NCBI GenBank assembly: GCA_023853785.1
Contig: JAJIRX010000829.1
Location: 248,001-312,000, forward strand
Reading direction: 5' to 3'
DNA: 64,000 bases
Source: Psilocybe azurescens
Lineage: Eukaryota > Basidiomycota > Agaricomycetes > Agaricales > Agrocybaceae
Positions 1-64,000 of this stretch are shown one piece after another. Every line of letters begins with the position of its first letter. Position 1 is the stretch's first letter. The notes below the pieces were generated by a model. That model was not told where the DNA came from, ran no database searches, and worked only from the letters and a program-made list of their open reading frames with translations. The position numbers and the translations under genes are program-made.

Positions 1-1260
1 GTCAATCAGGCACGTACAATGGTGTCTGATCAGCTGAATTGAATGTGTAGGATAAACAGTAGTACATCCAAGGTCTTCGAGCACCCGTTCGACCTGACAA
101 AAGTACGCCTGCAGTCCCAGCTCCTCGACTCGACAGCGAGGTTTAGTGGCCAATCGATTGTCTGACGCAGACGTGGAAGAAGGAGGGTGTGAGGGGGCAT
201 TATCGTGTGCGTCATTTTCGTTTGTTTTTTCCCCTTTCTATGAGATTTTCTATTTTATGCATGCCGCTTTTCTCTCCCTCTCTCCTGTTTTTGTATCTTT
301 TTCAGGGTGTACTGACCTATGTGTGCCCCATCCATATATTGCCTACTAGCACCCGTCGTAGGCGCCATGGCTGAGAAAGCGTCGCTCTTCGTGGCCTACA
401 GCGAATTCCAATACCTCATTCGTAGGGTAACCAGCCGGACGGTGGACGACAAGCTTCCGCTATAACACATCGTGTTGGCGGCTGCAGGAGCAGGCACTGT
501 GGCGAGTTTCATTCTGTGCGTCTCTGCTGTTTTTTCTCCTTTCTTTTTTTTTTCCCTACCTTGTTCGTCCTGAACATGACTGAAAAAAACCGAAAAATAG
601 CACCCCAATCGAACTCGTCAAGTGTAAAATGCAAGTCCAAATGCAAGTCCCTCAATCATCTTCCATCGCCTCCGCCGTGCCCCCTACACGCGCCCTCCCC
701 GATCCCATCGCTGTCTTCCTGTCCGTCATCCGCACGACGGGCGTGCGCGGGCTGTGACTCGGGCACGCTGGCACGCTCATCTGCTGCATGGTTCGGCACG
801 AAGGAATATGTGGCGTCGGTGCTGCTCGCGCGGCGGTGGCGGGCGTCTGTGTTGTACGCTTCGGATGAGAACGAGGTGGGCGGGGTGGATGAGTGCGGTG
901 ACGAGAAGAATAAGAAGGAGATTGGACTACGACCATGGGAGTCGGCGCTCTCGGACGCCTGCGCACGCGCCGCGTTCAACCTCGTGCTCTTTCCCGCCCA
1001 CACCATCAAGAGCGCGATGCAGACCGCCGAGGAGCTGCGGCCATTTGCTAGCACTCTTCCTGGCGGGACTGCAAATACACCATCAAACACCCCGAAACCG
1101 ACGTTCGGAGGGATATTCATGGCGATGTACCACGCGCAGGGCGTGAAGGAGCTCTACGCGGGCTGTAGGATCATAGTCGCAAGGAACATCCCGAGCAGTG
1201 CGATTATTTTCTTAATTATGATGGGTGGAGGAAGCATTTTGGATGACAGAGGACCATGAT
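1..1260 (+). pseudogene. Decayed mitochondrial carrier (ornithine-type), partial copy
   Basis: This is a plus-strand, broken copy of the intact carrier at 31055-32504. It starts at the second exon of that gene (about 60-205, HPFDLTKVRL motif kept) and runs through counterparts of exon 3 (about 340-513) and exon 4 (599-1258). Decay is visible: a TAT codon of the intact gene is TAA near 463, a TGG is TGA near 757, about 17 bases are missing near 782, the exon 3 acceptor TAG reads TAT, and the last residues are out of frame. The first exon is absent; unrelated sequence lies upstream of position 58. It is almost certainly non-functional. Confidence 0.85.
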
Positions 1261-1297
1261 TTACTTAGATTTTATTTACATATTACGGGATTTCTCG

Positions 1298-2344
1298 GTC
1301 GTGGTTAACGTATTTCTATCAGCCTCCGGGGGAAGCATGATAGAAAGGTCAAAATCCATGGTTGCATATAAGAGAGGCACTTCCTCGATCGTAAACGGCT
1401 CCGTGTATTACTTCGAGGCACGGAGAAGACGTTACGGTAGGCGAAATGATTTACTTCAGAGTGATGGCCTATAAGAGAACGTAAAAAACATGGCCAACAA
1501 AAGAAAAAGAATAGACATAATGAACAATGTTGTGTTTATGTAGATAGGAAAAAGCGTACATAGGTATTGGTTAGCCAGATTGCATATGGCAGTTGAGAAT
1601 CGCACTTTCAATATCGAATGCATCAAGAAGATGGCGTCATGCATGCGTTGCATAGAGGGATGAATTATCCCAGTACCCCATCTTGAAATTTAACATGGTG
1701 CGCAGAATCGAGGTTTACTCAGACGACATACCGTGGCATAACGGCAAACCAGAAGCCTTCGACGGGAAACAGGTCTAAAACTGAGATTATGCAGTTCTCC
1801 TTCAAGGTCTCTAGCTTCTGCTGACTTAAGAATTGCAGGATGCGATATTCGTCTGTCTCCGCTCGCACAATTTTGATTGCAACATGTAGGTTGAGAGAAT
1901 CTTGGGCAAATGCAACTTTCCCCTGAGAAAGGTAAAGGCCTTAGAAACTAATTTATATGAGACAGTGGAAGGGCTCACAGTGATCGCCTGGACTTTCTGT
2001 ATCGCTTAGGTTATAGTAAGTGTTTGGATATTCGGGTTTGGTACACGCTGACTTCAGAGGGCTATGTTGGACGGATTATATATGAGTTGCCAACACTTTG
2101 ATATAGCGTGTGGCCGTGTTGTTTGAACCATTGAACAGTATTTGGGGAGTTCCAAAAGGCCTTACGCTCTGTGAGATCGCCGTCTTCCCCAGCCGGCGAA
2201 GCCTGAGGGGAAAGCTATCTGGATGGAAAGCGACTTATCCAAAACGATGAAGGGGAAAGTTATATGGATGAAAAGCAAATTGTGAACTCATTGCAAAGGA
2301 GTGAAGTGAGGACAGTGAGAGAGGCTTATTACCTGAGGTTCCAT
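1298..2344 (-). pseudogene. K1: kinase-like gene fragment, 5' two thirds, inverted
   Basis: Minus-strand copy of the 5' part of K4 (26089-27130). It holds the 12-nt first exon (2333-2344, encoding MEPQ, followed by GTAATAAG), the N-terminal exon, the exon with the VAIK lysine, the exon ending in HSxLK and the start of the DFD exon, then stops abruptly near 1298 against the carrier pseudogene. The N-terminal exon carries changes that break the frame. At the position where K4 has CCCC, this copy has CCCCC, the in-frame version, so it preserves an older state there. Without the C-terminal lobe it cannot make a kinase. Confidence 0.8.
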
Positions 2345-2511
2345 GAGCTATCCACCGCGAGTTGCACTCACCGTCCAAGGCGGCTGTTGTTATAGGGTCT
2401 AAGGTTTGTAAGGTGGGAATTGACTTGAATTAAAACCGAGAAATCAACGAGATACAAGCTGACAAGGCTAGCAATATCAGAAAAAGAGATAATAAATCAT
2501 GGAATGGGGCG

Positions 2512-2650
2512 TTAAATTGTAATTTTGAAACGGAAGACCCATTTGTAGAACCGGTAGGGCATCGATGAAAGGCGAAACAAGAACAAATATATCTTTGGAA
2601 GTATATGGTCATTTCTCGAGTGTCGGTAGATGAAACAAAGCATTTCAAGA
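2512..2650 (-). pseudogene. 3' tail of a K3/K7-type kinase gene
   Basis: The reverse complement matches the end of the last exon of K3 and K7, including the segment ending at the shared C-terminal residues and the stop (TAA at 2512-2514) and the following untranslated bases. It lies just upstream of K1, the same order as K3 to K4 (25560-26100) and K7 to K8 (54300-54900). The whole 1298-2650 block is therefore an inverted copy of a K-tail plus K-head junction. Confidence 0.75.
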
Positions 2651-2881
2651 ACTGGTTTTGTGTGACCAATCTATTGTAATTTATCAGCACTATCCCAGCT
2701 CAGTTTAGTACTACCAACAATCAGGAAGTCTTACTCACTATTAGTACTGCGGCCTGCCTTTAACAGATTGCTGAACTGGGTAGATGTTGAGAGTTTGTAA
2801 TATCAGTCCTGACATCAACATCGCTTGTTGGTGGCGAAATCCATTCTGTTCTGGAGTAATAATCCATGGCCGTTCCCTGAA
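2651..2881. other. Intergenic, no gene seen
   Basis: Short stretch between the inverted kinase tail and the stop of the next minus-strand gene. No coding signal or repeat was recognised. Confidence 0.5.
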
Positions 2882-5644
2882 TTAACGTGACATCTTTGTC
2901 TTATGTTGGTGTTCTCCCTTGATCCTAGGCGATACGCCTACAATAACTACCTGGCATAGATTGGAGTACACCGGCATATCCTTTGTCTCGTGACTGACTT
3001 CCCTGTGGAAGAGCTTGGATATCCATGATTGGGATTGACCTTTGGAAGTGATCAAGGACCAAAAGGATGCAATTGCAACTGATAAGCGACTGGGAAGTGG
3101 TGTTGCTGGAAAGCGGAAGTTGACACTGGGGAGCCTGTCATCAGGCAAGTGTATACCATATTCCTGAGCCGAGGGGTCATCAATGGTGAAATCCCAGCAT
3201 GTAGAACCATCAAAGGATGTCTCCGCAATCTGGTCCAGGAATCTTGTCCTTTCAAGTCCATGACTGCGCTCACTGGATGTCGTGCCATTCATTCCTACTG
3301 TCCCTGAAGGTTCAATTCCTTTCACTCCGCATGAAAAATTGAACCCGCCGCTTTTAATTGTTTTTGTTGATGATGAGTCTTTGATGGCCCTGTCAAAAGC
3401 AGATGTTCGGCGTGGCAAGATTCCGGTAATATCAGCTGTTTGAGCACCTGATGCAACCTCAACTCTAAGATGGTATTGATTGTATGCTGTGTTTCCAGCA
3501 TTTCTCTTGCTCCCAAATCGGAGGTCAGCAAACTTCACATCCACCGATGGCATTTTTGATTCTTTGTTTGATGCCTGAGGTAATGTTTAATGAGAAATCC
3601 AATAATACCAAATAACAATTCCATCGCTCACTTTCACAGAAAATGCACCTCTCATTGAGAGTTTCTGAAAATCACCTTCTTTTTGCTCCTTCATCTGCTG
3701 ATCATTTGAATAGATTTCGGAAACAATGTTGATCACTACATTGCCTTCTCCTTGACTCTTTGGATTGCTTTCTGGGTCGCTTTCTGGGTCGCTTTCTGGG
3801 TCACTTTCTGGGTCACTTTCTGGATTGCTTTCGAATCGTCCATATCGGTAGCATCATCCTACGTACCATCACCTTCAGATATATCAGCCTTCTTCTTACC
3901 ATTGCCTTTCTCATTTGCAGAGGCACCTCCTGTATTATTTTCAGGGACTGTGGGGGACCCATCGGAAGATGTGCTCCCACTAGACGAGTGAGAAAGACCT
4001 ATAATTGGTGTGAGCATTCCAGAATCCATGGGCATGGAGCACTGTGGGTCACCTTGCAGTGTTTCAATGTCAAACTGTTTTGCTGTGTGATAAACAAGCT
4101 CATCCCATTGCCATGTAGAGCCATCAGTTTTATACACTGGAATCTTGTGAGCAGTTGAGGGGGTGAATAGAATAGCGGAGTAAGGTGAGAGTATCATCCC
4201 CAAATCAGGTAGTAGAGATGTGTCGCCCAAGTCTGCTGATGTGATGATGTGAATTTGTTCAAGATAACCCCTCTGTTTTTGACAAGATACTCATCAAACC
4301 CAGTGAATATGATATACTGATGCTTCTGAATACCATGGCAATCAAATACAGCAGCTATCTGGGACTTGCAGCTTTCTGCATGTTGATGAGCATGCTCTGC
4401 CGCAAGCCAATAGGTCACAGTTTCTGTGCAAAAGGATTATACCATATGAGCAAAGTCCTATTAGTATGAGATGTGAATATACCCTTTTGTTCGATATTTT
4501 CTGAAAGATTAGATCCTTCTAATAGCTTGTTATATTTCCATTGAGCCAAAGCAGGATACTCTGAAGACTCGGGATTAATCAGAATAGCAGGATTAGGTAC
4601 TCCAGGAGAGAGGCTAACACAAATCAGCTCATTCAAAATAACAATCTGATGGTTCAAGCTTGTCATACCTATTAGACATCTGAGCATAGGTTTCATCAGA
4701 CTCAGATATTAGATTGGGGTGGGACAACACTGTATAAGTATCAGAACTAGGCTGCAGTTCTGGCAACTAGATCAAAATGTGGTTTTTTCAACGTGTAAGC
4801 ATAAGCAAATTCAAGAAGCCTACCTTGGATGTAGCTAAAATTTCAGAGGACCGAAGAGATCCACCAGCTGGTGTAAACACACCACTGGTGGTAATAACAT
4901 TGGGTGCATTAGAAAAGTAGCTACTGCTGTACAATCAGCTCATTCAAAATAGCAATCCAATGGTTTGTGCTTGTAATACCTGCTTGACTCCTTAGAGTGG
5001 GTCTTATTGGACTCAGATATTGAACGAGGCTGGGATGACATATAGGTATCTGAACTAGGCGGTTCTGGAGCCTAGATTAAAGTGTGGTTTATTTAATGTG
5101 TAAAGAGAGGAAATTTCAAAAAGCCTACCATAGGTACATTCAAATTCAAATTCTCCCGGCGAGGGGGATGTGAACTCGGAGGAGATGAACTCGGAGGAGA
5201 TGAACTCGAAAGAGATAAACTTGGAAGATGTGAATTTGGAAGAGGATAGTATGAATTTGGAAAAGAATATGAAACCGGAGGAGGATATAAACTCAGAGGA
5301 TATGAACTCGGAGGATATCCACTCGGAGGATATCCACTCGGAGGATATCCATTTGGATGATATCCACTCGGAGGATATCCATTTGGATGATATCCACTCG
5401 GAGGATATCCATTTGGATGATATCCACTTGGAGGATATCCACTTGGAGGATATCCACTCGAAGAATATCCACTCAGAGGATATCCACTCGAAGAATATCC
5501 ACTCGAAGAATTTGAATTCGAAGAATGTCCACTCGGAGAATTTGAATTCGAAGAATGTCCACTCGGAGAATTTGAATTCGAAGGATATCCACTTGGTTGG
5601 CCAGCAGTTGGAACATTTGAAACTGGAACAATAGCATGCTCCAT
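2882..5644 (-). CDS. Unknown protein with GYPPS-repeat N terminus, eight exons
   Basis: Eight exons join with GT-AG introns: 5129-5644, 4980-5071, 4824-4923, 4669-4766, 4483-4613, 3867-4423, 3632-3819, 2882-3574, about 791 residues. The N terminus is low-complexity, built of GYPPS/GYHPN and NSPSGHSS units. The middle is Ser-rich and ends in an ESDP repeat (exon 7). The last exon is a globular stretch of about 230 residues starting near VDVKFADLRFGS. No signal peptide or membrane segment is evident. One correction is needed: exon 6 requires an extra base in the CCCC run at about 4266-4269 to join the HAESCKSQ and ADLGDTSLL parts; exon phases agree with exactly one missing base. Function is not recognised; it looks like a fungus-specific protein. 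Confidence 0.6.
4614..5140 (-). repeat. Tandemly duplicated exon-intron module inside the GYPPS gene
   Basis: The stretch 4614-4845 (exon 4, SSDTYTVLSHPNLISES, with flanking introns) and the stretch 4931-5140 (exon 2, SSDTYMSSQPRSISES, with flanking introns) are clearly related at the DNA level. Both keep the GTAT splice donor, the intron stretch around CATTCAAAATARC and the downstream acceptor. Confidence 0.75.
5285..5640. repeat. 15-bp coding minisatellite with GGATATCC core
   Basis: Tandem units of the form GGATATCCACTCGGA, drifting to GGATATCCATTTGGAT and, further on, to GAATGTCCACTCGGA and GAATTTGAATTCGAA. Each unit encodes five residues (GYPPS/GYHPN/GHSSN) on the minus strand. Because GGATATCC is its own reverse complement, the plus strand is also open through the array. 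Confidence 0.9.
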
Positions 5645-5749
5645 GATCGTTGAGTATACTCTGTGTTTAGTGTTGCCAGCTCAGTGTCTGCCTTTATATG
5701 CACACTTACACTGTTACTCGACTATTAACGGCATCATCAAAGAGCTGTG

Positions 5750-7010
5750 ATCAGCGTGGTTGTCCTTGTATACCTATACTAGTTAATGAAGGCTGTGTCG
5801 ACACCGATGCCACCGTGTGGAGATGTGGGCCGTTGGAAGTTTCAAACGCCAGATCAAACTCTGACTGTGAGATGGTGCTAATTGCACGAGTGAATATCAC
5901 GTCTACTGATTGCACTTTCGGCTTCTTACTCGTGTGAGGGCTAATAACAAAACAATCTTCAGCCGAAACTATGCATGTGTTTAGATTAAGCCAAAGCTGA
6001 CAATCAGTTTGATATGAAAAGAACTTCGCTTTCTCAAGTGACATTCAAGTTGTTTTATCTCCTTCTCTCAACATCCGCTGACTATTCGGCGTAAATTTCT
6101 GAGGCGAGGTTGATCGCCACATTTCAATTATTTTATCATGTGCCCTTTAGGTAATAAGCTTTGCATCGCCCGCATCTGGGTCGCCTTCTAAGCCGTCCAA
6201 GTCGCTGGTGGCTTCATCAAGGCCTGTAGAAGGAAACATGCCGGAAGTTGGGTAATACCCACTCGAAGACTGAGTTGATACACAAGCTTATATTCAGCAG
6301 GAGCGCTCCAGAATTTACGAAGCGTGTCGTTGGAAAACTGCGGCCCCATACCCAGTCCCGGTATTCAGAATATTTTCCCAATTAGAATAAATAGTAATAG
6401 CCTAGACGTCGATCGAGGGTCAGTCTTAAGCCTGAGGCGCAGCAGAATCAGGAGATGCTCCGCAGATAGTACACTGATGGCTGTGCAACTTGTCCTCGTG
6501 TAAAAGCTAATAGTAAAGTGATGTTTGGAGCACTTGAAATGCATGTCAGGGCTTAAATTAACCTGTTGATATGAAAAGAACTCACATCGCTTCTGAGAAT
6601 CACCTTGTGTTATTTACTTCACCCGCTAATGATGAATCAAGGTAATTTCGGAGATGAAGTTGATCGAAGCACTGCCTGAGCCTGCCATCTCTTCCGCTCT
6701 TTGGATCGACGGCGGGGTGGCTTTCCAGGTCGCCTTCTGTATTATCGTTGGTGCCACTGAATTCATCGGGACGTGTGGAGGTCCCACTGGAATTTTCTCC
6801 AACTTAACGATTGAGGAAGACTTTTATTATAATTGATGAGAGCGTTCCAGAATTTACTGGGACCGTACACAATGTTTGGATATTGAACCGTTTCGCAGCA
6901 GAGAAAGACGAGAGCTTTTTCCCAATTTACGATTCCAATAATAGTAATATTCTAGAAAACTATCGTGAGTCACAGTTGATGTTTGAGTTTAGGGCCCAGC
7001 ACGCTAGTTG
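5750..7010 (-). pseudogene. Two degraded pieces related to the GYPPS gene
   Basis: Two stretches (about 6040-6310 and 6590-6900) resemble the region of the GYPPS gene around its exon 7 and following intron (3620-3990). Shared marks are the GTTGATC(A/G) stretch, the GGTGATT(C/T)TCAGAA stretch, a following TTCTTTTCATATCA in both pieces, and ESDP-like codons. Neither is open over its length. They look like tandem relics upstream of the intact gene. Confidence 0.5.
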
Positions 7011-7555
7011 ACAGGAGCTCTGGTGGTATATTTCATGAAAGCGTTTGTTTGGCTTAAAGCACTCGACTTCGATTGAAGCGGCGATTAAAAGTCAGGCACA
7101 CGTGGTTTCAGGAACCGATGACCATGAGACCAGGGGACGAATTCACATGTCTTGGACGCGAAACTAAAGAAGGACAGACAGTGGCCAGCATATCTCTGTC
7201 TCTTTTTCTTTTCGTCTTGCCGCTACGTACACGTAGCATCATCGGATAACAGGCCTAGTCTAGCTTTCGAGCTTCGATAGACGACGACGACGTTCCCTTG
7301 TTGGTGCGGTCATTGTCTGTCTGTACTCGAACAAGTACTTGACGCCAGCTCGACGCTAGTCTTCTTCGGCTTCAGCTTCGAGAGTCGAGATCCGAACTTT
7401 GTGCTCGGGAGTTCTGAAATCTGGCTGGACACCACTTTTCTGCGCAAATATAGATAGCGAACATCCGTCTACACCCTATCAACCAACCAGCACAAGCGCA
7501 GAGGTTTCCTTCCTTCCTCCAAGTCCGCCCACAAAAGATCGTCCATCTCCCCACC
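7011..7555 (+). promoter_or_regulatory. Upstream region of the ABC transporter gene
   Basis: About 540 bases without a supported gene. The stretch next to the start codon is pyrimidine-rich (CTTCCTTCCTCC around 7508-7519), as is common in fungal promoters and 5' leaders. No TATA box was identified with confidence. Confidence 0.35.
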
Positions 7556-10500
7556 ATGGCCATCCTCTCCAAGCCGCTCCTCCCTTTGCGTCTGCCCCCG
7601 CTCCCGCTCCCGGCGCACTTCACCCGGCGTCCCATCGTACTCGCCTTCCTCGTCCTCCTGCTCCTGCGCTCGCGCACACTCAACCTCTCGAAAGATGCCC
7701 TCGCGGCGCTGCGCAGGAGCACACAGTACCTCACGCGCCTGCAGCTGCAGCGCAAGCTCACGCCGGACGAGCTCGCAAGGGTGCTCCAGCAGGTGTACGT
7801 CGAAGAGCCGGACGGGTCGCAGACGCTGCTGGTTCCATATAGGGAGCGCATCGTGAAGGTTCGTTGCTTTTAGATTCAGGGCCCGCGTGCTCGTGATGTC
7901 ATTCTATTCCTGTATCATCAAGCTCACTCGCCCTTTCTTATCTACACCCCTTCTACTTTTCCCTCTTCCAACCAACTGCCACAGGTCCCCATCTACACCA
8001 CACCTCCGTCCCGCTTCACATCCGACACCCCGCACTTCCCCTGCTCCCGCCGCAGACCCTGCACAAGCCCAACATCGACCTCGCCTTCCTCTCCCAGCTG
8101 CGCGCGATCCTCTCGCGCATCGCCATCCCGTCGTGGCGCTCCTCCGAGGCCGGGATCGTCGTCCTCCACTCATCGTTCCTGATTCTGCGCACGGTGTTGA
8201 GTATCCTGGTTGCAAGGCTTGATGGAAGGATCGTGAGGGACCTGGTTAAGGCGGATGGGCGGGGCTTTTTGAAGGGCCTTGGATTGTGGTTTTTGTTGGC
8301 GATTCCGAGCACGTTTACGAACTCGATGGTGAGTCCGATCGCAGGCTCTCATTCCCTGATTGTTACATGCAAAGTTATTTATTGATCGCGTCGGATTGCA
8401 TCGGTGTGTGTGCATGGCAGATCCGGCACTTCCAGTCGCTACTCGCGCTGCGCCTGCGCACGCGGCTGACGCGGTACCTGCACGACCTGTACCTCTCGTC
8501 CAACCCCGACCTGCGCTACTTCCATGCGCCGAACTATCTCGAGGGCGTGGACCAGTATCTCACAGCCGACGTCGAAGCATGGTCGAATGCCTTGAGTGGA
8601 GTGTAGTACGTCGCTTCTCTCCTCTTCCTTCCCCTCCGTTATCTATCACCCTCCTTCTCTCTCTGCCCCCTCATCTATTTACAATCTAACTAACTGACTA
8701 TCATCCCATCCACTCCACAGCGGCAACGTCCTCAAACCCTCGCTCGACCTCCTCCTCTTTACCTCCCAGCTCTCGCGCTCTTTGGGGTGCGCGGCACGCT
8801 CCTCCTCTTCCTCAACTACTACGGCACCGTCGCGATCCTGCGCGCCGTCACCCCCGCCTTCGGCAAGCTCGCGGCCATCGAAGCGCGCCTTGAGGGCGAG
8901 TACCGCGCGGGCATGGGGAGGGTCGGCAGGGAGGCGGAAGAGGTGGCGTTTTACGATGGCGGGGGCAGGGAGAAGGAGGTGCTGGGCGGGATGTATATGA
9001 GGTTGATCAGGCATGTGAATTCGATATATAAGGTGTGTGTTTGTCTTCTTTCGTTTTCCTTAGGCGTTGTTTGTGATGTCTACTTCTTTTTTTTTTTTGC
9101 TTACTTGTTGCGTTTGTATGTAGATACGGATCGCGTACGAGTGGACAGAGGACTATGTCATCAAGTATCTATGGTCCGCCGCGGGGTATGCGCTCATCGC
9201 GGTGCCCATCTTATATACACGCGCCAAGCGCTCTTTGGGTGTTCAGACGGGAGGAAGAGGCGAACGCGATCACAGGGACGAGGCTGTCGCTGGGCGTACC
9301 GAAAGTGTGTTCTTTTCTTTTCTTTTCTTCTTCTTTTCAATAACTGACTAACTAAATCCCCTCCCTTCCTCCACCACCGACCACCCAAATAGCATACATA
9401 TCCAACCGACGGCTGCTCCTCTCGCTCGCCGATGCGGGCGGGCGGCTCATGTATGCGTACAAAGATCTCCTCGAGCTCGCTGGCCTGACGACGCGGCTGT
9501 ATACACTGATCTCGACGTTGTTGAATATGCCGGTGGGGAGGCTGCCCGGGGTGCCGATGCGGGTTGAGGAGGCGGAGGCGGTGAGTTTGAGGGGGTGGAT
9601 GTAAGAGTGCCGAGGGTGAAGGCGAGAGCTGTGTTGGATAAAGAGGCGAAAGAGGTGAAAGAGAAGGAGGAGGAAGAGGACATCGGAGAGGACAAGGGGA
9701 AGGGGAAGGCCACGGACGAGGGAGAAGACCCCCGCTCGTGAAAGCCCTCAACCTCTCTATAAAACGCGGCGAGCATCTCATGATCACTGGGAGTAATGGC
9801 GTCGGCAAGACTGCTGTTGCAAGAGTTTTGGCTGGGCTGTGGGAACCTGCTGGAGAGGGCGACGAGGGTGAGGGTGTTGATGCTGAAGAAGGGGAGAAGG
9901 AACCACATGTGCAGATGCCGAGGGACGAGACGGAGGCGGATGTGCTGTTCCGCCGCGCGGAGTATTTGAGGGCGAAGGACGTCGAGGCGTCGTTAGCGGC
10001 GTCAACATTTGGTGCAGCGGGCGCAGGCACAGGGGCGGAGGCGCTGAAGCACGAGCGGGAGCACTGGCGCCCACGGCCGACGCTGTACGTCGTGCCGCAG
10101 CGCTCGTACATGGTCACCGGCAGCTTGTTGGAGCAGATCATCTACCCGTGCTCGTACGCGTCGTTCGTGCGCATGACGTCCGTGTTCAACAACTCTGACT
10201 GCTATCCCCATTCACACTCCGACAACCACTCGTCTTCCTACCCACCGACCCCGCCTTCGCGCCCCTCTCTCCTCTCGCGCTCCTCCTCCGTCGCATCCCT
10301 CACCTCGCTCATCTCCTCCACCCTGCTCCCCGCACCCGCGTCCTCGCTGGCACAGCCTGCGTCCTCCGCGGCGCTCGCCGAGATCCACAACATCCTCGAG
10401 CAGGTGCACCTCGGGTACCTTGTGGGCAGGGAGGGCGGGCTGCATGTGCGGAAGGAGTGGAGGGATGTGTTGAGTGGGGGCGAGAAGCAGCGCATGGCGA

Positions 10501-11607
10501 TGGCGAGGGTACTGTGGTGGAGGCCTAAGTGGGCTGTTTTGGATGGTAAGTGTTATTTTTTGGTTTTTTCTTTTAAAGAAAATATTATGCGCATATATGC
10601 ACTTTTGGATGTGGATATGTTACTTACGTTTTTAATTTATTTAGAGTGTACGAGTGCGGTTTCGAGCGATGTGGAAGGAAGGATGTACGAGGCCGCCAAG
10701 GCGCTTGACATCACGCTCATCACGATCTCACTCCGGTATGTTCCAGCCCTTCTTCCCTTTCAAAACATTTTATACCCCTCCCCTATTTGTCTCTGTCTCC
10801 CCTCTCCGCTTTCATTCACCTTTTTTGGGAACAAATGACCCAAAATTGAACATTCATCTGTTTTTTATTTATTGCCTTTGCCCTCCTCCTTTCGTCTTCT
10901 TTTTATCATCTTCACCTCCCTTATTATTGAACGTCCTCCTATTATCAATTCTAACTCTAATGTCTTCATACTCGTTTTAATCGCCATTGCCATTGCCGTC
11001 GTCATCATCTTCACCACTATCATCATAACTATCACAACCGCAACCACCCACCCACAGCCCCTCGCTAATGAAATACCACAAACAACTGCTCACCCTGCAC
11101 GGCCCCGCGGACCCCGAGACCCCAGGACGATGGACGCTCTCGCGCGTGGGGACGCCCGAAGAGCGCATGAGCCTGCAGAAGGAGATCGGCGTGCTCGAGG
11201 AGCGGCTGCGCGAGGTCGGGGCTTGGGAGGATCGCGTGCGGGAGCTCGAGGTGCTTCTGGGCGCGCAGGAGGGCGTGCACCCGGAAGAGGAGAGCAGTAA
11301 GGAGGAGGAGGAGCAGGAGAAGGATAGAGGCGAGGAGGAGGAAGAGCGTCTGCGCGCGGAGGAGAAGAAGGAGGAGGTGTATGTGTACGACTATCGCGAG
11401 CCGGAGGGGTACTACGAGGAGGAGGAGGAGGATGGCGAGGAGCGCGGGAGCGTGTGGAGCACTGGTACTGGTTCTGGGGATGACACGGAGACGGAGAGAG
11501 GGAGCACGGGCACGGGGATGTCGATCGCGGACGATGGGTTCGAGGACGCGCTGGATGCGGAGGAGATGGCGGCACTGGACGTGGAAGACGAGATGACGTT
11601 TGCGTGA
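7556..11607 (+). CDS. PXA2: Peroxisomal long-chain acyl-CoA half-ABC transporter (ABCD family)
   Basis: Exons 7556-7858, 7985-8328, 8421-8605, 8721-9032, 9124-9304, 9393-10545, 10645-10735, 11058-11607; about 1040 residues. An N-terminal hydrophobic stretch and a membrane domain (EAA-like region around the tract YLEGVDQYLTADVE) precede one nucleotide-binding domain: Walker A GSNGVGKT, Q-loop VVPQRSYM, signature LSGGEKQRMAMAR, Walker B AVLDECTSAVS across the exon 6/7 junction. This order and RPSLMKYHK after the H-loop are typical of ABCD proteins, which import fatty acyl-CoA into peroxisomes as dimers. The tail is acidic. Four one-base corrections in homopolymers are needed (8038-8041 C, 8784-8787 G, 9586-9588 T, 9729-9733 C). 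The switch histidine is leucine (ISLRPS). Choice of PXA2 over PXA1 is uncertain. Confidence 0.85.
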
Positions 11608-12689
11608 AGTGTAAGCGGGGGCGGGATTTAATCAAGTTAAATTTTTACTAAGTACAGAGAGGATGATAGTCCTTTTTCCTAATTCACTCATTCATTATGA
11701 TTTTTTAAAAGATTCTTTGTACTACTTAGAACACATTCTAATCTTTTTTTCTCTGTTGATCCCTGTTTAACGATGTGCTGCTTATTTAAACTACCGTTGT
11801 GGTCATCGTACTTATTTTTCGCCTGCTCATCTCATCGTATATGCATAGACGATAGTAATCTCTCCCGAAGCAGAAATGTGGGTCAACGTCTGGATGGCGG
11901 TTTTTGGCATATTAGTCACTATTTCTAATCTGTTTCGAATTAGTGGGCGAATCTGATTCAAAAACTAGTGCTTAGTTGTCAATAGGATGGTGACGTCGTG
12001 TTCCTTACAAAACCCTTGAGACTTGACATCGGCGACGGCAGGACCATTGCATGCAAAGTAGGCGATCGCGTAACCATCAAGTCTGAGGCGCTGAGAAACA
12101 CTCTGAGGGCGAGTTTTTACTCATTCTTACATTAATTTGCCTAATCTTGAGGTCAATTATTTGCCTTTTTGCCGTTTTATGTGTCGTTAGGGTAGTAAAA
12201 TTACTGCACCTATGCGCAGGCATCTAGCAGTCTATTTCATCTATCCCGCAAAGGAGACCCAACACCAATCCCTTTGGATTTCAAACTCGCTCGTTCTCCA
12301 GTCATCATGTAGGGCAGAGGGGGATAGATAAGCCGATGCATATGCAAACTGTAACCGGGCCTGTGCAGCTGGTGGAATGCTGATTTTGAATATATAGTCC
12401 ATTGGTCCTCAATCTGATAAACGTCAAATTGAATCATGTCAAAATCAAGTGTCCTGCAGTCCTATTTGACTTATGTAAAAGGCATAAACCACAGATGATT
12501 ACTATGTAGTATACTGCACTGGAAATTGGAATACCACTTATTTTCGACTGCCTTTCAGGTTTGCATGCAAGTCAAATGCAAGTCTTGGCTTAAGAAGCTG
12601 GTTACGGTAGCTAGCTTGTAGGTCGTCCCAATAATTCCCCGAGTCTTATCGCTTTTGGAGAGATCCTGACCTAATGGACGACGACGGCT
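11608..12689. other. Intergenic, no gene seen
   Basis: About 1.1 kb of moderately AT-rich sequence downstream of the ABC transporter. A 66-codon minus-strand frame at 12237-12437 has no splice partners or paralogue. I see no supported gene. Confidence 0.5.
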
Positions 12690-13084
12690 GAAGCGAACGA
12701 AAAACGAAACTGCTGTTCAAATCAAAAGGCAACAAATGAAAAATTAGTCAATACCCAGCCTACTGCTCGGCCTTCAGGAAGGCACAATCAATGCATATGA
12801 CAAGTCATCGGGTGGTTAAATCCTTGAATCAGAAAAACACTAAACATCCGATAGCACGCGTACGCAAATTTTGACAGAAATCGATCAAACCCTCCTTAAG
12901 ACCATGTACCCTGTATGCAGAAAGAGATATATTAGGGCTACGGAGTTGTGGAGAAGCTAGGTCAGAGGATACTTATTATTCGGCCCAGCTTTTAACTATA
13001 TATCCGAGACAAAATACAAGGGCATGGAACCAGCGGGCGTAGAAAGGATCAGAAAAGTGTGGCTTCGAACATGCGTCACTTAGC

Positions 13085-13339
13085 ATGATTGACTCGAAAG
13101 TGTGGGAGAGTCTTAATCCCAAGGCTGATGTGACTCGGTTATACTCTCAGGCAAATAACCCAGGGAATTTAAGGGAGCTATATAGCGACGCGGAAAGTAT
13201 GATGTCGACACCCTCGGGCCTGGACAGGACCACACAGCCCACCCGTATCCTGTCAGAATCAAATATCAACATCTTCTCCGGCGGAGTACTCAATGACCTC
13301 TTTATGGAATCGAGTATGTGGACGTATGAGCCAGGCTAG
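13085..13339 (+). CDS. Possible small ORF X, R1 copy 1 (84 codons)
   Basis: Open frame starting MIDSKVWESLNPKADVT. Related open frames start at 20141 and 49359 in the other R1 blocks, with similar first 40 codons and divergent ends. Retained openness in three copies hints at coding, but the ends differ, no intron partner was found, and the frames may be chance survivors in a young repeat. No function can be proposed. Confidence 0.25.
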   Translation: MIDSKVWESLNPKADVTRLYSQANNPGNLRELYSDAESMMSTPSGLDRTTQPTRILSESNINIFSGGVLNDLFMESSMWTYEPG

Positions 13340-13506
13340 AAAAGTTCCACGGTTATGTGGTTATGTGAGTCTATCACGAGTCGTATCCTAGATATACCAG
13401 TACGTCGCAGAACTTCAAGGACTAGCTTTTGTAATCTGGTTGTCTTCCTCGCTTAACCGTGAGGTGCATGTCGTAATGTCGTAACTTCGGCGAAACATTT
13501 TCATGA

Positions 13507-14614
13507 TTAAGCGCCCACACCTAACTCTTTACATTCTTCACAATAGGACAGAAAAGGCTCGCTGGACTTCGGGGGTAAAGAATATTCTCAAATGTTTTTC
13601 CCACTCCCTGTACAAAAAATGTCATATCGATATCATTCTTTTTTACACTGGTCTGGAATGGAGGCAGAAAAGTACAATTATCGTTGGCAGATAACGGGCC
13701 CCTGTGACTATCGACCCTTCTTGTATTAACCTTCCAGAACAGGAAAATTCACAGTGCAAAAACATATGGGTCCCCATCGATTCAGATAATCAGTCGTCAT
13801 CAGTCTTCACGCTGTCTATAGTACCTGCTGTCAGAACTCACATGCTATGTTGGTTCTCACACTTGTTCCCGGTAAGCTTAAGTCGCCCTTGTCCTCGGTT
13901 TTGAGAGCACAATCGCGATGGCTAGCAGTCCATGACATACTAAGTGCTCCCGTGGATAAGCCGCAGTACTTCCTCTCCTTACATCTTCGCAAGGTTTCTG
14001 TTGCACCAGATCTAGTGTCTTGTGAACTGTCCAACGTTGAACGGAGGGAATATTTATCGATCCGAATCCGTGCGAGGTCCTGTACCATTTCAAATATAAA
14101 TTCGTCCACAACATGCGGAGTGGAGGAATTCCGAGAGTAATGTGTGACAGCTTAGATCCCCTTTCGCATATTTGCACAGGTTCTATTGAAGGTTCGGAGA
14201 TTGAAATGGCGACACAAAGATAATCGATGAACAATCGATCAACCTCTACCCTCGCACACAACTCCACAGCTTCCGTGCTCAAGGCACATTTCTTCTTTTG
14301 CTCATGCACGAGGCGTTTCTGGTGAGCGGAAAAAATATTTGTTTGTGGACCATGATAGTCATCAATTGTACAATTGTCACAATCCCAATCCTGAACTATA
14401 GAATTGCTCTTGATATATAAGATCTCGAAAGCCACTCGGCAAATAGCCGGACCTCGAGACCTTGAACCCTGTGCTTAAAGTTGAGCTTACGCGTTTCTTA
14501 ATGAGAAAAAACAGCTCAAGATTGTGTTCGACTACGTTTTGGCCTCTCCGTTGCGTGGTTAATCTAGACGCTGCCCGAAAACCGAAAATCGCGTTTTCCC
14601 CAACGGGCGCTTAA
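13507..14614. mobile_element. TTAA-bounded segment with GCGCCC inverted ends
   Basis: Left end TTAAGCGCCC (13507-13516) and right end GGGCGCTTAA (14605-14614) are perfect inverted copies. Equivalent bounded segments lie at 49826-50949, 20723-21756 (left end altered) and, with TTAT in place of TTAA, at about 39466-40288. TTAA target duplications are typical of piggyBac-type elements, so a non-autonomous element is one reading; a conserved promoter element is another. No transposase frame is present. Confidence 0.4.
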
Positions 14615-15086
14615 ACATACGAAGGGGCAGCATGACTCTCGTCGAGTCACTCACTCGAACTCATTTCTTGATAAACCGTGAGATAAATTTATTCTGATGC
14701 ACAAATGTTAGATAACCTTGAGAGTAGTTAGGGCTTCTTTCAGCTTATCTTTTCACACCTATGGGCTTCAATTCTTTATGACTCGAAGGATATCTGGAGT
14801 TATCTATGAGAGTTCTTATCCTGTTCCTAAATCATCCAAGACCTTAACGCATGGCAGAATCCTCGCAGTCTTTAGACAACTACTCGGGAACCAAGGTCGC
14901 TGCGATGTGTCTACATACCTACAACGATTCCTAGGGGTCGTTTTTCTATAAGTACCCGCCCAAAATATGCCACATTTCCAGCGCATTTCTACAATACTAT
15001 AGCTTCGACTGGCAAGTCGCTTACCTTCTCCTTATATATTGCATCCTAAACCTCTATATTTTCAGGTTATACCGCCTTCAACCACG

Positions 15087-15967
15087 TCAACATTTATTCA
15101 CGAACGATGCCCTACCCTGTCTGTGAATCTACATTAGCAAGCTCTTCGTAATCTGATTATTCCATAGATCCCGGATCTTACTACCGTCCAGCTGACTGGA
15201 AAATATGGAGTCGCCGGCTCATACGAAGACCAAAATGGGAACAGGATCCCGGCAGACATGCCCAAGGGAAATACAGTCACCCTCACCAAGTACGAAGCCT
15301 ACCATCTTCGAACTCGCACCTCCGTAAGTGCTTAACATGTTGACCTTTGAGAACGTGCTGATCAATGTGAGCAGACCGCTGGCCCAGGCTCGGCTGATAT
15401 AGAAGATCGCTACAGCTTCAAAGGGCCCTTTCCTGAGGGGAAGTGGTCAACCTGGGAGGTTTCTGGGGATTTGCATCACGTACAATCCCGCATGCTTGGA
15501 TATCTCTCACTCGGGGAGGGGCTCCTCTAGTGGGAGCGTACTTCCGGGTTTGGTCCTCTTCTCTTTTCATATGACATTAGAATTTATGCGAATCTACTTG
15601 TACAGTCCAACACCATTGTTTTCCTTCTTAAACCCTTCGGGTATAAGACAACCTCAGTTGCAGGCGGCTGGAGGGACCTGAAGATTGGGGATCGAATCAA
15701 ATTAGCCAGCACGGCAGTGTCCGAACGCGCGGTATGTGTTCCTGCATATATATCTGACATCCGAACTGAAATACGTACTCTTTTGTCCTTCCCTGGGTAT
15801 GGCAGCACCTACCTATTAGCAACAATGAGCCAAATGAAAGAAATATAGCCCTCGCAACGTACAAATTTCATTATATGGAAGAGAAGGAAGTAATACCAAT
15901 CTGGAAATCCAATGGCTATCACTCAGAGAAAGAAAGTTTCAAAGTCGTCAAAATCGCGACGAAATAG
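15087..15967 (+). pseudogene. Y3: Y-family gene, divergent and frameshifted
   Basis: Exons can be aligned with Y2 in number and order: 15168-15323 (52 codons, ends RTRTS at a GTAAGT donor like TRVS in Y2), a third exon from 15375, a fourth around 15569-15732 (LKIGDRIKLAS, matching LKILNLGDCVKIRS of Y2) and a last one 15806-15967 ending in the WKSNGYHS segment. Exon 3 needs one extra G in the GGGG run near 15523 to avoid an early TAG. The first exon is uncertain: an ATG at 15107 is followed by only about 30 bases before the next acceptor. It is the most divergent plus-strand member. Product and function unknown. Confidence 0.55.
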
Positions 15968-16692
15968 CCTAGTTCAAACGGAGTATGACCTTCTGGAAAG
16001 GCCGGTTGTGATCATTCTTGTTTCGGACTCTGATCGTGTTGTGATGCTTTTGATATTTCGTATATATATGTGAGTTCTCTAAAGTGATATAGCAATTTCA
16101 AAGATAGAATTTGTCTTTCAATTTCTTTCCTCGTGAACGGGATGCATAAGAAAACTTAAGAGACCATAACATCACTTCAGCGCAGCCAGTGAGACTGTTA
16201 TGTATATGCCTGTGTCTTGCGGCCGACCACTCAGCAATAACTATTTGGTCTGGCAATTACCTTCTACCGTAGGTCTGCAGCTCGTTTGTATATCAGAAGT
16301 AAGTGACATCTACTTTATATATAATATAATCGATTACCATTAAATTGCGAAGACGAGCAAACGATAAGCCTAGTAGCCGCTTACTTAAGTCCTAGAGAGA
16401 CATTGCAAATTGAGCACCGGAAAAGTTACAGAATAGCTGTACAGTCATACTCCTATTCCGTCATAGTAGCTAAAAGATTATGACAACCTCGCCGAAAGCA
16501 GTTGAACGGCGAAAGAAAACAACAAAGCCAATAAGTGGCTTGCCTCAGTCTCACGTGATACTCAATACTGACACAATTTAACAGTCGTGTGAAAACTGGA
16601 ATTGATTGAAGTTGAAAACCAGGGTTATCGTAGCGTTTAACATTTATCCCTTCTCTTTCGCTTCGACAAGCTTAGAGCGATATTTATTTTAC

Positions 16693-18332
16693 ATGGAGGT
16701 AAGAGATAATGTTAATATTCTACTACAATCTATATTTTATCTCTTTTTCAGTCCTATTCAATTCCCATCTCTTTCAACTTCGCACCAGGCGATGGTTCAT
16801 ATGAGAATACTGAACGGTTTGCCTTCTGGGCCTCTCCCAACACGATGCAATGGTTCAAAACACGTGGATATATCCTTTATCAACGCAGTTTGGATGAATC
16901 AGGCGATTCATCTTTTCCAAGCATACCTTCAAAAGTCGAGTTTGCGGAAGCCGAGTATCCTTACGCCTGTTACGATACAGAGACCGTGGAACTGCCAGAA
17001 ACGCCGGTACCGCTTCGCGCTTGGGATATGACCGTAAGCTTTTCTGTGCCATACATAAACACTACCTCAGAGTAATCCAATTGGTTTTCTGACAGGGAAA
17101 GGTTGGTTATGCCCAGGATTCACTAGGCAGACACGTTGCAATCAAAATCGTGCCCAAGGAGACAGACGAATACCGTATCCTACAGTTTTTAAACCAGCAG
17201 AAACTAGAAACGCTAAAAGAGAACTGTGTTATTCCAGTTCTAGAACTATTGCCCAATGAAGACTTTTGGTTTGCGGTAATGCCTCGGTAAGCCCCATATG
17301 TTTCGATCTGGTCCTTAAGATATTCATCGATTCTTCATTTTTGAAGATGGGCTGCTTACATCGACAATCCCGAACCTCAATATCTTCATGAAATTGTCAC
17401 TATGATACATTCTCTGTTGAAGGTGTGATCGCCAAAATCGCCATAGGTATACTTCCTGTAGTTTCTAATGAGTGTGCCCCACAGGGAATGAACTATTTAC
17501 ATGAACATAACATTGTCCATGGGGTTTGTCTGTGTTCGGTGGCGTTTGAACTCTTGCTTACATACATTTCTAGGATATCAACGAAGGAAATTTTTTGGTG
17601 AATCATATCAGTGATATGCATTGGCGCTGCACCAAGCGCAGTCGTTTACGGGCAAAGAAAAGTTTGTTGTATGCACTGTTCGACTTTGACCTTTCTATCA
17701 TGGCACCGCCGAACATAGACAAGAAGGACTTCCGACTCCCGGCATACAAATCATGGGGCTCGTTCAACGTCAGCAATGATACGGCTGCAGGAGAACATGA
17801 CTACAATCCATTTATACTTGACGTGGGCAGCATGGGCGTCTACTTATGCCAGAATTATCAAGTCAGTTTTCCATTTTGACTCTTGTTCTGTTCGTAGGCT
17901 GGCTTAATAAACGTCGGTCACTAGCATATGACAGATCTCCTCCCAATACTTGCTCCTCTTCTCGATATGATGACATGTTGGGATCTTCGCCGTCGATTTA
18001 CTGCATCAGAAGCCCTTCAGTTTCTTGAAGATCGTATGGCAGAGATATCAGAAGCGGACCTTGCTTCTAAAATAGTCCTGACGAAGCCCAGAGACCCTTA
18101 TAAAAAGTATAACGAGTGCGATAGATGGGAGAACCTGTCTCCAGAATTTGTGGAAAGATGGCAAGCATATAGGGAGACGCCTCTACCTTGGCACATCCCA
18201 CTCTTACGACGAGTCTGCAAGACTCAACTCGGCACACTTATTGTTCTGCGAACACGAGCATTTGTGTTCAAATTCACTTCCCTTCCGCGCCGACTTCACA
18301 GATGGCTTGTTCCTGCCAAGATTGCACTCTAA
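16693..18332 (+). CDS. K2: intact kinase-like protein, 429 residues
   Basis: Seven exons with GT-AG introns: 16693-16698 (ATG GAG only), 16752-17033, 17096-17286, 17347-17422, 17485-17523, 17574-17861, 17925-18332. All phases agree and there is no internal stop. Kinase marks in order: HVAIK (lysine of subdomain II), then an acidic ETDEYR helix, LHEHNIVHG joined by splicing to DINEGN (catalytic loop HGD...N), LFDFDLS in the place of DFG, LDVGSMG (subdomain IX aspartate) and RRFTASEAL near the C-terminal lobe end. The loop lacks the lysine two residues after the catalytic aspartate (DIN instead of DLK), so activity is uncertain. The N-terminal 90 residues (FAFWASPNTMQWFKTRGY) are a family-specific domain. 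No membrane segment. It follows Y3. Confidence 0.8.
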
Positions 18333-18682
18333 TACTGGCAGTAACCCTTGGTTTTTCCCGTCTTCTCGTCTTTAGTTCTTTTACCATTTTTCTACCTATA
18401 CCTTCATCATATTTCTGTGCATATTGTTTACTTACAACTAGTACACCGGCAGACAGTACCTTGTTTATTTGACATTTTATGTTGATTGCACAATGGCCGC
18501 CATCGTCATTGGTTGGCTATTATACCTCGACTGTTCAATGTCTGTTGTGATATCATTCTCACCCCGAGCAAACTTGATAATGACATCGCTCCAGACCTCT
18601 TACTTCCTTAGTACTATCTTTCCTCCCCTTAATCTTCCCCACTTTCGAAGAAGTGACGCGGAGAGGGATTCATGCACTACGT
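18333..18682. other. 3' flank of K2, duplicated after K10
   Basis: The 3' flank of K2 shows clear similarity to 62364-62660 downstream of K10 (for example TTGATTGCACAATGGCC and TCGTCATTGGTTGGC in both). So the K2 and K10 copies share untranslated flank as well as coding exons. Confidence 0.7.
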
Positions 18683-19260
18683 GAAACATGACTACAATCC
18701 ATTTACACTTGACGTGGGCAGCATGGGCGTCTACTTATGTAAGAATTATCAGGTCAGTTTTCTATTTTTGACTCTTATTCTGTTCGTAAGCTTAATAAAC
18801 TTTGATCTCTAGCATATGACAGATCTCCTCCCAATACTTGCTCCTCTTCTCGATATGATGACATGTTGGGATCTTCGCCGTCGATTTACTGCATCAGAAG
18901 CCCTCCATTTTCTTGAAGATCGTATGGCAGAGCTATCAGAGGTGGACCTTACTTCTAAAATAATCCTGACGAAGCCCAGAGACCCTTATAAAAAGTATAA
19001 CGAGTGTGATAGATGGGAGAACCTATCTCCAGAATTTGTGGAAAGATGGCAAGCGTATAGGGAGAAACCTCTACCTTTGCACGTCCTACTCTTACGCCGA
19101 ATCTGCAAGACTCAACGCGGTGCACTTATTGTTCTGCGAACACGAGAATTTGTGTTCAAATTCGTTTCCCTTCCGCGCCGACTTCACAGATGGCTTGTCC
19201 ATGCCAAGATTACACTCTGATATTGTCCGTAGCTCTACCGCACACAGCTATACTTGTTAG
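18683..19260 (+). pseudogene. K2': partial tandem copy of the K2 3' end
   Basis: Contains the end of the sixth exon (from GAAACATGACTAC), the following intron and a complete open last exon (about 18813-19220, 136 codons) closely similar to that of K2. There is no upstream part, so it cannot encode the kinase. Downstream of its stop the sequence matches the 3' flank of K9 (59371-59640), not that of K2, so this is a chimera of the two gene types. Confidence 0.8.
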
Positions 19261-19718
19261 ATGCTCTTTGACTATATTTTGACCTTGCTCCAACGATACA
19301 TCCGCTTTTGTTGTCCGCTTTTCCTTTCATTTGGTTATTTAATATGTTGCTTACTTAAATCATGCACACCCGCTACTCAGTCCTGTATGTCATTTGAGAT
19401 CCATACTCTATACAACGAGAAGCATCTTGTCCCAAGCCAGGTCCGTGACCTTATTTAACATGATGAAGGTATTATTATTTAATAGAACGCCATCGTTGAT
19501 AGATGGCTCAGTCTTCTCCCCACCATTAACGGTGACGGAGGGACTCCGGCCTAACTTTTGGATTGGTTCAAGGTCACATTTATCACTGCGACGCATAACC
19601 GAAACGTGTGCGTGAGTTCTGACTAAGAACCAGTTCACACCAACACCCCGAACCGGTCAGGGCTCAAGCTTTAACGTCTTCACTGGCTCGTTGTCCATTG
19701 TGCATCGCTTTTGATAAC

Positions 19719-19829
19719 ATGAAGGTAAGGTTGTGCCCTCAGTGCGCGTCGTAGGCACAATGACGTTACTCTCGCAGTCCCCTGTGATCAAAATCACCTT
19801 TCCATTTGAACCGGGCGTCATATAGTACT
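19719..19829 (+). pseudogene. Solo kinase head: first exon, intron and start of second exon
   Basis: ATGAAG (19719-19724) followed by GTAAGG, an intron of 53 bases and the first 50 bases of the second exon (SPVIKITFPFEPGVI), then TAG. The 5' flank (CTCAAGCTTTA... near 19660) resembles that of K5 near 29103. It is a truncated K gene abutting the R1 block of module U1. Confidence 0.75.
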
Positions 19830-20140
19830 TACTACTAGTCGTGTCAGGTCGCGTCCACCTTGCGTCCACTGCCGTCTACCTGGATAGTTCAATGTGTGAC
19901 AAAGCTCTCGGAGTAGTACTTGTTTCGCTAAATGTCATCACTATGACAGGTTGAAGAGAACGAAAATGCAACTGCTGTTTAAATCAAAAGGCAATGAATG
20001 AAAAATTGGTGGAAACCCAGCCCACAGCTCGGCGTTCTGGAAGGTACAATATATGCTTATGGCAAGTCACCGGGGGTGGTTTAATCTTTGTATCAGAAAA
20101 ACATCAAACATCAGATAGCTTCGAAAACGCATCATTTAAC

Positions 20141-20416
20141 ATGATTGACTCGAAACTGTGGGAGAGTCTCAATCCAAAGGCTGATGTGACTGAGGTACAT
20201 CCCCAGACAAATAACCCAGAGAATTTAAGGGACCTATACCGCGACGTGGAAAGTATGATGTCGACACCCTTGGGCCTGGGTAGGACTACACGCACTATAT
20301 TGGTATTCGGACTCATTACGCAGCCCACCGGTATCCTGTTGGATTCCCGTGTCAATATCTTCTCCGGCGGAGTGTTCAGTAGGCTAATCAAATGCCAAAG
20401 TAGTATGTGGATATAA
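20141..20416 (+). CDS. Possible small ORF X, R1 copy 2
   Basis: Frame starting MIDSKLWESLNPKADVT, homologous to those at 13085 and 49359. The same frame is open upstream to 19994, so the start is not certain. The C-terminal half differs from the other copies. Coding status is unproven. Confidence 0.25.
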   Translation: MIDSKLWESLNPKADVTEVHPQTNNPENLRDLYRDVESMMSTPLGLGRTTRTILVFGLITQPTGILLDSRVNIFSGGVFSRLIKCQSSMWI

Positions 20417-20722
20417 GTCCATCATGAATCATATTCTGGATGTTCGAGTAGGTCGCAGAACTTCAAGGGCTGGTGGGGGAGTCCCGAGCCCTACAAACGG
20501 CTCTGAGGCGAGGCATAGTGCTCTCGGAAGGATTGTGAAATGGTGTAGGAAAATGTGCTATGCTACGTCGTGAAGACTACTCTAAGGTGCTTCGGACTCT
20601 GCTCTATAGTCCGCCAGCACAGCCACACCGGCCTTTGTTATTTTGGTGTCTTCCTCGCCTACACATAGCTGACTGTGACGTTCTTGTCGTAATGTCGTAC
20701 CTTCGGCGAAACATTCTCATGG

Positions 20723-21756
20723 TTAAGTGTCAACATCTAACTCTTCGCATTCTTTACAACAGGAGAGGACAAGACTTGCTGGACTTTTGGCGGTAAAGAA
20801 TATCTTTAACACTCCGTGAGCCGAAGGCGTCATATCAGTCTTTTTACATTGGTCTGGAATGGAGTACAATCATCGATGCATCTTTGACAGACACCGGAAA
20901 CGTTCGGCCCTTCTTGTGTTAACCTTTTGAAAAAGAAATTTCACAGTGCAAGAACATATGGGTCCCCGTCAATTCAGATTATCAGTCATTATATTGCCTT
21001 CAAGCTCCCTTGTCTTCGGTTTTGACGACACAATTGCGAAGACTAGAAGCCCATGACATACGAAGTACTCCCGTGGATATGCCGCAGTACTCCCCCTTCT
21101 CATACCTCGCTCTCAAGGCTTCTGTCGTGCCTGATTTAGTGCCCTGTGATTCACCAAAAGTTCACAGTCCTCAACTGGGTGAATACTCAATGGAAGTCAT
21201 ATCTTACCGATCCGAATTCGCCTGAGGTATCGTCATATTCCAAATATACACCCACCCACAACATGCGGAGTGGAAGTTTTGAGAGTAATGTGCGGCAAAA
21301 GAGAGCCCATTTTGCGTAACTGAACATCTGCACAGGTTCTGTCAAAGGCTTGAGATTGAAATAGAGATAAAGATAAATCAATCCATCAACCTTGACCCTC
21401 TCTCTCACACACGCACACACAACTCCACGGCGGCCGCACCCAAAGTGTGCAATATCATTATTCTTTCGTCCATGCACGAGGCGTCTCTCATCAAAAAAAA
21501 AATTGCCTGGGGACGTGGACAATCGCCAGGCTCCATCAATTTCACATCATTCTTGACGCATCCTTAGAAGTTGCCTTGAACAATGTGGCCATTAGATTTT
21601 TCCAAAAACTTCAGCGCAGCTGCCTGCCTGATGGTCATTGCTCACTATCTCTGATGCAAGATAAAGCCCCGGCGGGCCGCTTGGGTGTGGTGCAGTGGTA
21701 CGGACCCGGGTAACATGACGTGTAATAGCTGGAATACGTGTCCAACGGGCGCTTAA
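20723..21756. mobile_element. TTAA-bounded segment, left end altered
   Basis: Right end GGGCGCTTAA at 21747-21756 is identical to the other copies; the left end reads TTAAGTGTCA at 20723 where others have TTAAGCGCCC. Length about 1.03 kb. The right end lies about 550 bases upstream of the Y1 start, the same spacing as in the Y2 module. Confidence 0.35.
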
Positions 21757-22239
21757 ACGCGTGTTATACCTTTGCACCACTATTCTCTTCATTATCTCCT
21801 CACACCACGCCGAATATCGCTTTGTTTTGGAATATAGACTCATACAATCTGCAGGCATTTTCTCTCTTTCCATAAGTTTCGGGAACAGTTGTGGCTGTTT
21901 GTATGCCGCGGCTCCACGCCGGACTGCTGTTCTTTTATGACTCGAAATTTTTCGTGATATATGCCCAGATCGCTTGATTCGAAGCTTTCTCTGTCACAGT
22001 AAGACAGCGGAACTTTTGTTAATTTTACTCGGGGATCGCTTTAGCGTGCTTCCAGTGTCCCTAAGTATGATATCGATCTCCTTTTGTCCACTTGTCTCCA
22101 GGAATGGAATGTACAGAGATAGAGCATTCTGAGAACCATTCCATTTCTCCGCAAATTCGTCTGAAGGAGTCTCGATGTTTCCCACAGTGTTCAATCCATC
22201 GGTTTGATCACACACCACCATATGTCGCGATCCCTGTGA

Positions 22240-22249
22240 TATAAATACC
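22240..22249 (+). promoter_or_regulatory. TATA box of Y1
   Basis: TATAAATACC lies 67 bases before the Y1 start codon. The same ten bases lie 68 bases before the Y2 start codon (51436), within otherwise diverged sequence. Confidence 0.6.
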
Positions 22250-22306
22250 TGCGTCAAATACGATGTTCACCAGTGTCTTGTACTCGCCTCTTTCATCTCA
22301 GCAGCA

Positions 22307-23247
22307 ATGTCGTCGTCTCTACAAACTTCTTCTGTCCTGGAATCCGAACCTTTACAAGTAAGTTGCTATGTGTGGCTCCATATGTCGCCTGGTCATCAAA
22401 ACTTATCTTTGGTAGGTAAATAAAACTCGAGCCATCCTCGCCGATAATGTCGAGATAGATGGATGGTACAATGGCGAAATGGGCAAAACTAAACACACTC
22501 TCCGCGCTGGAAGTGAGGTGATTATCTTCGCATCCAAGGAAAAAGGACGACCACTAGAGTCTCCGTAAGTTTTGACTGTTGCATATCCTTTCAACTTACT
22601 CATTTAATCAAATTTTGATTATTCTTAAAAGACGGGTGCACATGGACCCGAGGTAGAGTACGAATATGCTTTAACGGCTGAATTGCCGGATAAGGCATGG
22701 AAAACTTTCCTGGGTGTTGGTCTTGCCATCGAAGGACAACGAATACCACACAAAGATCTCTCCCAGGTCCCGACGAGTCATAGGACAAAGTCAAGTTCAA
22801 AGAATCTGGGGAGATGAGAAGAGATGCATTTTGGAAGGTTTGTTCTCTTTGTTTCCTTCCATCTGCAATGCTAAATCCAATGGACATGAAACAGGCGAAC
22901 CAACTTGCTTACATTCGAAAGGAGATTGTGGTCAAGGTCGGAAGAAATTCACCAACAGGTATTAAGACTTTAGATTTAGGAGACTGCGTTAGGATATGCT
23001 CTGGTGCAACTACCATCAGAAATGTAAATGTCGTTCGACCATGTTCCCACTTGAGACATTACTGATAAACTTTGTGTTTTGCCGATGACAGGGAGGGAAA
23101 GTCCCCGAAGAGCCGACAGACCATAACTTCGAATTGGCTGGATACTCTTTTCAATTCACAGTGCCTACAGTTCACACTGCTACATGGAAATCCAACATCT
23201 ATCATAGTGCTCGTATCTTCAAAGAAACTTTCATTGTCGAGGACTGA
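22307..23247 (+). pseudogene. Y1: Y-family gene with two one-base deletions
   Basis: Close paralogue of Y2 with the same five exons: 22307-22357, 22416-22564, 22632-22837, 22895-23023, 23092-23247. Exon 2 has AAAAA (22540-22544) where Y2 has six A, and exon 3 has GGGG (22808-22811) where Y2 has five G; each drops a base and breaks the frame. Start codon, splice sites, the fourth and fifth exons (LAYIRKEIVVKVGRNSPTG; WKSNIYHSARIF) and the stop are intact. If the two runs are assembly errors the gene is functional. It is followed by K3. Confidence 0.7.
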
Positions 23248-23991
23248 ACCGTGCTATTAACGTTTTATTTTTTGTCAAATTTTAACATGTACATACAGTG
23301 TAACTAGCTCAAGTACTTGGTTACTTACTAGAGATGAATCCCAACTTTTGTTTTGCTTTCCTTATCATAATTTGTTCACAGTTGTCAGCGGCTCCGTAAA
23401 ACGGAAGAAGCAAGTCATTTGGTTTCATGAAACGAGTCTGGTCATGTCAAATATGCTTTTCCAATTTTAACCGTTTAATTGACACTGCTCGACAAGCATT
23501 AGTCACAGAATCTCTGAAAGTTATGCCTTGATCATGCATTTAATACTATTCATCTACAGCTTAGAGAATCGAATAGTAATGTAATAAGAAGAGATTAGGA
23601 CGATATTGACAGCCGCAAAGAGACGACTGTATCTGTGTCGTAGTTAGTAACAATCTTTCGTCTTCGTACAGCCTTCAATACTCGTTATGTCGCAGAGCAA
23701 TACGAGAATCAGCCCGGGGATGATTCGCGACTAGCACACCTGCAAGTCTTCAAGCTTGCACGTCGGATTCAATGCAGAAACTCATAACACGTGATAGCAT
23801 GGTTTAAAGATCGTGGGAATGAGCAACCAAACAACATTCACTACACGGTTGAACTAAAGGAACCAACTCATCTTCTCCACGCCTTACGTTTATTTAACAT
23901 ATTCAATACAACGCATACATTTCCTGCTCTACCTTCCTTCGGATACCAACGTTGAATCTAGCCTATTCACATTATAGCTGTAACATTGTAC
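23248..23991. other. Intergenic between Y1 and K3
   Basis: About 740 bases with no supported gene. The part near the K3 start is similar to the matching part before K7 (52590-52783), so it probably holds the kinase promoter. Confidence 0.5.
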
Positions 23992-25636
23992 ATGGATGTA
24001 AGATTCTACCCTCAATGAACGTCGTATGCAGTGACTTTACTTTCGCAGTCCCCTGTAATCAAAATCACCTTTCCATTCGAACCAGGCGTCATATATGACA
24101 GCGAAGAACGAATTGCTTTCTGGGACTCTCCCAACACTATCCAATGGTTCAAAGATCGAGGCTACACCCTATACCAGCGCATTTGGGATGACTCCAGAGC
24201 CACACACACGTCTTTTCCAACCTTTCCTCCGAACGCTGAGCGCGTCTCGGAAAATCAGCTTGTCGAGGCCGAATATCCATATGCTCATTATGATCTGGAG
24301 ACCATGGACCACTATACATGCATAAAGGCACCCCTTCGTGCTATGGAACTGACTGTAAGCATTTGCAAATCTGCAATCATATTAATGTCCGACATGTGTA
24401 CTCAATGTGTGCCAGGGGAAAGTCGTGTTTGCTCAGGACTCCCTCAAGCGACATGTTGCAATCAAACTTGTGCGAGACGACACAGACGAATACCGCATTC
24501 TGCGATATCTGAACCAGCAAAACCCAGAGATATTGAAAGACAATTGTGTGATCCCCGTTCTAGAACTGCTACCTATCGAAGGATTTTTGGTTTGCAGTGA
24601 TGCCAAGGTCAGTCACTCAATCGACAGCTTCTGGTTTAGCCTAACAGAGTAACCAACTCGTTGAAGATGGGGAACAGGGGTTCACAATCCCGAACCAATA
24701 TTTTTGCACGATGTTGTCGTTACTATACGTTCAATGTTGAAGGTACGCTCAATCTTACGCGAGTACCAGTCATCTTGTAACACAGATCATTAGGGAATGA
24801 GCTACCTTCATGACCATAATATTGCCCATGGCGTCAGTGTTTCATCTTTTGGTCCAACCGGGCATCCTGTTCACATCCCATTTCATAGGATATCAATGAT
24901 ACAAATGTGCTCGTCAATCATTTTTCCGACATGTATATGGCTAATGAGAAGCGCAAAATTTTACGCCAAGAGAGATCTCTATGTTACGCGCTCTTCGACT
25001 TTGACTTTTCCGTCATGCTACCTCCGGAGACCAATAAAAGGAATACCGACTGCCCTATGATAGGTCGTGGGGCAGCTTCAACTTAAGCGGCGATACGTCC
25101 GCTGGAGAATATGACTATGATCCATTTGTCTTCGATGTGGGTGCTATGGGTGTCACGATCTGTCAGTTATATCAGGTTTGTCCTATCTGCTGTTTTCCTT
25201 TCTCCCAAAGCATACTTGAACGATTCTTCACTAGCACCTGGCAGAGGATCTTCCCTTGCTTGCACCCCTTCTCGACATGATGACCACCTGGGATCTCGAA
25301 CGTCGATTTACTGCATCTGAAGCTCTCCAATTTTTTGAAGAACGCCTTTCTGAAATATCGGAGGACGATCTCAGCTTCAAATTTTTCTTTGATACTTGTA
25401 TAGACCAGCGTTACAACGAATACAATAGATGGGAGAATGTTCCTCCCGAGTTTGCGGAAAGGTGGAAAGCATACAAGGTGTCACCTATCCCTTGGCGTCT
25501 TAAAATGCTTCGTTTCATCTACCGACATTCGAGAAATGGCCATATCCTTCCAATGATACGTTTATCCTTATTTCGCCTTTCATCGATGCCCTACCGGTTC
25601 TACAAATGGATCTTTCCTTCCAAAATCACAATCTAA
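23992..25636 (+). pseudogene. K3: kinase-like gene with two frameshifts
   Basis: Seven-exon layout of the family: 23992-23997 (ATG GAT), 24049-24354, 24416-24607, 24667-24742, 24794-24832, 24889-25175, 25235-25636. Exon 3 has TTTTT at 24594-24598 where K7 has TTTT, giving DGFLVCSD-type misreading in place of GFWFAVMP. Exon 6 has AAAA at 25036-25039 where K9 has AAAAA, and reading leaves the family frame. HVAIK, HGDINDTN, DFDFS, FDVGAMG and RRFTASEAL are otherwise all present. It is very similar to K7, which shares the exon 6 lesion. Either a recent pseudogene or affected by assembly error. Confidence 0.75.
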
Positions 25637-26088
25637 CGCCCCACTCCATTGTTTACTATCTCTTGTTCTGATCTCGCTATCCTCGTCAGCTTGTATGTTG
25701 TGGATTCCTGGTTTTTGGAGTTACGGTTATACTTTCTCTCCTCTATTGGCGTTTAAATCAGCCTGTTTTCGTTGGATACTTATTGTTTTCGTCCGTTCTA
25801 GATTATATAGCCATAAATACATATTTCCACCTTGTCAAGTATTTTACTCCGTTTAAACACCGTTGAAATTTAGTCTGCTTCACTCTTCTTTATCCAAACA
25901 ATTGTGTGTACCGAATATGGATTGGTTGTAGAGTATATAGGCAACTGTACACCATTACACACATCCCCAATTACTACCGAGATTTATTCGATACCAAGTC
26001 AAATTCAAGTCGATTCCCACCTGACGAATCTTAGACCCCATAACAGCGGCCGCCTCGAACGGTGAGTGCAACTCGTGTTGGGTAGCTC

Positions 26089-27710
26089 ATGGAACCTCAG
26101 GTAATAAGCCTCTCTCACTGTCCTCACTGGTCTCCTTGCAATGAGTTCACAAGTTGCTTTCCATTAGATAACTTTCCCCTTCGTCGCTTTGGATAAGTCG
26201 CTTTCCATCCAGATAGCTTTCCCCTCAGGCTTCGTCGCTGGGGAAGACGGCGATCTCACAGAGCGTAAGGCCTTTTGGAACTCCCCAAATACTGTTCAAT
26301 GGTTCAAAAAACATGGCTACATGCTATATCAAAATGTTGGCGACTCGTACATAACCCGTCCAACATATCCTTCTGAAGTTGCATGTACCAAACCCGAATA
26401 TCCAAACGCTTACTATGACCCAAGTGATACAGAAGTCCAGGAGATCACTGTGAGCCCTTCCACTGTCTCATATAAATTAGTTTCTAAGGCCTTTACCTAT
26501 CTCAGGGGAAAGTTGCGTTTGCCCAAGATTCTCTCAACCAACATGTTGCAATCAAAATTGTGCGAGCGGAGACAGATGAATATCGCATCCTGCAATTTTT
26601 AAGTCAGCAGAAGCTAGAGACCTTGAAGGAGAATTGTATAATCCCAGTTTTAGACCTGTTGCCCGTCGAAGGCTTCTGGTTTGCCGTTATGCCACGGTAT
26701 GTGATCTGAGTAAACCTCGATTCTGTGCACCATATTAAATTTTAAGATGGGGTACTGGGATTATTCATCCCTCTATGCAACGTATGCATGAAGTCATCTT
26801 CTTGATGCATTCAATGTTGAAGGTGCGGTTCTTAACTGCCACATGCAATCTGGCTAACCAATACCTATGTAGGCTTTGGCTTATCTACATAAACACAACA
26901 TTGTCCATCATGTCTGTTCTTTTTTCTTTTGTTGGTTGTGTTTATTTACGTTCTCTTATAGGACATCGCTCTGAAGAATTTCTTGGTAAATCATTTCGCC
27001 TACCATAATATCTTCTCCGTGCCTCAAAATAATACACGGAGTCGTTTACGATCGAGGAAGTGTATCTCATATGCAATCATGGATTTTGACCTTTCTATCA
27101 TGCTTCCCCAGAGGCTGATAGAAATGCGTTTCGGCGCCCCTATTACGAGTCATGGGGTACCTTCAATCTGGTCGACGACACGGCTGCGGGTGAATTCGAA
27201 TACAACCCCTTTGTCTTTGATGTTGGTGTTATGGGTGCTCTGATGTGCAAACGCTTTCAGGTCGGTATTTCACTTGTGGCATGTCATTCTATATCTGACT
27301 CTTTTATAGCACATGTCGCGGGATCTTCCTATGTTGGCACCACTTCTCGACAAAATGACTACTTGGGACCTCAATAGTCGATTCACGGCCTCAGAAGCCC
27401 TTCAATTCTTCGAAGAGCGTATGGCAGAGCTCTCGGATGAACAGCTGCAAGTGATTTTTGGGATGAACGTCTGAGAATCCCGTATAATGAATACGATCGA
27501 TGGGAAGGCTTACCCATTTGCTTTGTGGAGAGGTGGAAAGCATATCGAGTTGCACCCCTGCCTTGGCACATGCGATTTCTTCGTTCATTGTGCCAGAGAC
27601 GGTACTTTTATTATATCGTGCCAAAGACTAGGATGTTTTTCTACAGACTTTTGTCTCCTCCACGTTGGTTCTTTAGTACGTGGATTACGCCATCAAAAAT
27701 TTTCGTTTAA
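26089..27710 (+). pseudogene. K4: kinase-like gene of the MEPQ subtype, two frameshifts
   Basis: Exons 26089-26100 (ATG GAA CCT CAG), 26213-26449, 26506-26696, 26747-26822, 26873-26911, 26962-27260, 27310-27710. Two one-base deletions are inferred: CCCC at 27106-27109 (K1 keeps CCCCC) and TTTTT at 27455-27459. The catalytic loop is HHDIALKN: the usual HGD glycine is histidine. Just before exon 2 a 30-base stretch is repeated (ATAACTTTCCCCTTCGTCGC and ATAGCTTTCCCC...TTCGTCGC), giving two candidate acceptors. An alternative intronless start at 26189 exists. Copies of its 5' part are K1 (inverted) and K8. Confidence 0.7.
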
Positions 27711-28149
27711 CGCGCTGCTTGTTGTGTTAATCATTATATATCTACCCCAGTTTACTGCAGTATCTGATGATTTTGATCTTTGGCTTTAATATCTCTGTCA
27801 TGCGTCACCCGGATGTCGCTCTGTCAAAGGCTGGAATAACAGACTTTACACAGCAGCTTGGCAGGGCAGTGAGAACCGTCTTACATAGGCCAGTTTGGTC
27901 GTCTTTCTTCAAGTTCGGTAAACAGGACCGTGACCAATGTAAGCACCACATGGCGACCATGAAGAACAGTGACTGCATCTAGGCTAAACCTAGCGAACAA
28001 CGGTGAACCTCGCTTAGCACCCATTGTTCGACGCGATAACGTGACTCAATCGGATATTTTTGTCTTGTTCAGTGCCACATTGGCGCATTTAGTTTAAAAG
28101 CACAAATTTATCCTTAGGGTTTTTCCCATTCTTAATTCTTTCATACACA
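27711..28149. other. Intergenic, no gene seen
   Basis: Sequence after K4 without a supported gene. A 71-codon frame at 27767-27982 has no paralogue or splice partner in the window. Confidence 0.4.
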
Positions 28150-28501
28150 ATGTCTGGGTTCTTCACAGTACGAAGTAGCCCAAGAATCTGCAAAGGAACC
28201 TACCACCACAGACCACGCTGCGTCTCCTCACTACAAGTACAAGACTACTCCGTATTTTCCCAGCCGACAGTAAACCCGAACACGAGGAAGTCACTCAAAC
28301 ACGCCGAGATGGACCGGCATTCTGATAGAGCTCGTTGATTCGACCCGACAATATGGGGAACAAGTGCAAGATTATAGCTATCAACCTGTCTTGTGGGTGG
28401 ACACGCCTCTGTCATGGAATATCCAGTTCCGAAATGCCCCCTATTCCCCTATTCCGTCGGACAGTCTCGGGAGTCGGGCTGTTGTCGGGTGGAAGAAGTG
28501 A
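28150..28501 (+). other. Possible gene fragment, unknown
   Basis: One frame is open from 28169 to 28501 apart from a single TAA near 28268, and its last 60 codons read like real protein (VLWVDTPLSWNIQF, ends GWKK stop at 28499-28501). An ATG at 28150 lies in another frame, so a splice or frameshift would be needed. No paralogue was found in the window and no family was recognised. Confidence 0.3.
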
Positions 28502-29162
28502 AGCCTTTTAAGTCCGTTACAGTAGGCCTCTGCCTATCTCGGACACATGAAAAGTACTTGGAGGACTCAGTGTTGAAAAGACCAAATCAATCAGATAAAA
28601 ACTGTGTGATTGGGAGGTAAACGCGTAGCGTAAAATAATGTAAATACTGTACTTATATACTGTAAATACAATTTATACTAACTAAATTTACTCTATAACG
28701 GAGAATTCAGTTTATATAAAAAATCTACATACTTGTGGCTGCGTATTCAGCGCACGGGATCACGGGAATTGTGCTGTTTGATTCCCATATCCCAACACTC
28801 AGATTATACATAATGGACGAGATTTAATTGTACATGTGGGAGTAAATGAGAGCGACATTGAAGTGAAGAGATAAGATTGCAGAGTTTTGTAGTTTGTCGA
28901 GACCCATGTTTGTGTGGCTGAGCGGTTTGAACCTAACAAGTTCTGAATTTACTGAATTCAACCAATTAGTACAAATCAATTGTATTGCCAGTGCCATCGA
29001 CGACGCGCCATTTACGTCTACATAACAAGGTGCCCTTCCTTTCTTATATCGGTTTCAGCATAACATAACATTCGTACTTAGTCGTCACCTAGATTCACGC
29101 CTCAAGCTTTAGTTTTTCCACTGGCCCCAGACACTGCCCATGTGCGTCGCTTTTTGGATATC
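28502..29162. other. AT-rich intergenic region and K5 promoter
   Basis: Contains a very AT-rich tract (28630-28730, with repeated TATA/TAAATA runs). The last 60 bases before 29163 resemble the flank of the solo kinase head at 19719. No gene seen. Confidence 0.5.
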
Positions 29163-30794
29163 ATGGAGGTAAGATTGCTCCCTCAATGTACATCGTATAC
29201 ACAGTGATGTTACACGACCTGTCGTAGTCCCCTGTAATCAAAATCACCTTTCCATTCGAACGAGGCGAGATATGCGACTACAGCGAGCGATTCGTTTTCT
29301 GGGACTCTCCCGACACAATTCAATGGTTCAAAGATCGAGGCTACACCTTATATCAGCGCATGTGGGATGATTCGGAAGCAACGGATGCGTGTTTTCCGAC
29401 CTTTCCTTCGGACGTCGAGTTCGTCGAAGCCCAATATCCCTATGCTTGTTATGATTTAGATTCCATGGATTGCCCCGGTTCGTGTCCAAAGGCACCCCTT
29501 CGTGCTTGGGAAGCAACTGTAAGTAATTTTGATATCTTACCAAGTGGACTTTTGTCATCGGCTTGACGACGTCAACAGGGCAAAGTCATGTTTGCTCAGG
29601 ATTCCCTCAAACGACATGTTGCGATCAAACTAGTGCGAGCCGACACAGACGAGTATCGCGTGCTGCGATATCTGAGCCAGCAAAGTGTAGATATACTGAA
29701 AGAAAATTGTATTATCCCCGTTCTAGATCTACTACCTATTGAAAGATTTTGGTTTGCAGTGATGCCGAGGTAAGCCCTTCGACCGATGCTGGACAGCTTT
29801 AGAAATAGCCTGACAAAGTCGTAAACTCTTTGAAGATAGGGATCGAACATCCTCACACCCAGTCCTCGTTTTTTATTTGAAGTTGTCGATATCATACATT
29901 CGATGTTGAAGGTACTACGCTGGATTAGACTCACCCACAACGATTTTACTGACGCAGGAAAACAGGGACTGAACTATCTCCATAGCCACAATATTGCCCA
30001 TGGGGTCAGTCTTTCATTCCTAAACCAATCTAACCGAATATTTGTTCACGTCGGTCTTCGTAGGACATTAATGATGAAAATGTTCTAGTGAACCATTTCT
30101 CTGACATGTATCTGTTAGATCATCGGCGTTCCGATCTACGCCGCAACAAGTCTCTGTCCTATGCGCTCTTTGATTTTGACTTTTCAGTCATGCTGGACCC
30201 CGAGGCTAATAAAAAGAATTCCGGCTTCCCTATCGAAGATCTTGGGGACCTTCAATAAGAGCTTTGACACGGCCGCTGGAGAATACGACTACAATCCGTT
30301 TGTCTTTGATGTGGGTGCCATGGGTGTCTCCCTTTGTTATTGCTATCAGGTGAGCTACTTCTATTGTTATTGGTCGCCCATGGATGACACTATGCTACCA
30401 GCATCTGGCAAAAGACCTTCCCTTGCTAGCACCCCTGCTCGACATGATGACTACTTGGGATCTTGATCGTCGGTTCACTGCATCTGAAGCCCTTCTATTT
30501 TTTGAAGAACGTCTTTCCGAAGTGCCAGCGGAAGATCTCCAGGTCACAGTCCCCAACCCTTTCTCTGACCAGCATTACTTGATATGCAACAGATGGGCAA
30601 ATGTCCCTCCCGAATTTGGGGAAAGGTGGAAAGCTTACAGGACGCCACCTATCCCTTGGCGTCTTAAAACGCTTCGTTTCATATACCGACACTCGATAAA
30701 CCGTCATATCCTGCCGAAGATACGTTTGTTTTTCCTTCGCCTTCCGTCGATGCCCTGCCAGTTCCCCAAATGGATCTTCCCTTCCAGAATCTAA
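29163..30794 (+). pseudogene. K5: kinase-like gene with a stop and a frameshift
   Basis: Exons 29163-29168 (ATG GAG), 29228-29518, 29579-29769, 29836-29911, 29966-30004, 30063-30349, 30402-30794. In exon 4 the conserved tryptophan codon TGG right after the acceptor is TAG (29837-29839). In exon 6 the conserved AAAAAGG reads AAAAAG near 30216, one base short, at the same place where K3 and K7 lack an A. HVAIK, HGDINDEN, DFDFS and RRFTASEAL are present. The substitution makes it a genuine pseudogene candidate irrespective of homopolymer errors. Confidence 0.75.
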
Positions 30795-31054
30795 CGCCCA
30801 CGCCCCACCCTTTGCTATCTCTTGCTCTGATCTCATTTTCTTTGTGTGTTGCCTAACCTGTATTCCATCAGTAACACCCCATACAGCCGTAGTTGTAACG
30901 TGATCTTCACCGATATAGAAAACGGCGCCTTTTGTAAAATGTCAAAAAGACATCAAGAACAGACATCAAAAAAAAAAACTGAAAATGGCCGGAAAACACG
31001 ACCGTGAAATCCCGTAATATGTAAATAAAAACTAAGTAAAATCATCGTCCTCCA
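30795..31054. other. Convergent 3' intergenic region
   Basis: Short spacer between K5 (plus) and the carrier gene (minus), containing an A-rich run at 30969-30979. No gene seen. Confidence 0.5.
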
Positions 31055-32504
31055 CTATCCAAAATGCTTCCTCAATCCATCATAAATTAAGAAAATAATC
31101 GCACTGCTCGGGATGCTCCTGGCGACCGTGATCCCACAGCCCGCGTAGAGCCCCCTGACGCCCTGTGCGCGGTACATCGCCATAAACGTCCCTCCGAACG
31201 TCGGCTTCGGGGTGTTTGATGTTGTATTGGCAGTCCCGCCTGGAAGGGTGCCAGTAGATGGCCGCAGCTCCTCAGCGGTCTGCATCGCGCTCTTGACGGT
31301 GTCCGCGGGGAAGAGCGCGAGGTTGAACGCGGCGCCTGCGCAGGCGCCCGAGAACGCCGACTCCCATGGCCGCAGACCAGTCTCCTTCTTGTTCTTCTCG
31401 TCACCACCGCTGCCAACCTCACCCTCATCCGAAGCGTACAACGCAGACGTCCGCCGCCGTCGCGCGAGCAGCACCGACGCCACATACTCCTTCGTGCCGA
31501 ACCATGCGGCGGTGCCACCCGTCTCGCGGATGAGCGTGCCCGTCTGCCCAAGCCACAGCCCACGCACGCCCGTCGTGCGGATGACGGACAGGAAGACGGC
31601 GATGGGACCGGGGAGGGCGCGTGTAGGGAGGGCGGCGGCAGAGGCGCTGGAGGAGGAGATGGAAGAGGATTGGGGGACGAGCATCTGGACTTGCATTTTA
31701 CACTTGACGAGTTCGATTGGGGTGCTATTTTTCGGTTTTTTTTTTCAGTCATGTTCAGGATGAATAAGATAGTAAGAACAAAACAAAAGAAAGAAAGAAA
31801 AGAGCAGAGACGCACAGAATGAAACTCGTCACGGCGCCCGCTCCTGCAGCCGCCAACACGATGTGATATAGCGGAAGCTTGTCGTCCGCCGTCCGGCTGG
31901 TTACCCTACGAATAAGGTTTTGGAATTCGCCATAGGCGACGAAGAGCGACGCGTTCTCAGCCATGGCGCCTACGACGGGTGCTGGAAGGCCCTATATGGA
32001 TGGCATACATAGGTCAATACACCCTGAAAAAAGATACAAAAAAGGGGACAGAGGGAGAGAGAAGCGGCATGCATAAAAATAGAAAATCTCATAGAAAAGG
32101 AAAAAATCAAACGAAGATGACGCACGCGATAAAGCCCCCTCACACCCTCCTTCTTCCACGTCTGAGTCAGACAATCGATCGGCCCACTAAACCTTGCCGT
32201 CGAGTCGAGGACCTGGGACTGCAGGCGGACTTTCGTCAGATCGAACGGGTGCTCGAAGACCTTGGACACCATGCCTGCGGCCTGTTTTTCATTATAGTAA
32301 GTATCATGATCATAATAACAGTGTGTGGGTGAAGTGTGATCCTTTATGATTTGCAACGAGGTTCAACGAGGTAAAGCGGAAGGAGGGAGGGAAAGAGGGG
32401 GTAGGGAGAAGACGCACGCTACCGTAAGCTATGTCTTTGGCAGCGCGTATAACTGTCGACTCTGTGGTCAAGCCATCTATCAGTGCATCAGGGGAGGTCT
32501 CCAT
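31055..32504 (-). CDS. ORT1: Mitochondrial carrier, ornithine/basic amino acid type
   Basis: Four exons with GT-AG introns: 32418-32504, 32126-32281, 31816-31991, 31055-31724; 362 residues, all phases agree, no internal stop. The three carrier repeats are visible: PFDLTK in exon 2, PIELVK across the exon 3/4 junction and PADTVK in exon 4, each the PX(D/E)XX(K/R) signature that closes the carrier on the matrix side. The start AYGSAAGMVSKVFEHPFD and the exon 3 run VGAMAENASLFVAYGEFQ fit the Ort1/ARG-13 group, which exchanges mitochondrial ornithine for cytosolic substrates in arginine metabolism. A linker of low complexity is present between repeats 2 and 3. Substrate is inferred from similarity recalled from memory. 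The plus-strand copy at 1-1260 is its pseudogene. Confidence 0.8.
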
Positions 32505-32740
32505 CTTGTTGTGTATGTATAGGTCTTCTTCGTGTGTTCAAAGACCCCTGGTGTAGAGTGATATTCGGCCGAGTGGCCACGAAGAGCTGGGTGGAGGAAA
32601 CGAATGTAAGAGTCGTGGTTCGATGGTACGGTCCTTAGAACATCGTTCGTGGTCCTGGATATATGTATGATGAAAAAGGAGTGCAGTTGTAATGCAATGC
32701 GAGTTGCTCGGAAATTAGAATATCAAAATCCGCAAAGGCT
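32505..32740 (-). promoter_or_regulatory. Upstream region of the carrier gene
   Basis: Region 5' of the carrier start codon up to the duplicated block. No specific element was identified. Confidence 0.3.
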
Positions 32741-34930
32741 GTGGAACCCCAATTATTTAGCCAACCAACTAACCGCTTATTCGGTGCCGATAAGTCAAAG
32801 AGACACGTACATGGTGAATGTTAACGTTAGAGCAAGAGTCAAGGATGTCCACCGTCGTAGGGGTTCGTTAAAAGACAAAGACAAAGACAAAGACGAGCTC
32901 TCGGAGCATGGCATGGCAGTCGTCGGACCTTGCAGCTTGCTGCCCTGGTCAGGTTCTCCACTTTTCACGCGCGTGCGGTGGGTGATCACTGATCGCACGT
33001 GGCTAACCCATCTTATCTCCGACATCCTCCTTTATCAGATAATATCACTAGCGCTCAGCGTGCTTGGCGCTTGTGCAGCCCCCTTTCGTTTGGGTGAAGC
33101 GATGGTGCGTTGCTGTGCGTGACGATTTGTCTCAATGGATGTAATGAGTCCATCCGGGTATATATTCACCTGATAAACTATGTTCACCTCGGCGTGCTCT
33201 GGTTTTAAAACCCTCATTTTGATAGCTTGGTCTTTTACAGCAATATAGTAGCTTGTTGTCGTCAGTCTCTTACCAGAACTTGAGTGCTGACACGGTGCAT
33301 GTGCACGTCTAATAATATTTTAGTTAGCCTTACCGGGAGACGTAGGTACACAAGTTGATGCAAATTATTCTATCGACAGAACAAATTCAATTGAACACTA
33401 ACAAGATCAAACCCGCCTCTTCCACACAACCAACCTTTCTTTATCAATATGCGAGGGAGACGACACTTCCGGAACTTTATCCAGAATCTTCTCAAAGTTC
33501 GGCGCAAACAGCTCCTCATAGTGCTCGGGCCTGATATAGTACGGTGGGCCTTCCGGCGTGTATGGGCTGAATATCGGATACACGATGACGATGAGGTGGC
33601 CGCCTGGTTTTACGAGTGCCGTCATTTGCGTGCCCCAAGTTTTGCGCATTAGAGGGGGGATGACGCAGAAGAATCTGGTGTCAAGAAAACAATATATGGA
33701 TCAATACATATATGTGTCGTCAGAATACGATACTGTTTTGACTGTTGCATTAAGTAAAAGTATGTACGTGTGGTCATATACCAAATCAAATTGCTCGCTC
33801 TCGGATGGATCGAACATAAAAAAAAATCCTGGTTGCTGATGCTCGCAGAAAGGTTGAAATTCTTGGCCTTGGCTTCGTCAATCAACCTAAACGTTCAAAT
33901 TAAATACTCATGACTGAGTCATGGTCTCGACCTTACAATTAAAAGCCAACGCACTGATTGGCCTTTTTAATAACAGTCTCCGCAATCTCAAGTCCAAGGC
34001 AACTGAGACCCGTCGCTTGAGCGATGTATATGAGATCATATCCCTATAGCACATTCCGTTACAGATTAAATCGCCCACATAGTAAGCATGAAATTAAAAA
34101 AACAATTTTAAGAGAACCAAAGGGACTCACAGATCCACACCCCGGAACCAATGCCCTCCCACTCAAAGGAAGATCCAGCCCACTCGATTCAACAGCCTCC
34201 TTGAGCGACAGTTGCGTATCGCCAGCGTCCCACGGGGTAACGCCTCTCCGCCTATCAAAGGGCCGTATGATACATCTGAGATCTTAACATGCCGGGAGGA
34301 GGATATGCAGGGAAGATGAGCCTCTCACCAAGCAGTCTCCCAGGTCGACTGGTCGTCCGGTTTGATGATGTCTTTGAGCTGTAGCTAAGATTGATCTTGA
34401 GGTTGTACCGCCATGGTAAATAAGCACTTAGAGTGTTTAGTATGGTATGCAATAGGCGAAGATTCTTCACCAAGACAATGAAGTTACAGTTCGTGGTCTA
34501 GTTACACTTGAGTTACAAGGCCGGTACCTGATTGTTTCATTCACAAGACGGCATTTTCTAAGCGGTCGGCCCGGCACCCATCTCTCCTCTCTCTTTCCAA
34601 TTCTGGACGCCAGTCCCAACAACGTACAAAGTGAACCAGACTTGAATTCCACACCCGCGCACAATCATTGCGCTTTAATATTCCTTGTATATGCTGTCGT
34701 AACATTGCAAGGATATTACAGTGTGTTGCATTCTGACTCGATTGATATGGTGTCTGCATTATATTATACTTATATTGTAGCAAATAACAATGAACGATGG
34801 AGGAATTACCCAAAAGAAATGGCGTACAAGAAGAACTGAAAACCCATTGGTGTATCGTAAGTCGCGATAGAGGGAGGGTAGTGGGGGGCGAGGAAATAGG
34901 ATACGAAAGGGAAGTAGAGATAAACAGACA
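32741..34930. repeat. Direct segmental duplication, copy 1
   Basis: About 2.2 kb similar in order and orientation to 42466-44610. It starts around CTTATTCGGTGCCGATAAGT and ends around GGAAGTAGAGATA. It carries methyltransferase copy Z1 plus both flanks, including a short ACAAAG microsatellite (32876-32897) that is shorter in copy 2. Confidence 0.9.
33407..34414 (-). pseudogene. Z1: TPMT-type methyltransferase, broken copy
   Basis: Same five exons as Z2 (43096-44105), but the CAG codon near residue 10 is TAG (34385-34387), and exon 4 carries an A9 run (33818-33826) two bases longer than the matching Z2 segment, shifting the frame. Splice sites, the LVPGCGSGYD motif and the C-terminal exon remain recognisable. 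An ATG downstream of the stop could not rescue the second lesion. Confidence 0.8.
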
Positions 34931-35173
34931 CCGCCAGCACCATTTTAATGCTTAACCTTTACACCACTCGGATGCGAGACCAGCTTGCCCGTCCGGGGTC
35001 GTTACAACTTAATCAGTGAAGTGAAGGTCTTGTGTACTGAGTGAGGGGACTTGAGCAACATTATGTGTAGAGAAAAGCTAATTATCGGGCGTCAGATACT
35101 ACTAGTACTACAATCAATAGTGCATTTTCTCCAGAGTGATATGTCTGTTGTCCAAAACAACAGACTCAACAAA
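34931..35173. other. Spacer after the duplication, no gene seen
   Basis: Short region between the duplicated block and the stop of the SRPK-like gene. Nothing recognised. Confidence 0.5.
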
Positions 35174-36814
35174 TCAGGATGTAATCCAGGCATGTTCTAG
35201 CAGCTCCGCGGCGCTGGCCCGGTCTGAAGGCTTCAGTCGTAACATAGACTTCAAAAAATCGACACAAAGTGGCTTGTCAACATCATCAAGGACATGATAG
35301 GTATCCAAAGCTGCCGCCAGATTCTGACGTGTCCGAACCCGGAGACGTAAATGACCTTGACGGGAATCATTCACATCAGTGTTTATCCTCAGTAATTATC
35401 AACTAATTAACCTACCTTCGGGCATAAAGTATTTATCAAAGTACTTTCCTTTCCGGATGTATTCGAGGTCGAATTCATCCCCAGTGATGACGGGCATATG
35501 AGCGAGATGGTAGCTTTCAGCGCTCCATGTAGGTCCGCTTTGTGGGCTAAAGAGCCAATTCCCGGTGAGAAACTCGAACAACTGAATATCTCCATCGTCA
35601 GTCGTTGTGTAACAGGAAAATGAGCAACATAAAACGAGGATTTACTTACCAAGCATCCCAAGTTCCATATGTCCGCACTGGTATTCCAATCATTACCCAG
35701 GATAACCTCTGGTGCACGCAATGCATTAGGCTGGATGACGTCTGCATGAAAACCGTCTACAGTCGTCGCTAGTATTGATTTTTGGTGAGATCTATACCCC
35801 CGTGTCTGCTAAATCATTACTCACCGGTCCCAAAATCTGTCAATTGGATCTCACAGTTGGGTGGCATACCATTTACATTCTGTAGGTCATCAAAACTGAA
35901 TGAAATGAGCGGATGGGATAATGTAACAGGTGTGGAATATTTAGGCATGGGTAATGATTTATCCGATTCCGACACCTCAGTTATATATCGCTGAATGACG
36001 CTGTCCGCATTCGAAAGGGTGATAAGAATGTTAGATGGTTTGAGGTCTTTCAGAGTAATAGCTGCGGTAAGAATATTGCAGAGCATCATATGCAACAACA
36101 ATCTTACCAGTATGCACTATCCGACATTCGCGATGAAGAAAGTCCAGCGCAACTAGTAATTGTTTGGCGATGCTTTTAACAAAGGGAACGGGAAGTTTTT
36201 GGTTAGGATTAAAAACACAACCATGGAATGCCCCCAACGCTTCGAAGACGAGGCAAAGATGGGGACCATGATGATCTGTGATAGTAAAATTGTCTAGCAA
36301 TGTCACGATGTGTCTGGAACCAGAATGGGTTTTCAAGTGAGTATTAATACGTTGGAGAACATTGAGCTCATTGGCTAGTTTGCCTTGGACCTGTGTCGCG
36401 TGAGTAGACAGTATCTTGATAGCAACATAGGGTTGACGAGCATGGTGCCCCCTGCTTGCAGCAGAAGACGAAAATGAGACACATGAATCTTAGTATGATG
36501 TAGGCTCACCTCATATCTCGAGCGAGCCAAACGCTGGAATGGATCCCCCATCCCAGCTTTCCAACCAAAGTATACCTTGAATTCAGAGTAGAAGTCAAAG
36601 CTGCTGCATAAAATCCGCCGTTCTCAGTGACAGAGTGTCCCAGAGGTTCTTCGGGGAATTTAATTATTTGCTTGGGTGATCTACAAAGAAAATGGAGAAT
36701 GCGACTGGAAGCATTGAATATGCTTTTCATGGTAGTGAAACCGAACAAGGCACATATCGCGGTCTCTGCTGTCAGTACTTTTAAACGATAATGACACTCA
36801 ATATGACTAAGCAT
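35174..36814 (-). CDS. SRPK-like serine/threonine protein kinase
   Basis: Six exons: 36510-36814, 36108-36451, 35825-36046, 35650-35768, 35416-35581, 35174-35355; 445 residues from the first ATG, or 417 from the ATG at 36730 (MKSIFNASS), which I find equally likely. All canonical motifs are present: glycine loop GKLGWGIHSSVW, VAIK, catalytic loop HTDLKPSN (joined across the exon 2/3 intron), DFGT, APEVILG, DIWNLGC and a C-terminal RASAAELLEHAW. The long insert between DLKPSN and DFG and the WxxRDxR style glycine loop place it with SR-protein kinases, which phosphorylate arginine/serine-rich splicing factors. It is shorter than most SRPKs, as is common in the expanded fungal group. It is unrelated in detail to the K family next door. 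Confidence 0.8.
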
Positions 36815-37520
36815 TCATAAGGGGATAGCACAGAGGTGTGTCCAATCAAATTTCAAAGTGAAGTCCGTCTTTCTCACTGAAGATTCTTCTTTAGTTGAAG
36901 CTTCATTTTCTGATCTTTTCCCAATCTTCCCGGCTGACAACATTCATCCGACTTAGGCTCAAGTGAGATATCTGATCAGTAATACCCAGATAGCCCCTTA
37001 TCTTTTAATACATTCAAATATTCGACTTGAAGATATTCTGCGCTAAGGTGACCAATCAATTTTCGTCATTCTCAGGTTACAAGCATTCTCGAAATGGTTT
37101 TTTTGCCACCTCATCCCTATAAGACGCATAAGATGTTTCCAATAAGAGGACCAAACGACATAACATCTCTCTGCAGTATTCCTTAGTATGATTGGCCTTA
37201 TTCTTTCTTTCTTTACTATATCACTTACTTTCTTTTCTAAGGTGATGTCGCTCATTTCTCTACACTGCGCACTATACACAAACCGCTACTTTATATTGCA
37301 TCAGAGAGGATGACCACTTGCTATCGGGCATGTACTGCGTCTAAGTTTCTGGAAGGTCCAACGACTAATTGACTGAAGACAACATCCTAAATAGCTAGTG
37401 TGTGCAACTCGTGATTGTTGACGTACATAGACATTTTTTAATGCTCAGAGGTGTCTAGCGCATGGACAAAAGAGAAAGAAGGACTGTACTTGGGGCCTTG
37501 GGTGTATCCTCGTATGTGTA
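36815..37520. other. Intergenic, no gene seen
   Basis: About 700 bases upstream of the SRPK-like gene. A 78-codon minus-strand frame at 37043-37279 has no supporting evidence. Confidence 0.45.
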
Positions 37521-37529
37521 TGTGCGAGA

Positions 37530-37930
37530 GTCACAGTTGATGAATTGATTATCTTTATCGCCCTTTCAATCTTCAGACTATTGATAGAACCGGTACAAAT
37601 GTACAATTACGCAAAATGGGCTCTTCTTACCACATATTACTCGCAATACTTCCACGCTGTACGCTGTAGGTGGGTGCATAATTGGAATATGATAATACCC
37701 AGGGGTATTTGGGTCGGTAAGACAGGGGCTTCCATTGTATATTGACCAGTTGAAATTTTTTGGTGAATAACAAGGCACTAAATCAGGCACGATAAAAGCT
37801 TTGCCAGTGAGGTGTGAGAAGGGAGAGTACTGAAGCTTATCCACAGGAATATTTAATATATTATAAACTTCTAGCCTTCAAAATTGTGCTCTCAAAACGA
37901 GGACAAGGGAGAGTTAGGACGCATGCTAAA
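37530..37930 (-). repeat. Solo internal fragment of R1, inverted
   Basis: The reverse complement matches the middle of the R1 block (for example 50220-50520), with the stretches GTGGATAAGC, CAGTACTC and GCCTGATTTAGTGCCTTGT. The frame reading PQYSPFSHL...VPDLVPC is open here and in the copies at 21010, 50228 and 55296. It lacks the terminal GGGCGCTTAA sequences. Confidence 0.7.
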
Positions 37931-38015
37931 CTAGATTTTATACATATGTTTTCTAAGCACAACGCGTAACCTTTCGGTAAGCGAGATGTATTCCCAAATT
38001 CGCCTACACAGAAGC

Positions 38016-38864
38016 CTAGAGAAGATTGCACTTGTCCGATATCAATGTAGCAGCCATGTCCTGGGTGATGGTCGACCTCCAAATTACCGGTTGCTCGATT
38101 TCAACTGCGAGGTGAACACTGTAATATGTTTGATCAATGTCTCTTGGCACCAGCCGGCTTGACATATTCTAATGAGAATGAGTAACCCACAAATCAGCAT
38201 TGCCTATCGAGTGGGAAGCAAAGTGGAGAATTGTACTTCGGAATGGAGGGCTATTGTTCCTGATTTAATGATCACAGGCTGACCTACCGGATGCGTTTGC
38301 GGGAATCTTTCCAGGCCATAACCAATAGGCCTAAGTAGATATCCGACCTCGTCAGGCTTTTTGATGCAGTATTCAGTGTATGTGCACATAGAGACACTTT
38401 GTTCGAATAACAACATACCTTCCAAAGATTCTGGCTGTCGTACAATGGGACATCCTTGGAACGTGCTAAATGATAGTGATGCACAAATATTTCTTTCGAC
38501 AAGCCAAGATATAAATTCAGTTTTTCAATGGAGATCCAGTTCTGTCCCATATTTAGCTCCAGTGCATAGGTGCATTCTCTTCTTAGAAAAGTTCCAATGC
38601 CTGGCTGTACAAATTTTAAATAACGCACTAATACAAAGCAACAAAAAGTATACTCGCCTGCTTCTGTTCGTACCTTCGAATTTTATGGCCACTAATTACA
38701 GCGGTTGTTCCTGCAGGCACCATATGGTGAATGAGCGACCCAGTCGCATCTTCCATTGTGCCCTGTGTGTTTAGCGGTAGTGTGACAGTGGTGCCGTTCT
38801 AGAGAAGTAATCAGCTGATATAGGTCAAAAGCCGCCGTTGCTTTACAGGAACTGGATGGTTCAT
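38016..38864 (-). CDS. Y5: intact distant Y-family protein, 205 residues
   Basis: Five exons: 38847-38864 (MNHPVP), 38658-38798, 38419-38604, 38237-38356, 38016-38168; all in phase 0 with no internal stop. It aligns exon by exon with Y2 although sequence identity is low: exon 2 GTTVTLPL...AGTTAVISGHKI matches GTRVTL...GAEAIICKLQ of Y4; exon 3 RECTYALELNMGQNWIS matches EYEYALTAELPEKAWKT of Y2; the last exon TYYSVHLAVEIEQPVIWRST matches AAYDFQFTEPEIRIPTWTS. The exon 2 donor is GC (GCGAGT). No signal peptide or membrane segment is visible; the pattern suggests a beta-rich soluble protein. Function unknown. Finding such an old paralogue with its intron layout intact supports Y as a real gene family. 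Confidence 0.6.
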
Positions 38865-40515
38865 TTGACTGTTGACCGTCTTTATCACTTGTAGAAACAA
38901 CGCTATAGGGAAGTACTTGAGTACAGAAGAGCAAGATATCGATACGACTCGGTGTCGATGTGTCGAAGTAATATGGGGTTCTTCCTGGCACATGATTCAT
39001 ACTTTCACTATATTGCATCCAGAGAACATTCTCAATCCAGAATGTGTGTTTTTCTCATTCGCACGGTTTTGTGTCCCCGTCCTTTATTCTGATGATTCAG
39101 ACAATCACGGATATATCATTCTAGTAATCAGCCAGAGGTTTCCGAATGGATTTACGAATAGATTCGAACAATTCTGACCGGAAATATTCAAAGACAAGTC
39201 CAGACCACATGCTCTTGTACTTAATTATATGCCACACAATTCACCACCATGCTTCAGAGTATCGTCGCATGGTCTGAATTAACCAATGAGATCTGAGAAC
39301 CGGTAGTATGCACGACGCCATAAGATTGGAGTGCGGAACCACGTTAAATTTGGCATCCTTTCTTCGAACAAAAGGAGGGTGAAATCTCGCGAGAACTGAT
39401 GATTAATCTTGATGTCGTTGAGATGGTGATTCAAGAAGGATGCCACGCATTCTCCGGCGATTTAAATAAGCGCCCACAACACAAGCTTTCCGGTTCTCGG
39501 CACGTCACATTCCCAATTTCTGCAGGGCCACATTATCCTCGGAATTTGGTATTCATGGCCACAGTAGTTAGACAAAAATGTTATCTCTCGGGCCTGGCAA
39601 GACCGTTCCACTATTTCCAAGGGCGGCCTCGACCCTCGCGAGATTGATAAGAAGCATGCAGTCCAGCCCAGACCCTGAACAATAATTTTTTCAAGGAGCA
39701 GGTCACGGAATGTATTGGGTGCACCAGGCTTGTCATCTAAGCGCAGTATCAGGACGTTAGAGTGGATCCCGAGGTCGATCGATGGATATGATCTATTGTC
39801 AATTGTTGAGTTCAAAGCCTTTCACAGAGCCTGTGCAGATGTTCACTGACCTGAAATAGATCTTCTTTTCCCGCGTAATATCCCTACAGCTCCTGTCCGC
39901 ATCTCAGAAACCAAATGGTGCAAACCAGATATCATTCACGCTGAGCAGATCTGCATGATGGGGGAAATTGAGTGGTCTCTCCGCGGAAGTAGTTTATGGC
40001 AGAATATTTTGGAACCAGCGGCGGGAATATAGTTATCACTCGGGACTAAAACCGAGAACAAGGATGCCTTGTTCTTAATTCGACATGTCCAGAAAATATA
40101 ATCAAGAAGATTTGATGGCAATGCAGAAAACTACGCAACTACGCGACGATGATCCGATCATCTCGTGTATCCTCTGACATTTTGTCCCGTCAGCTGTGAA
40201 TGATGTATCTTGCTCACTAGAGTTCAATTGCTTAGATGTATGTTATGTGTGTGTCAAAGAATGTCTCGAGTCAACGGCGGGCGCTTATCTAGGGTAACGC
40301 TATTCGCGTTCAAATTTGGACATTACGGCAGAATATTGACATTAGTGATCCAGATGTTGGAAAGAGTGGTGTGGCTTCATACACATTTGGCCAACTCGGA
40401 CACGAAATCATAATCATTTGTATCAGTTCCTATACAATGAGGGAAGTAATCTAATCGATAGGGTAGATATGCATAGTATGGGGAGCTGGGAAAGATACAA
40501 ACAAAAGAGGGGGGG
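38865..40515. other. Y5 upstream region with a TTAT-bounded segment
   Basis: No supported gene. Inverted GGGCGCTTAT sequences lie at about 39466-39475 (reading on the minus strand) and 40279-40288 (plus strand), the same arrangement relative to Y5 as the TTAA-bounded segments upstream of Y1-Y3. The nearer one is about 600 bases from the Y5 start. A 117-codon minus frame at 39462-39815 is not supported by paralogues. Confidence 0.4.
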
Positions 40516-42148
40516 TCAAATGGCATCTTCGATAGGAGACAGGATAATCCATCTGTAGAGCCAATGTGGAACGGAGAAAAGCCTAAAGAAGAACAAACGC
40601 GTTTTCGGTACAAAATGACAGAAGTAGTCCCGTTCGCACAGTGAACGCAGTAATCGCCTGTGCCAGGGGTAAGGCGTTACTCTGTATGCTTTCCACCGTT
40701 CCACAAAATCCGGAGGAAGACCTTTCCATCTATTGCATTCCCTATACTCGCAGAAGTTGAATTGTATCAGCGTAAAGTCAGTATAGAGAACGGCTTCTGA
40801 TAATTTGGATAATATGTGCTCTTCGAAAAATTGCAAAGCTTCGTAGGCAGTAAATCGGCGGTCAAGATCCCAATGCGTCATCATATCAAAGAGGGGTGCA
40901 AGCATAGGGATCAACCGTGTCAGATGCTGGCAATAAACAGTTAATCACATTGAATAGATAATAAGAGATGACTCACTTGATAGCTCTGGGCCAGCCTCGC
41001 GCCCAAAACGCCTACATCAAGAATAAATGGACTATAATCAAATTCGCCGGAGGCCGTGTCATCGACTATATTGAAAGTACCCCATGATCGGTGGTAGGGG
41101 AGTCGGAATTCCTTCACATTTGCATCAGCAGATAGCATGGTTGAAAAATCAAAGTCGAAGATTGCATATGAGAGGAGTTTCTTGGATCGCATATCTTTGC
41201 GGAAGCTGTTCCGCCCGTCCATATTTTCAATGTCGGAGACATGGTTTACCAACACATTCTCAAATTTCATGTCCTAAGAGTATGTAAGCGATGAACTACA
41301 ATATCATGGTATGAGAAACACAGACTCCATGTGCAATCTTGTTTTTATGAAGATAATTCAAGCCCTGCAACCCGTTGTTAGACATGGAATGGCCAGATAG
41401 TTCAAAAAAATTTGTACTGTCAACACAGAGTGCACAATAGTGATAACCTCATGTACATATTGCGGCTTGGGAAGAGAAATATTTACTCCCCATCTTGGAA
41501 GGGGTGCAGCACCATCAATGACTTTAATTGAATGGAAAGCGTCCGCGAAGACTCACCGAGGCATTACTGCAAACCAAAATCCTTCAATAGGTAACATTTC
41601 CAGGACGGGAATAACGCAATTCTCTTTCAAGACGTGTAAGTCCTGTTGGCTCAGAAATTGTAGAACACGATACTCGTCTGTATCTGCTCGCACAAGTTTG
41701 ATCGCCACATGTCGATGGAGAGAATCCTGAGCAAACACGATTTTACCCTGAGCAGGGCATCAGAGATGTCGCATAAAATATGAGGGCCTATACGCACACA
41801 TTTATCCGAAGCACGGAGAGGTTCTGCTCCACTATCTGGGCAAAGGTCAAATTCCGTGTCATAATATGAATAGGGATAATCCGCTTCGGTGAAAGTTATA
41901 TCAGGTACGACAGGTGGACGCGTCACGGTAGTCCTAGACTCGTCTACCCAGACGCGTTGATAGAGTGTGTAACCGTGCGCCTTGAACCATTCCAAAGTAT
42001 CGGGAGAGTCCCAGAAGTCACAACGCTCGTTAACGGCATCAAAATGTTCACCTGGCTCGTAAGGAAAAGTGATCTTGAGAGAAGGAAGCTAGAAACAGAG
42101 AAAAATTAAGCGTTAAGGCAAGAAACACGGCACTGTACTTGCTTGCAT
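40516..42148 (-). CDS. K6: intact kinase-like protein, 436 residues
   Basis: Seven exons: 42143-42148 (ATG CAA), 41798-42088, 41557-41747, 41418-41493, 41326-41364, 40977-41273, 40516-40926. The first intron begins with GC (GCAAGT), the others with GT. No internal stop, phases agree. Motifs: RHVAIK, LHKNKIAHG spliced to DMKFEN, FDFDFST, LDVGVLG, RRFTAYEAL. Its loop HGDMKFEN keeps the lysine two residues after the aspartate as in active kinases (HRDLKPEN), which the other family members have lost, so this is the best candidate for an active enzyme. DFG is still DFD. It lies upstream of Y5 on the same strand, about 1.65 kb away. Confidence 0.8.
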
Positions 42149-42465
42149 GGTGTATAAGATATAGTGAGAACGTTTCGGGTACTGAAATATCAATTTGCTG
42201 GCTGCGTATACTTATGCGGACAGCGCGTTCAACATTTGTTTTCCTGCTAAATGCCCCTTCAAACTCCGCTGATGTGAGTCATCACCTCGAGATTCTCAAA
42301 CAGACAAGCTTGAGTTTAGATCCTTTAAGGGGATTTGTTTTTCACATCACCGTCTACAGTTAATTGCGCAGAGCTGAGAACAACTTCCAAATTCTTAATA
42401 CTGAGTTTAATTACAGTATACCCAGAAACTGTCCTCAGAGTCTAGAGGCCCTTATAATATGTAGT
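42149..42465. other. Upstream region of K6
   Basis: About 300 bases between K6 and the second duplicated block. No gene seen. Confidence 0.5.
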
Positions 42466-44610
42466 GGAACCCCCTAACTAACCAACCACTTATTCGGTGC
42501 CGATAAGTCAAAGAGACACGTACACAGTGTATGTTAACGTTGGAACAAGAGTTAAGAATATCCACCGTCGTACGGGGTTGTTGAAAAGACAAAGACAAAG
42601 ACGAGCTCTCGGAACATGGCATGGCAGTTGTCGGACCTGGCTTTTCACGAGCGTGATCACTGATCGCACGTGGCTAACCCATCTTATCTCCAACATCCTA
42701 TCAGATAATATCGCTGGCCTTCGCTAGCACTTAGCGTGCTTGGTGCTTGTGCATATGTAGCCCCTTTTGTTTGGGTGAAACGGTCGTGCTTGCTTTGCGT
42801 GGTCTGTGACCGTTTGTCTAGTGTGCTGGTGTAATAGCTCCATCTGAGTATATATTCACCTAATAAACTATGTTCACCTCGGCAATGCTCTAGTTTTAAG
42901 ACTCTCATTTTGATAGCTTGGTCTTTTACGGCAATGTGGTAGCTTGTTGTAGTCACTTTCTTACCAAGGTTTGAGGGCCAACACGGTGCATATGCGTCTA
43001 CTGGTATTTGATTTAGCCCTACCGGGAGACGTAGGTACAAAAGTTGATGCAAATTACTCCACTGACAGAACAAATTCAATTGAACACTAACAGGATCAAA
43101 CCCGCCTCTTCCACACAACCAACCTTTCTTTATCAACATGTGAGGGAGACGACACTTCCGGAACTTTATCCAGAATCTTCTCAAAGTTCGGCGCAAGCAA
43201 CTCCTCGTAGTGCTCGGGCCTGATATAGTACGGTGGGCCTTCCGGCGTGTATGGGCTGAATATCGGATACACGATGACGATGAGGTAGCCGCCTGGTTTT
43301 ACGAGTGCCGCCATTTGCGTGCCCCAGGTTTTGCGCGTTGGAGGGGGAATGGCACAGAAGAATCTGGTGTCAAGAAAACAATATATGGATCAGTACATGT
43401 TGTCGTCAGAATATGATATTGTTCTGACTATTGCATCAAATTGAAATACGTACGTGTGATCATACACCAAATCGAACCGCTCGCTCTCAGATGGATTGAA
43501 CGTGAAGAAATCCTGGTTGCTGATGCTCGCAAAAATATTGGAATTCTTGGCCTTAGCTTCATCAATCAACCTAAACGTTTAAACCAAACACTCTTGACTG
43601 AGTCATGGTCCTCCGAGAAAAATCTCACAACTAAAATCCAACGCACTGACTGGCCTTTTTAATAGCAGTTTCTGCAATCTCAAGTCCAAGGCAACTGAGA
43701 CCCGTCGCTTGAGCGATGTATATGAGATCATATCCCTATAGCACATTCCGTTACAGATTAAATCGCCCACATAGTAAGCATGAAGTTACACAACAATCTT
43801 AAAAGAACCAAAGGGACTCACAGATCCACACCCCGGAACCAACGCCCTCCCACTAGAAGGAAGATCCAGCCCGCTCGATTTAACAGCCTCCTTGAGCGAC
43901 GGTTGCGCATCACCAGCGTCCCACGGAGTAACGCCTTTCTGCCTATCAAAGGACCGTATGATACATCTGAGACCTTAACATGCCGGGAGGAGGCTACACA
44001 GGGAAGATGGGTCTCTCACCAAGCAGTCTCCCAGGTCGACTGGTCGTCTGGTTTGACGATGTCTTTGGGCTGTAGCTGAGGTTGATCTTGCGGTTGTGCT
44101 GCCATGGTAAATAAGTACTTAGGGAGTTTGAGTTTGATATGTGATAAACGAGGATTCTTCCACGAGACGATGGAGTGAAAGTTCGTGGTCTACTTACAAA
44201 CTGGTTGTTTCATCCACAAGACGGGATTCCTAAGCGGTCGGCCCGGCCCCCTATTTCTCTTGTTCTCTCTCTCCAACTCTGGAAGCCAGTCCCAACAACA
44301 GTACGAAGCTAACCAGACTCCAGTCCCACACCCGCGCACAATTATCACGCTTTAAGATTCTCTGTATATGCTGACGTAACATTGGAAGGATATCACAGCG
44401 TATTACACTCCGACTCGATTGATTGATGTCTGTACTATACTATACTTATACGGTGGCAAACAACAACGAATGATGCAAGAATTACCCAAAACAATGCTGT
44501 ACAAGAAGAGCTGAGAACACGTTGGTGTATCGTAAGTCGTGATGGAGGGGGGGGTGAGGGGTGAAGGAAACAGGATACGGAAGGGGAAGTAGAGATAGAC
44601 AGACACCCGC
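42466..44610. repeat. Direct segmental duplication, copy 2
   Basis: Counterpart of 32741-34930, carrying the intact methyltransferase Z2. The copies differ by scattered substitutions and small indels in flanks and introns, and both run in the same direction. The start points are about 9.7 kb apart. Confidence 0.9.
43096..44105 (-). CDS. Z2: thiol/thiopurine methyltransferase family (TPMT-like), 226 residues
   Basis: Exons 44020-44105, 43822-43942, 43647-43735, 43454-43570, 43096-43363; all GT-AG, no internal stop. The tract STWETAWQKGVTPWDAGD, SAM-binding motif I LVPGCGSGYD, the acidic LGLEI motif and ALVKPGGYLIVIV followed by YIRPEHYEELL and SSPSHVDKERLVVWKR are the pattern of the TPMT family. 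Members transfer a methyl group from S-adenosylmethionine to thiols or, in the HOL branch, to halide ions. Length fits the family. No signal peptide. The substrate cannot be told from sequence. Its broken twin is Z1. Confidence 0.85.
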
Positions 44611-44846
44611 GAAGGAAAAAGTAGAAACGACATTATTGGAGAAAGTTCCCGAAAAGAACAAGCAAAAAATTCGTGCGAGTCGACCAACTGTTGCTTCAGA
44701 AAGGGTTCTGAAGAGCTAAAACAAAATATGCTATTAGAATTACGTCAATATTGCAAAGGATACGTGACGATTGAAAGGTAGACTTGCATTATCACTCAGT
44801 GGCCCGTCACTTTCTATGATAACTCCAAAAGCCAACAATTGGCCAA
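44611..44846. other. Spacer, 3' of the Ser/Thr-rich gene
   Basis: Short region with no gene seen. Confidence 0.5.
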
Positions 44847-47568
44847 TCACCAATTCCACTCATCCTCATCATCCTTCGCGCTCACAGGACTGCCACCCGC
44901 CTTCGTGTTCACCTTACCAGCCCCCGCCCCCGCCCCACCCGCTTGCTTATTCGGTTTACTTTGCGCCTTCGCCGCCACCATCACGGTAGTAGGCGACAGC
45001 GAATCGGGCACCATAACAGGCGCCATCATCCTTGAGCTCAACTTCGCGCGCAGATGATTCACCCCTGTATCTGCACTGCCGTTCTCGTCGTCATCGGAGT
45101 CGTCCAGCAGAGACGTTGCAGAGCGTGGCCGGAGCTGGACAGATACTGATGCGGTGGCGCGAGGGGATAGCGTCGCGTGCGATGCGTTGGAGGAGAACAA
45201 TGCAGGTGACGCTGGTGTTGGTGCTGGCGACGGTGAAGCTGACGCTGAAGAATTGGGGTTGGATCCGAAAAGCGGGACAGTGCTGGTGGGAGGCGAGGTC
45301 AGTGCCGACACGATGCTGTTCTGCATATCAGTGAGGAGAAGCGACGCTCGTTTTTGGCTTTTCGTAAATCTGCAAAAGAAAAAAGAAAAATTGTCAGTAC
45401 TGTCAAGTACTCTCCCTCAAAGAAGAGAGAGAAAAAGAGAAGAGTAGAGCAGAGAAGAGAAGAGACTCACGTTGTACTACCCTTGATCTCATCCCACTTT
45501 TTACCGACACTGCCCACCCAATACGACATCTGCTGCGTCGTCGGCGTACCCACATTCAGCGCGCCCAGCCCAGGAACAGAGGGCGGTGCCAGTGTCATTT
45601 GAACTGAGCTCGCAGATTTAGGACTCCTCACAACAGACGGATCGTCCTGCCTCACAATACCATTCCCACTTCCACCCTCATTATCTTTCGCCTGCGCCCC
45701 ACCAACAGGCTCGTCCCACCCATCGTCCCAATCAAACTCCTCCTGCTCCTGCTCCTGCTCCTTCTCCGTTGTAGGGGGTGAAAGCACCAATCTCTCGACA
45801 TGCACATGCTCCGTGGATTTTTTTTCTCCGGAAATGCGGATTCGGACTCATAGTCGGCGTCGCACCCGTATCGTATACCATTAACACGTCTTGCTCCTGG
45901 TCGTGCTCCTGGTCGTGCTCCATACTCCCGCGCCGCCCATCCTCAAAGTCTCCGAATTCGCTCTCAATATCTGATCCAGAAACGATAGACGCAGCCGAGG
46001 ATGTGGTCGCCGTCGTCGTGGTCGCCCCCGATTTCCGTGTCGTGTCACCAGAAGTGGACGACCCGATGACACTAACATTTGTGCTTGCCGCCGAAGTCGT
46101 GGATGTCCTCGTCGACGTGCTCGAGAGCGACGCGAACGTCGCGCTGGAAGCCGCGGAGGTTGTAGTCGATGAGGAGGACTGCGACTCCTTCTGACCGTGT
46201 CCGTGTGCACGCGTGACGGTTCCATTCACCCTTGCCCAATGCTTGAACCCAGGAGCCGACTCCATGCGTAGGGTTGAGCTATTAGGTGTATGCGGCGCGT
46301 TCGACGACGTGGGTGTGTGCGCGTCTATCTCGTGGTGCCCTGATGATGGCGTGGTGGGTGTTGAAGGCCCATTTACGTGCACGATGGATTCCAGTCCCGC
46401 AGCTATGAGTCTGCTCATGCCCTGCACACCCCCTTTATGCCTTCGAGAACGACGGCGCCTGGCGCGTTCGCGGCGGGTGTTAGGCCAGTGAAATATGATG
46501 ATGCTGCTGCAGACGAAGGGCTAGGGTGATTGGGTGGCAAACCGGTGGACGAGGAGGGAGATGTGGACAGCAAGGACGCTGAGACGGGGAGGGCGGAAGA
46601 GGAGGGTGTCGATGTGAGAGTTTGCGACCTTTCGAATCCGCGGTTGACTATACGTTCCCATTTGCGTTTTACTGGATGTTATTTGTTAGTTAGAACTAGG
46701 TTTTGAGTAAGAGTTGATAATGACGATGATGCTCACGTTGTAGAAGTTCAGCCTCATGCACGGCAAGCTGTGAGCGTAGCTCAAGGCACTTAGATTCTTT
46801 CTGCGCTATGAAATGCAATAATTCAGCATGCCTAGAGATAATGCGTCAATGAATGTGAAAAAAGAGACATTGAGAGGAAACATGACGAACTTTTCGGTCA
46901 ATGTCGCTGGAGGCCTGTCTTTGAGACGATTAGGGGCCGTCAGACCAGTTTCCTTCAAACTCTGATTCGTCTTAGCAGTCCTTTCAGGAAACGCCGGACT
47001 CCTAGGCGTCCTCGATGTTCTCCCAAGCGAACTGCTCCTTGTCAGCCCAGCCCGCGCATCCTTCCCTACATCCCCAAAAAATGACGTCGTCGTCGACAGC
47101 GGCGAGCGCGTAAACTCATCCACCGACGCTCGTTGACCATGCGCCTGGGACTGTCCATTAGCAGGTATATACGAGATCGAGGACTGCCTCTTCGAAGTCA
47201 AAGAAGTTGAATGCCGTTTCAAGCTAGTGATAGTCGGACTGAGGGGTGATAGTGATGGTGCTCGCGAAGTGCCGGGTGTACCTGGTTCTACGAATAGCGT
47301 GTTATCGCCACCAGCACTGCTCGTAGGATTATGGCCGTTCTGCGGGAGAAGGCCTGGAGAAGGTGATTGGGAACCTGGCGTTGTGGGAGAGCTCGAAGAA
47401 CCGACCACGGAGCCCAAAAGCAAGGTGTAGGGGTCGCGGCATTGATGTTGCTGTCGTCGGGACGACGTGTCGTTTTGGTTTAGGATGCGAGAAAGACGTC
47501 GAGGAGACTCCTTCAGTGGTCGCAGAACGCGAAAGACTGCTTGGTGACGGCCCCACACTTTCGCTCAT
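44847..47568 (-). CDS. Ser/Thr-rich protein with central coiled coil, unknown function
   Basis: Four exons: 46891-47568, 46737-46831, 45471-46671, 44847-45369; about 832 residues. Long low-complexity Ser/Thr/Ala stretches flank one conserved helix-forming segment spanning exons 1-3 (EKHAELLHFIAQKESKCLEL, then a heptad-like run ending in LKRKWERIV). Acidic-tryptophan motifs occur near FDWDDGWDE and at the C terminus (DEDEWNW). This layout recalls fungal DUF4048-type proteins, from memory and unverified. Four one-base corrections are needed: missing bases in GGG 47459-47461, GGGG 47430-47433 and CCCCC 46429-46433, and an extra base in T8 at 45818-45825 (plus-strand runs). Phases close exactly with these, so the model is good even though the raw frame is broken. 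Confidence 0.6.
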
Positions 47569-48170
47569 TCTTACTTGCTTTCCGTTGCCGTTGCGGCGTC
47601 TTTTCGATTTCTAAGGCGACTGCGAATAACACAGTAGCTGTTGATTTTGTTCGTAGTACTCTGGAATGTAAGGACGGAGAGTGTTTGCCGTATCGTTTGC
47701 CGTAAATGCCAGACTGGTCGTGGATTGGAGTAGAGAAACTTCGCTGGCGTTGTTGTTGTCGTCGGCCAGGAAGTCCCTGATGAGAAGATCAATATTTTAT
47801 TGACAACGCCTAGACTTCAACTTGGCCTGAAATCAAAAGGGTTCTCAAGGTTTAAAAACATTCCTGTCATTGAGACTTCATTCACGCATTATTCAAGCAT
47901 CCACTGCAATCTATAGCTCAAGTGCAAGACATCTCACGAACGTATTTTACGAAACTGTGGTCCTGGTTAACAACAAGACTTCTCCGTTCAGAAGGCTTGA
48001 ATACGGATAACGTTCTAGAAATGGGCCAACGACTGGCACAAGCTTGTGTTCTTTCAAAATGCGAAAACCCTTGGTGGCAAGTGTATAGGACATCCCTTCC
48101 AAAATTCATGTTCTTGGCCTGCGTAATAACTGCCCTTCTAAAATGATATTCATGACATTCTATAGGAGTC
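47569..48170. other. Intergenic, no gene seen
   Basis: Region between the Ser/Thr-rich gene and the ATP synthase gene. Frames at 47571-47792 (minus) and 47922-48146 (plus) have no support; the first may be 5' leader of the Ser/Thr-rich gene. Confidence 0.45.
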
Positions 48171-48766
48171 CTAATGGCTAGTAGCGGAACCAGCGCTCTC
48201 TTTCTCGGCCTCCTTGATGAAGTTCAAGACGCTGAAACCGGATAGTCAGTATTTCCCGGACAACCTCAGCTCTCTGTAAAGCCATGCTCACAATTGTTCC
48301 TCCTCTCTGCATTCACAAATCACGATGTTCAGAGAAAACATCAGCGTAGTTCACGGTTTCGCTTTGTACGCGAGTTCGAGCAGTGACTTACGAGGATCCA
48401 GCATTGATAGGAACGGTCTCCTTGGCCTGCTGCACTGTCACAGGTTTGGCTTGGGCGGTTTTGCTTCCTCCGCGAGTGGCAAGGTAGGCACCACCGAAGG
48501 TGACTCCGAATGTACCGAGGGCGAGGTACTCGTTTTTGATGGCACGGCCGAAGATTGTGCTGTTTCCGTTTCCAGATTTATGATACCAAAAGTTCGTGGC
48601 GTTAGAGGCGTTTCGGTGGAACAATCAAGCAATCCACAATGCAAAGATTCGGGAGAAAGCAGGAAAGGTGCATTTGGTTAATTTTAAGACGGTTTCGGAA
48701 GATTTTTGAGAAGAAAGATAAGTATTTGGTAGGCAGTTTTTAAGGATAAGACACGCACTAGGACAT
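48171..48766 (-). CDS. ATP19: Mitochondrial ATP synthase subunit k-like small protein, 83 residues
   Basis: Four exons: 48759-48766 (8 nt), 48392-48559, 48292-48306 (15 nt), 48171-48231; phases close with no stop. The protein starts MSYTIFGRAIKNEYLALGT, with one membrane span (about residues 15-30, LALGTFGVTFGGAYLA) and a charged C-terminal helix (FIKEAEKES). Yeast subunit k has the same plan: a short start containing GKAI and H/N-x-x-LA-GT, one span, and a soluble tail; it sits in the membrane part of F-type ATP synthase and belongs to dimers. The two very short exons would be missed by most gene finders. Confidence 0.7.
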
Positions 48767-49358
48767 TGTAAAGGTAGAAAAGGCGGTAGTTTCGAGTTGG
48801 CTACGGTCGACGGTGGAGAGCGACCAAACGATTTTCGTGACGTTGAAATCACCCGGGACTTTCCGTCAGATTGACGGCCCGGACATGCCGATGGTCGTGG
48901 CTCTTGAATGTGTCTTCAGCGCGTCGCGTCCACCTAGCGTCCACCAAACGTTGACTCGGGTCTACCTGGGGATTCAATCCCTTTAGAAGCTCTGAGACTA
49001 GTATCTCGTTCGCTAAATGGCGTCACTGTGACAGACAACGGCTGAAGAGAACCGAAAACGACACTGCGGTTCAAATCGAATGAAAAATTGGTGGATACCC
49101 AGCCTACTGCTCGGCGTTCAGGAAGGGATCATCAATGCTTATGACAAGTCACCGGGTAGTTTAATCTTTGAATCAGAAAAATATCAGACGTCCGATAGCA
49201 CGTGTACGCAAATTTGACAGAAATCGATCAAACCTCCTTAAGACCATGTACCCTGCATGCAAAAGGCGATATATCAAGGTTACGGAGTTGCGGAGAAAAT
49301 ATGTCAGCGGACGTAGATTAGATCAGAACATTGTGGCTTCGAATACGCGCCATTTAAC

Positions 49359-49604
49359 ATGATTCACTTGAAAGTATGGGAGGGTCTCAACCCTAAGACT
49401 GATGTGACTCGGTTATATTCCCAAGCAAATAACCCAGGGAATTCAAGGGAGCTATACTGCGACATGGAGAATATGATGGATGTCGACACCCTCGGGCCTG
49501 GGCAGGACCACACGCACTATATCGGTATTCGGAATCGTTACATAGCCCACCCGTATCCTGTCGGAATCCCATGTCAACATCTTCTCCGGCGGAGTACCCA
49601 ATGA
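49359..49604 (+). CDS. Possible small ORF X, R1 copy 3 (81 codons)
   Basis: Frame starting MIHLKVWEGLNPKTDVT, homologous to the frames at 13085 and 20141 over its first half. Coding status is unproven. Confidence 0.25.
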   Translation: MIHLKVWEGLNPKTDVTRLYSQANNPGNSRELYCDMENMMDVDTLGPGQDHTHYIGIRNRYIAHPYPVGIPCQHLLRRSTQ

Positions 49605-49825
49605 CTTTAAATTTGTAGAATCAGCTGTGTGGACGTGTGAGCCAGGCTTTACAAATGCCATGGATATGGCTATTAGAGTCCATCATGAGTCATATTCTGG
49701 ATATACAAGTAGGTCGCAGAACTTCAAGGGCTAGCTTTTGTTATTTTGTTGTCTTTCTCGCCTAAACATAGCTGACTGTTACGTGCATGTCGTAATGTCG
49801 TAACTCCGGCGAAACATTCTCATGA

Positions 49826-50949
49826 TTAAGCGCCCACATCTAACTGTTCGCATTCTTCACAATAAGACAGGACAAGGCTCGCTGGACTTTGGGGGTAAAG
49901 AATATTCTCAAATATCATTCTCACTCCCTGTGCAGAAGGCGTAATATCATTCTTCTTTACACTGATCTGGAATGGAGACAGAGAAAGTACAACCATCTTT
50001 GACAGATAACGGGCCCTGGGGATATTCGGCCCTTCTTGTATCAACCTTTTGAAAAAGGAAAATTCACAGTGCAAGAATGTATGGTCCCTATCAGTTCAGA
50101 CAATCGTTTGTTATCACGGCCTTCAAGCTGTTCATGGTTGCTGCTGTCAAAACCCACATGTTATCTTGGTTCCCACATTTGTTCCCGGTAAGCTTAAGTT
50201 GCCTTTGTCCTCGGTTTTGAGGGCACAATCGCGAAGGCTAGAAGCCCATTACATACGAAGTACTCCCGTGGACATGCCGCAGTACTCCCGCTTCTCACAT
50301 CTCGCTCGTAAAGCTTCTGTCGCGTCTGGTCTAGTGCCTTGTGATTCACCAAGAAGTCCTCAGTCCTCAATTGGGTTAATACTCAATGGAAGGCATATCT
50401 TACCGATCCGAATCCGCTTGAGGTATCGTCATCTTCCAAATATACACCCACCCATAAAATGCGGAGTGGAACTTATGTGAGTCATGTGTGGCGAAAGAGA
50501 GCCCATTTTTCGTAATTGCATATCTGTACAGATTTTGGGAAGGCTAGAGATTGAAATCGCGATAAAAATAATCAATTCATCAACGTTGACACTCACACAG
50601 TTACACACAATCTCACACAATCTCGCAATCTCACAATCCCACAATCACAACTCCACAGCGGCCGCACCCAAAGAAGTACTGAGGGGTCTCCGATTTAAAA
50701 AAAATTTTCTGGGTACGTCGATAATCACGAGTCTCCATCGATTTCCACATCACTCTTGAAACATTCTACTAACCATTAGAAGTTGCTTTGAATAATGTAG
50801 TCATTGGGTCTTTCAGAAACTCTGCCACAGCTGCCCGTCTAATAAATATTGGTCACCATCTCAAGATAAAGTAACGGCTTGGGTATGGTGTATGGAACCG
50901 GGTAACATACCGTGAAACAAGCCGGAAAACTTGTCCAACGGGCGCTTAA
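49826..50949. mobile_element. TTAA-bounded segment with GCGCCC inverted ends
   Basis: Left end TTAAGCGCCC at 49826-49835, right end GGGCGCTTAA at 50940-50949; 1124 bases including both TTAA. The right end lies about 555 bases before the Y2 start. No transposase frame. It may be a non-autonomous TTAA-type element fixed before the module was duplicated. Confidence 0.4.
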
Positions 50950-51435
50950 ACGTGCGATTGCATGTTGCACCTTTGAATCACTATTCTCATCATTAAATCA
51001 TTAAATCACAGCGTTTATGGACTGTCTTGCAATACAGACTCGTACGATCTTCAGTCATTTCTTTCTCGCCATAAGCTTCCGGGGATAATCATGGTTGTTC
51101 GTATGCCGCGACTCCACGCCGGACTGCTGTTCCTTTATGACTCGAAAATTTCTCATGCTCTATTCCCAGATTTCTTGATTCAAAGCTTTCTCTGTTACAG
51201 TAAGACAGCGGAACCTTTGTTGACTTTACTCGGGGATCGCTTTAGCGTGCTTCCAATGTCCCTAAGTATGATATCGGTCTCCTTTCGTCCACTTGTCTCC
51301 AGGAATGGAATGTGCAGAGATAGAGCATTCTGAGGGCCATTCGATTTCTCTGCAATTTTTCTGAAGGAATGTCAAGATTTCCCATGCGCAATTCATCGGT
51401 TCAACACACACTACAATATGTCGCGATCTTTTAGG

Positions 51436-51445
51436 TATAAATACC
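51436..51445 (+). promoter_or_regulatory. TATA box of Y2
   Basis: TATAAATACC lies 68 bases upstream of the Y2 start codon, inside the palindrome GGTATAAATACC-like context; the same ten bases stand at the same distance before Y1. Confidence 0.6.
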
Positions 51446-51503
51446 TGCTTCAAACCCGATGCTCACCCGCGTCTTGTACTCGCCTTTTTCATCTCAAGCA
51501 ACA

Positions 51504-52431
51504 ATGTCGTCGTCTCAACAAGCTTCTTCAGTTCCGGAATCTGAACCCTTGCAAGTAAGTTGTCATATGTGGCTCCATATGTTGCCTAGTTGTCAAAGAC
51601 TCATCTTTGGCAGGTAAATAAAACTCACGCCATCCTTGCCGATAATGTCAATATAGATGGATGGTACCTTGACAAAGCAGAAGTCAAAACTACCCACACA
51701 CTCCATGCTGGAAGTGAGGTGATTATCCTCGCATATAAGGAAAAAAGGACGACCACTAGAGTCTCCGTAAGTTTTGACTGTTATATATCCTTTCAATTTA
51801 CTCATTTAGCAAAGACGGGTGTATATGGCCCAGAGGTGGAATACGAGTATGCTTTAACGGCAGAATTGCCAGAGAAAGCATGGAAAACCTTCCTGGGCGT
51901 TGGTTTTACCATAGAAGAACAACGAATCCCGCACACGGCTCTCTCCTTGATTCCGACGAGTCATAGGACAAAGTCAACCCCAAAGAGTCTGGGGGAGATG
52001 AGGAGAGATGCATTTTGGACGGTTTGTCCTCTCTTTTTACTTCCGTTTGCAATACTAAATCCAATGGATATGAAATAGGAAAACGAATTTGCTTACGTTC
52101 GGAAGGAGATTGCGATCAAGGTCGGAAGAAATTCACCAACAGGTCTTAAGATTTTAAATTTAGGAGACTGCGTTAAGATACGCTCTTCGGCAACTACCAT
52201 CAGAAACGTAAATGTCGTCCGACCATGCTACCACTTGAGACATTACTGATATACTTTGTGTTTTGCCGACGACAGGGAGGAAGGGTCCCTGAAGAGCTGA
52301 CAGATCATAACTTCAACATCGCCGCATATGACTTTCAGTTTACAGAGCCTGAGATTCGCATCCCTACTTGGACATCCTATGTCTATCATACTGCCCGTAT
52401 CTTCGAAGAAACTTTTATTGTCGAGGAATGA
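51504..52431 (+). CDS. Y2: intact Y-family protein, 231 residues
   Basis: Five exons, all phase 0: 51504-51554 (MSSSQQASSVPESEPLQ), 51614-51766, 51815-52021, 52079-52207, 52276-52431. No internal stop. No signal peptide, membrane span or known catalytic motif. Alternating hydrophobic residues in exons 2, 3 and 5 suggest beta structure, for example the segment EYEYALTAEL and the final TSYVYHTARIFEETFIVEE. Lys/Arg-rich loop in exon 4 (YVRKEIAIKVGRNSPTG). It is the reference member of the family; Y1 is nearly the same, Y3, Y4 and Y5 are distant. Placed between an R1 block and kinase-like gene K7, as Y1 is with K3. I do not recognise the family. Confidence 0.7.
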
Positions 52432-52783
52432 AACGCGCGAATCGATTACTATTTGTATTTTTGTAAATTTAAACATGTATATACAGTCAACATACGGTGT
52501 AACCAACCCAAATACTCGTTTACTTATTAGAAATAAATGTCAATTTTTTTTCGCTTTCCTTGTCATAACTATTCACAATCTGTTCACCTAGCACGTGATA
52601 GGTTAAAAGTCGTGAGAATGAGCAACCAAACAACACTCACTAAACGGTTGAACTTGACTCATCTTCTCTACGCCTTACGTTTAACATCTTCGAGACAACC
52701 CATACATTTCCTCTTCCTTCCTTCGACTACCAACAGTGCCACTGGTCTACTTATTATTATAAAGTACTTGCCGAATATTGTGC
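52432..52783. other. Intergenic between Y2 and K7
   Basis: About 350 bases with no gene, similar to the region before K3. Likely contains the 3' end of Y2 and the K7 promoter. Confidence 0.5.
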
Positions 52784-54429
52784 ATGGGGGTAAGGTTCTG
52801 CCTTCAATAATCATCATATGTACAGTGACTTTACTTTCGTAGTCCCCTGTGATCAAAATCACCTTTCCATTCGAACCAGGCGTCATATATGACAGGAAAG
52901 AACGATTTGCTTTCTGGGACTCTCCTAACACTATCCAATGGTTCAAAGATCGAGGCTACACCCTATACCAGCGCATTTGGGATGACTCCAGAGCCACACA
53001 TACATCTTTTCCAACGTTTCCTCCGGACACTGATCTCGTCTCGAAAAATCAGCTTGTTGAGGCCGAAGGTCCATATGCTTATTATGATCTGGAGACCATG
53101 GACCACTATACGTGCATAAAGGCACCCCTTCGTGCTAGGGAGCCGACTGTGAGCATTCGAAAATCTGCAATCATAATCATGTCCGACATGTGTGCTCAAT
53201 GTGTGCCAGGGGAAAGTTGTGTTTGCTCAGGACTCCCTCAAGCGACATGTTACAATCAAACTTGTGCGAGACGACACAGACGAATATCGCGTTCTGCGAT
53301 ATCTGAACCAGCAAAACCTAGAGATACTGAAAGAAAATTGTGTGATCCCCGTTCTAGAACTGCTACCCATCGAAGGATTTTGGTTTGCAGTGATGCCAAG
53401 GTGAGTCACTCAATCGACAGCTTCTGTTTTAGATTAACAGAGTAACCAACTTGTTGAAGATGGGGAACGGGGATTCACCATCCCAATCCTTTATTTTTGC
53501 ACGATGTTGTTGTTATTATACATTCAATGTTGAAGGTACGCTCAATCTTACGCGAGTACCAGTCATCTCGTAACACAGATCATTAGGGAATGAGCTACCT
53601 TCATGATCATAAAATTGCTCATGGGGTCAGTGTTTCATCTTTTGGTCCAACCGAGCATCCCATTCACATCCCATTTCATAGGACATCAATATTACAAATG
53701 TGCTCGTCAATCATTTTTCCGACACGTATATGGCTAATGAGAAGCGCAAAATTTTACGCCACGAGAGATCTCTATGTTACGCGCTCTTCGACTTCGACTT
53801 TTCCGTCATGCTACCTCCGGAGATCAATAAAAGGAATACCGACTGCCCTATGATAGGTCGTGGGGCAGTTTCAATATAAGTAACGACACATCCGCTGGAG
53901 AATATGACTATGATCCATTTGTCTTCGATGTGGGTGCTATGGGTGTCACGATCTGTCAGTTATATCAGGTTTGTCCTATCTCTTGTTTCCCTTTCTCCCA
54001 ATGCATACTTGAACAATTCTTCACCAGCACCTGGCAGAAGATCTCCCCTTTCTTGCACCCCTCCTCGACATGATGACCACCTGGGATCTCGAACGTCGAT
54101 TCACTGCATTTGAAGCTCTCCAATTTTTTGAAAAGTGCCTTTCCGAAGTATCGGAGGAAAATCTCAGCTTCACAGTTTCTGTTGGTACCCGTATAGTCCA
54201 GCGTTACAACAAATACAATAGATGGGAGAATGTTCCTCCCGAGTTTGCGGAAAGATGGAAGGCATACAAGGCGCCACCTATCCCTTGGCATCTTAAAATG
54301 CTTCGTTTCATCTACCGACACTCGAGAAATGACCATATCCTTCCAATGATACGTTTGTCCTTGTTTCACCTTTCATCGATGCCCTACCGGTTCTACAAAT
54401 GGATTTTCCCTTCTAAAATCACAATCTAA
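52784..54429 (+). pseudogene. K7: kinase-like gene with one frameshift
   Basis: Exons 52784-52789 (ATG GGG), 52843-53148, 53210-53400, 53460-53535, 53587-53625, 53682-53968, 54028-54429. The only defect is AAAA at 53829-53832 in exon 6, one A fewer than K9 and K1-type relatives, which breaks the frame after PPEINKR; K3 has the identical lesion. HVTIK (A to T change in VAIK), LHDHKIAHG spliced to DINITN, FDFDFS, FDVGAMG and RRFTAFEAL are present. If the A run is an assembly error the gene would be complete at about 426 residues. Confidence 0.7.
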
Positions 54430-54816
54430 CGCCCCACTTTATTTCTTGTTCTAATGTCCCTATCCTCGTCAGTTTGTATCTTGTCGATTCCTGGTTTTTG
54501 GAGTTACGGTTATACCTTTTCTCATTCTCCTTCTCTATTAGGGTTTAAATCAGCCCTGTTTTCCGTTCCATGAATACATATTTCCACCATTTCAAGTATC
54601 TTACTCTTTTCAAACACTGCTAAAATTTGGTCTGCTTCATTCTTTATCGCGGGTACCAATGTAGATTAATTGTAGAGTACATAGGTAACTGCACACACAG
54701 CCACTCAAGCTCCAACTACCACCGAAATTTGTTCGATACCAGGTCAAATTCAAGTCGATTCCCTCCTTACGACTGTTAGACCTGAACGGTGAGTGCAACT
54801 CGCGGTAGATAGCTCA
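54430..54816. other. K7 to K8 spacer
   Basis: Homologous to the spacer between K3 and K4 (25640-26088), for example TTTTTGGAGTTACGGTTATAC in both. No gene seen. Confidence 0.6.
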
Positions 54817-55118
54817 TGGAGCCTCAGGTAATAAACCTCTCTTACTGTCCTCATTGCTCTCCTTTGCATTAAGTTCACAAATTGCTTCATCCAGATAACT
54901 TTTCCCTTCGTCGGTGGGGAAGACGGCGATATCACTGATCGTAAGGCCTTTGGAACTCCCCCAATACTGTCCAATGGTTCAAACAACACTGTTACACGCT
55001 ACAAAGTGTTGGCGACTTGTACATGACCCATCCAACATATCCTTCTGAAGTTACATGTACCAAACCCGCATATCCAAACGCGTACTATGACCTAAGTGAT
55101 ACAAAAGGCCAGGAGATC
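54817..55118 (+). pseudogene. K8: head of a K4-type kinase gene, truncated
   Basis: Has the 12-nt first exon ATG GAG CCT CAG, the GTAATAA donor and the second exon starting ITFPFVGGEDGD, then a one-base loss (GCCTTTGG where K4 has GCCTTTTGG). The match to K4 stops at about 55118 (AGGAGATC), where R1 sequence follows directly. Only the N-terminal third remains. Confidence 0.75.
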
Positions 55119-56470
55119 AGGGTCACCATCAATTCAGATAATCAGTTGCCACCATGGCCTTCAAGCTGTCTATAGTAGCTGCTGTCAAAACCCACATGCT
55201 ATGTTGATTCTCACACTTGTTCCCGGTAAGCTTAAGTCGCCCTTGTCAGGACACAATCGCGAAGGCCAGGAGCCCATGACAAACCAAGTACTCCCGTGGA
55301 TAAGCCACAGTACTCCCCCTTCTCACACCTCGCTTGTAAAGCATCTATCGTGCCTGATTTAGTACATTGTGATTCACCAAGAACTTCTCAACTGGTCAAT
55401 ACTCAATGGAAGCCATACCTTACCGATCCGAATCTGCTTGAGGTACTGTCATATACACCAGCCCACCACATGCGGCATGGAAGATTTAAGTATATTGTGT
55501 GGTAAAGGAGAGCCCATTTTGCGTAATTGTACATCTGCACAGGTTCTGTCGAAGACCGGAAATTGAAATCACCATAAAGATAATCAATCTATCAACGTTA
55601 ACTCACACACACATACACCCGCACACATATCCGCAGCGGCCGCACCCGAAGAAGTGAGGGCTCTCCGATCAAAAAAAAATTGTCTGTGGACGTCAACAAT
55701 CACGAGTTGCACGCGTAGCATCTTTTCCCATCAATTCCATATCATTCTTGCACATTCTACTAACCATTAGAAGTTTTCTTGAATAATGTAGTCATTGGAT
55801 CTTCCAGAAACTTCGCCACAGCTGCCCGTCTAATAAATATTGGTCACCATCTCAAGATAAAGTAACGGCTTGGGTATGGTGTATGGAACCGGGTAACATA
55901 CCGTGCAACAAGCCGGAAAACGTGTCTAACGGGCGCTTAAACGCGATATTGCATGTTGCACCTTTGAATCACTATTCTCATCATTAAATCATTACATCAC
56001 AGCGTTTATGGGCTGTCTTGCAATACAGACTCATACGATCTTTAGGCATTTCTTTCTCACCATATGCCCTGGGGGACAATCCTGTTTGTTAGTATGCCGT
56101 GGTTCCACGCAGGACTGCAGTTCTATTATGACTCGAGGAATTTCTCATGCTATATGCCCAGACTGTTTAATTGGAAGCTTACCCTGTCACTGTAAGACAG
56201 CCGTGCTTTTGTCAACTTTGCTCGAAGATCTCTCTAGTCTTTTTCAGTGTCCCTAAGTATGCTATTGACCTCATTACGTTTGCTCGTCACCAGGAATGGA
56301 ATGTGCAAATATAGCTCTCTAAAAGCTCTTCTGAAGGAGTATTAGGATTTCCCATGCTCAACTCATGAGTTTGATTTCAATCTCCGGTGTCACAATCTCT
56401 TTTGCATAAGTACCTGCTTCCAAGGCGATCATCTGCAGTTTCCTGCAACACGCCTTCTTGACCTCAAGTA
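55119..56470 (+). repeat. R1 block, truncated copy in module U4
   Basis: Begins mid-block (matching 50085 onward in U2) at the K8 break, keeps the right TTAA end GGGCGCTTAA (55931-55940) and continues to the Y4 region. The left part with ORF X and the left TTAA end are missing, so the copy was cut by a rearrangement. Confidence 0.75.
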
Positions 56471-56473
56471 ACA

Positions 56474-57180
56474 ACATCGTCGTCTTCATTGAATTTTTGC
56501 CACTGCCCGTAAAATGAGATCTCTGCTCCGATCTAGTCACAGGAACTTTTTTTTTTTTTTAGCGGATGGGTACTCGCGTCACTCTCACAGACGTCGGTGA
56601 TTATTATTTGAATGTAAAGGGCGAAAGAATCGAACACAAACTGAATGATGGCGCCGAAGCCATAATTTGCAAACTTCAATCAAAGAATTGTACGAGAGCC
56701 TCCGTAGGTTTACTGCTATATGTTCTTAACTTTCTCATTGGTTTCTATTTCGAGAAAAGACCGGTTTGCAAGGCCAAGAAATTGAGGAGTACGTGTACGG
56801 GTTCAAGATTAAATTACTTCAGAAGAAACGGGACAACATTGTGGCCAGTGTCAGACAATAAATTGGGGAGTTGTATTTTGTATTCTTGTTTGATTCTTTT
56901 GCTTGACTTTGTTGGCGGTCCATGGCATGAGCACGACATTAACGAGCCCACATCCTTTTTTTCTGTTTATATTATGTTGGAATTTTTTCGGTTTATATTG
57001 CATATCAAAGAATTCTCAAACTTTCAGGCTTGTAATATATACGATAGTCTATTTTCCACACAAGGTCCATTGCCATCAAGTCCATTGGAATTTACTCATA
57101 ATTCCACCAAAAGAAAGAATTTATTTGAAACCTGGTTGGGTGGTTGTCTGGGGAGGGATCAACATACGTCTATAAAGAAC
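56474..57180 (+). pseudogene. Y4: divergent Y-family gene, start codon lost
   Basis: Where Y1 and Y2 have ATGTCGTCGTC, this copy has ATCGTCGTC (about 56475). Exon 2 is 56563-56703 (GTRVTLTDVG...RIEHKLNDGAEAIICKLQ; donor GTAGGT), behind a 14-base T tract. Exon 3 from 56760 (TGLQGQEIEEYVYGFKIK) runs into TAA near 56860. A fourth-exon equivalent is visible around 57028-57174 (ERIYLKPGWVVVWGGINI). The last exon was not found. Probably a pseudogene, yet its exon 2 has the same 47 codons as Y5. Confidence 0.55.
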
Positions 57181-57744
57181 AACGATAGAGGCATGGCACA
57201 CAGAACGTCCTGCCACTCCCTCTTTTCCACGAAACACCTGATATGGGCCTCAGTTGTGAAAACAACTAACACGAGCATTTGCTGATCCGTTGTGTCCTTA
57301 TTAGGCGGTTTTGATCAATTCCGACGCCCTGTGCACTGTGAAAACAATATTTATCCACTAAATACACAAATACAGGAAGGGTTGGTTATATAGAAACATA
57401 CAGCGGCATACTGAGAAGGTGTTGACTCTCCAGCACACTAAGGTAATAAGAAGTCGGTCCGCCATATGAAAATGTACGTACTCGGCCTCTCCCCTGCTTG
57501 CCGGACTTGTTCTTGTCGCATCTGGTGTCAGTACATCAGCTAAACATTTTAAAAATTGTGACAAAAGAAAGGGATACATATGTTGAACAAATATTGTTAA
57601 CATTACATATTACATTATTACTATTTACGTTTCCGAACGGTCACGGTTGACCATATATAACGTGACTGTGTTTATAGAAGGTAACAGGGTACCCTGCGTG
57701 CGCCGTGAGGTCATTTTGTAAGGTGCTGCTTTATATTTGGCGGC
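57181..57744. other. Intergenic before K9
   Basis: No supported gene. The 57-codon to 81-codon frames here lack paralogues. Confidence 0.45.
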
Positions 57745-59370
57745 ATGGAGGTAAGGTCGATCCCTCTTTATATGCCGTACGAAACATAATGCTACTTTCG
57801 CAGACCTCTGTGATCAAAATCACCTTTCCATTCGAACGAGGCGAGATCTACGACAACAGCGAGCGATTCGCTTTTTGGGACTCCCCCTATACAATCCAGT
57901 GGTTCAAAGATCGAGGCTACACCCTTTATCAGCGTATTTGGGATGAGTCGGAAGCAATGGACACATCTTTTCCAGTCCATCCTTCGGAAGTCGAGTTTGT
58001 CGAAGCTGAATATCCATATGCTTGCTATGATTTGGATACCATGGATTGTTCAAAAGCACCGCTTCGTGCTCGGGAGGTAACAGTAAGCATTTGCAATATC
58101 TTTTCAAGTGGACTTTTATCAACGCTCGGCCGGTGTCGTCAGGGAAAAGTCATGTTTGCTCAGGATTTCCTCAAACGACACGTTGCAATCAAACTTGTGC
58201 AAGACGACACAGACGAGTATCGCGTACTGCGATATCTAAGCCAGCAAAACTTAGATATACTGAAAGAGAATTGTATTATCCCCATCCTAGACCTAATACC
58301 TGTCGAAGGATTTTGGTTTGCAGTGATGCCAAGGCAAGTCCTTCAAACGACAGCTTTGGAATTAGCCTCACAAAGCCGTAAACTCTTTGAAGATGGGGAT
58401 CAAGCATCTACTACCCCAGACCCCGTTTTTTGTTTGAGGCTGTCGATATTATACATTCGAGGCTGAAGGTATGGGGAGTTGTACGCACGTCCTTACCAAC
58501 AATCTTGCTGACACAGGAACATAGGGGCTGAGCTATCTTCATGACCACAATATTGCCCATGGGGTCAGTGTTTTATGCGTGTGCCAATCTAACCGGATAT
58601 CTGTTCACGTCCCTTTTCGTAGGACATTAATGATACAAATGTTCTAGTTAACCATTTCTCTGACATGTATTTGTTGGATGACCGGCGTACAGATCTACGC
58701 AGCAGCAAGTCCTTATCTTACGCGCTCTTTGATTTTGACTTCTCTACTATACTGGCACCCGAGGCCAATAAAAAGGAATTCCGACTTCCTTATCGAAGAT
58801 CTTGGGGGACCTTCAATGTGAGCTATGACACGGCCGCTGGAGAATATGACTACAATCCATTTGTTTTTGATGTGGGTGCCATGGGTGTCTCCCTCTGTAG
58901 TTGGCATCAGGTGGGTTTTGTCTGCTGTTGTCGTTTGCCAGTGGATGATACTTGAACAAACATACTACTAGCATCTAGCAAAAGATCTTCCTTTATTAGC
59001 ACCCCTGCTCGACATGATGACTACTTGGGATCTTGATTGTCGGTTCACTGCATCTGAAGCCCTTCGATTTTTTGAAGAACGTCTTTCCGAAGTACCAGAG
59101 GAAGACCTCCAAATTAATGTTTCCAATGATATCCCTGGCGAATACTACATGATATGTAACAGATGGGAAAATATCCCTCCCGATTTTGCGGAAAGGTGGA
59201 AAGCTTACAAGACGCCACCTATCCCATGGCATTTGAAGACGCTTCGTTTCATAAACGAACATTCGATAAATTACAACATCATACCGCAGACTCGTTTGTT
59301 CTTCTTTCGTCTTTCATCGATGCCCCGCCGATTCTACCGAAGGATATGTCCTCCCAAAATCACACTCTGA
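57745..59370 (+). CDS. K9: intact kinase-like protein, 425 residues
   Basis: Exons 57745-57750 (ATG GAG), 57804-58082, 58143-58333, 58393-58468, 58525-58563, 58623-58910, 58972-59370; phases close and no stop interrupts. The third intron starts with GC (GCAAGT) instead of GT, at the place where all relatives have GT. Motifs: RHVAIK, TDEYRVLRYL, LHDHNIAHG spliced to DINDTN, FDFDFST, FDVGAMG, TASEALRFFEERL. Exon 6 keeps AAAAAGG, so it shows the ancestral state of the site that is broken in K3, K5 and K7. Loop HGDIN lacks the usual lysine, and DFG is DFD; it may bind without phosphorylating, or use a different mechanism. Confidence 0.8.
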
Positions 59371-59903
59371 CCCCCACTCTCTTTGCTATCTCTTGCTCTG
59401 ATCTTGGTATTTTTGCATATTGCTTAACTTGTATTCTATCGGTAGCACCTCGCACAGCTGTAGTTGTTACGTGCTCTTTGCCGATATTTTGGCCTCGCTC
59501 CGATGATATAAGTATTCGATTTTGTTGTCTGCTTTTCCGTTGGTTATTCAAAATTTTGTGCGCCCGCTACTCACACGGTCCTATATATTATTTGAGATCC
59601 GTACTTGTCATGCAGGTTAAGTGCTTCATGAATAATGGTTCCAGTCCAAAGAAGTCCAAAGCCAGATCCATGACCTTTCAGCCATTCAACGTGATGGGGG
59701 TCTTAGAATACCATAGTTAATAAATGGTGCAGCTTAACGGAGAAGGTAATATGAGGAGATACTTTAAACAGGGAGTCTGTCAAACAGTCCCAGAAACTTG
59801 GAAATTCAAAGCTGTGGGAAGAGACGCCTCAGCGTGGGATAAATTATACATACGGTTAGTGGAAAGAACGCTTTACGTCTAAGTTTACGTCTTGTACTCG
59901 GAC
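59371..59903. other. 3' flank of K9
   Basis: No gene. Its first 270 bases match the flank behind K2' (19221-19480). Confidence 0.6.
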
Positions 59904-62363
59904 ATGGAGGTGAGTCATTGCTCAGCGCTAAACTATGCCCTCACATATTTCATCACTTTTCCAGTCCTGTCCAATCCACATTACTTTCAACTTTACACCG
60001 GGAGATGGTTCATACAATAATGATGATCGGTTTGCCTTCTGGGCCTCTCCCAACACAATGCAGTGGTTCAAAACACGTGGATATACCCTTTATCAACGCA
60101 GTCTGGATGAATCAGGCGACTCATCTTTCCCAAGCTTACCTTCAGAAGTCGATTTTGCAGATGCCGAGTATCCTTATGCCTGTTACGACACAGAGACTGT
60201 GGAACCGCCAGAAACGCCGGTACCGCTTCGCGCTTGGGATATGACTGTAAGCTTTGCTGTACTATACATAAACATTGCCTCAGGATAATCCAATTCGTTT
60301 TCTGACAGGGAAAGGTAGGTTATGCCCAGGACTCACTGGGCCGACACGTTGCAATCAAAATCGTGCGCAAGGAGACGGACGAATACCGTATCTTCCAGTT
60401 TTTAAACCAGCAAAAACCAGAAACGCTGAAAGAGAACTGTGTTATTCCAGTTCTAGAACTACTGCCCAATGAAGACTTTTATTTTGCAGTGATGCCTCGG
60501 TAAGGCCCCGTATGTTTCGATCTGGTCCTTAAGATACTCATCGGTTCTTCGTTTTTTGAAGATGGGCTGCTTACATCGACAATCCCGAACCTCAATACAT
60601 TCATGAAATTGTCACTATGATACATTCTCTGCTGAAGGTGTGATTTCCAAAATCGCCATAGGTATACCTCCTGTTGTTTCTGATAGCTGTGGCTCGCAGG
60701 GAATGAACTATTTACATGAACATAACATTGTCCATGGGGTTACGAGTCCTTTACGTAAGTAAAGACTCGTTCTTTACACAGGGACCCAGCGAGGGCGCAA
60801 TGTCAAGAATCTATCTTTGTGCGAATATATTTCCTGTTTTGTCTTTAATAACGTGACGTGAGCGTGATTTCTGTTTCTCGGTATTTCCCGTTCTATTTTC
60901 AATAACGTGACATGAACTTGAATTCTATTGCTCTTGTAAAACCGGCTTCTCCCGAGTTATTTTTTTGCCGAATGATGCTCAACTCCTTCTATCGCTTTGA
61001 TAACATGACATGAATTCTGAATTCCGTTCAATTTGTCATCCAGCATTTTGATTGTGCTACATATCACCAGTGTTTGTAAATTGACACTTTTCATTTATAA
61101 CTTCACAACTGTAGCTTTGTTAAATCTGAATTTTAGCACTCTCATATAGACAGCTCATATAAATATTAATCTGAATTTTTATATTTTTATGTTCAATGTA
61201 AGGGCCAAAATATTGTAATGAATGTGCCAAAAAGTGCAAAATCAGGCTCTGACATCACAAAATAGCTCCCTTTTCTCCAGTTTTTTTGCGTTGTTTACAG
61301 CAAATCATTCATTATCTAGCTTATAATTTTTTGAAGCCATAAAGTGTGAGGAAGGATGGTAAAAATCCAGCCCCAACATAGTAAAATGGCTCCTTTTTCT
61401 CTATTTTTTGGTACATATTGTGCATAATGAATTGTTCACTATATGTAATTATAAATTTTTGGTGCTAAAAAGTATAAGCATAAGTAAGCAAGGATGGTTC
61501 AAATCAGTCCTACAAAAGGACTCGTTATGCCATGCAAAGCAATGGCCATCAAGCCAAGTTTGTTTGTGTTCGGTGGCGTTTGAACTCTTGCTTATATACA
61601 TTTCTAGGATATCAACGAAGGAAATTTTTGGTAAATCATATCAGTGATATGCATTGGCGCTGCACCCAGCGCAGTCGTTTACGGGCCAAGAAAAGTTTGT
61701 TGTATGCACTGTTCGACTTTGACCTTTCTATCATGGCACCGCCACAGGTAGACAAGAAGGACTTCCGACTCCCGGCATACAAATCATGGGGCTCGTTCAA
61801 CGTCAGCAATGATACGGCTGCAGGAGAACATGACTACAATCCATTTATACTTGACGTGGGCAGTATGGGCGTCTACTTATGTCAGAATTATCAAGTCAGT
61901 TTTCCGTTTTTGACTCTTGTTCTGTTCGTAAGCTTAATAAACTTGTGGTCTTTAGCATATGACAGATCTCCTCCCAATACTTGCTCCTCTCCTTGATATG
62001 ATGACATGTTGGGATCTTCGCCGTCGATTTACTGCATCAGAAGCCCTTCAGTTTCTTGAAGACCGTATGGCAGAGCTATCACAGGCGGACCTTGCTTCTA
62101 AAATAATCCTGACAAAGCCCAGAGACCTTTATAAAAAGTATGACGAGTGCGATAGATGGGAGAACCTGTCTCCAGAATTTGTGGAAAGATGGAAAGCATA
62201 TAGGGAGACGCCTCTACCTTGGCACATCCCACTCTTACGACGAGTTTGCAAAACTCAGCTCGGCACACTTATTGTTCTGCAAACACGAGCATTTGTGTTC
62301 AAATTCACTTCCCTTCTACTCCGACTTCACAGATGGCTTGTCCTTGCCAATTTTGCACTTTAA
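59904..62363 (+). pseudogene. K10: K2-type kinase-like gene with a transposon in an intron and one frameshift
   Basis: Exons 59904-59909 (ATG GAG), 59965-60246, 60309-60499, 60562-60637, 60700-60738, 61608-61894, 61956-62363, closely similar to K2. Intron 5 has grown from 50 bases in K2 to 869 because of an inserted element (60743-61524). Exon 6 has TTTTT at 61626-61630 where K2 has TTTTTT, creating TAA two codons later. Other motifs (HVAIK, HGDINEGN, DFDLS, RRFTASEAL) are intact. The large intron alone need not disable the gene; the frameshift would. Confidence 0.75.
60743..61524. mobile_element. MITE-like element with TTA target duplication
   Basis: 782 bases with perfect 10-base inverted ends CGAGTCCTTT / AAAGGACTCG, flanked by TTA on both sides (60740-60742 and 61525-61527). 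Both ends can fold into short hairpins (CGAGTCCTTTAC with GTAAAGACTCG at 60743-60770; AGTCCT with AGGACT at the right end). The interior is AT-rich and has no long frame. A three-base TTA duplication and short inverted ends suit a PIF/Harbinger-type non-autonomous element. Confidence 0.75.
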
Positions 62364-62874
62364 TGCTGGCAGTAGCCCTTATTTGTTTCCCGTCTTCTCG
62401 TCTTTAATTCATCTGCCATTTTTCTACCTATACTTTCATCGTATTTCTGTGCGTATTGTTTGCTTACAACTAGTACACCCACAGACAATTTGTTTATTTG
62501 ACATTTTATGTTGATTGCACAATGGCCACAATCGTCATTGGTTGGCTATTATACCTCGACCGTTCAATGTCTGTTGTGATATCATTCTCACCCCGATCGC
62601 ACAGTTGACAGTCACGTCGCTCCAGGCGTCCTACTTGCTTAGTACTATCTTACCTCCCCGTAATCTTTCTGCACGCGCCCAGAAAGCAACGATATCGGCG
62701 TACGTAGCGATTGTTAGTATCACTATTGTGTCCTAGATTAACTGCCAAAAGAGCTGCATCTTCCACCCACGCACCTTTATGCTGACTCGATCTACATCCG
62801 CAAGCGTATCGGCTGGAAAGCATTAACAATTCAAACTGGCCGATCCCAATGCTGCTAGACGTATAAGCTCGCCG
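62364..62874. other. 3' flank of K10
   Basis: The first 300 bases match the K2 3' flank; similarity ends near 62660. No gene seen. Confidence 0.6.
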
Positions 62875-63195
62875 GTGACAGGAAAGATCATTGATCTGCA
62901 TCCTGCTCTCATTCAAGCACAGCATAACATGGCAGAGTCACGAATTGGAGCAATCGCAGGGAGAATCAAGGTCCGTAAAAGCGAGACACTTAGACTGCTC
63001 GTACTTAGCGTTATGAAAACGGAGATCGTTGTTGCGGTCCCTTGGGACGGGTATATAGGGAAGGGTGTCAAGGTTGGGGTGGTGCTGCGGGAGAACAAGC
63101 TTGTTTGTATACTTGAACGCGTACCTGACTTGCATAAAGAGTCCGGAAACGATACGAATGGTAATGATGATCATTGTGGGACTATAAGTATATAA
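62875..63195 (+). CDS. Hypothetical protein, 106 codons
   Basis: Single open frame, in part with protein-like composition (EIVVAVPWDGYIGKGVKVGV). It has no paralogue here and no recognised family. The frame from GKIIDLHPALIQAQHN could continue upstream through a splice site that I could not identify. Could equally be a gene fragment. Confidence 0.3.
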   Translation: MTGKIIDLHPALIQAQHNMAESRIGAIAGRIKVRKSETLRLLVLSVMKTEIVVAVPWDGYIGKGVKVGVVLRENKLVCILERVPDLHKESGNDTNGNDDHCGTISI

Positions 63196-63403
63196 CCTAC
63201 AAACACAGATAGTATCACGTTACGCTGAACGTTGAACAGTAAAAGGCCTCAAAAGGAAACTCTTTCATCCTTCCACTCATCGAACTAAAAGTCTAAAACT
63301 GTTCCGATCTCAGTCCTCCTTACGCCGTAATTAGGCCTTTAGTATGGCTATGCCCCTCATAATTCTACGCAGGTGAGACTGCTATATCTTTAACAAAGCG
63401 TGC

Positions 63404-64000
63404 ATGGATTTAATGGCCTTCCATGGAAAGCCACCTCATATACAGATAAACTTCGCCGTCGAGCCAGGGGAAGAGGGTGATCGTGTGGCACACTTCAATT
63501 TTTGGAACTCCCCTAGTACGGCTCAGTGGTTTAACTACCATGGATACACATTGTATCAACGTGTCGGTGATTCTTCCAGAATCTATCCAACATTTCCCTC
63601 CGAGCTCAACTTCAACAATGCTGACCACCCCTACGCGTATTATAATACCAAAAGTGATCCATGCTCACAACCACTTGAGACCGAACAGTATCAGGTGAGT
63701 AACCTTTATCGCTCTGTATCGAGGTTTACTTTAAAATCTAGCCTGTTTTTCAAAAAGGGTAAAATCGCATATGCCCAGGATTCGTTAAACAGACACGTCG
63801 TCATCAAAATTGTGCCACTCGAATCACATGAATATCATATCCTACGCTTCCTACATCAACAAAGGCTAGAAACGTTGAAAGACAACTGCATTATACCAGT
63901 GTTGGATATGCTGCCCATCGAGGGATTTTGTTTTGCAGTGATGCCACGGTAATTTTCTATCCTAAACGTCGAGATTGTTGTTGCTGATCTATAGGTTCTA
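63404..64000 (+). CDS. K11: kinase-like gene, cut by window end
   Basis: Start at 63404 (MDLMAFHGKPPHIQINF); exons 63404-63694 and 63758-63948, then a donor GTAATT at 63949. This member lacks the separate 6-nt first exon, or has a different one upstream. Motifs so far: FNFWNSPSTAQWFNYHGYTL and RHVVIK (VAIK with V for A). No lesion in the visible part. The catalytic half lies beyond the window. Confidence 0.65.

Follow-up and report, generated by a model that had tools for sequence, protein, structure and literature searches.

Described systems closest to the locus

Tandem gene clusters that evolve by birth and death with gene conversion contain tandem copies, fragments and neighbouring segments of discordant divergence. 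The Spok spore killers of Podospora are drive genes that include a kinase-like domain and occur in repeated copies. The window analysed here, the whole 64-kb stretch of Psilocybe azurescens DNA, carries an upstream block (R1), a gene of a family termed Y and a kinase gene (K) in a recurring order. Like birth-and-death clusters, it contains tandem copies, fragments and discordant neighbouring divergence; unlike them, it has a homogenised-looking block that is mainly the upstream part, the genes behind staying diverged. The likeness to Spok is one of description, a kinase-like domain and repeated copies; Y and K are separate genes.

K resembles an AgaK1-type kinase: K16 and Pholiota molesta P0031, named other/AgaK1 protein kinase by its depositor, were 45% identical over 91% of the K16 length (E 1.2e-96). 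PMC4215621 counts AgaK1 as one of the families that Coprinopsis cinerea and Laccaria bicolor have but that it did not detect in the compared pathogens, and describes it as expanded in both. The listed K homologues carry names of mushroom-forming fungi (82 matches from a word-based search, 20 other genera among them). The likeness is to a named protein rather than to a curated AgaK1 model, and K copies have HGD for HRD (12 of the 16 examined) and DFD for DFG (16/16). They also differ from the AgaK1 family in being clustered beside the orphan family Y. FunK1 (Pfam PF17667) is another expanded kinase-like family of fungi, but K16 is not a member by Pfam score (10.6 bits, cut-off 24.1).

Layout of the window and its gene families

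R1 blocks were located by self-blastn of the window and genes by spliced alignments. The order R1, Y, K on the plus strand, which the earlier note had reported at four places with the last truncated, was confirmed at all four. The features are as follows.

12680 to 14330, plus strand: R1 of copy 1 (to 14228 by self-blastn; alignable to R1 of copy 3 until about 14330, background identity beyond)
15107 to 15967, plus strand: Y1 of copy 1, a distant Y member; one frameshift in the assembly relative to Y5; annotated as P0085 (209 aa) in another protein set, that of P. cyanescens
16693 to 18329, plus strand: K16 of copy 1, AgaK1-like kinase; intact, 7 exons encoding 429 aa; a single residue is different in P0003
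18684 to 19217, plus strand: 3' fragment of a K16-like gene, from alignment
19657 to 19840, plus strand: 5' fragment of a K gene, immediately ahead of R1 of copy 2; exon-2 start read by eye
19848 to 21488, plus strand: R1 of copy 2, from self-blastn and divergence comparison
22307 to 23247, plus strand: Y2 of copy 2; 5 exons; two frameshifts in the assembly, absent from P0002
24046 (about) to 25633, plus strand: K24 kinase of copy 2; two frameshifts in the assembly, absent from P0005
26195 to 27701, plus strand: K26 kinase; no R1 or Y detected ahead; two frameshifts
29237 to 30791, plus strand: K29 kinase; no R1 or Y detected ahead; one stop, two frameshifts
37515 to 37911, minus strand: inverted R1 fragment (3' core), from self-blastn and assembly-wide DNA search
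40531 to 42082, minus strand: K41 kinase, without frameshift or stop; no Y detected ahead
48923 to 50640, plus strand: R1 of copy 3 (to 50576 by self-blastn; also assembly-wide DNA search and divergence comparison)
51504 to 52431, plus strand: Y5 of copy 3; 231 aa, intact; P0001 differs at one residue; exons 51504-51554, 51614-51766, 51815-52021, 52079-52207 and 52276-52431
52852 (about) to 54426, plus strand: K52 kinase of copy 3; one frameshift in the assembly, in the same codon as one of K24's
55120 to 55640, plus strand: truncated R1 of copy 4, cut at 55119/55120; sequence homologous to copy 3 continues to about 56485
56563 to 56858 (about), plus strand: Y4 remnant of copy 4; exons 2 and 3 only, start and exons 4-5 lost
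57745 to 59367, plus strand: K57 kinase of copy 4, without frameshift or stop; one GC-AG intron
59962 to 62360, plus strand: K59 kinase, the sister gene to K16, with one frameshift and an intron insert of about 0.8 kb
63440 to 64000, plus strand: K63 kinase, without frameshift or stop; extends beyond the window edge

The next gene downstream of each of the four Y genes is a K gene on the same strand, at a gap of about 0.4-0.9 kb. The window holds nine full-length K genes against four places with the R1-Y-K order, and the genome has 27 multi-row K loci, 17 of them on this contig. K16 matched the protein kinase domain above the Pfam cut-offs (PF00069, 33.2 bits against 31.7; PF07714, 29 bits against 23.1). 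All 16 K copies examined retained the catalytic Lys, the Glu, the HxD Asp and the DFD Asp; the loop Asn was present in 15, the exception adjoining a frameshift. K is probably an active kinase, to judge from these residues.

Y members (Y1, Y2, Y5 and the truncated Y4) are present in this genome and in the protein set of P. cyanescens, a very close relative of P. azurescens; word-based searches of annotated proteins returned no Y homologue beyond these. Y1 and Y4 matched Y5 weakly, with spliced-alignment scores of 87 and 65, compared with at most 37 in 20 shuffles (10 per region) and 38 and 36 in two Y-free stretches. The annotated P0085 agrees with the Y1 model; aligned with Y2 and Y5, Y1 had an identity of 28%. 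Genome searches with Y5 as the query found only Y5 and Y2, and P0085 found Y1; both missed Y4, so comparably diverged Y remnants elsewhere could escape detection. Y has no recognisable fold or domain: no Y protein had a Pfam match above the cut-off, and structure predictions for Y5 and Y1 had mean pLDDT values of 30.5 and 34.3. The Pfam TIR domain scored 11.9 bits with Y5, below its cut-off of 21.3 (E 0.2); with matches allowed up to an E of 1, a single Y protein of the three had one. A first impression by eye of an FHA-like or other known domain was abandoned, as no Pfam match exceeded its cut-off and the single PDB sequence match had an E of 1.1. An internal repeat was also rejected, since 68 to 469 of 500 shuffles reached the score in five comparisons. 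Y is a small, probably intracellular protein.

The dN/dS values indicate that the Y and K families are each kept by purifying selection. Of 18 pairs, 11 had dS below 1 and gave dN/dS of 0.21-0.42 by the Nei-Gojobori method, and seven were left out (dS 1.8 or more, or infinite); values were 0.36 for Y2/Y5, 0.35 for K24/K52, 0.23 for K29/K57 and 0.22 for K16/K59. At least one frameshift or stop was present in 14 of 20 aligned K loci, and six had neither. Many of these may be assembly errors. The five frameshifts of Y1, Y2 and K24 are absent from P0085, P0002 and P0005, although a predicted protein may mask a frameshift behind an intron and such absence is no proof of assembly error. By eye, these frameshifts fall in single-base runs. 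It is doubtful that the frameshifted copies are pseudogenes. The K29 stop arises by base substitution, and K29 may be a truly broken gene.

R1 and the divergence of parts between copies

Searched for as DNA across the 70.4-Mb assembly, R1 turned up at five places only, all inside the window, and its 3' core could be aligned at all five. The R1 3' end lies 777-864 bases ahead of the Y start codon in copies 1-3 and about equally far ahead of the former start codon site in copy 4. R1 looks like a non-coding block. Its indels are frequent and of all lengths, 17 of 77 gap runs were divisible by three (three pairwise comparisons) and no clear three-base rhythm was seen by eye; with gap runs giving no coding sign, R1 as a gene was unsupported. 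The same holds for a structured RNA, since Rfam had no family at its cut-off anywhere in the window and the covariation term was unfavourable (+2.0 kcal/mol; compensatory pairs 8/88), and for a dispersed transposon, given the five places.

Identity was compared in 200-base windows. Copies 2 and 3 were the only fully collinear pair, across about 6 kb, with 62-95% identity end to end. Between copies 3 and 4, identity was 73-95% until roughly the start codon of Y, 40-59% in Y and the Y-K spacer and 62-86% in K; R1 with the region upstream of Y was about 82% identical and the K introns 64%. Copies 3 and 1 shared 82-89% at 49101-50300, background identity beyond about 50700 and 57-73% over most of K; R1 was 74-85% identical and the K introns 46%. 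The p-distances of the R1 core and K introns were 0.165 and 0.073 for copies 2-3, 0.185 and 0.360 for copies 3-4, and 0.262 and 0.537 for copies 1-3. In Fisher tests, which assume independent sites, R1 was less diverged than K introns between copies 3-4 (2.0e-7) and 1-3 (4.6e-37) and more diverged between copies 2-3 (2.6e-4). R1, Y and K were of roughly equal age in copies 2-3 only.

In a midpoint-rooted K tree containing relatives of K only, one group held K16, K59, g60k and P. cubensis P0032 (100/100), and another held K24, K52, K29, K57 and P. cubensis P0009 and P0021 (99/97). P. cubensis members occur both in the group with the copy 1 kinase and in the group with those of copies 3 and 4, so these K groups predate the split from P. 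cubensis; the separation of K24/K52 from K29/K57 is dated by a moderately supported fork, P0021 joining K29 and K57 at 93/81 only. In copies 1 and 4, R1 has diverged far less than the genes that follow it, and the K groups are this old; R1 would therefore have been homogenised or moved independently of those genes.

Origin of the recurring order

Judging by collinearity, copies 2 and 3 are in the state that a single segmental duplication would leave. Copies 1 and 4 have the structure of mosaics, with R1 (in copy 4 also the region upstream of Y) much less diverged than Y and K behind. The earlier note was right that duplication happened more than once, as divergence differs between copies. Its view of a repeatedly duplicated module found no support, since collinearity throughout is limited to copies 2 and 3 and even their divergence is uneven; inheritance of R1, Y and K together as one module fits those two copies only. 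Repeated duplication as one unit is highly improbable: it suits copies 2 and 3, but the ages of the parts conflict in copies 1 and 4, and half of the copies thus contradict it, unless R1 were to evolve many-fold slower in just those two.

We consider it probable that R1-Y-K is a birth-and-death cluster of AgaK1-like kinase genes, with R1 homogenised by conversion or crossing-over and Y-K adjacency arising mainly from local shuffling. R1 blocks would serve as substrates of ectopic gene conversion or unequal crossing-over, and their exchange would place similar upstream sequence ahead of already diverged genes. Further conversion, within K, could explain why K is less diverged than R1 between copies 2 and 3. 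Conversion is read here from copies within one genome, the comparison DNA coming from this genome alone. Some observations sit uneasily with mosaicism. R1 is not one even block, its 5' and 3' parts differing (p-distance 0.147 against 0.262 in the core, copies 1-3), and constraint could account for part of its low divergence. That R1 is a functional non-coding element, for instance a regulatory region of the gene behind it, kept alike by selection and not by recombination, would suit the alignable core and the common position ahead of Y; its indels, its unfavourable covariation and its excess divergence over K introns in copies 2-3 argue against such constraint and make this distinctly unlikely.

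The unbroken succession of Y and K at all four places also speaks against mosaics and for a functional pair, such as a sensor or effector and the kinase that regulates it, acting in self/non-self recognition, defence or drive, whose adjacency selection would maintain. Purifying selection on both families after duplication and a Y that is lineage-restricted in the searches made and fast-diverging point the same way. From 12.6 kb onward, however, hardly any plus-strand gene other than K or Y was recognised (full gene prediction aside), so K is expected as the neighbour of Y, and copies 2 and 3 count as one event. No Y was detected at 23 of the 27 multi-row K loci, and no Y domain points to recognition, defence or drive. 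The earlier note took Y to be kept next to K; within the word-based searches K stands apart from Y in most genomes, occurring in the 20 other genera where Y was found in none. A functional pair is thus unlikely, and the suggestions that Y and K act together, or serve recognition, defence or drive, find no support here. Very unlikely, too, is a variant in which Y would be a recognition or killer protein peculiar to this lineage, K its dedicated regulator, and the R1-Y upstream block would have been copied time and again onto old Y-K loci; if true, a fixed expression programme would be joined to diversified coding sequences.

The cluster illustrates that conserved gene order can mislead, R1 and the genes behind it differing in age in two of four copies. 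Y, an uncharacterised family under selection whose relatives were detected by word-based searches in this genome and P. cyanescens and no further, adjoins an expanded kinase family.

Recurrence of the R1-Y-K order and the ages of its parts

Self-comparison of the window revealed blocks of R1, a repeated upstream sequence that looks non-coding, at all four places proposed in the earlier note. In 4/4 places, R1 was followed on the + strand by a gene resembling the orphan family Y and then by a K gene, encoding an AgaK1-like kinase:

Copy 1, + strand: R1, Y1, K16
Copy 2, + strand: R1, Y2, K24
Copy 3, + strand: R1, Y5, K52
Copy 4, + strand: truncated R1, Y4 remnant, K57

The same comparison showed an inverted R1 piece at 37515-37911. 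Searching the 70.4-Mb assembly (937 contigs; the window is C713:248001-312000) with R1 of copy 3 returned these five places, all in the window, and none elsewhere. The inverted fragment lies about 0.7 kb ahead of the likely start of an SRPK-like kinase (kinase and fragment together 35410-37911, - strand), recognised by eye and unlike K, one piece of which gave PF00069 at 28.9 bits, below the cut-off.

Divergence between copies
Copies 2 and 3: R1 0.165-0.184; upstream of Y 0.187; Y introns 0.130; Y-K spacer 0.225; K introns 0.073; downstream of K 0.134
Copies 3 and 4: R1 core 0.185; region upstream of Y 0.178; Y codons only distantly alike; K introns 0.360; K dS 0.82
Copies 1 and 3: R1 0.147-0.262; K introns 0.537; K dS saturated

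The idea of a module of one age held in part. Copies 2 and 3 were collinear and alignable end to end, though unevenly diverged, whereas between copies 3 and 4 and between copies 1 and 3, R1 was less diverged than the K introns. Across pairs, R1 divergence ranged from more than twice that of the K introns down to about half of it or less, indicating that no constantly slow or fast R1 explains all of them. In the K tree, the K16 group and the K24/K52/K29/K57 group were both strongly supported and each included P. cubensis proteins; the two groups therefore separated before the split from P. cubensis. A fork of only moderate support (93/81) would place the separation of K24/K52 from K29/K57 before that split as well. 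Compared with those K splits, the R1 blocks ahead of K16, K52 and K57 seem far more recent, and conversion or crossing-over between R1 blocks would be the simplest cause of a young R1 before an old K.

Other duplications were present in the window. Its left end (67-2650), which matches 25498-27130 and 30994-32266, repeats the K24/K26 stretch in inverted orientation (86-91% identical), leaves out K29 and continues into a copy of a gene resembling, by eye, a mitochondrial carrier. The segments 32763-34932 and 42476-44607 are duplicates (84% identical) carrying a thiopurine-methyltransferase-like gene, one piece of which in the second copy scored 42.4 bits with PF05724. Open frames overlap across a repeat-rich stretch at 5058-5680. 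In another Psilocybe cyanescens protein set, the 725-aa protein P0083 resembles the open frames of ~2600-5700 (- strand) and a K gene start in one prediction, and is possibly a fused gene model.

The Y family

Y5 encodes 231 aa in five exons with GT-AG introns, an exon structure shared by Y2. Distantly related members are Y1 and Y4, which scored 87 and 65 in spliced alignment; none of 20 shuffles exceeded 37, and the two control stretches scored 38 and 36. Y1 is annotated as a 209-aa protein in the other set and Y4 consists of exons 2 and 3 only. Searches of the genome itself returned Y5, Y2 and Y1, Y4 being visible by local alignment only. Among ~5.8 billion proteins, three Y proteins were found, all from Psilocybe cyanescens, in a search that requires common five-residue words and annotated proteins and that distant relatives could escape. 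Searches returned neither a domain nor a relative of solved structure, structure prediction gave no model that could be used, and no obvious signal peptide was seen by eye. Since their duplication, Y2 and Y5 have accumulated a low dN (0.141) relative to dS (0.39), which indicates a genuine gene on which selection acts. Y is a small, selectively maintained protein, probably intracellular.

K kinases and their association with Y

K16 encodes 429 aa in seven exons and matched PF00069 (33.2 bits) and PF07714 (29 bits); one homologue, from Pholiota, bears the name AgaK1. At least 110 K matches were found in the genome. Grouped by hand, they formed at least 27 multi-row loci and at least five single-row loci, which are lower bounds since only the best candidates are scored.

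K loci with two or more rows, by contig (lower bound)
C713 (contig of the window): 17
C214: 4
C695: 2
C730: 2
C600: 2

The window holds 11 of the 27, namely nine full-length copies and two fragments; eight of the nine are on the + strand, one of them crossing the window edge. The catalytic Lys, Glu and both Asp were kept in all 16 copies examined, and the catalytic-site Asn in 15. The intact copies are probably active kinases. Two reports, concerning other genes in other species than the K of the window, describe the Coprinopsis AgaK1 gene CC1G_09799 as down 5.9-fold by E. coli and 7.1-fold by B. subtilis (PMC4704728), and a Sanghuangporus AgaK1 homologue among the genes down-regulated in co-culture (PMC13214342).

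The earlier note took the adjacency of Y and K as a hint of joint action. This reading finds little support, because no Y was detected at 23 of the 27 multi-row K loci, hardly any other + strand gene was recognised in the stretch, and copies 2 and 3 represent one event. The suggested drive or defence role is unsupported.

A K57 intron (58334-58392) has a GC-AG splice pair. An intron of K59, a further K gene, contains an insert of ~0.8 kb (60739-61560) with 20-base inverted repeats at its ends (85% complementary). It gave 84 match rows in the genome, with the best 40 of 125 candidates scored, indicating a dispersed repeat, probably a non-autonomous DNA transposon.

Frameshifts and possible gene decay

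K16 and Y5 each differed by 1 residue from the Psilocybe cyanescens proteins P0003 and P0001, respectively, the Y2 reading matched P0002, and the remaining proteins of that set placed on the window were ~95-100% identical per exon. The window therefore belongs to Psilocybe cyanescens or a very close relative. We take the CVT25 locus tags to be those of the Psilocybe cyanescens Illumina MiSeq genome. An Illumina MiSeq assembly of this species was annotated by Maker2, according to its report (PMC6121855).

At least one frameshift or stop was present in 14 of 20 aligned K loci and absent from six. Y1, Y2 and K24 together carry five frameshifts; all five are missing from the corresponding proteins in the other set and by eye sit in single-base runs. 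One frameshift is common to K24 and K52, compatible with either an error made repeatedly in that run or an ancient change inherited by both. The K29 stop is a base substitution, and this gene may be truly broken. Across the window, many K and Y frameshifts fall in single-base runs, and pseudogenes should be called cautiously from this assembly. We took many of these frameshifts as probable assembly errors or strain differences. If they are real, more of these genes would be decaying, and birth-and-death would fit the locus even better, a functional pair less well.
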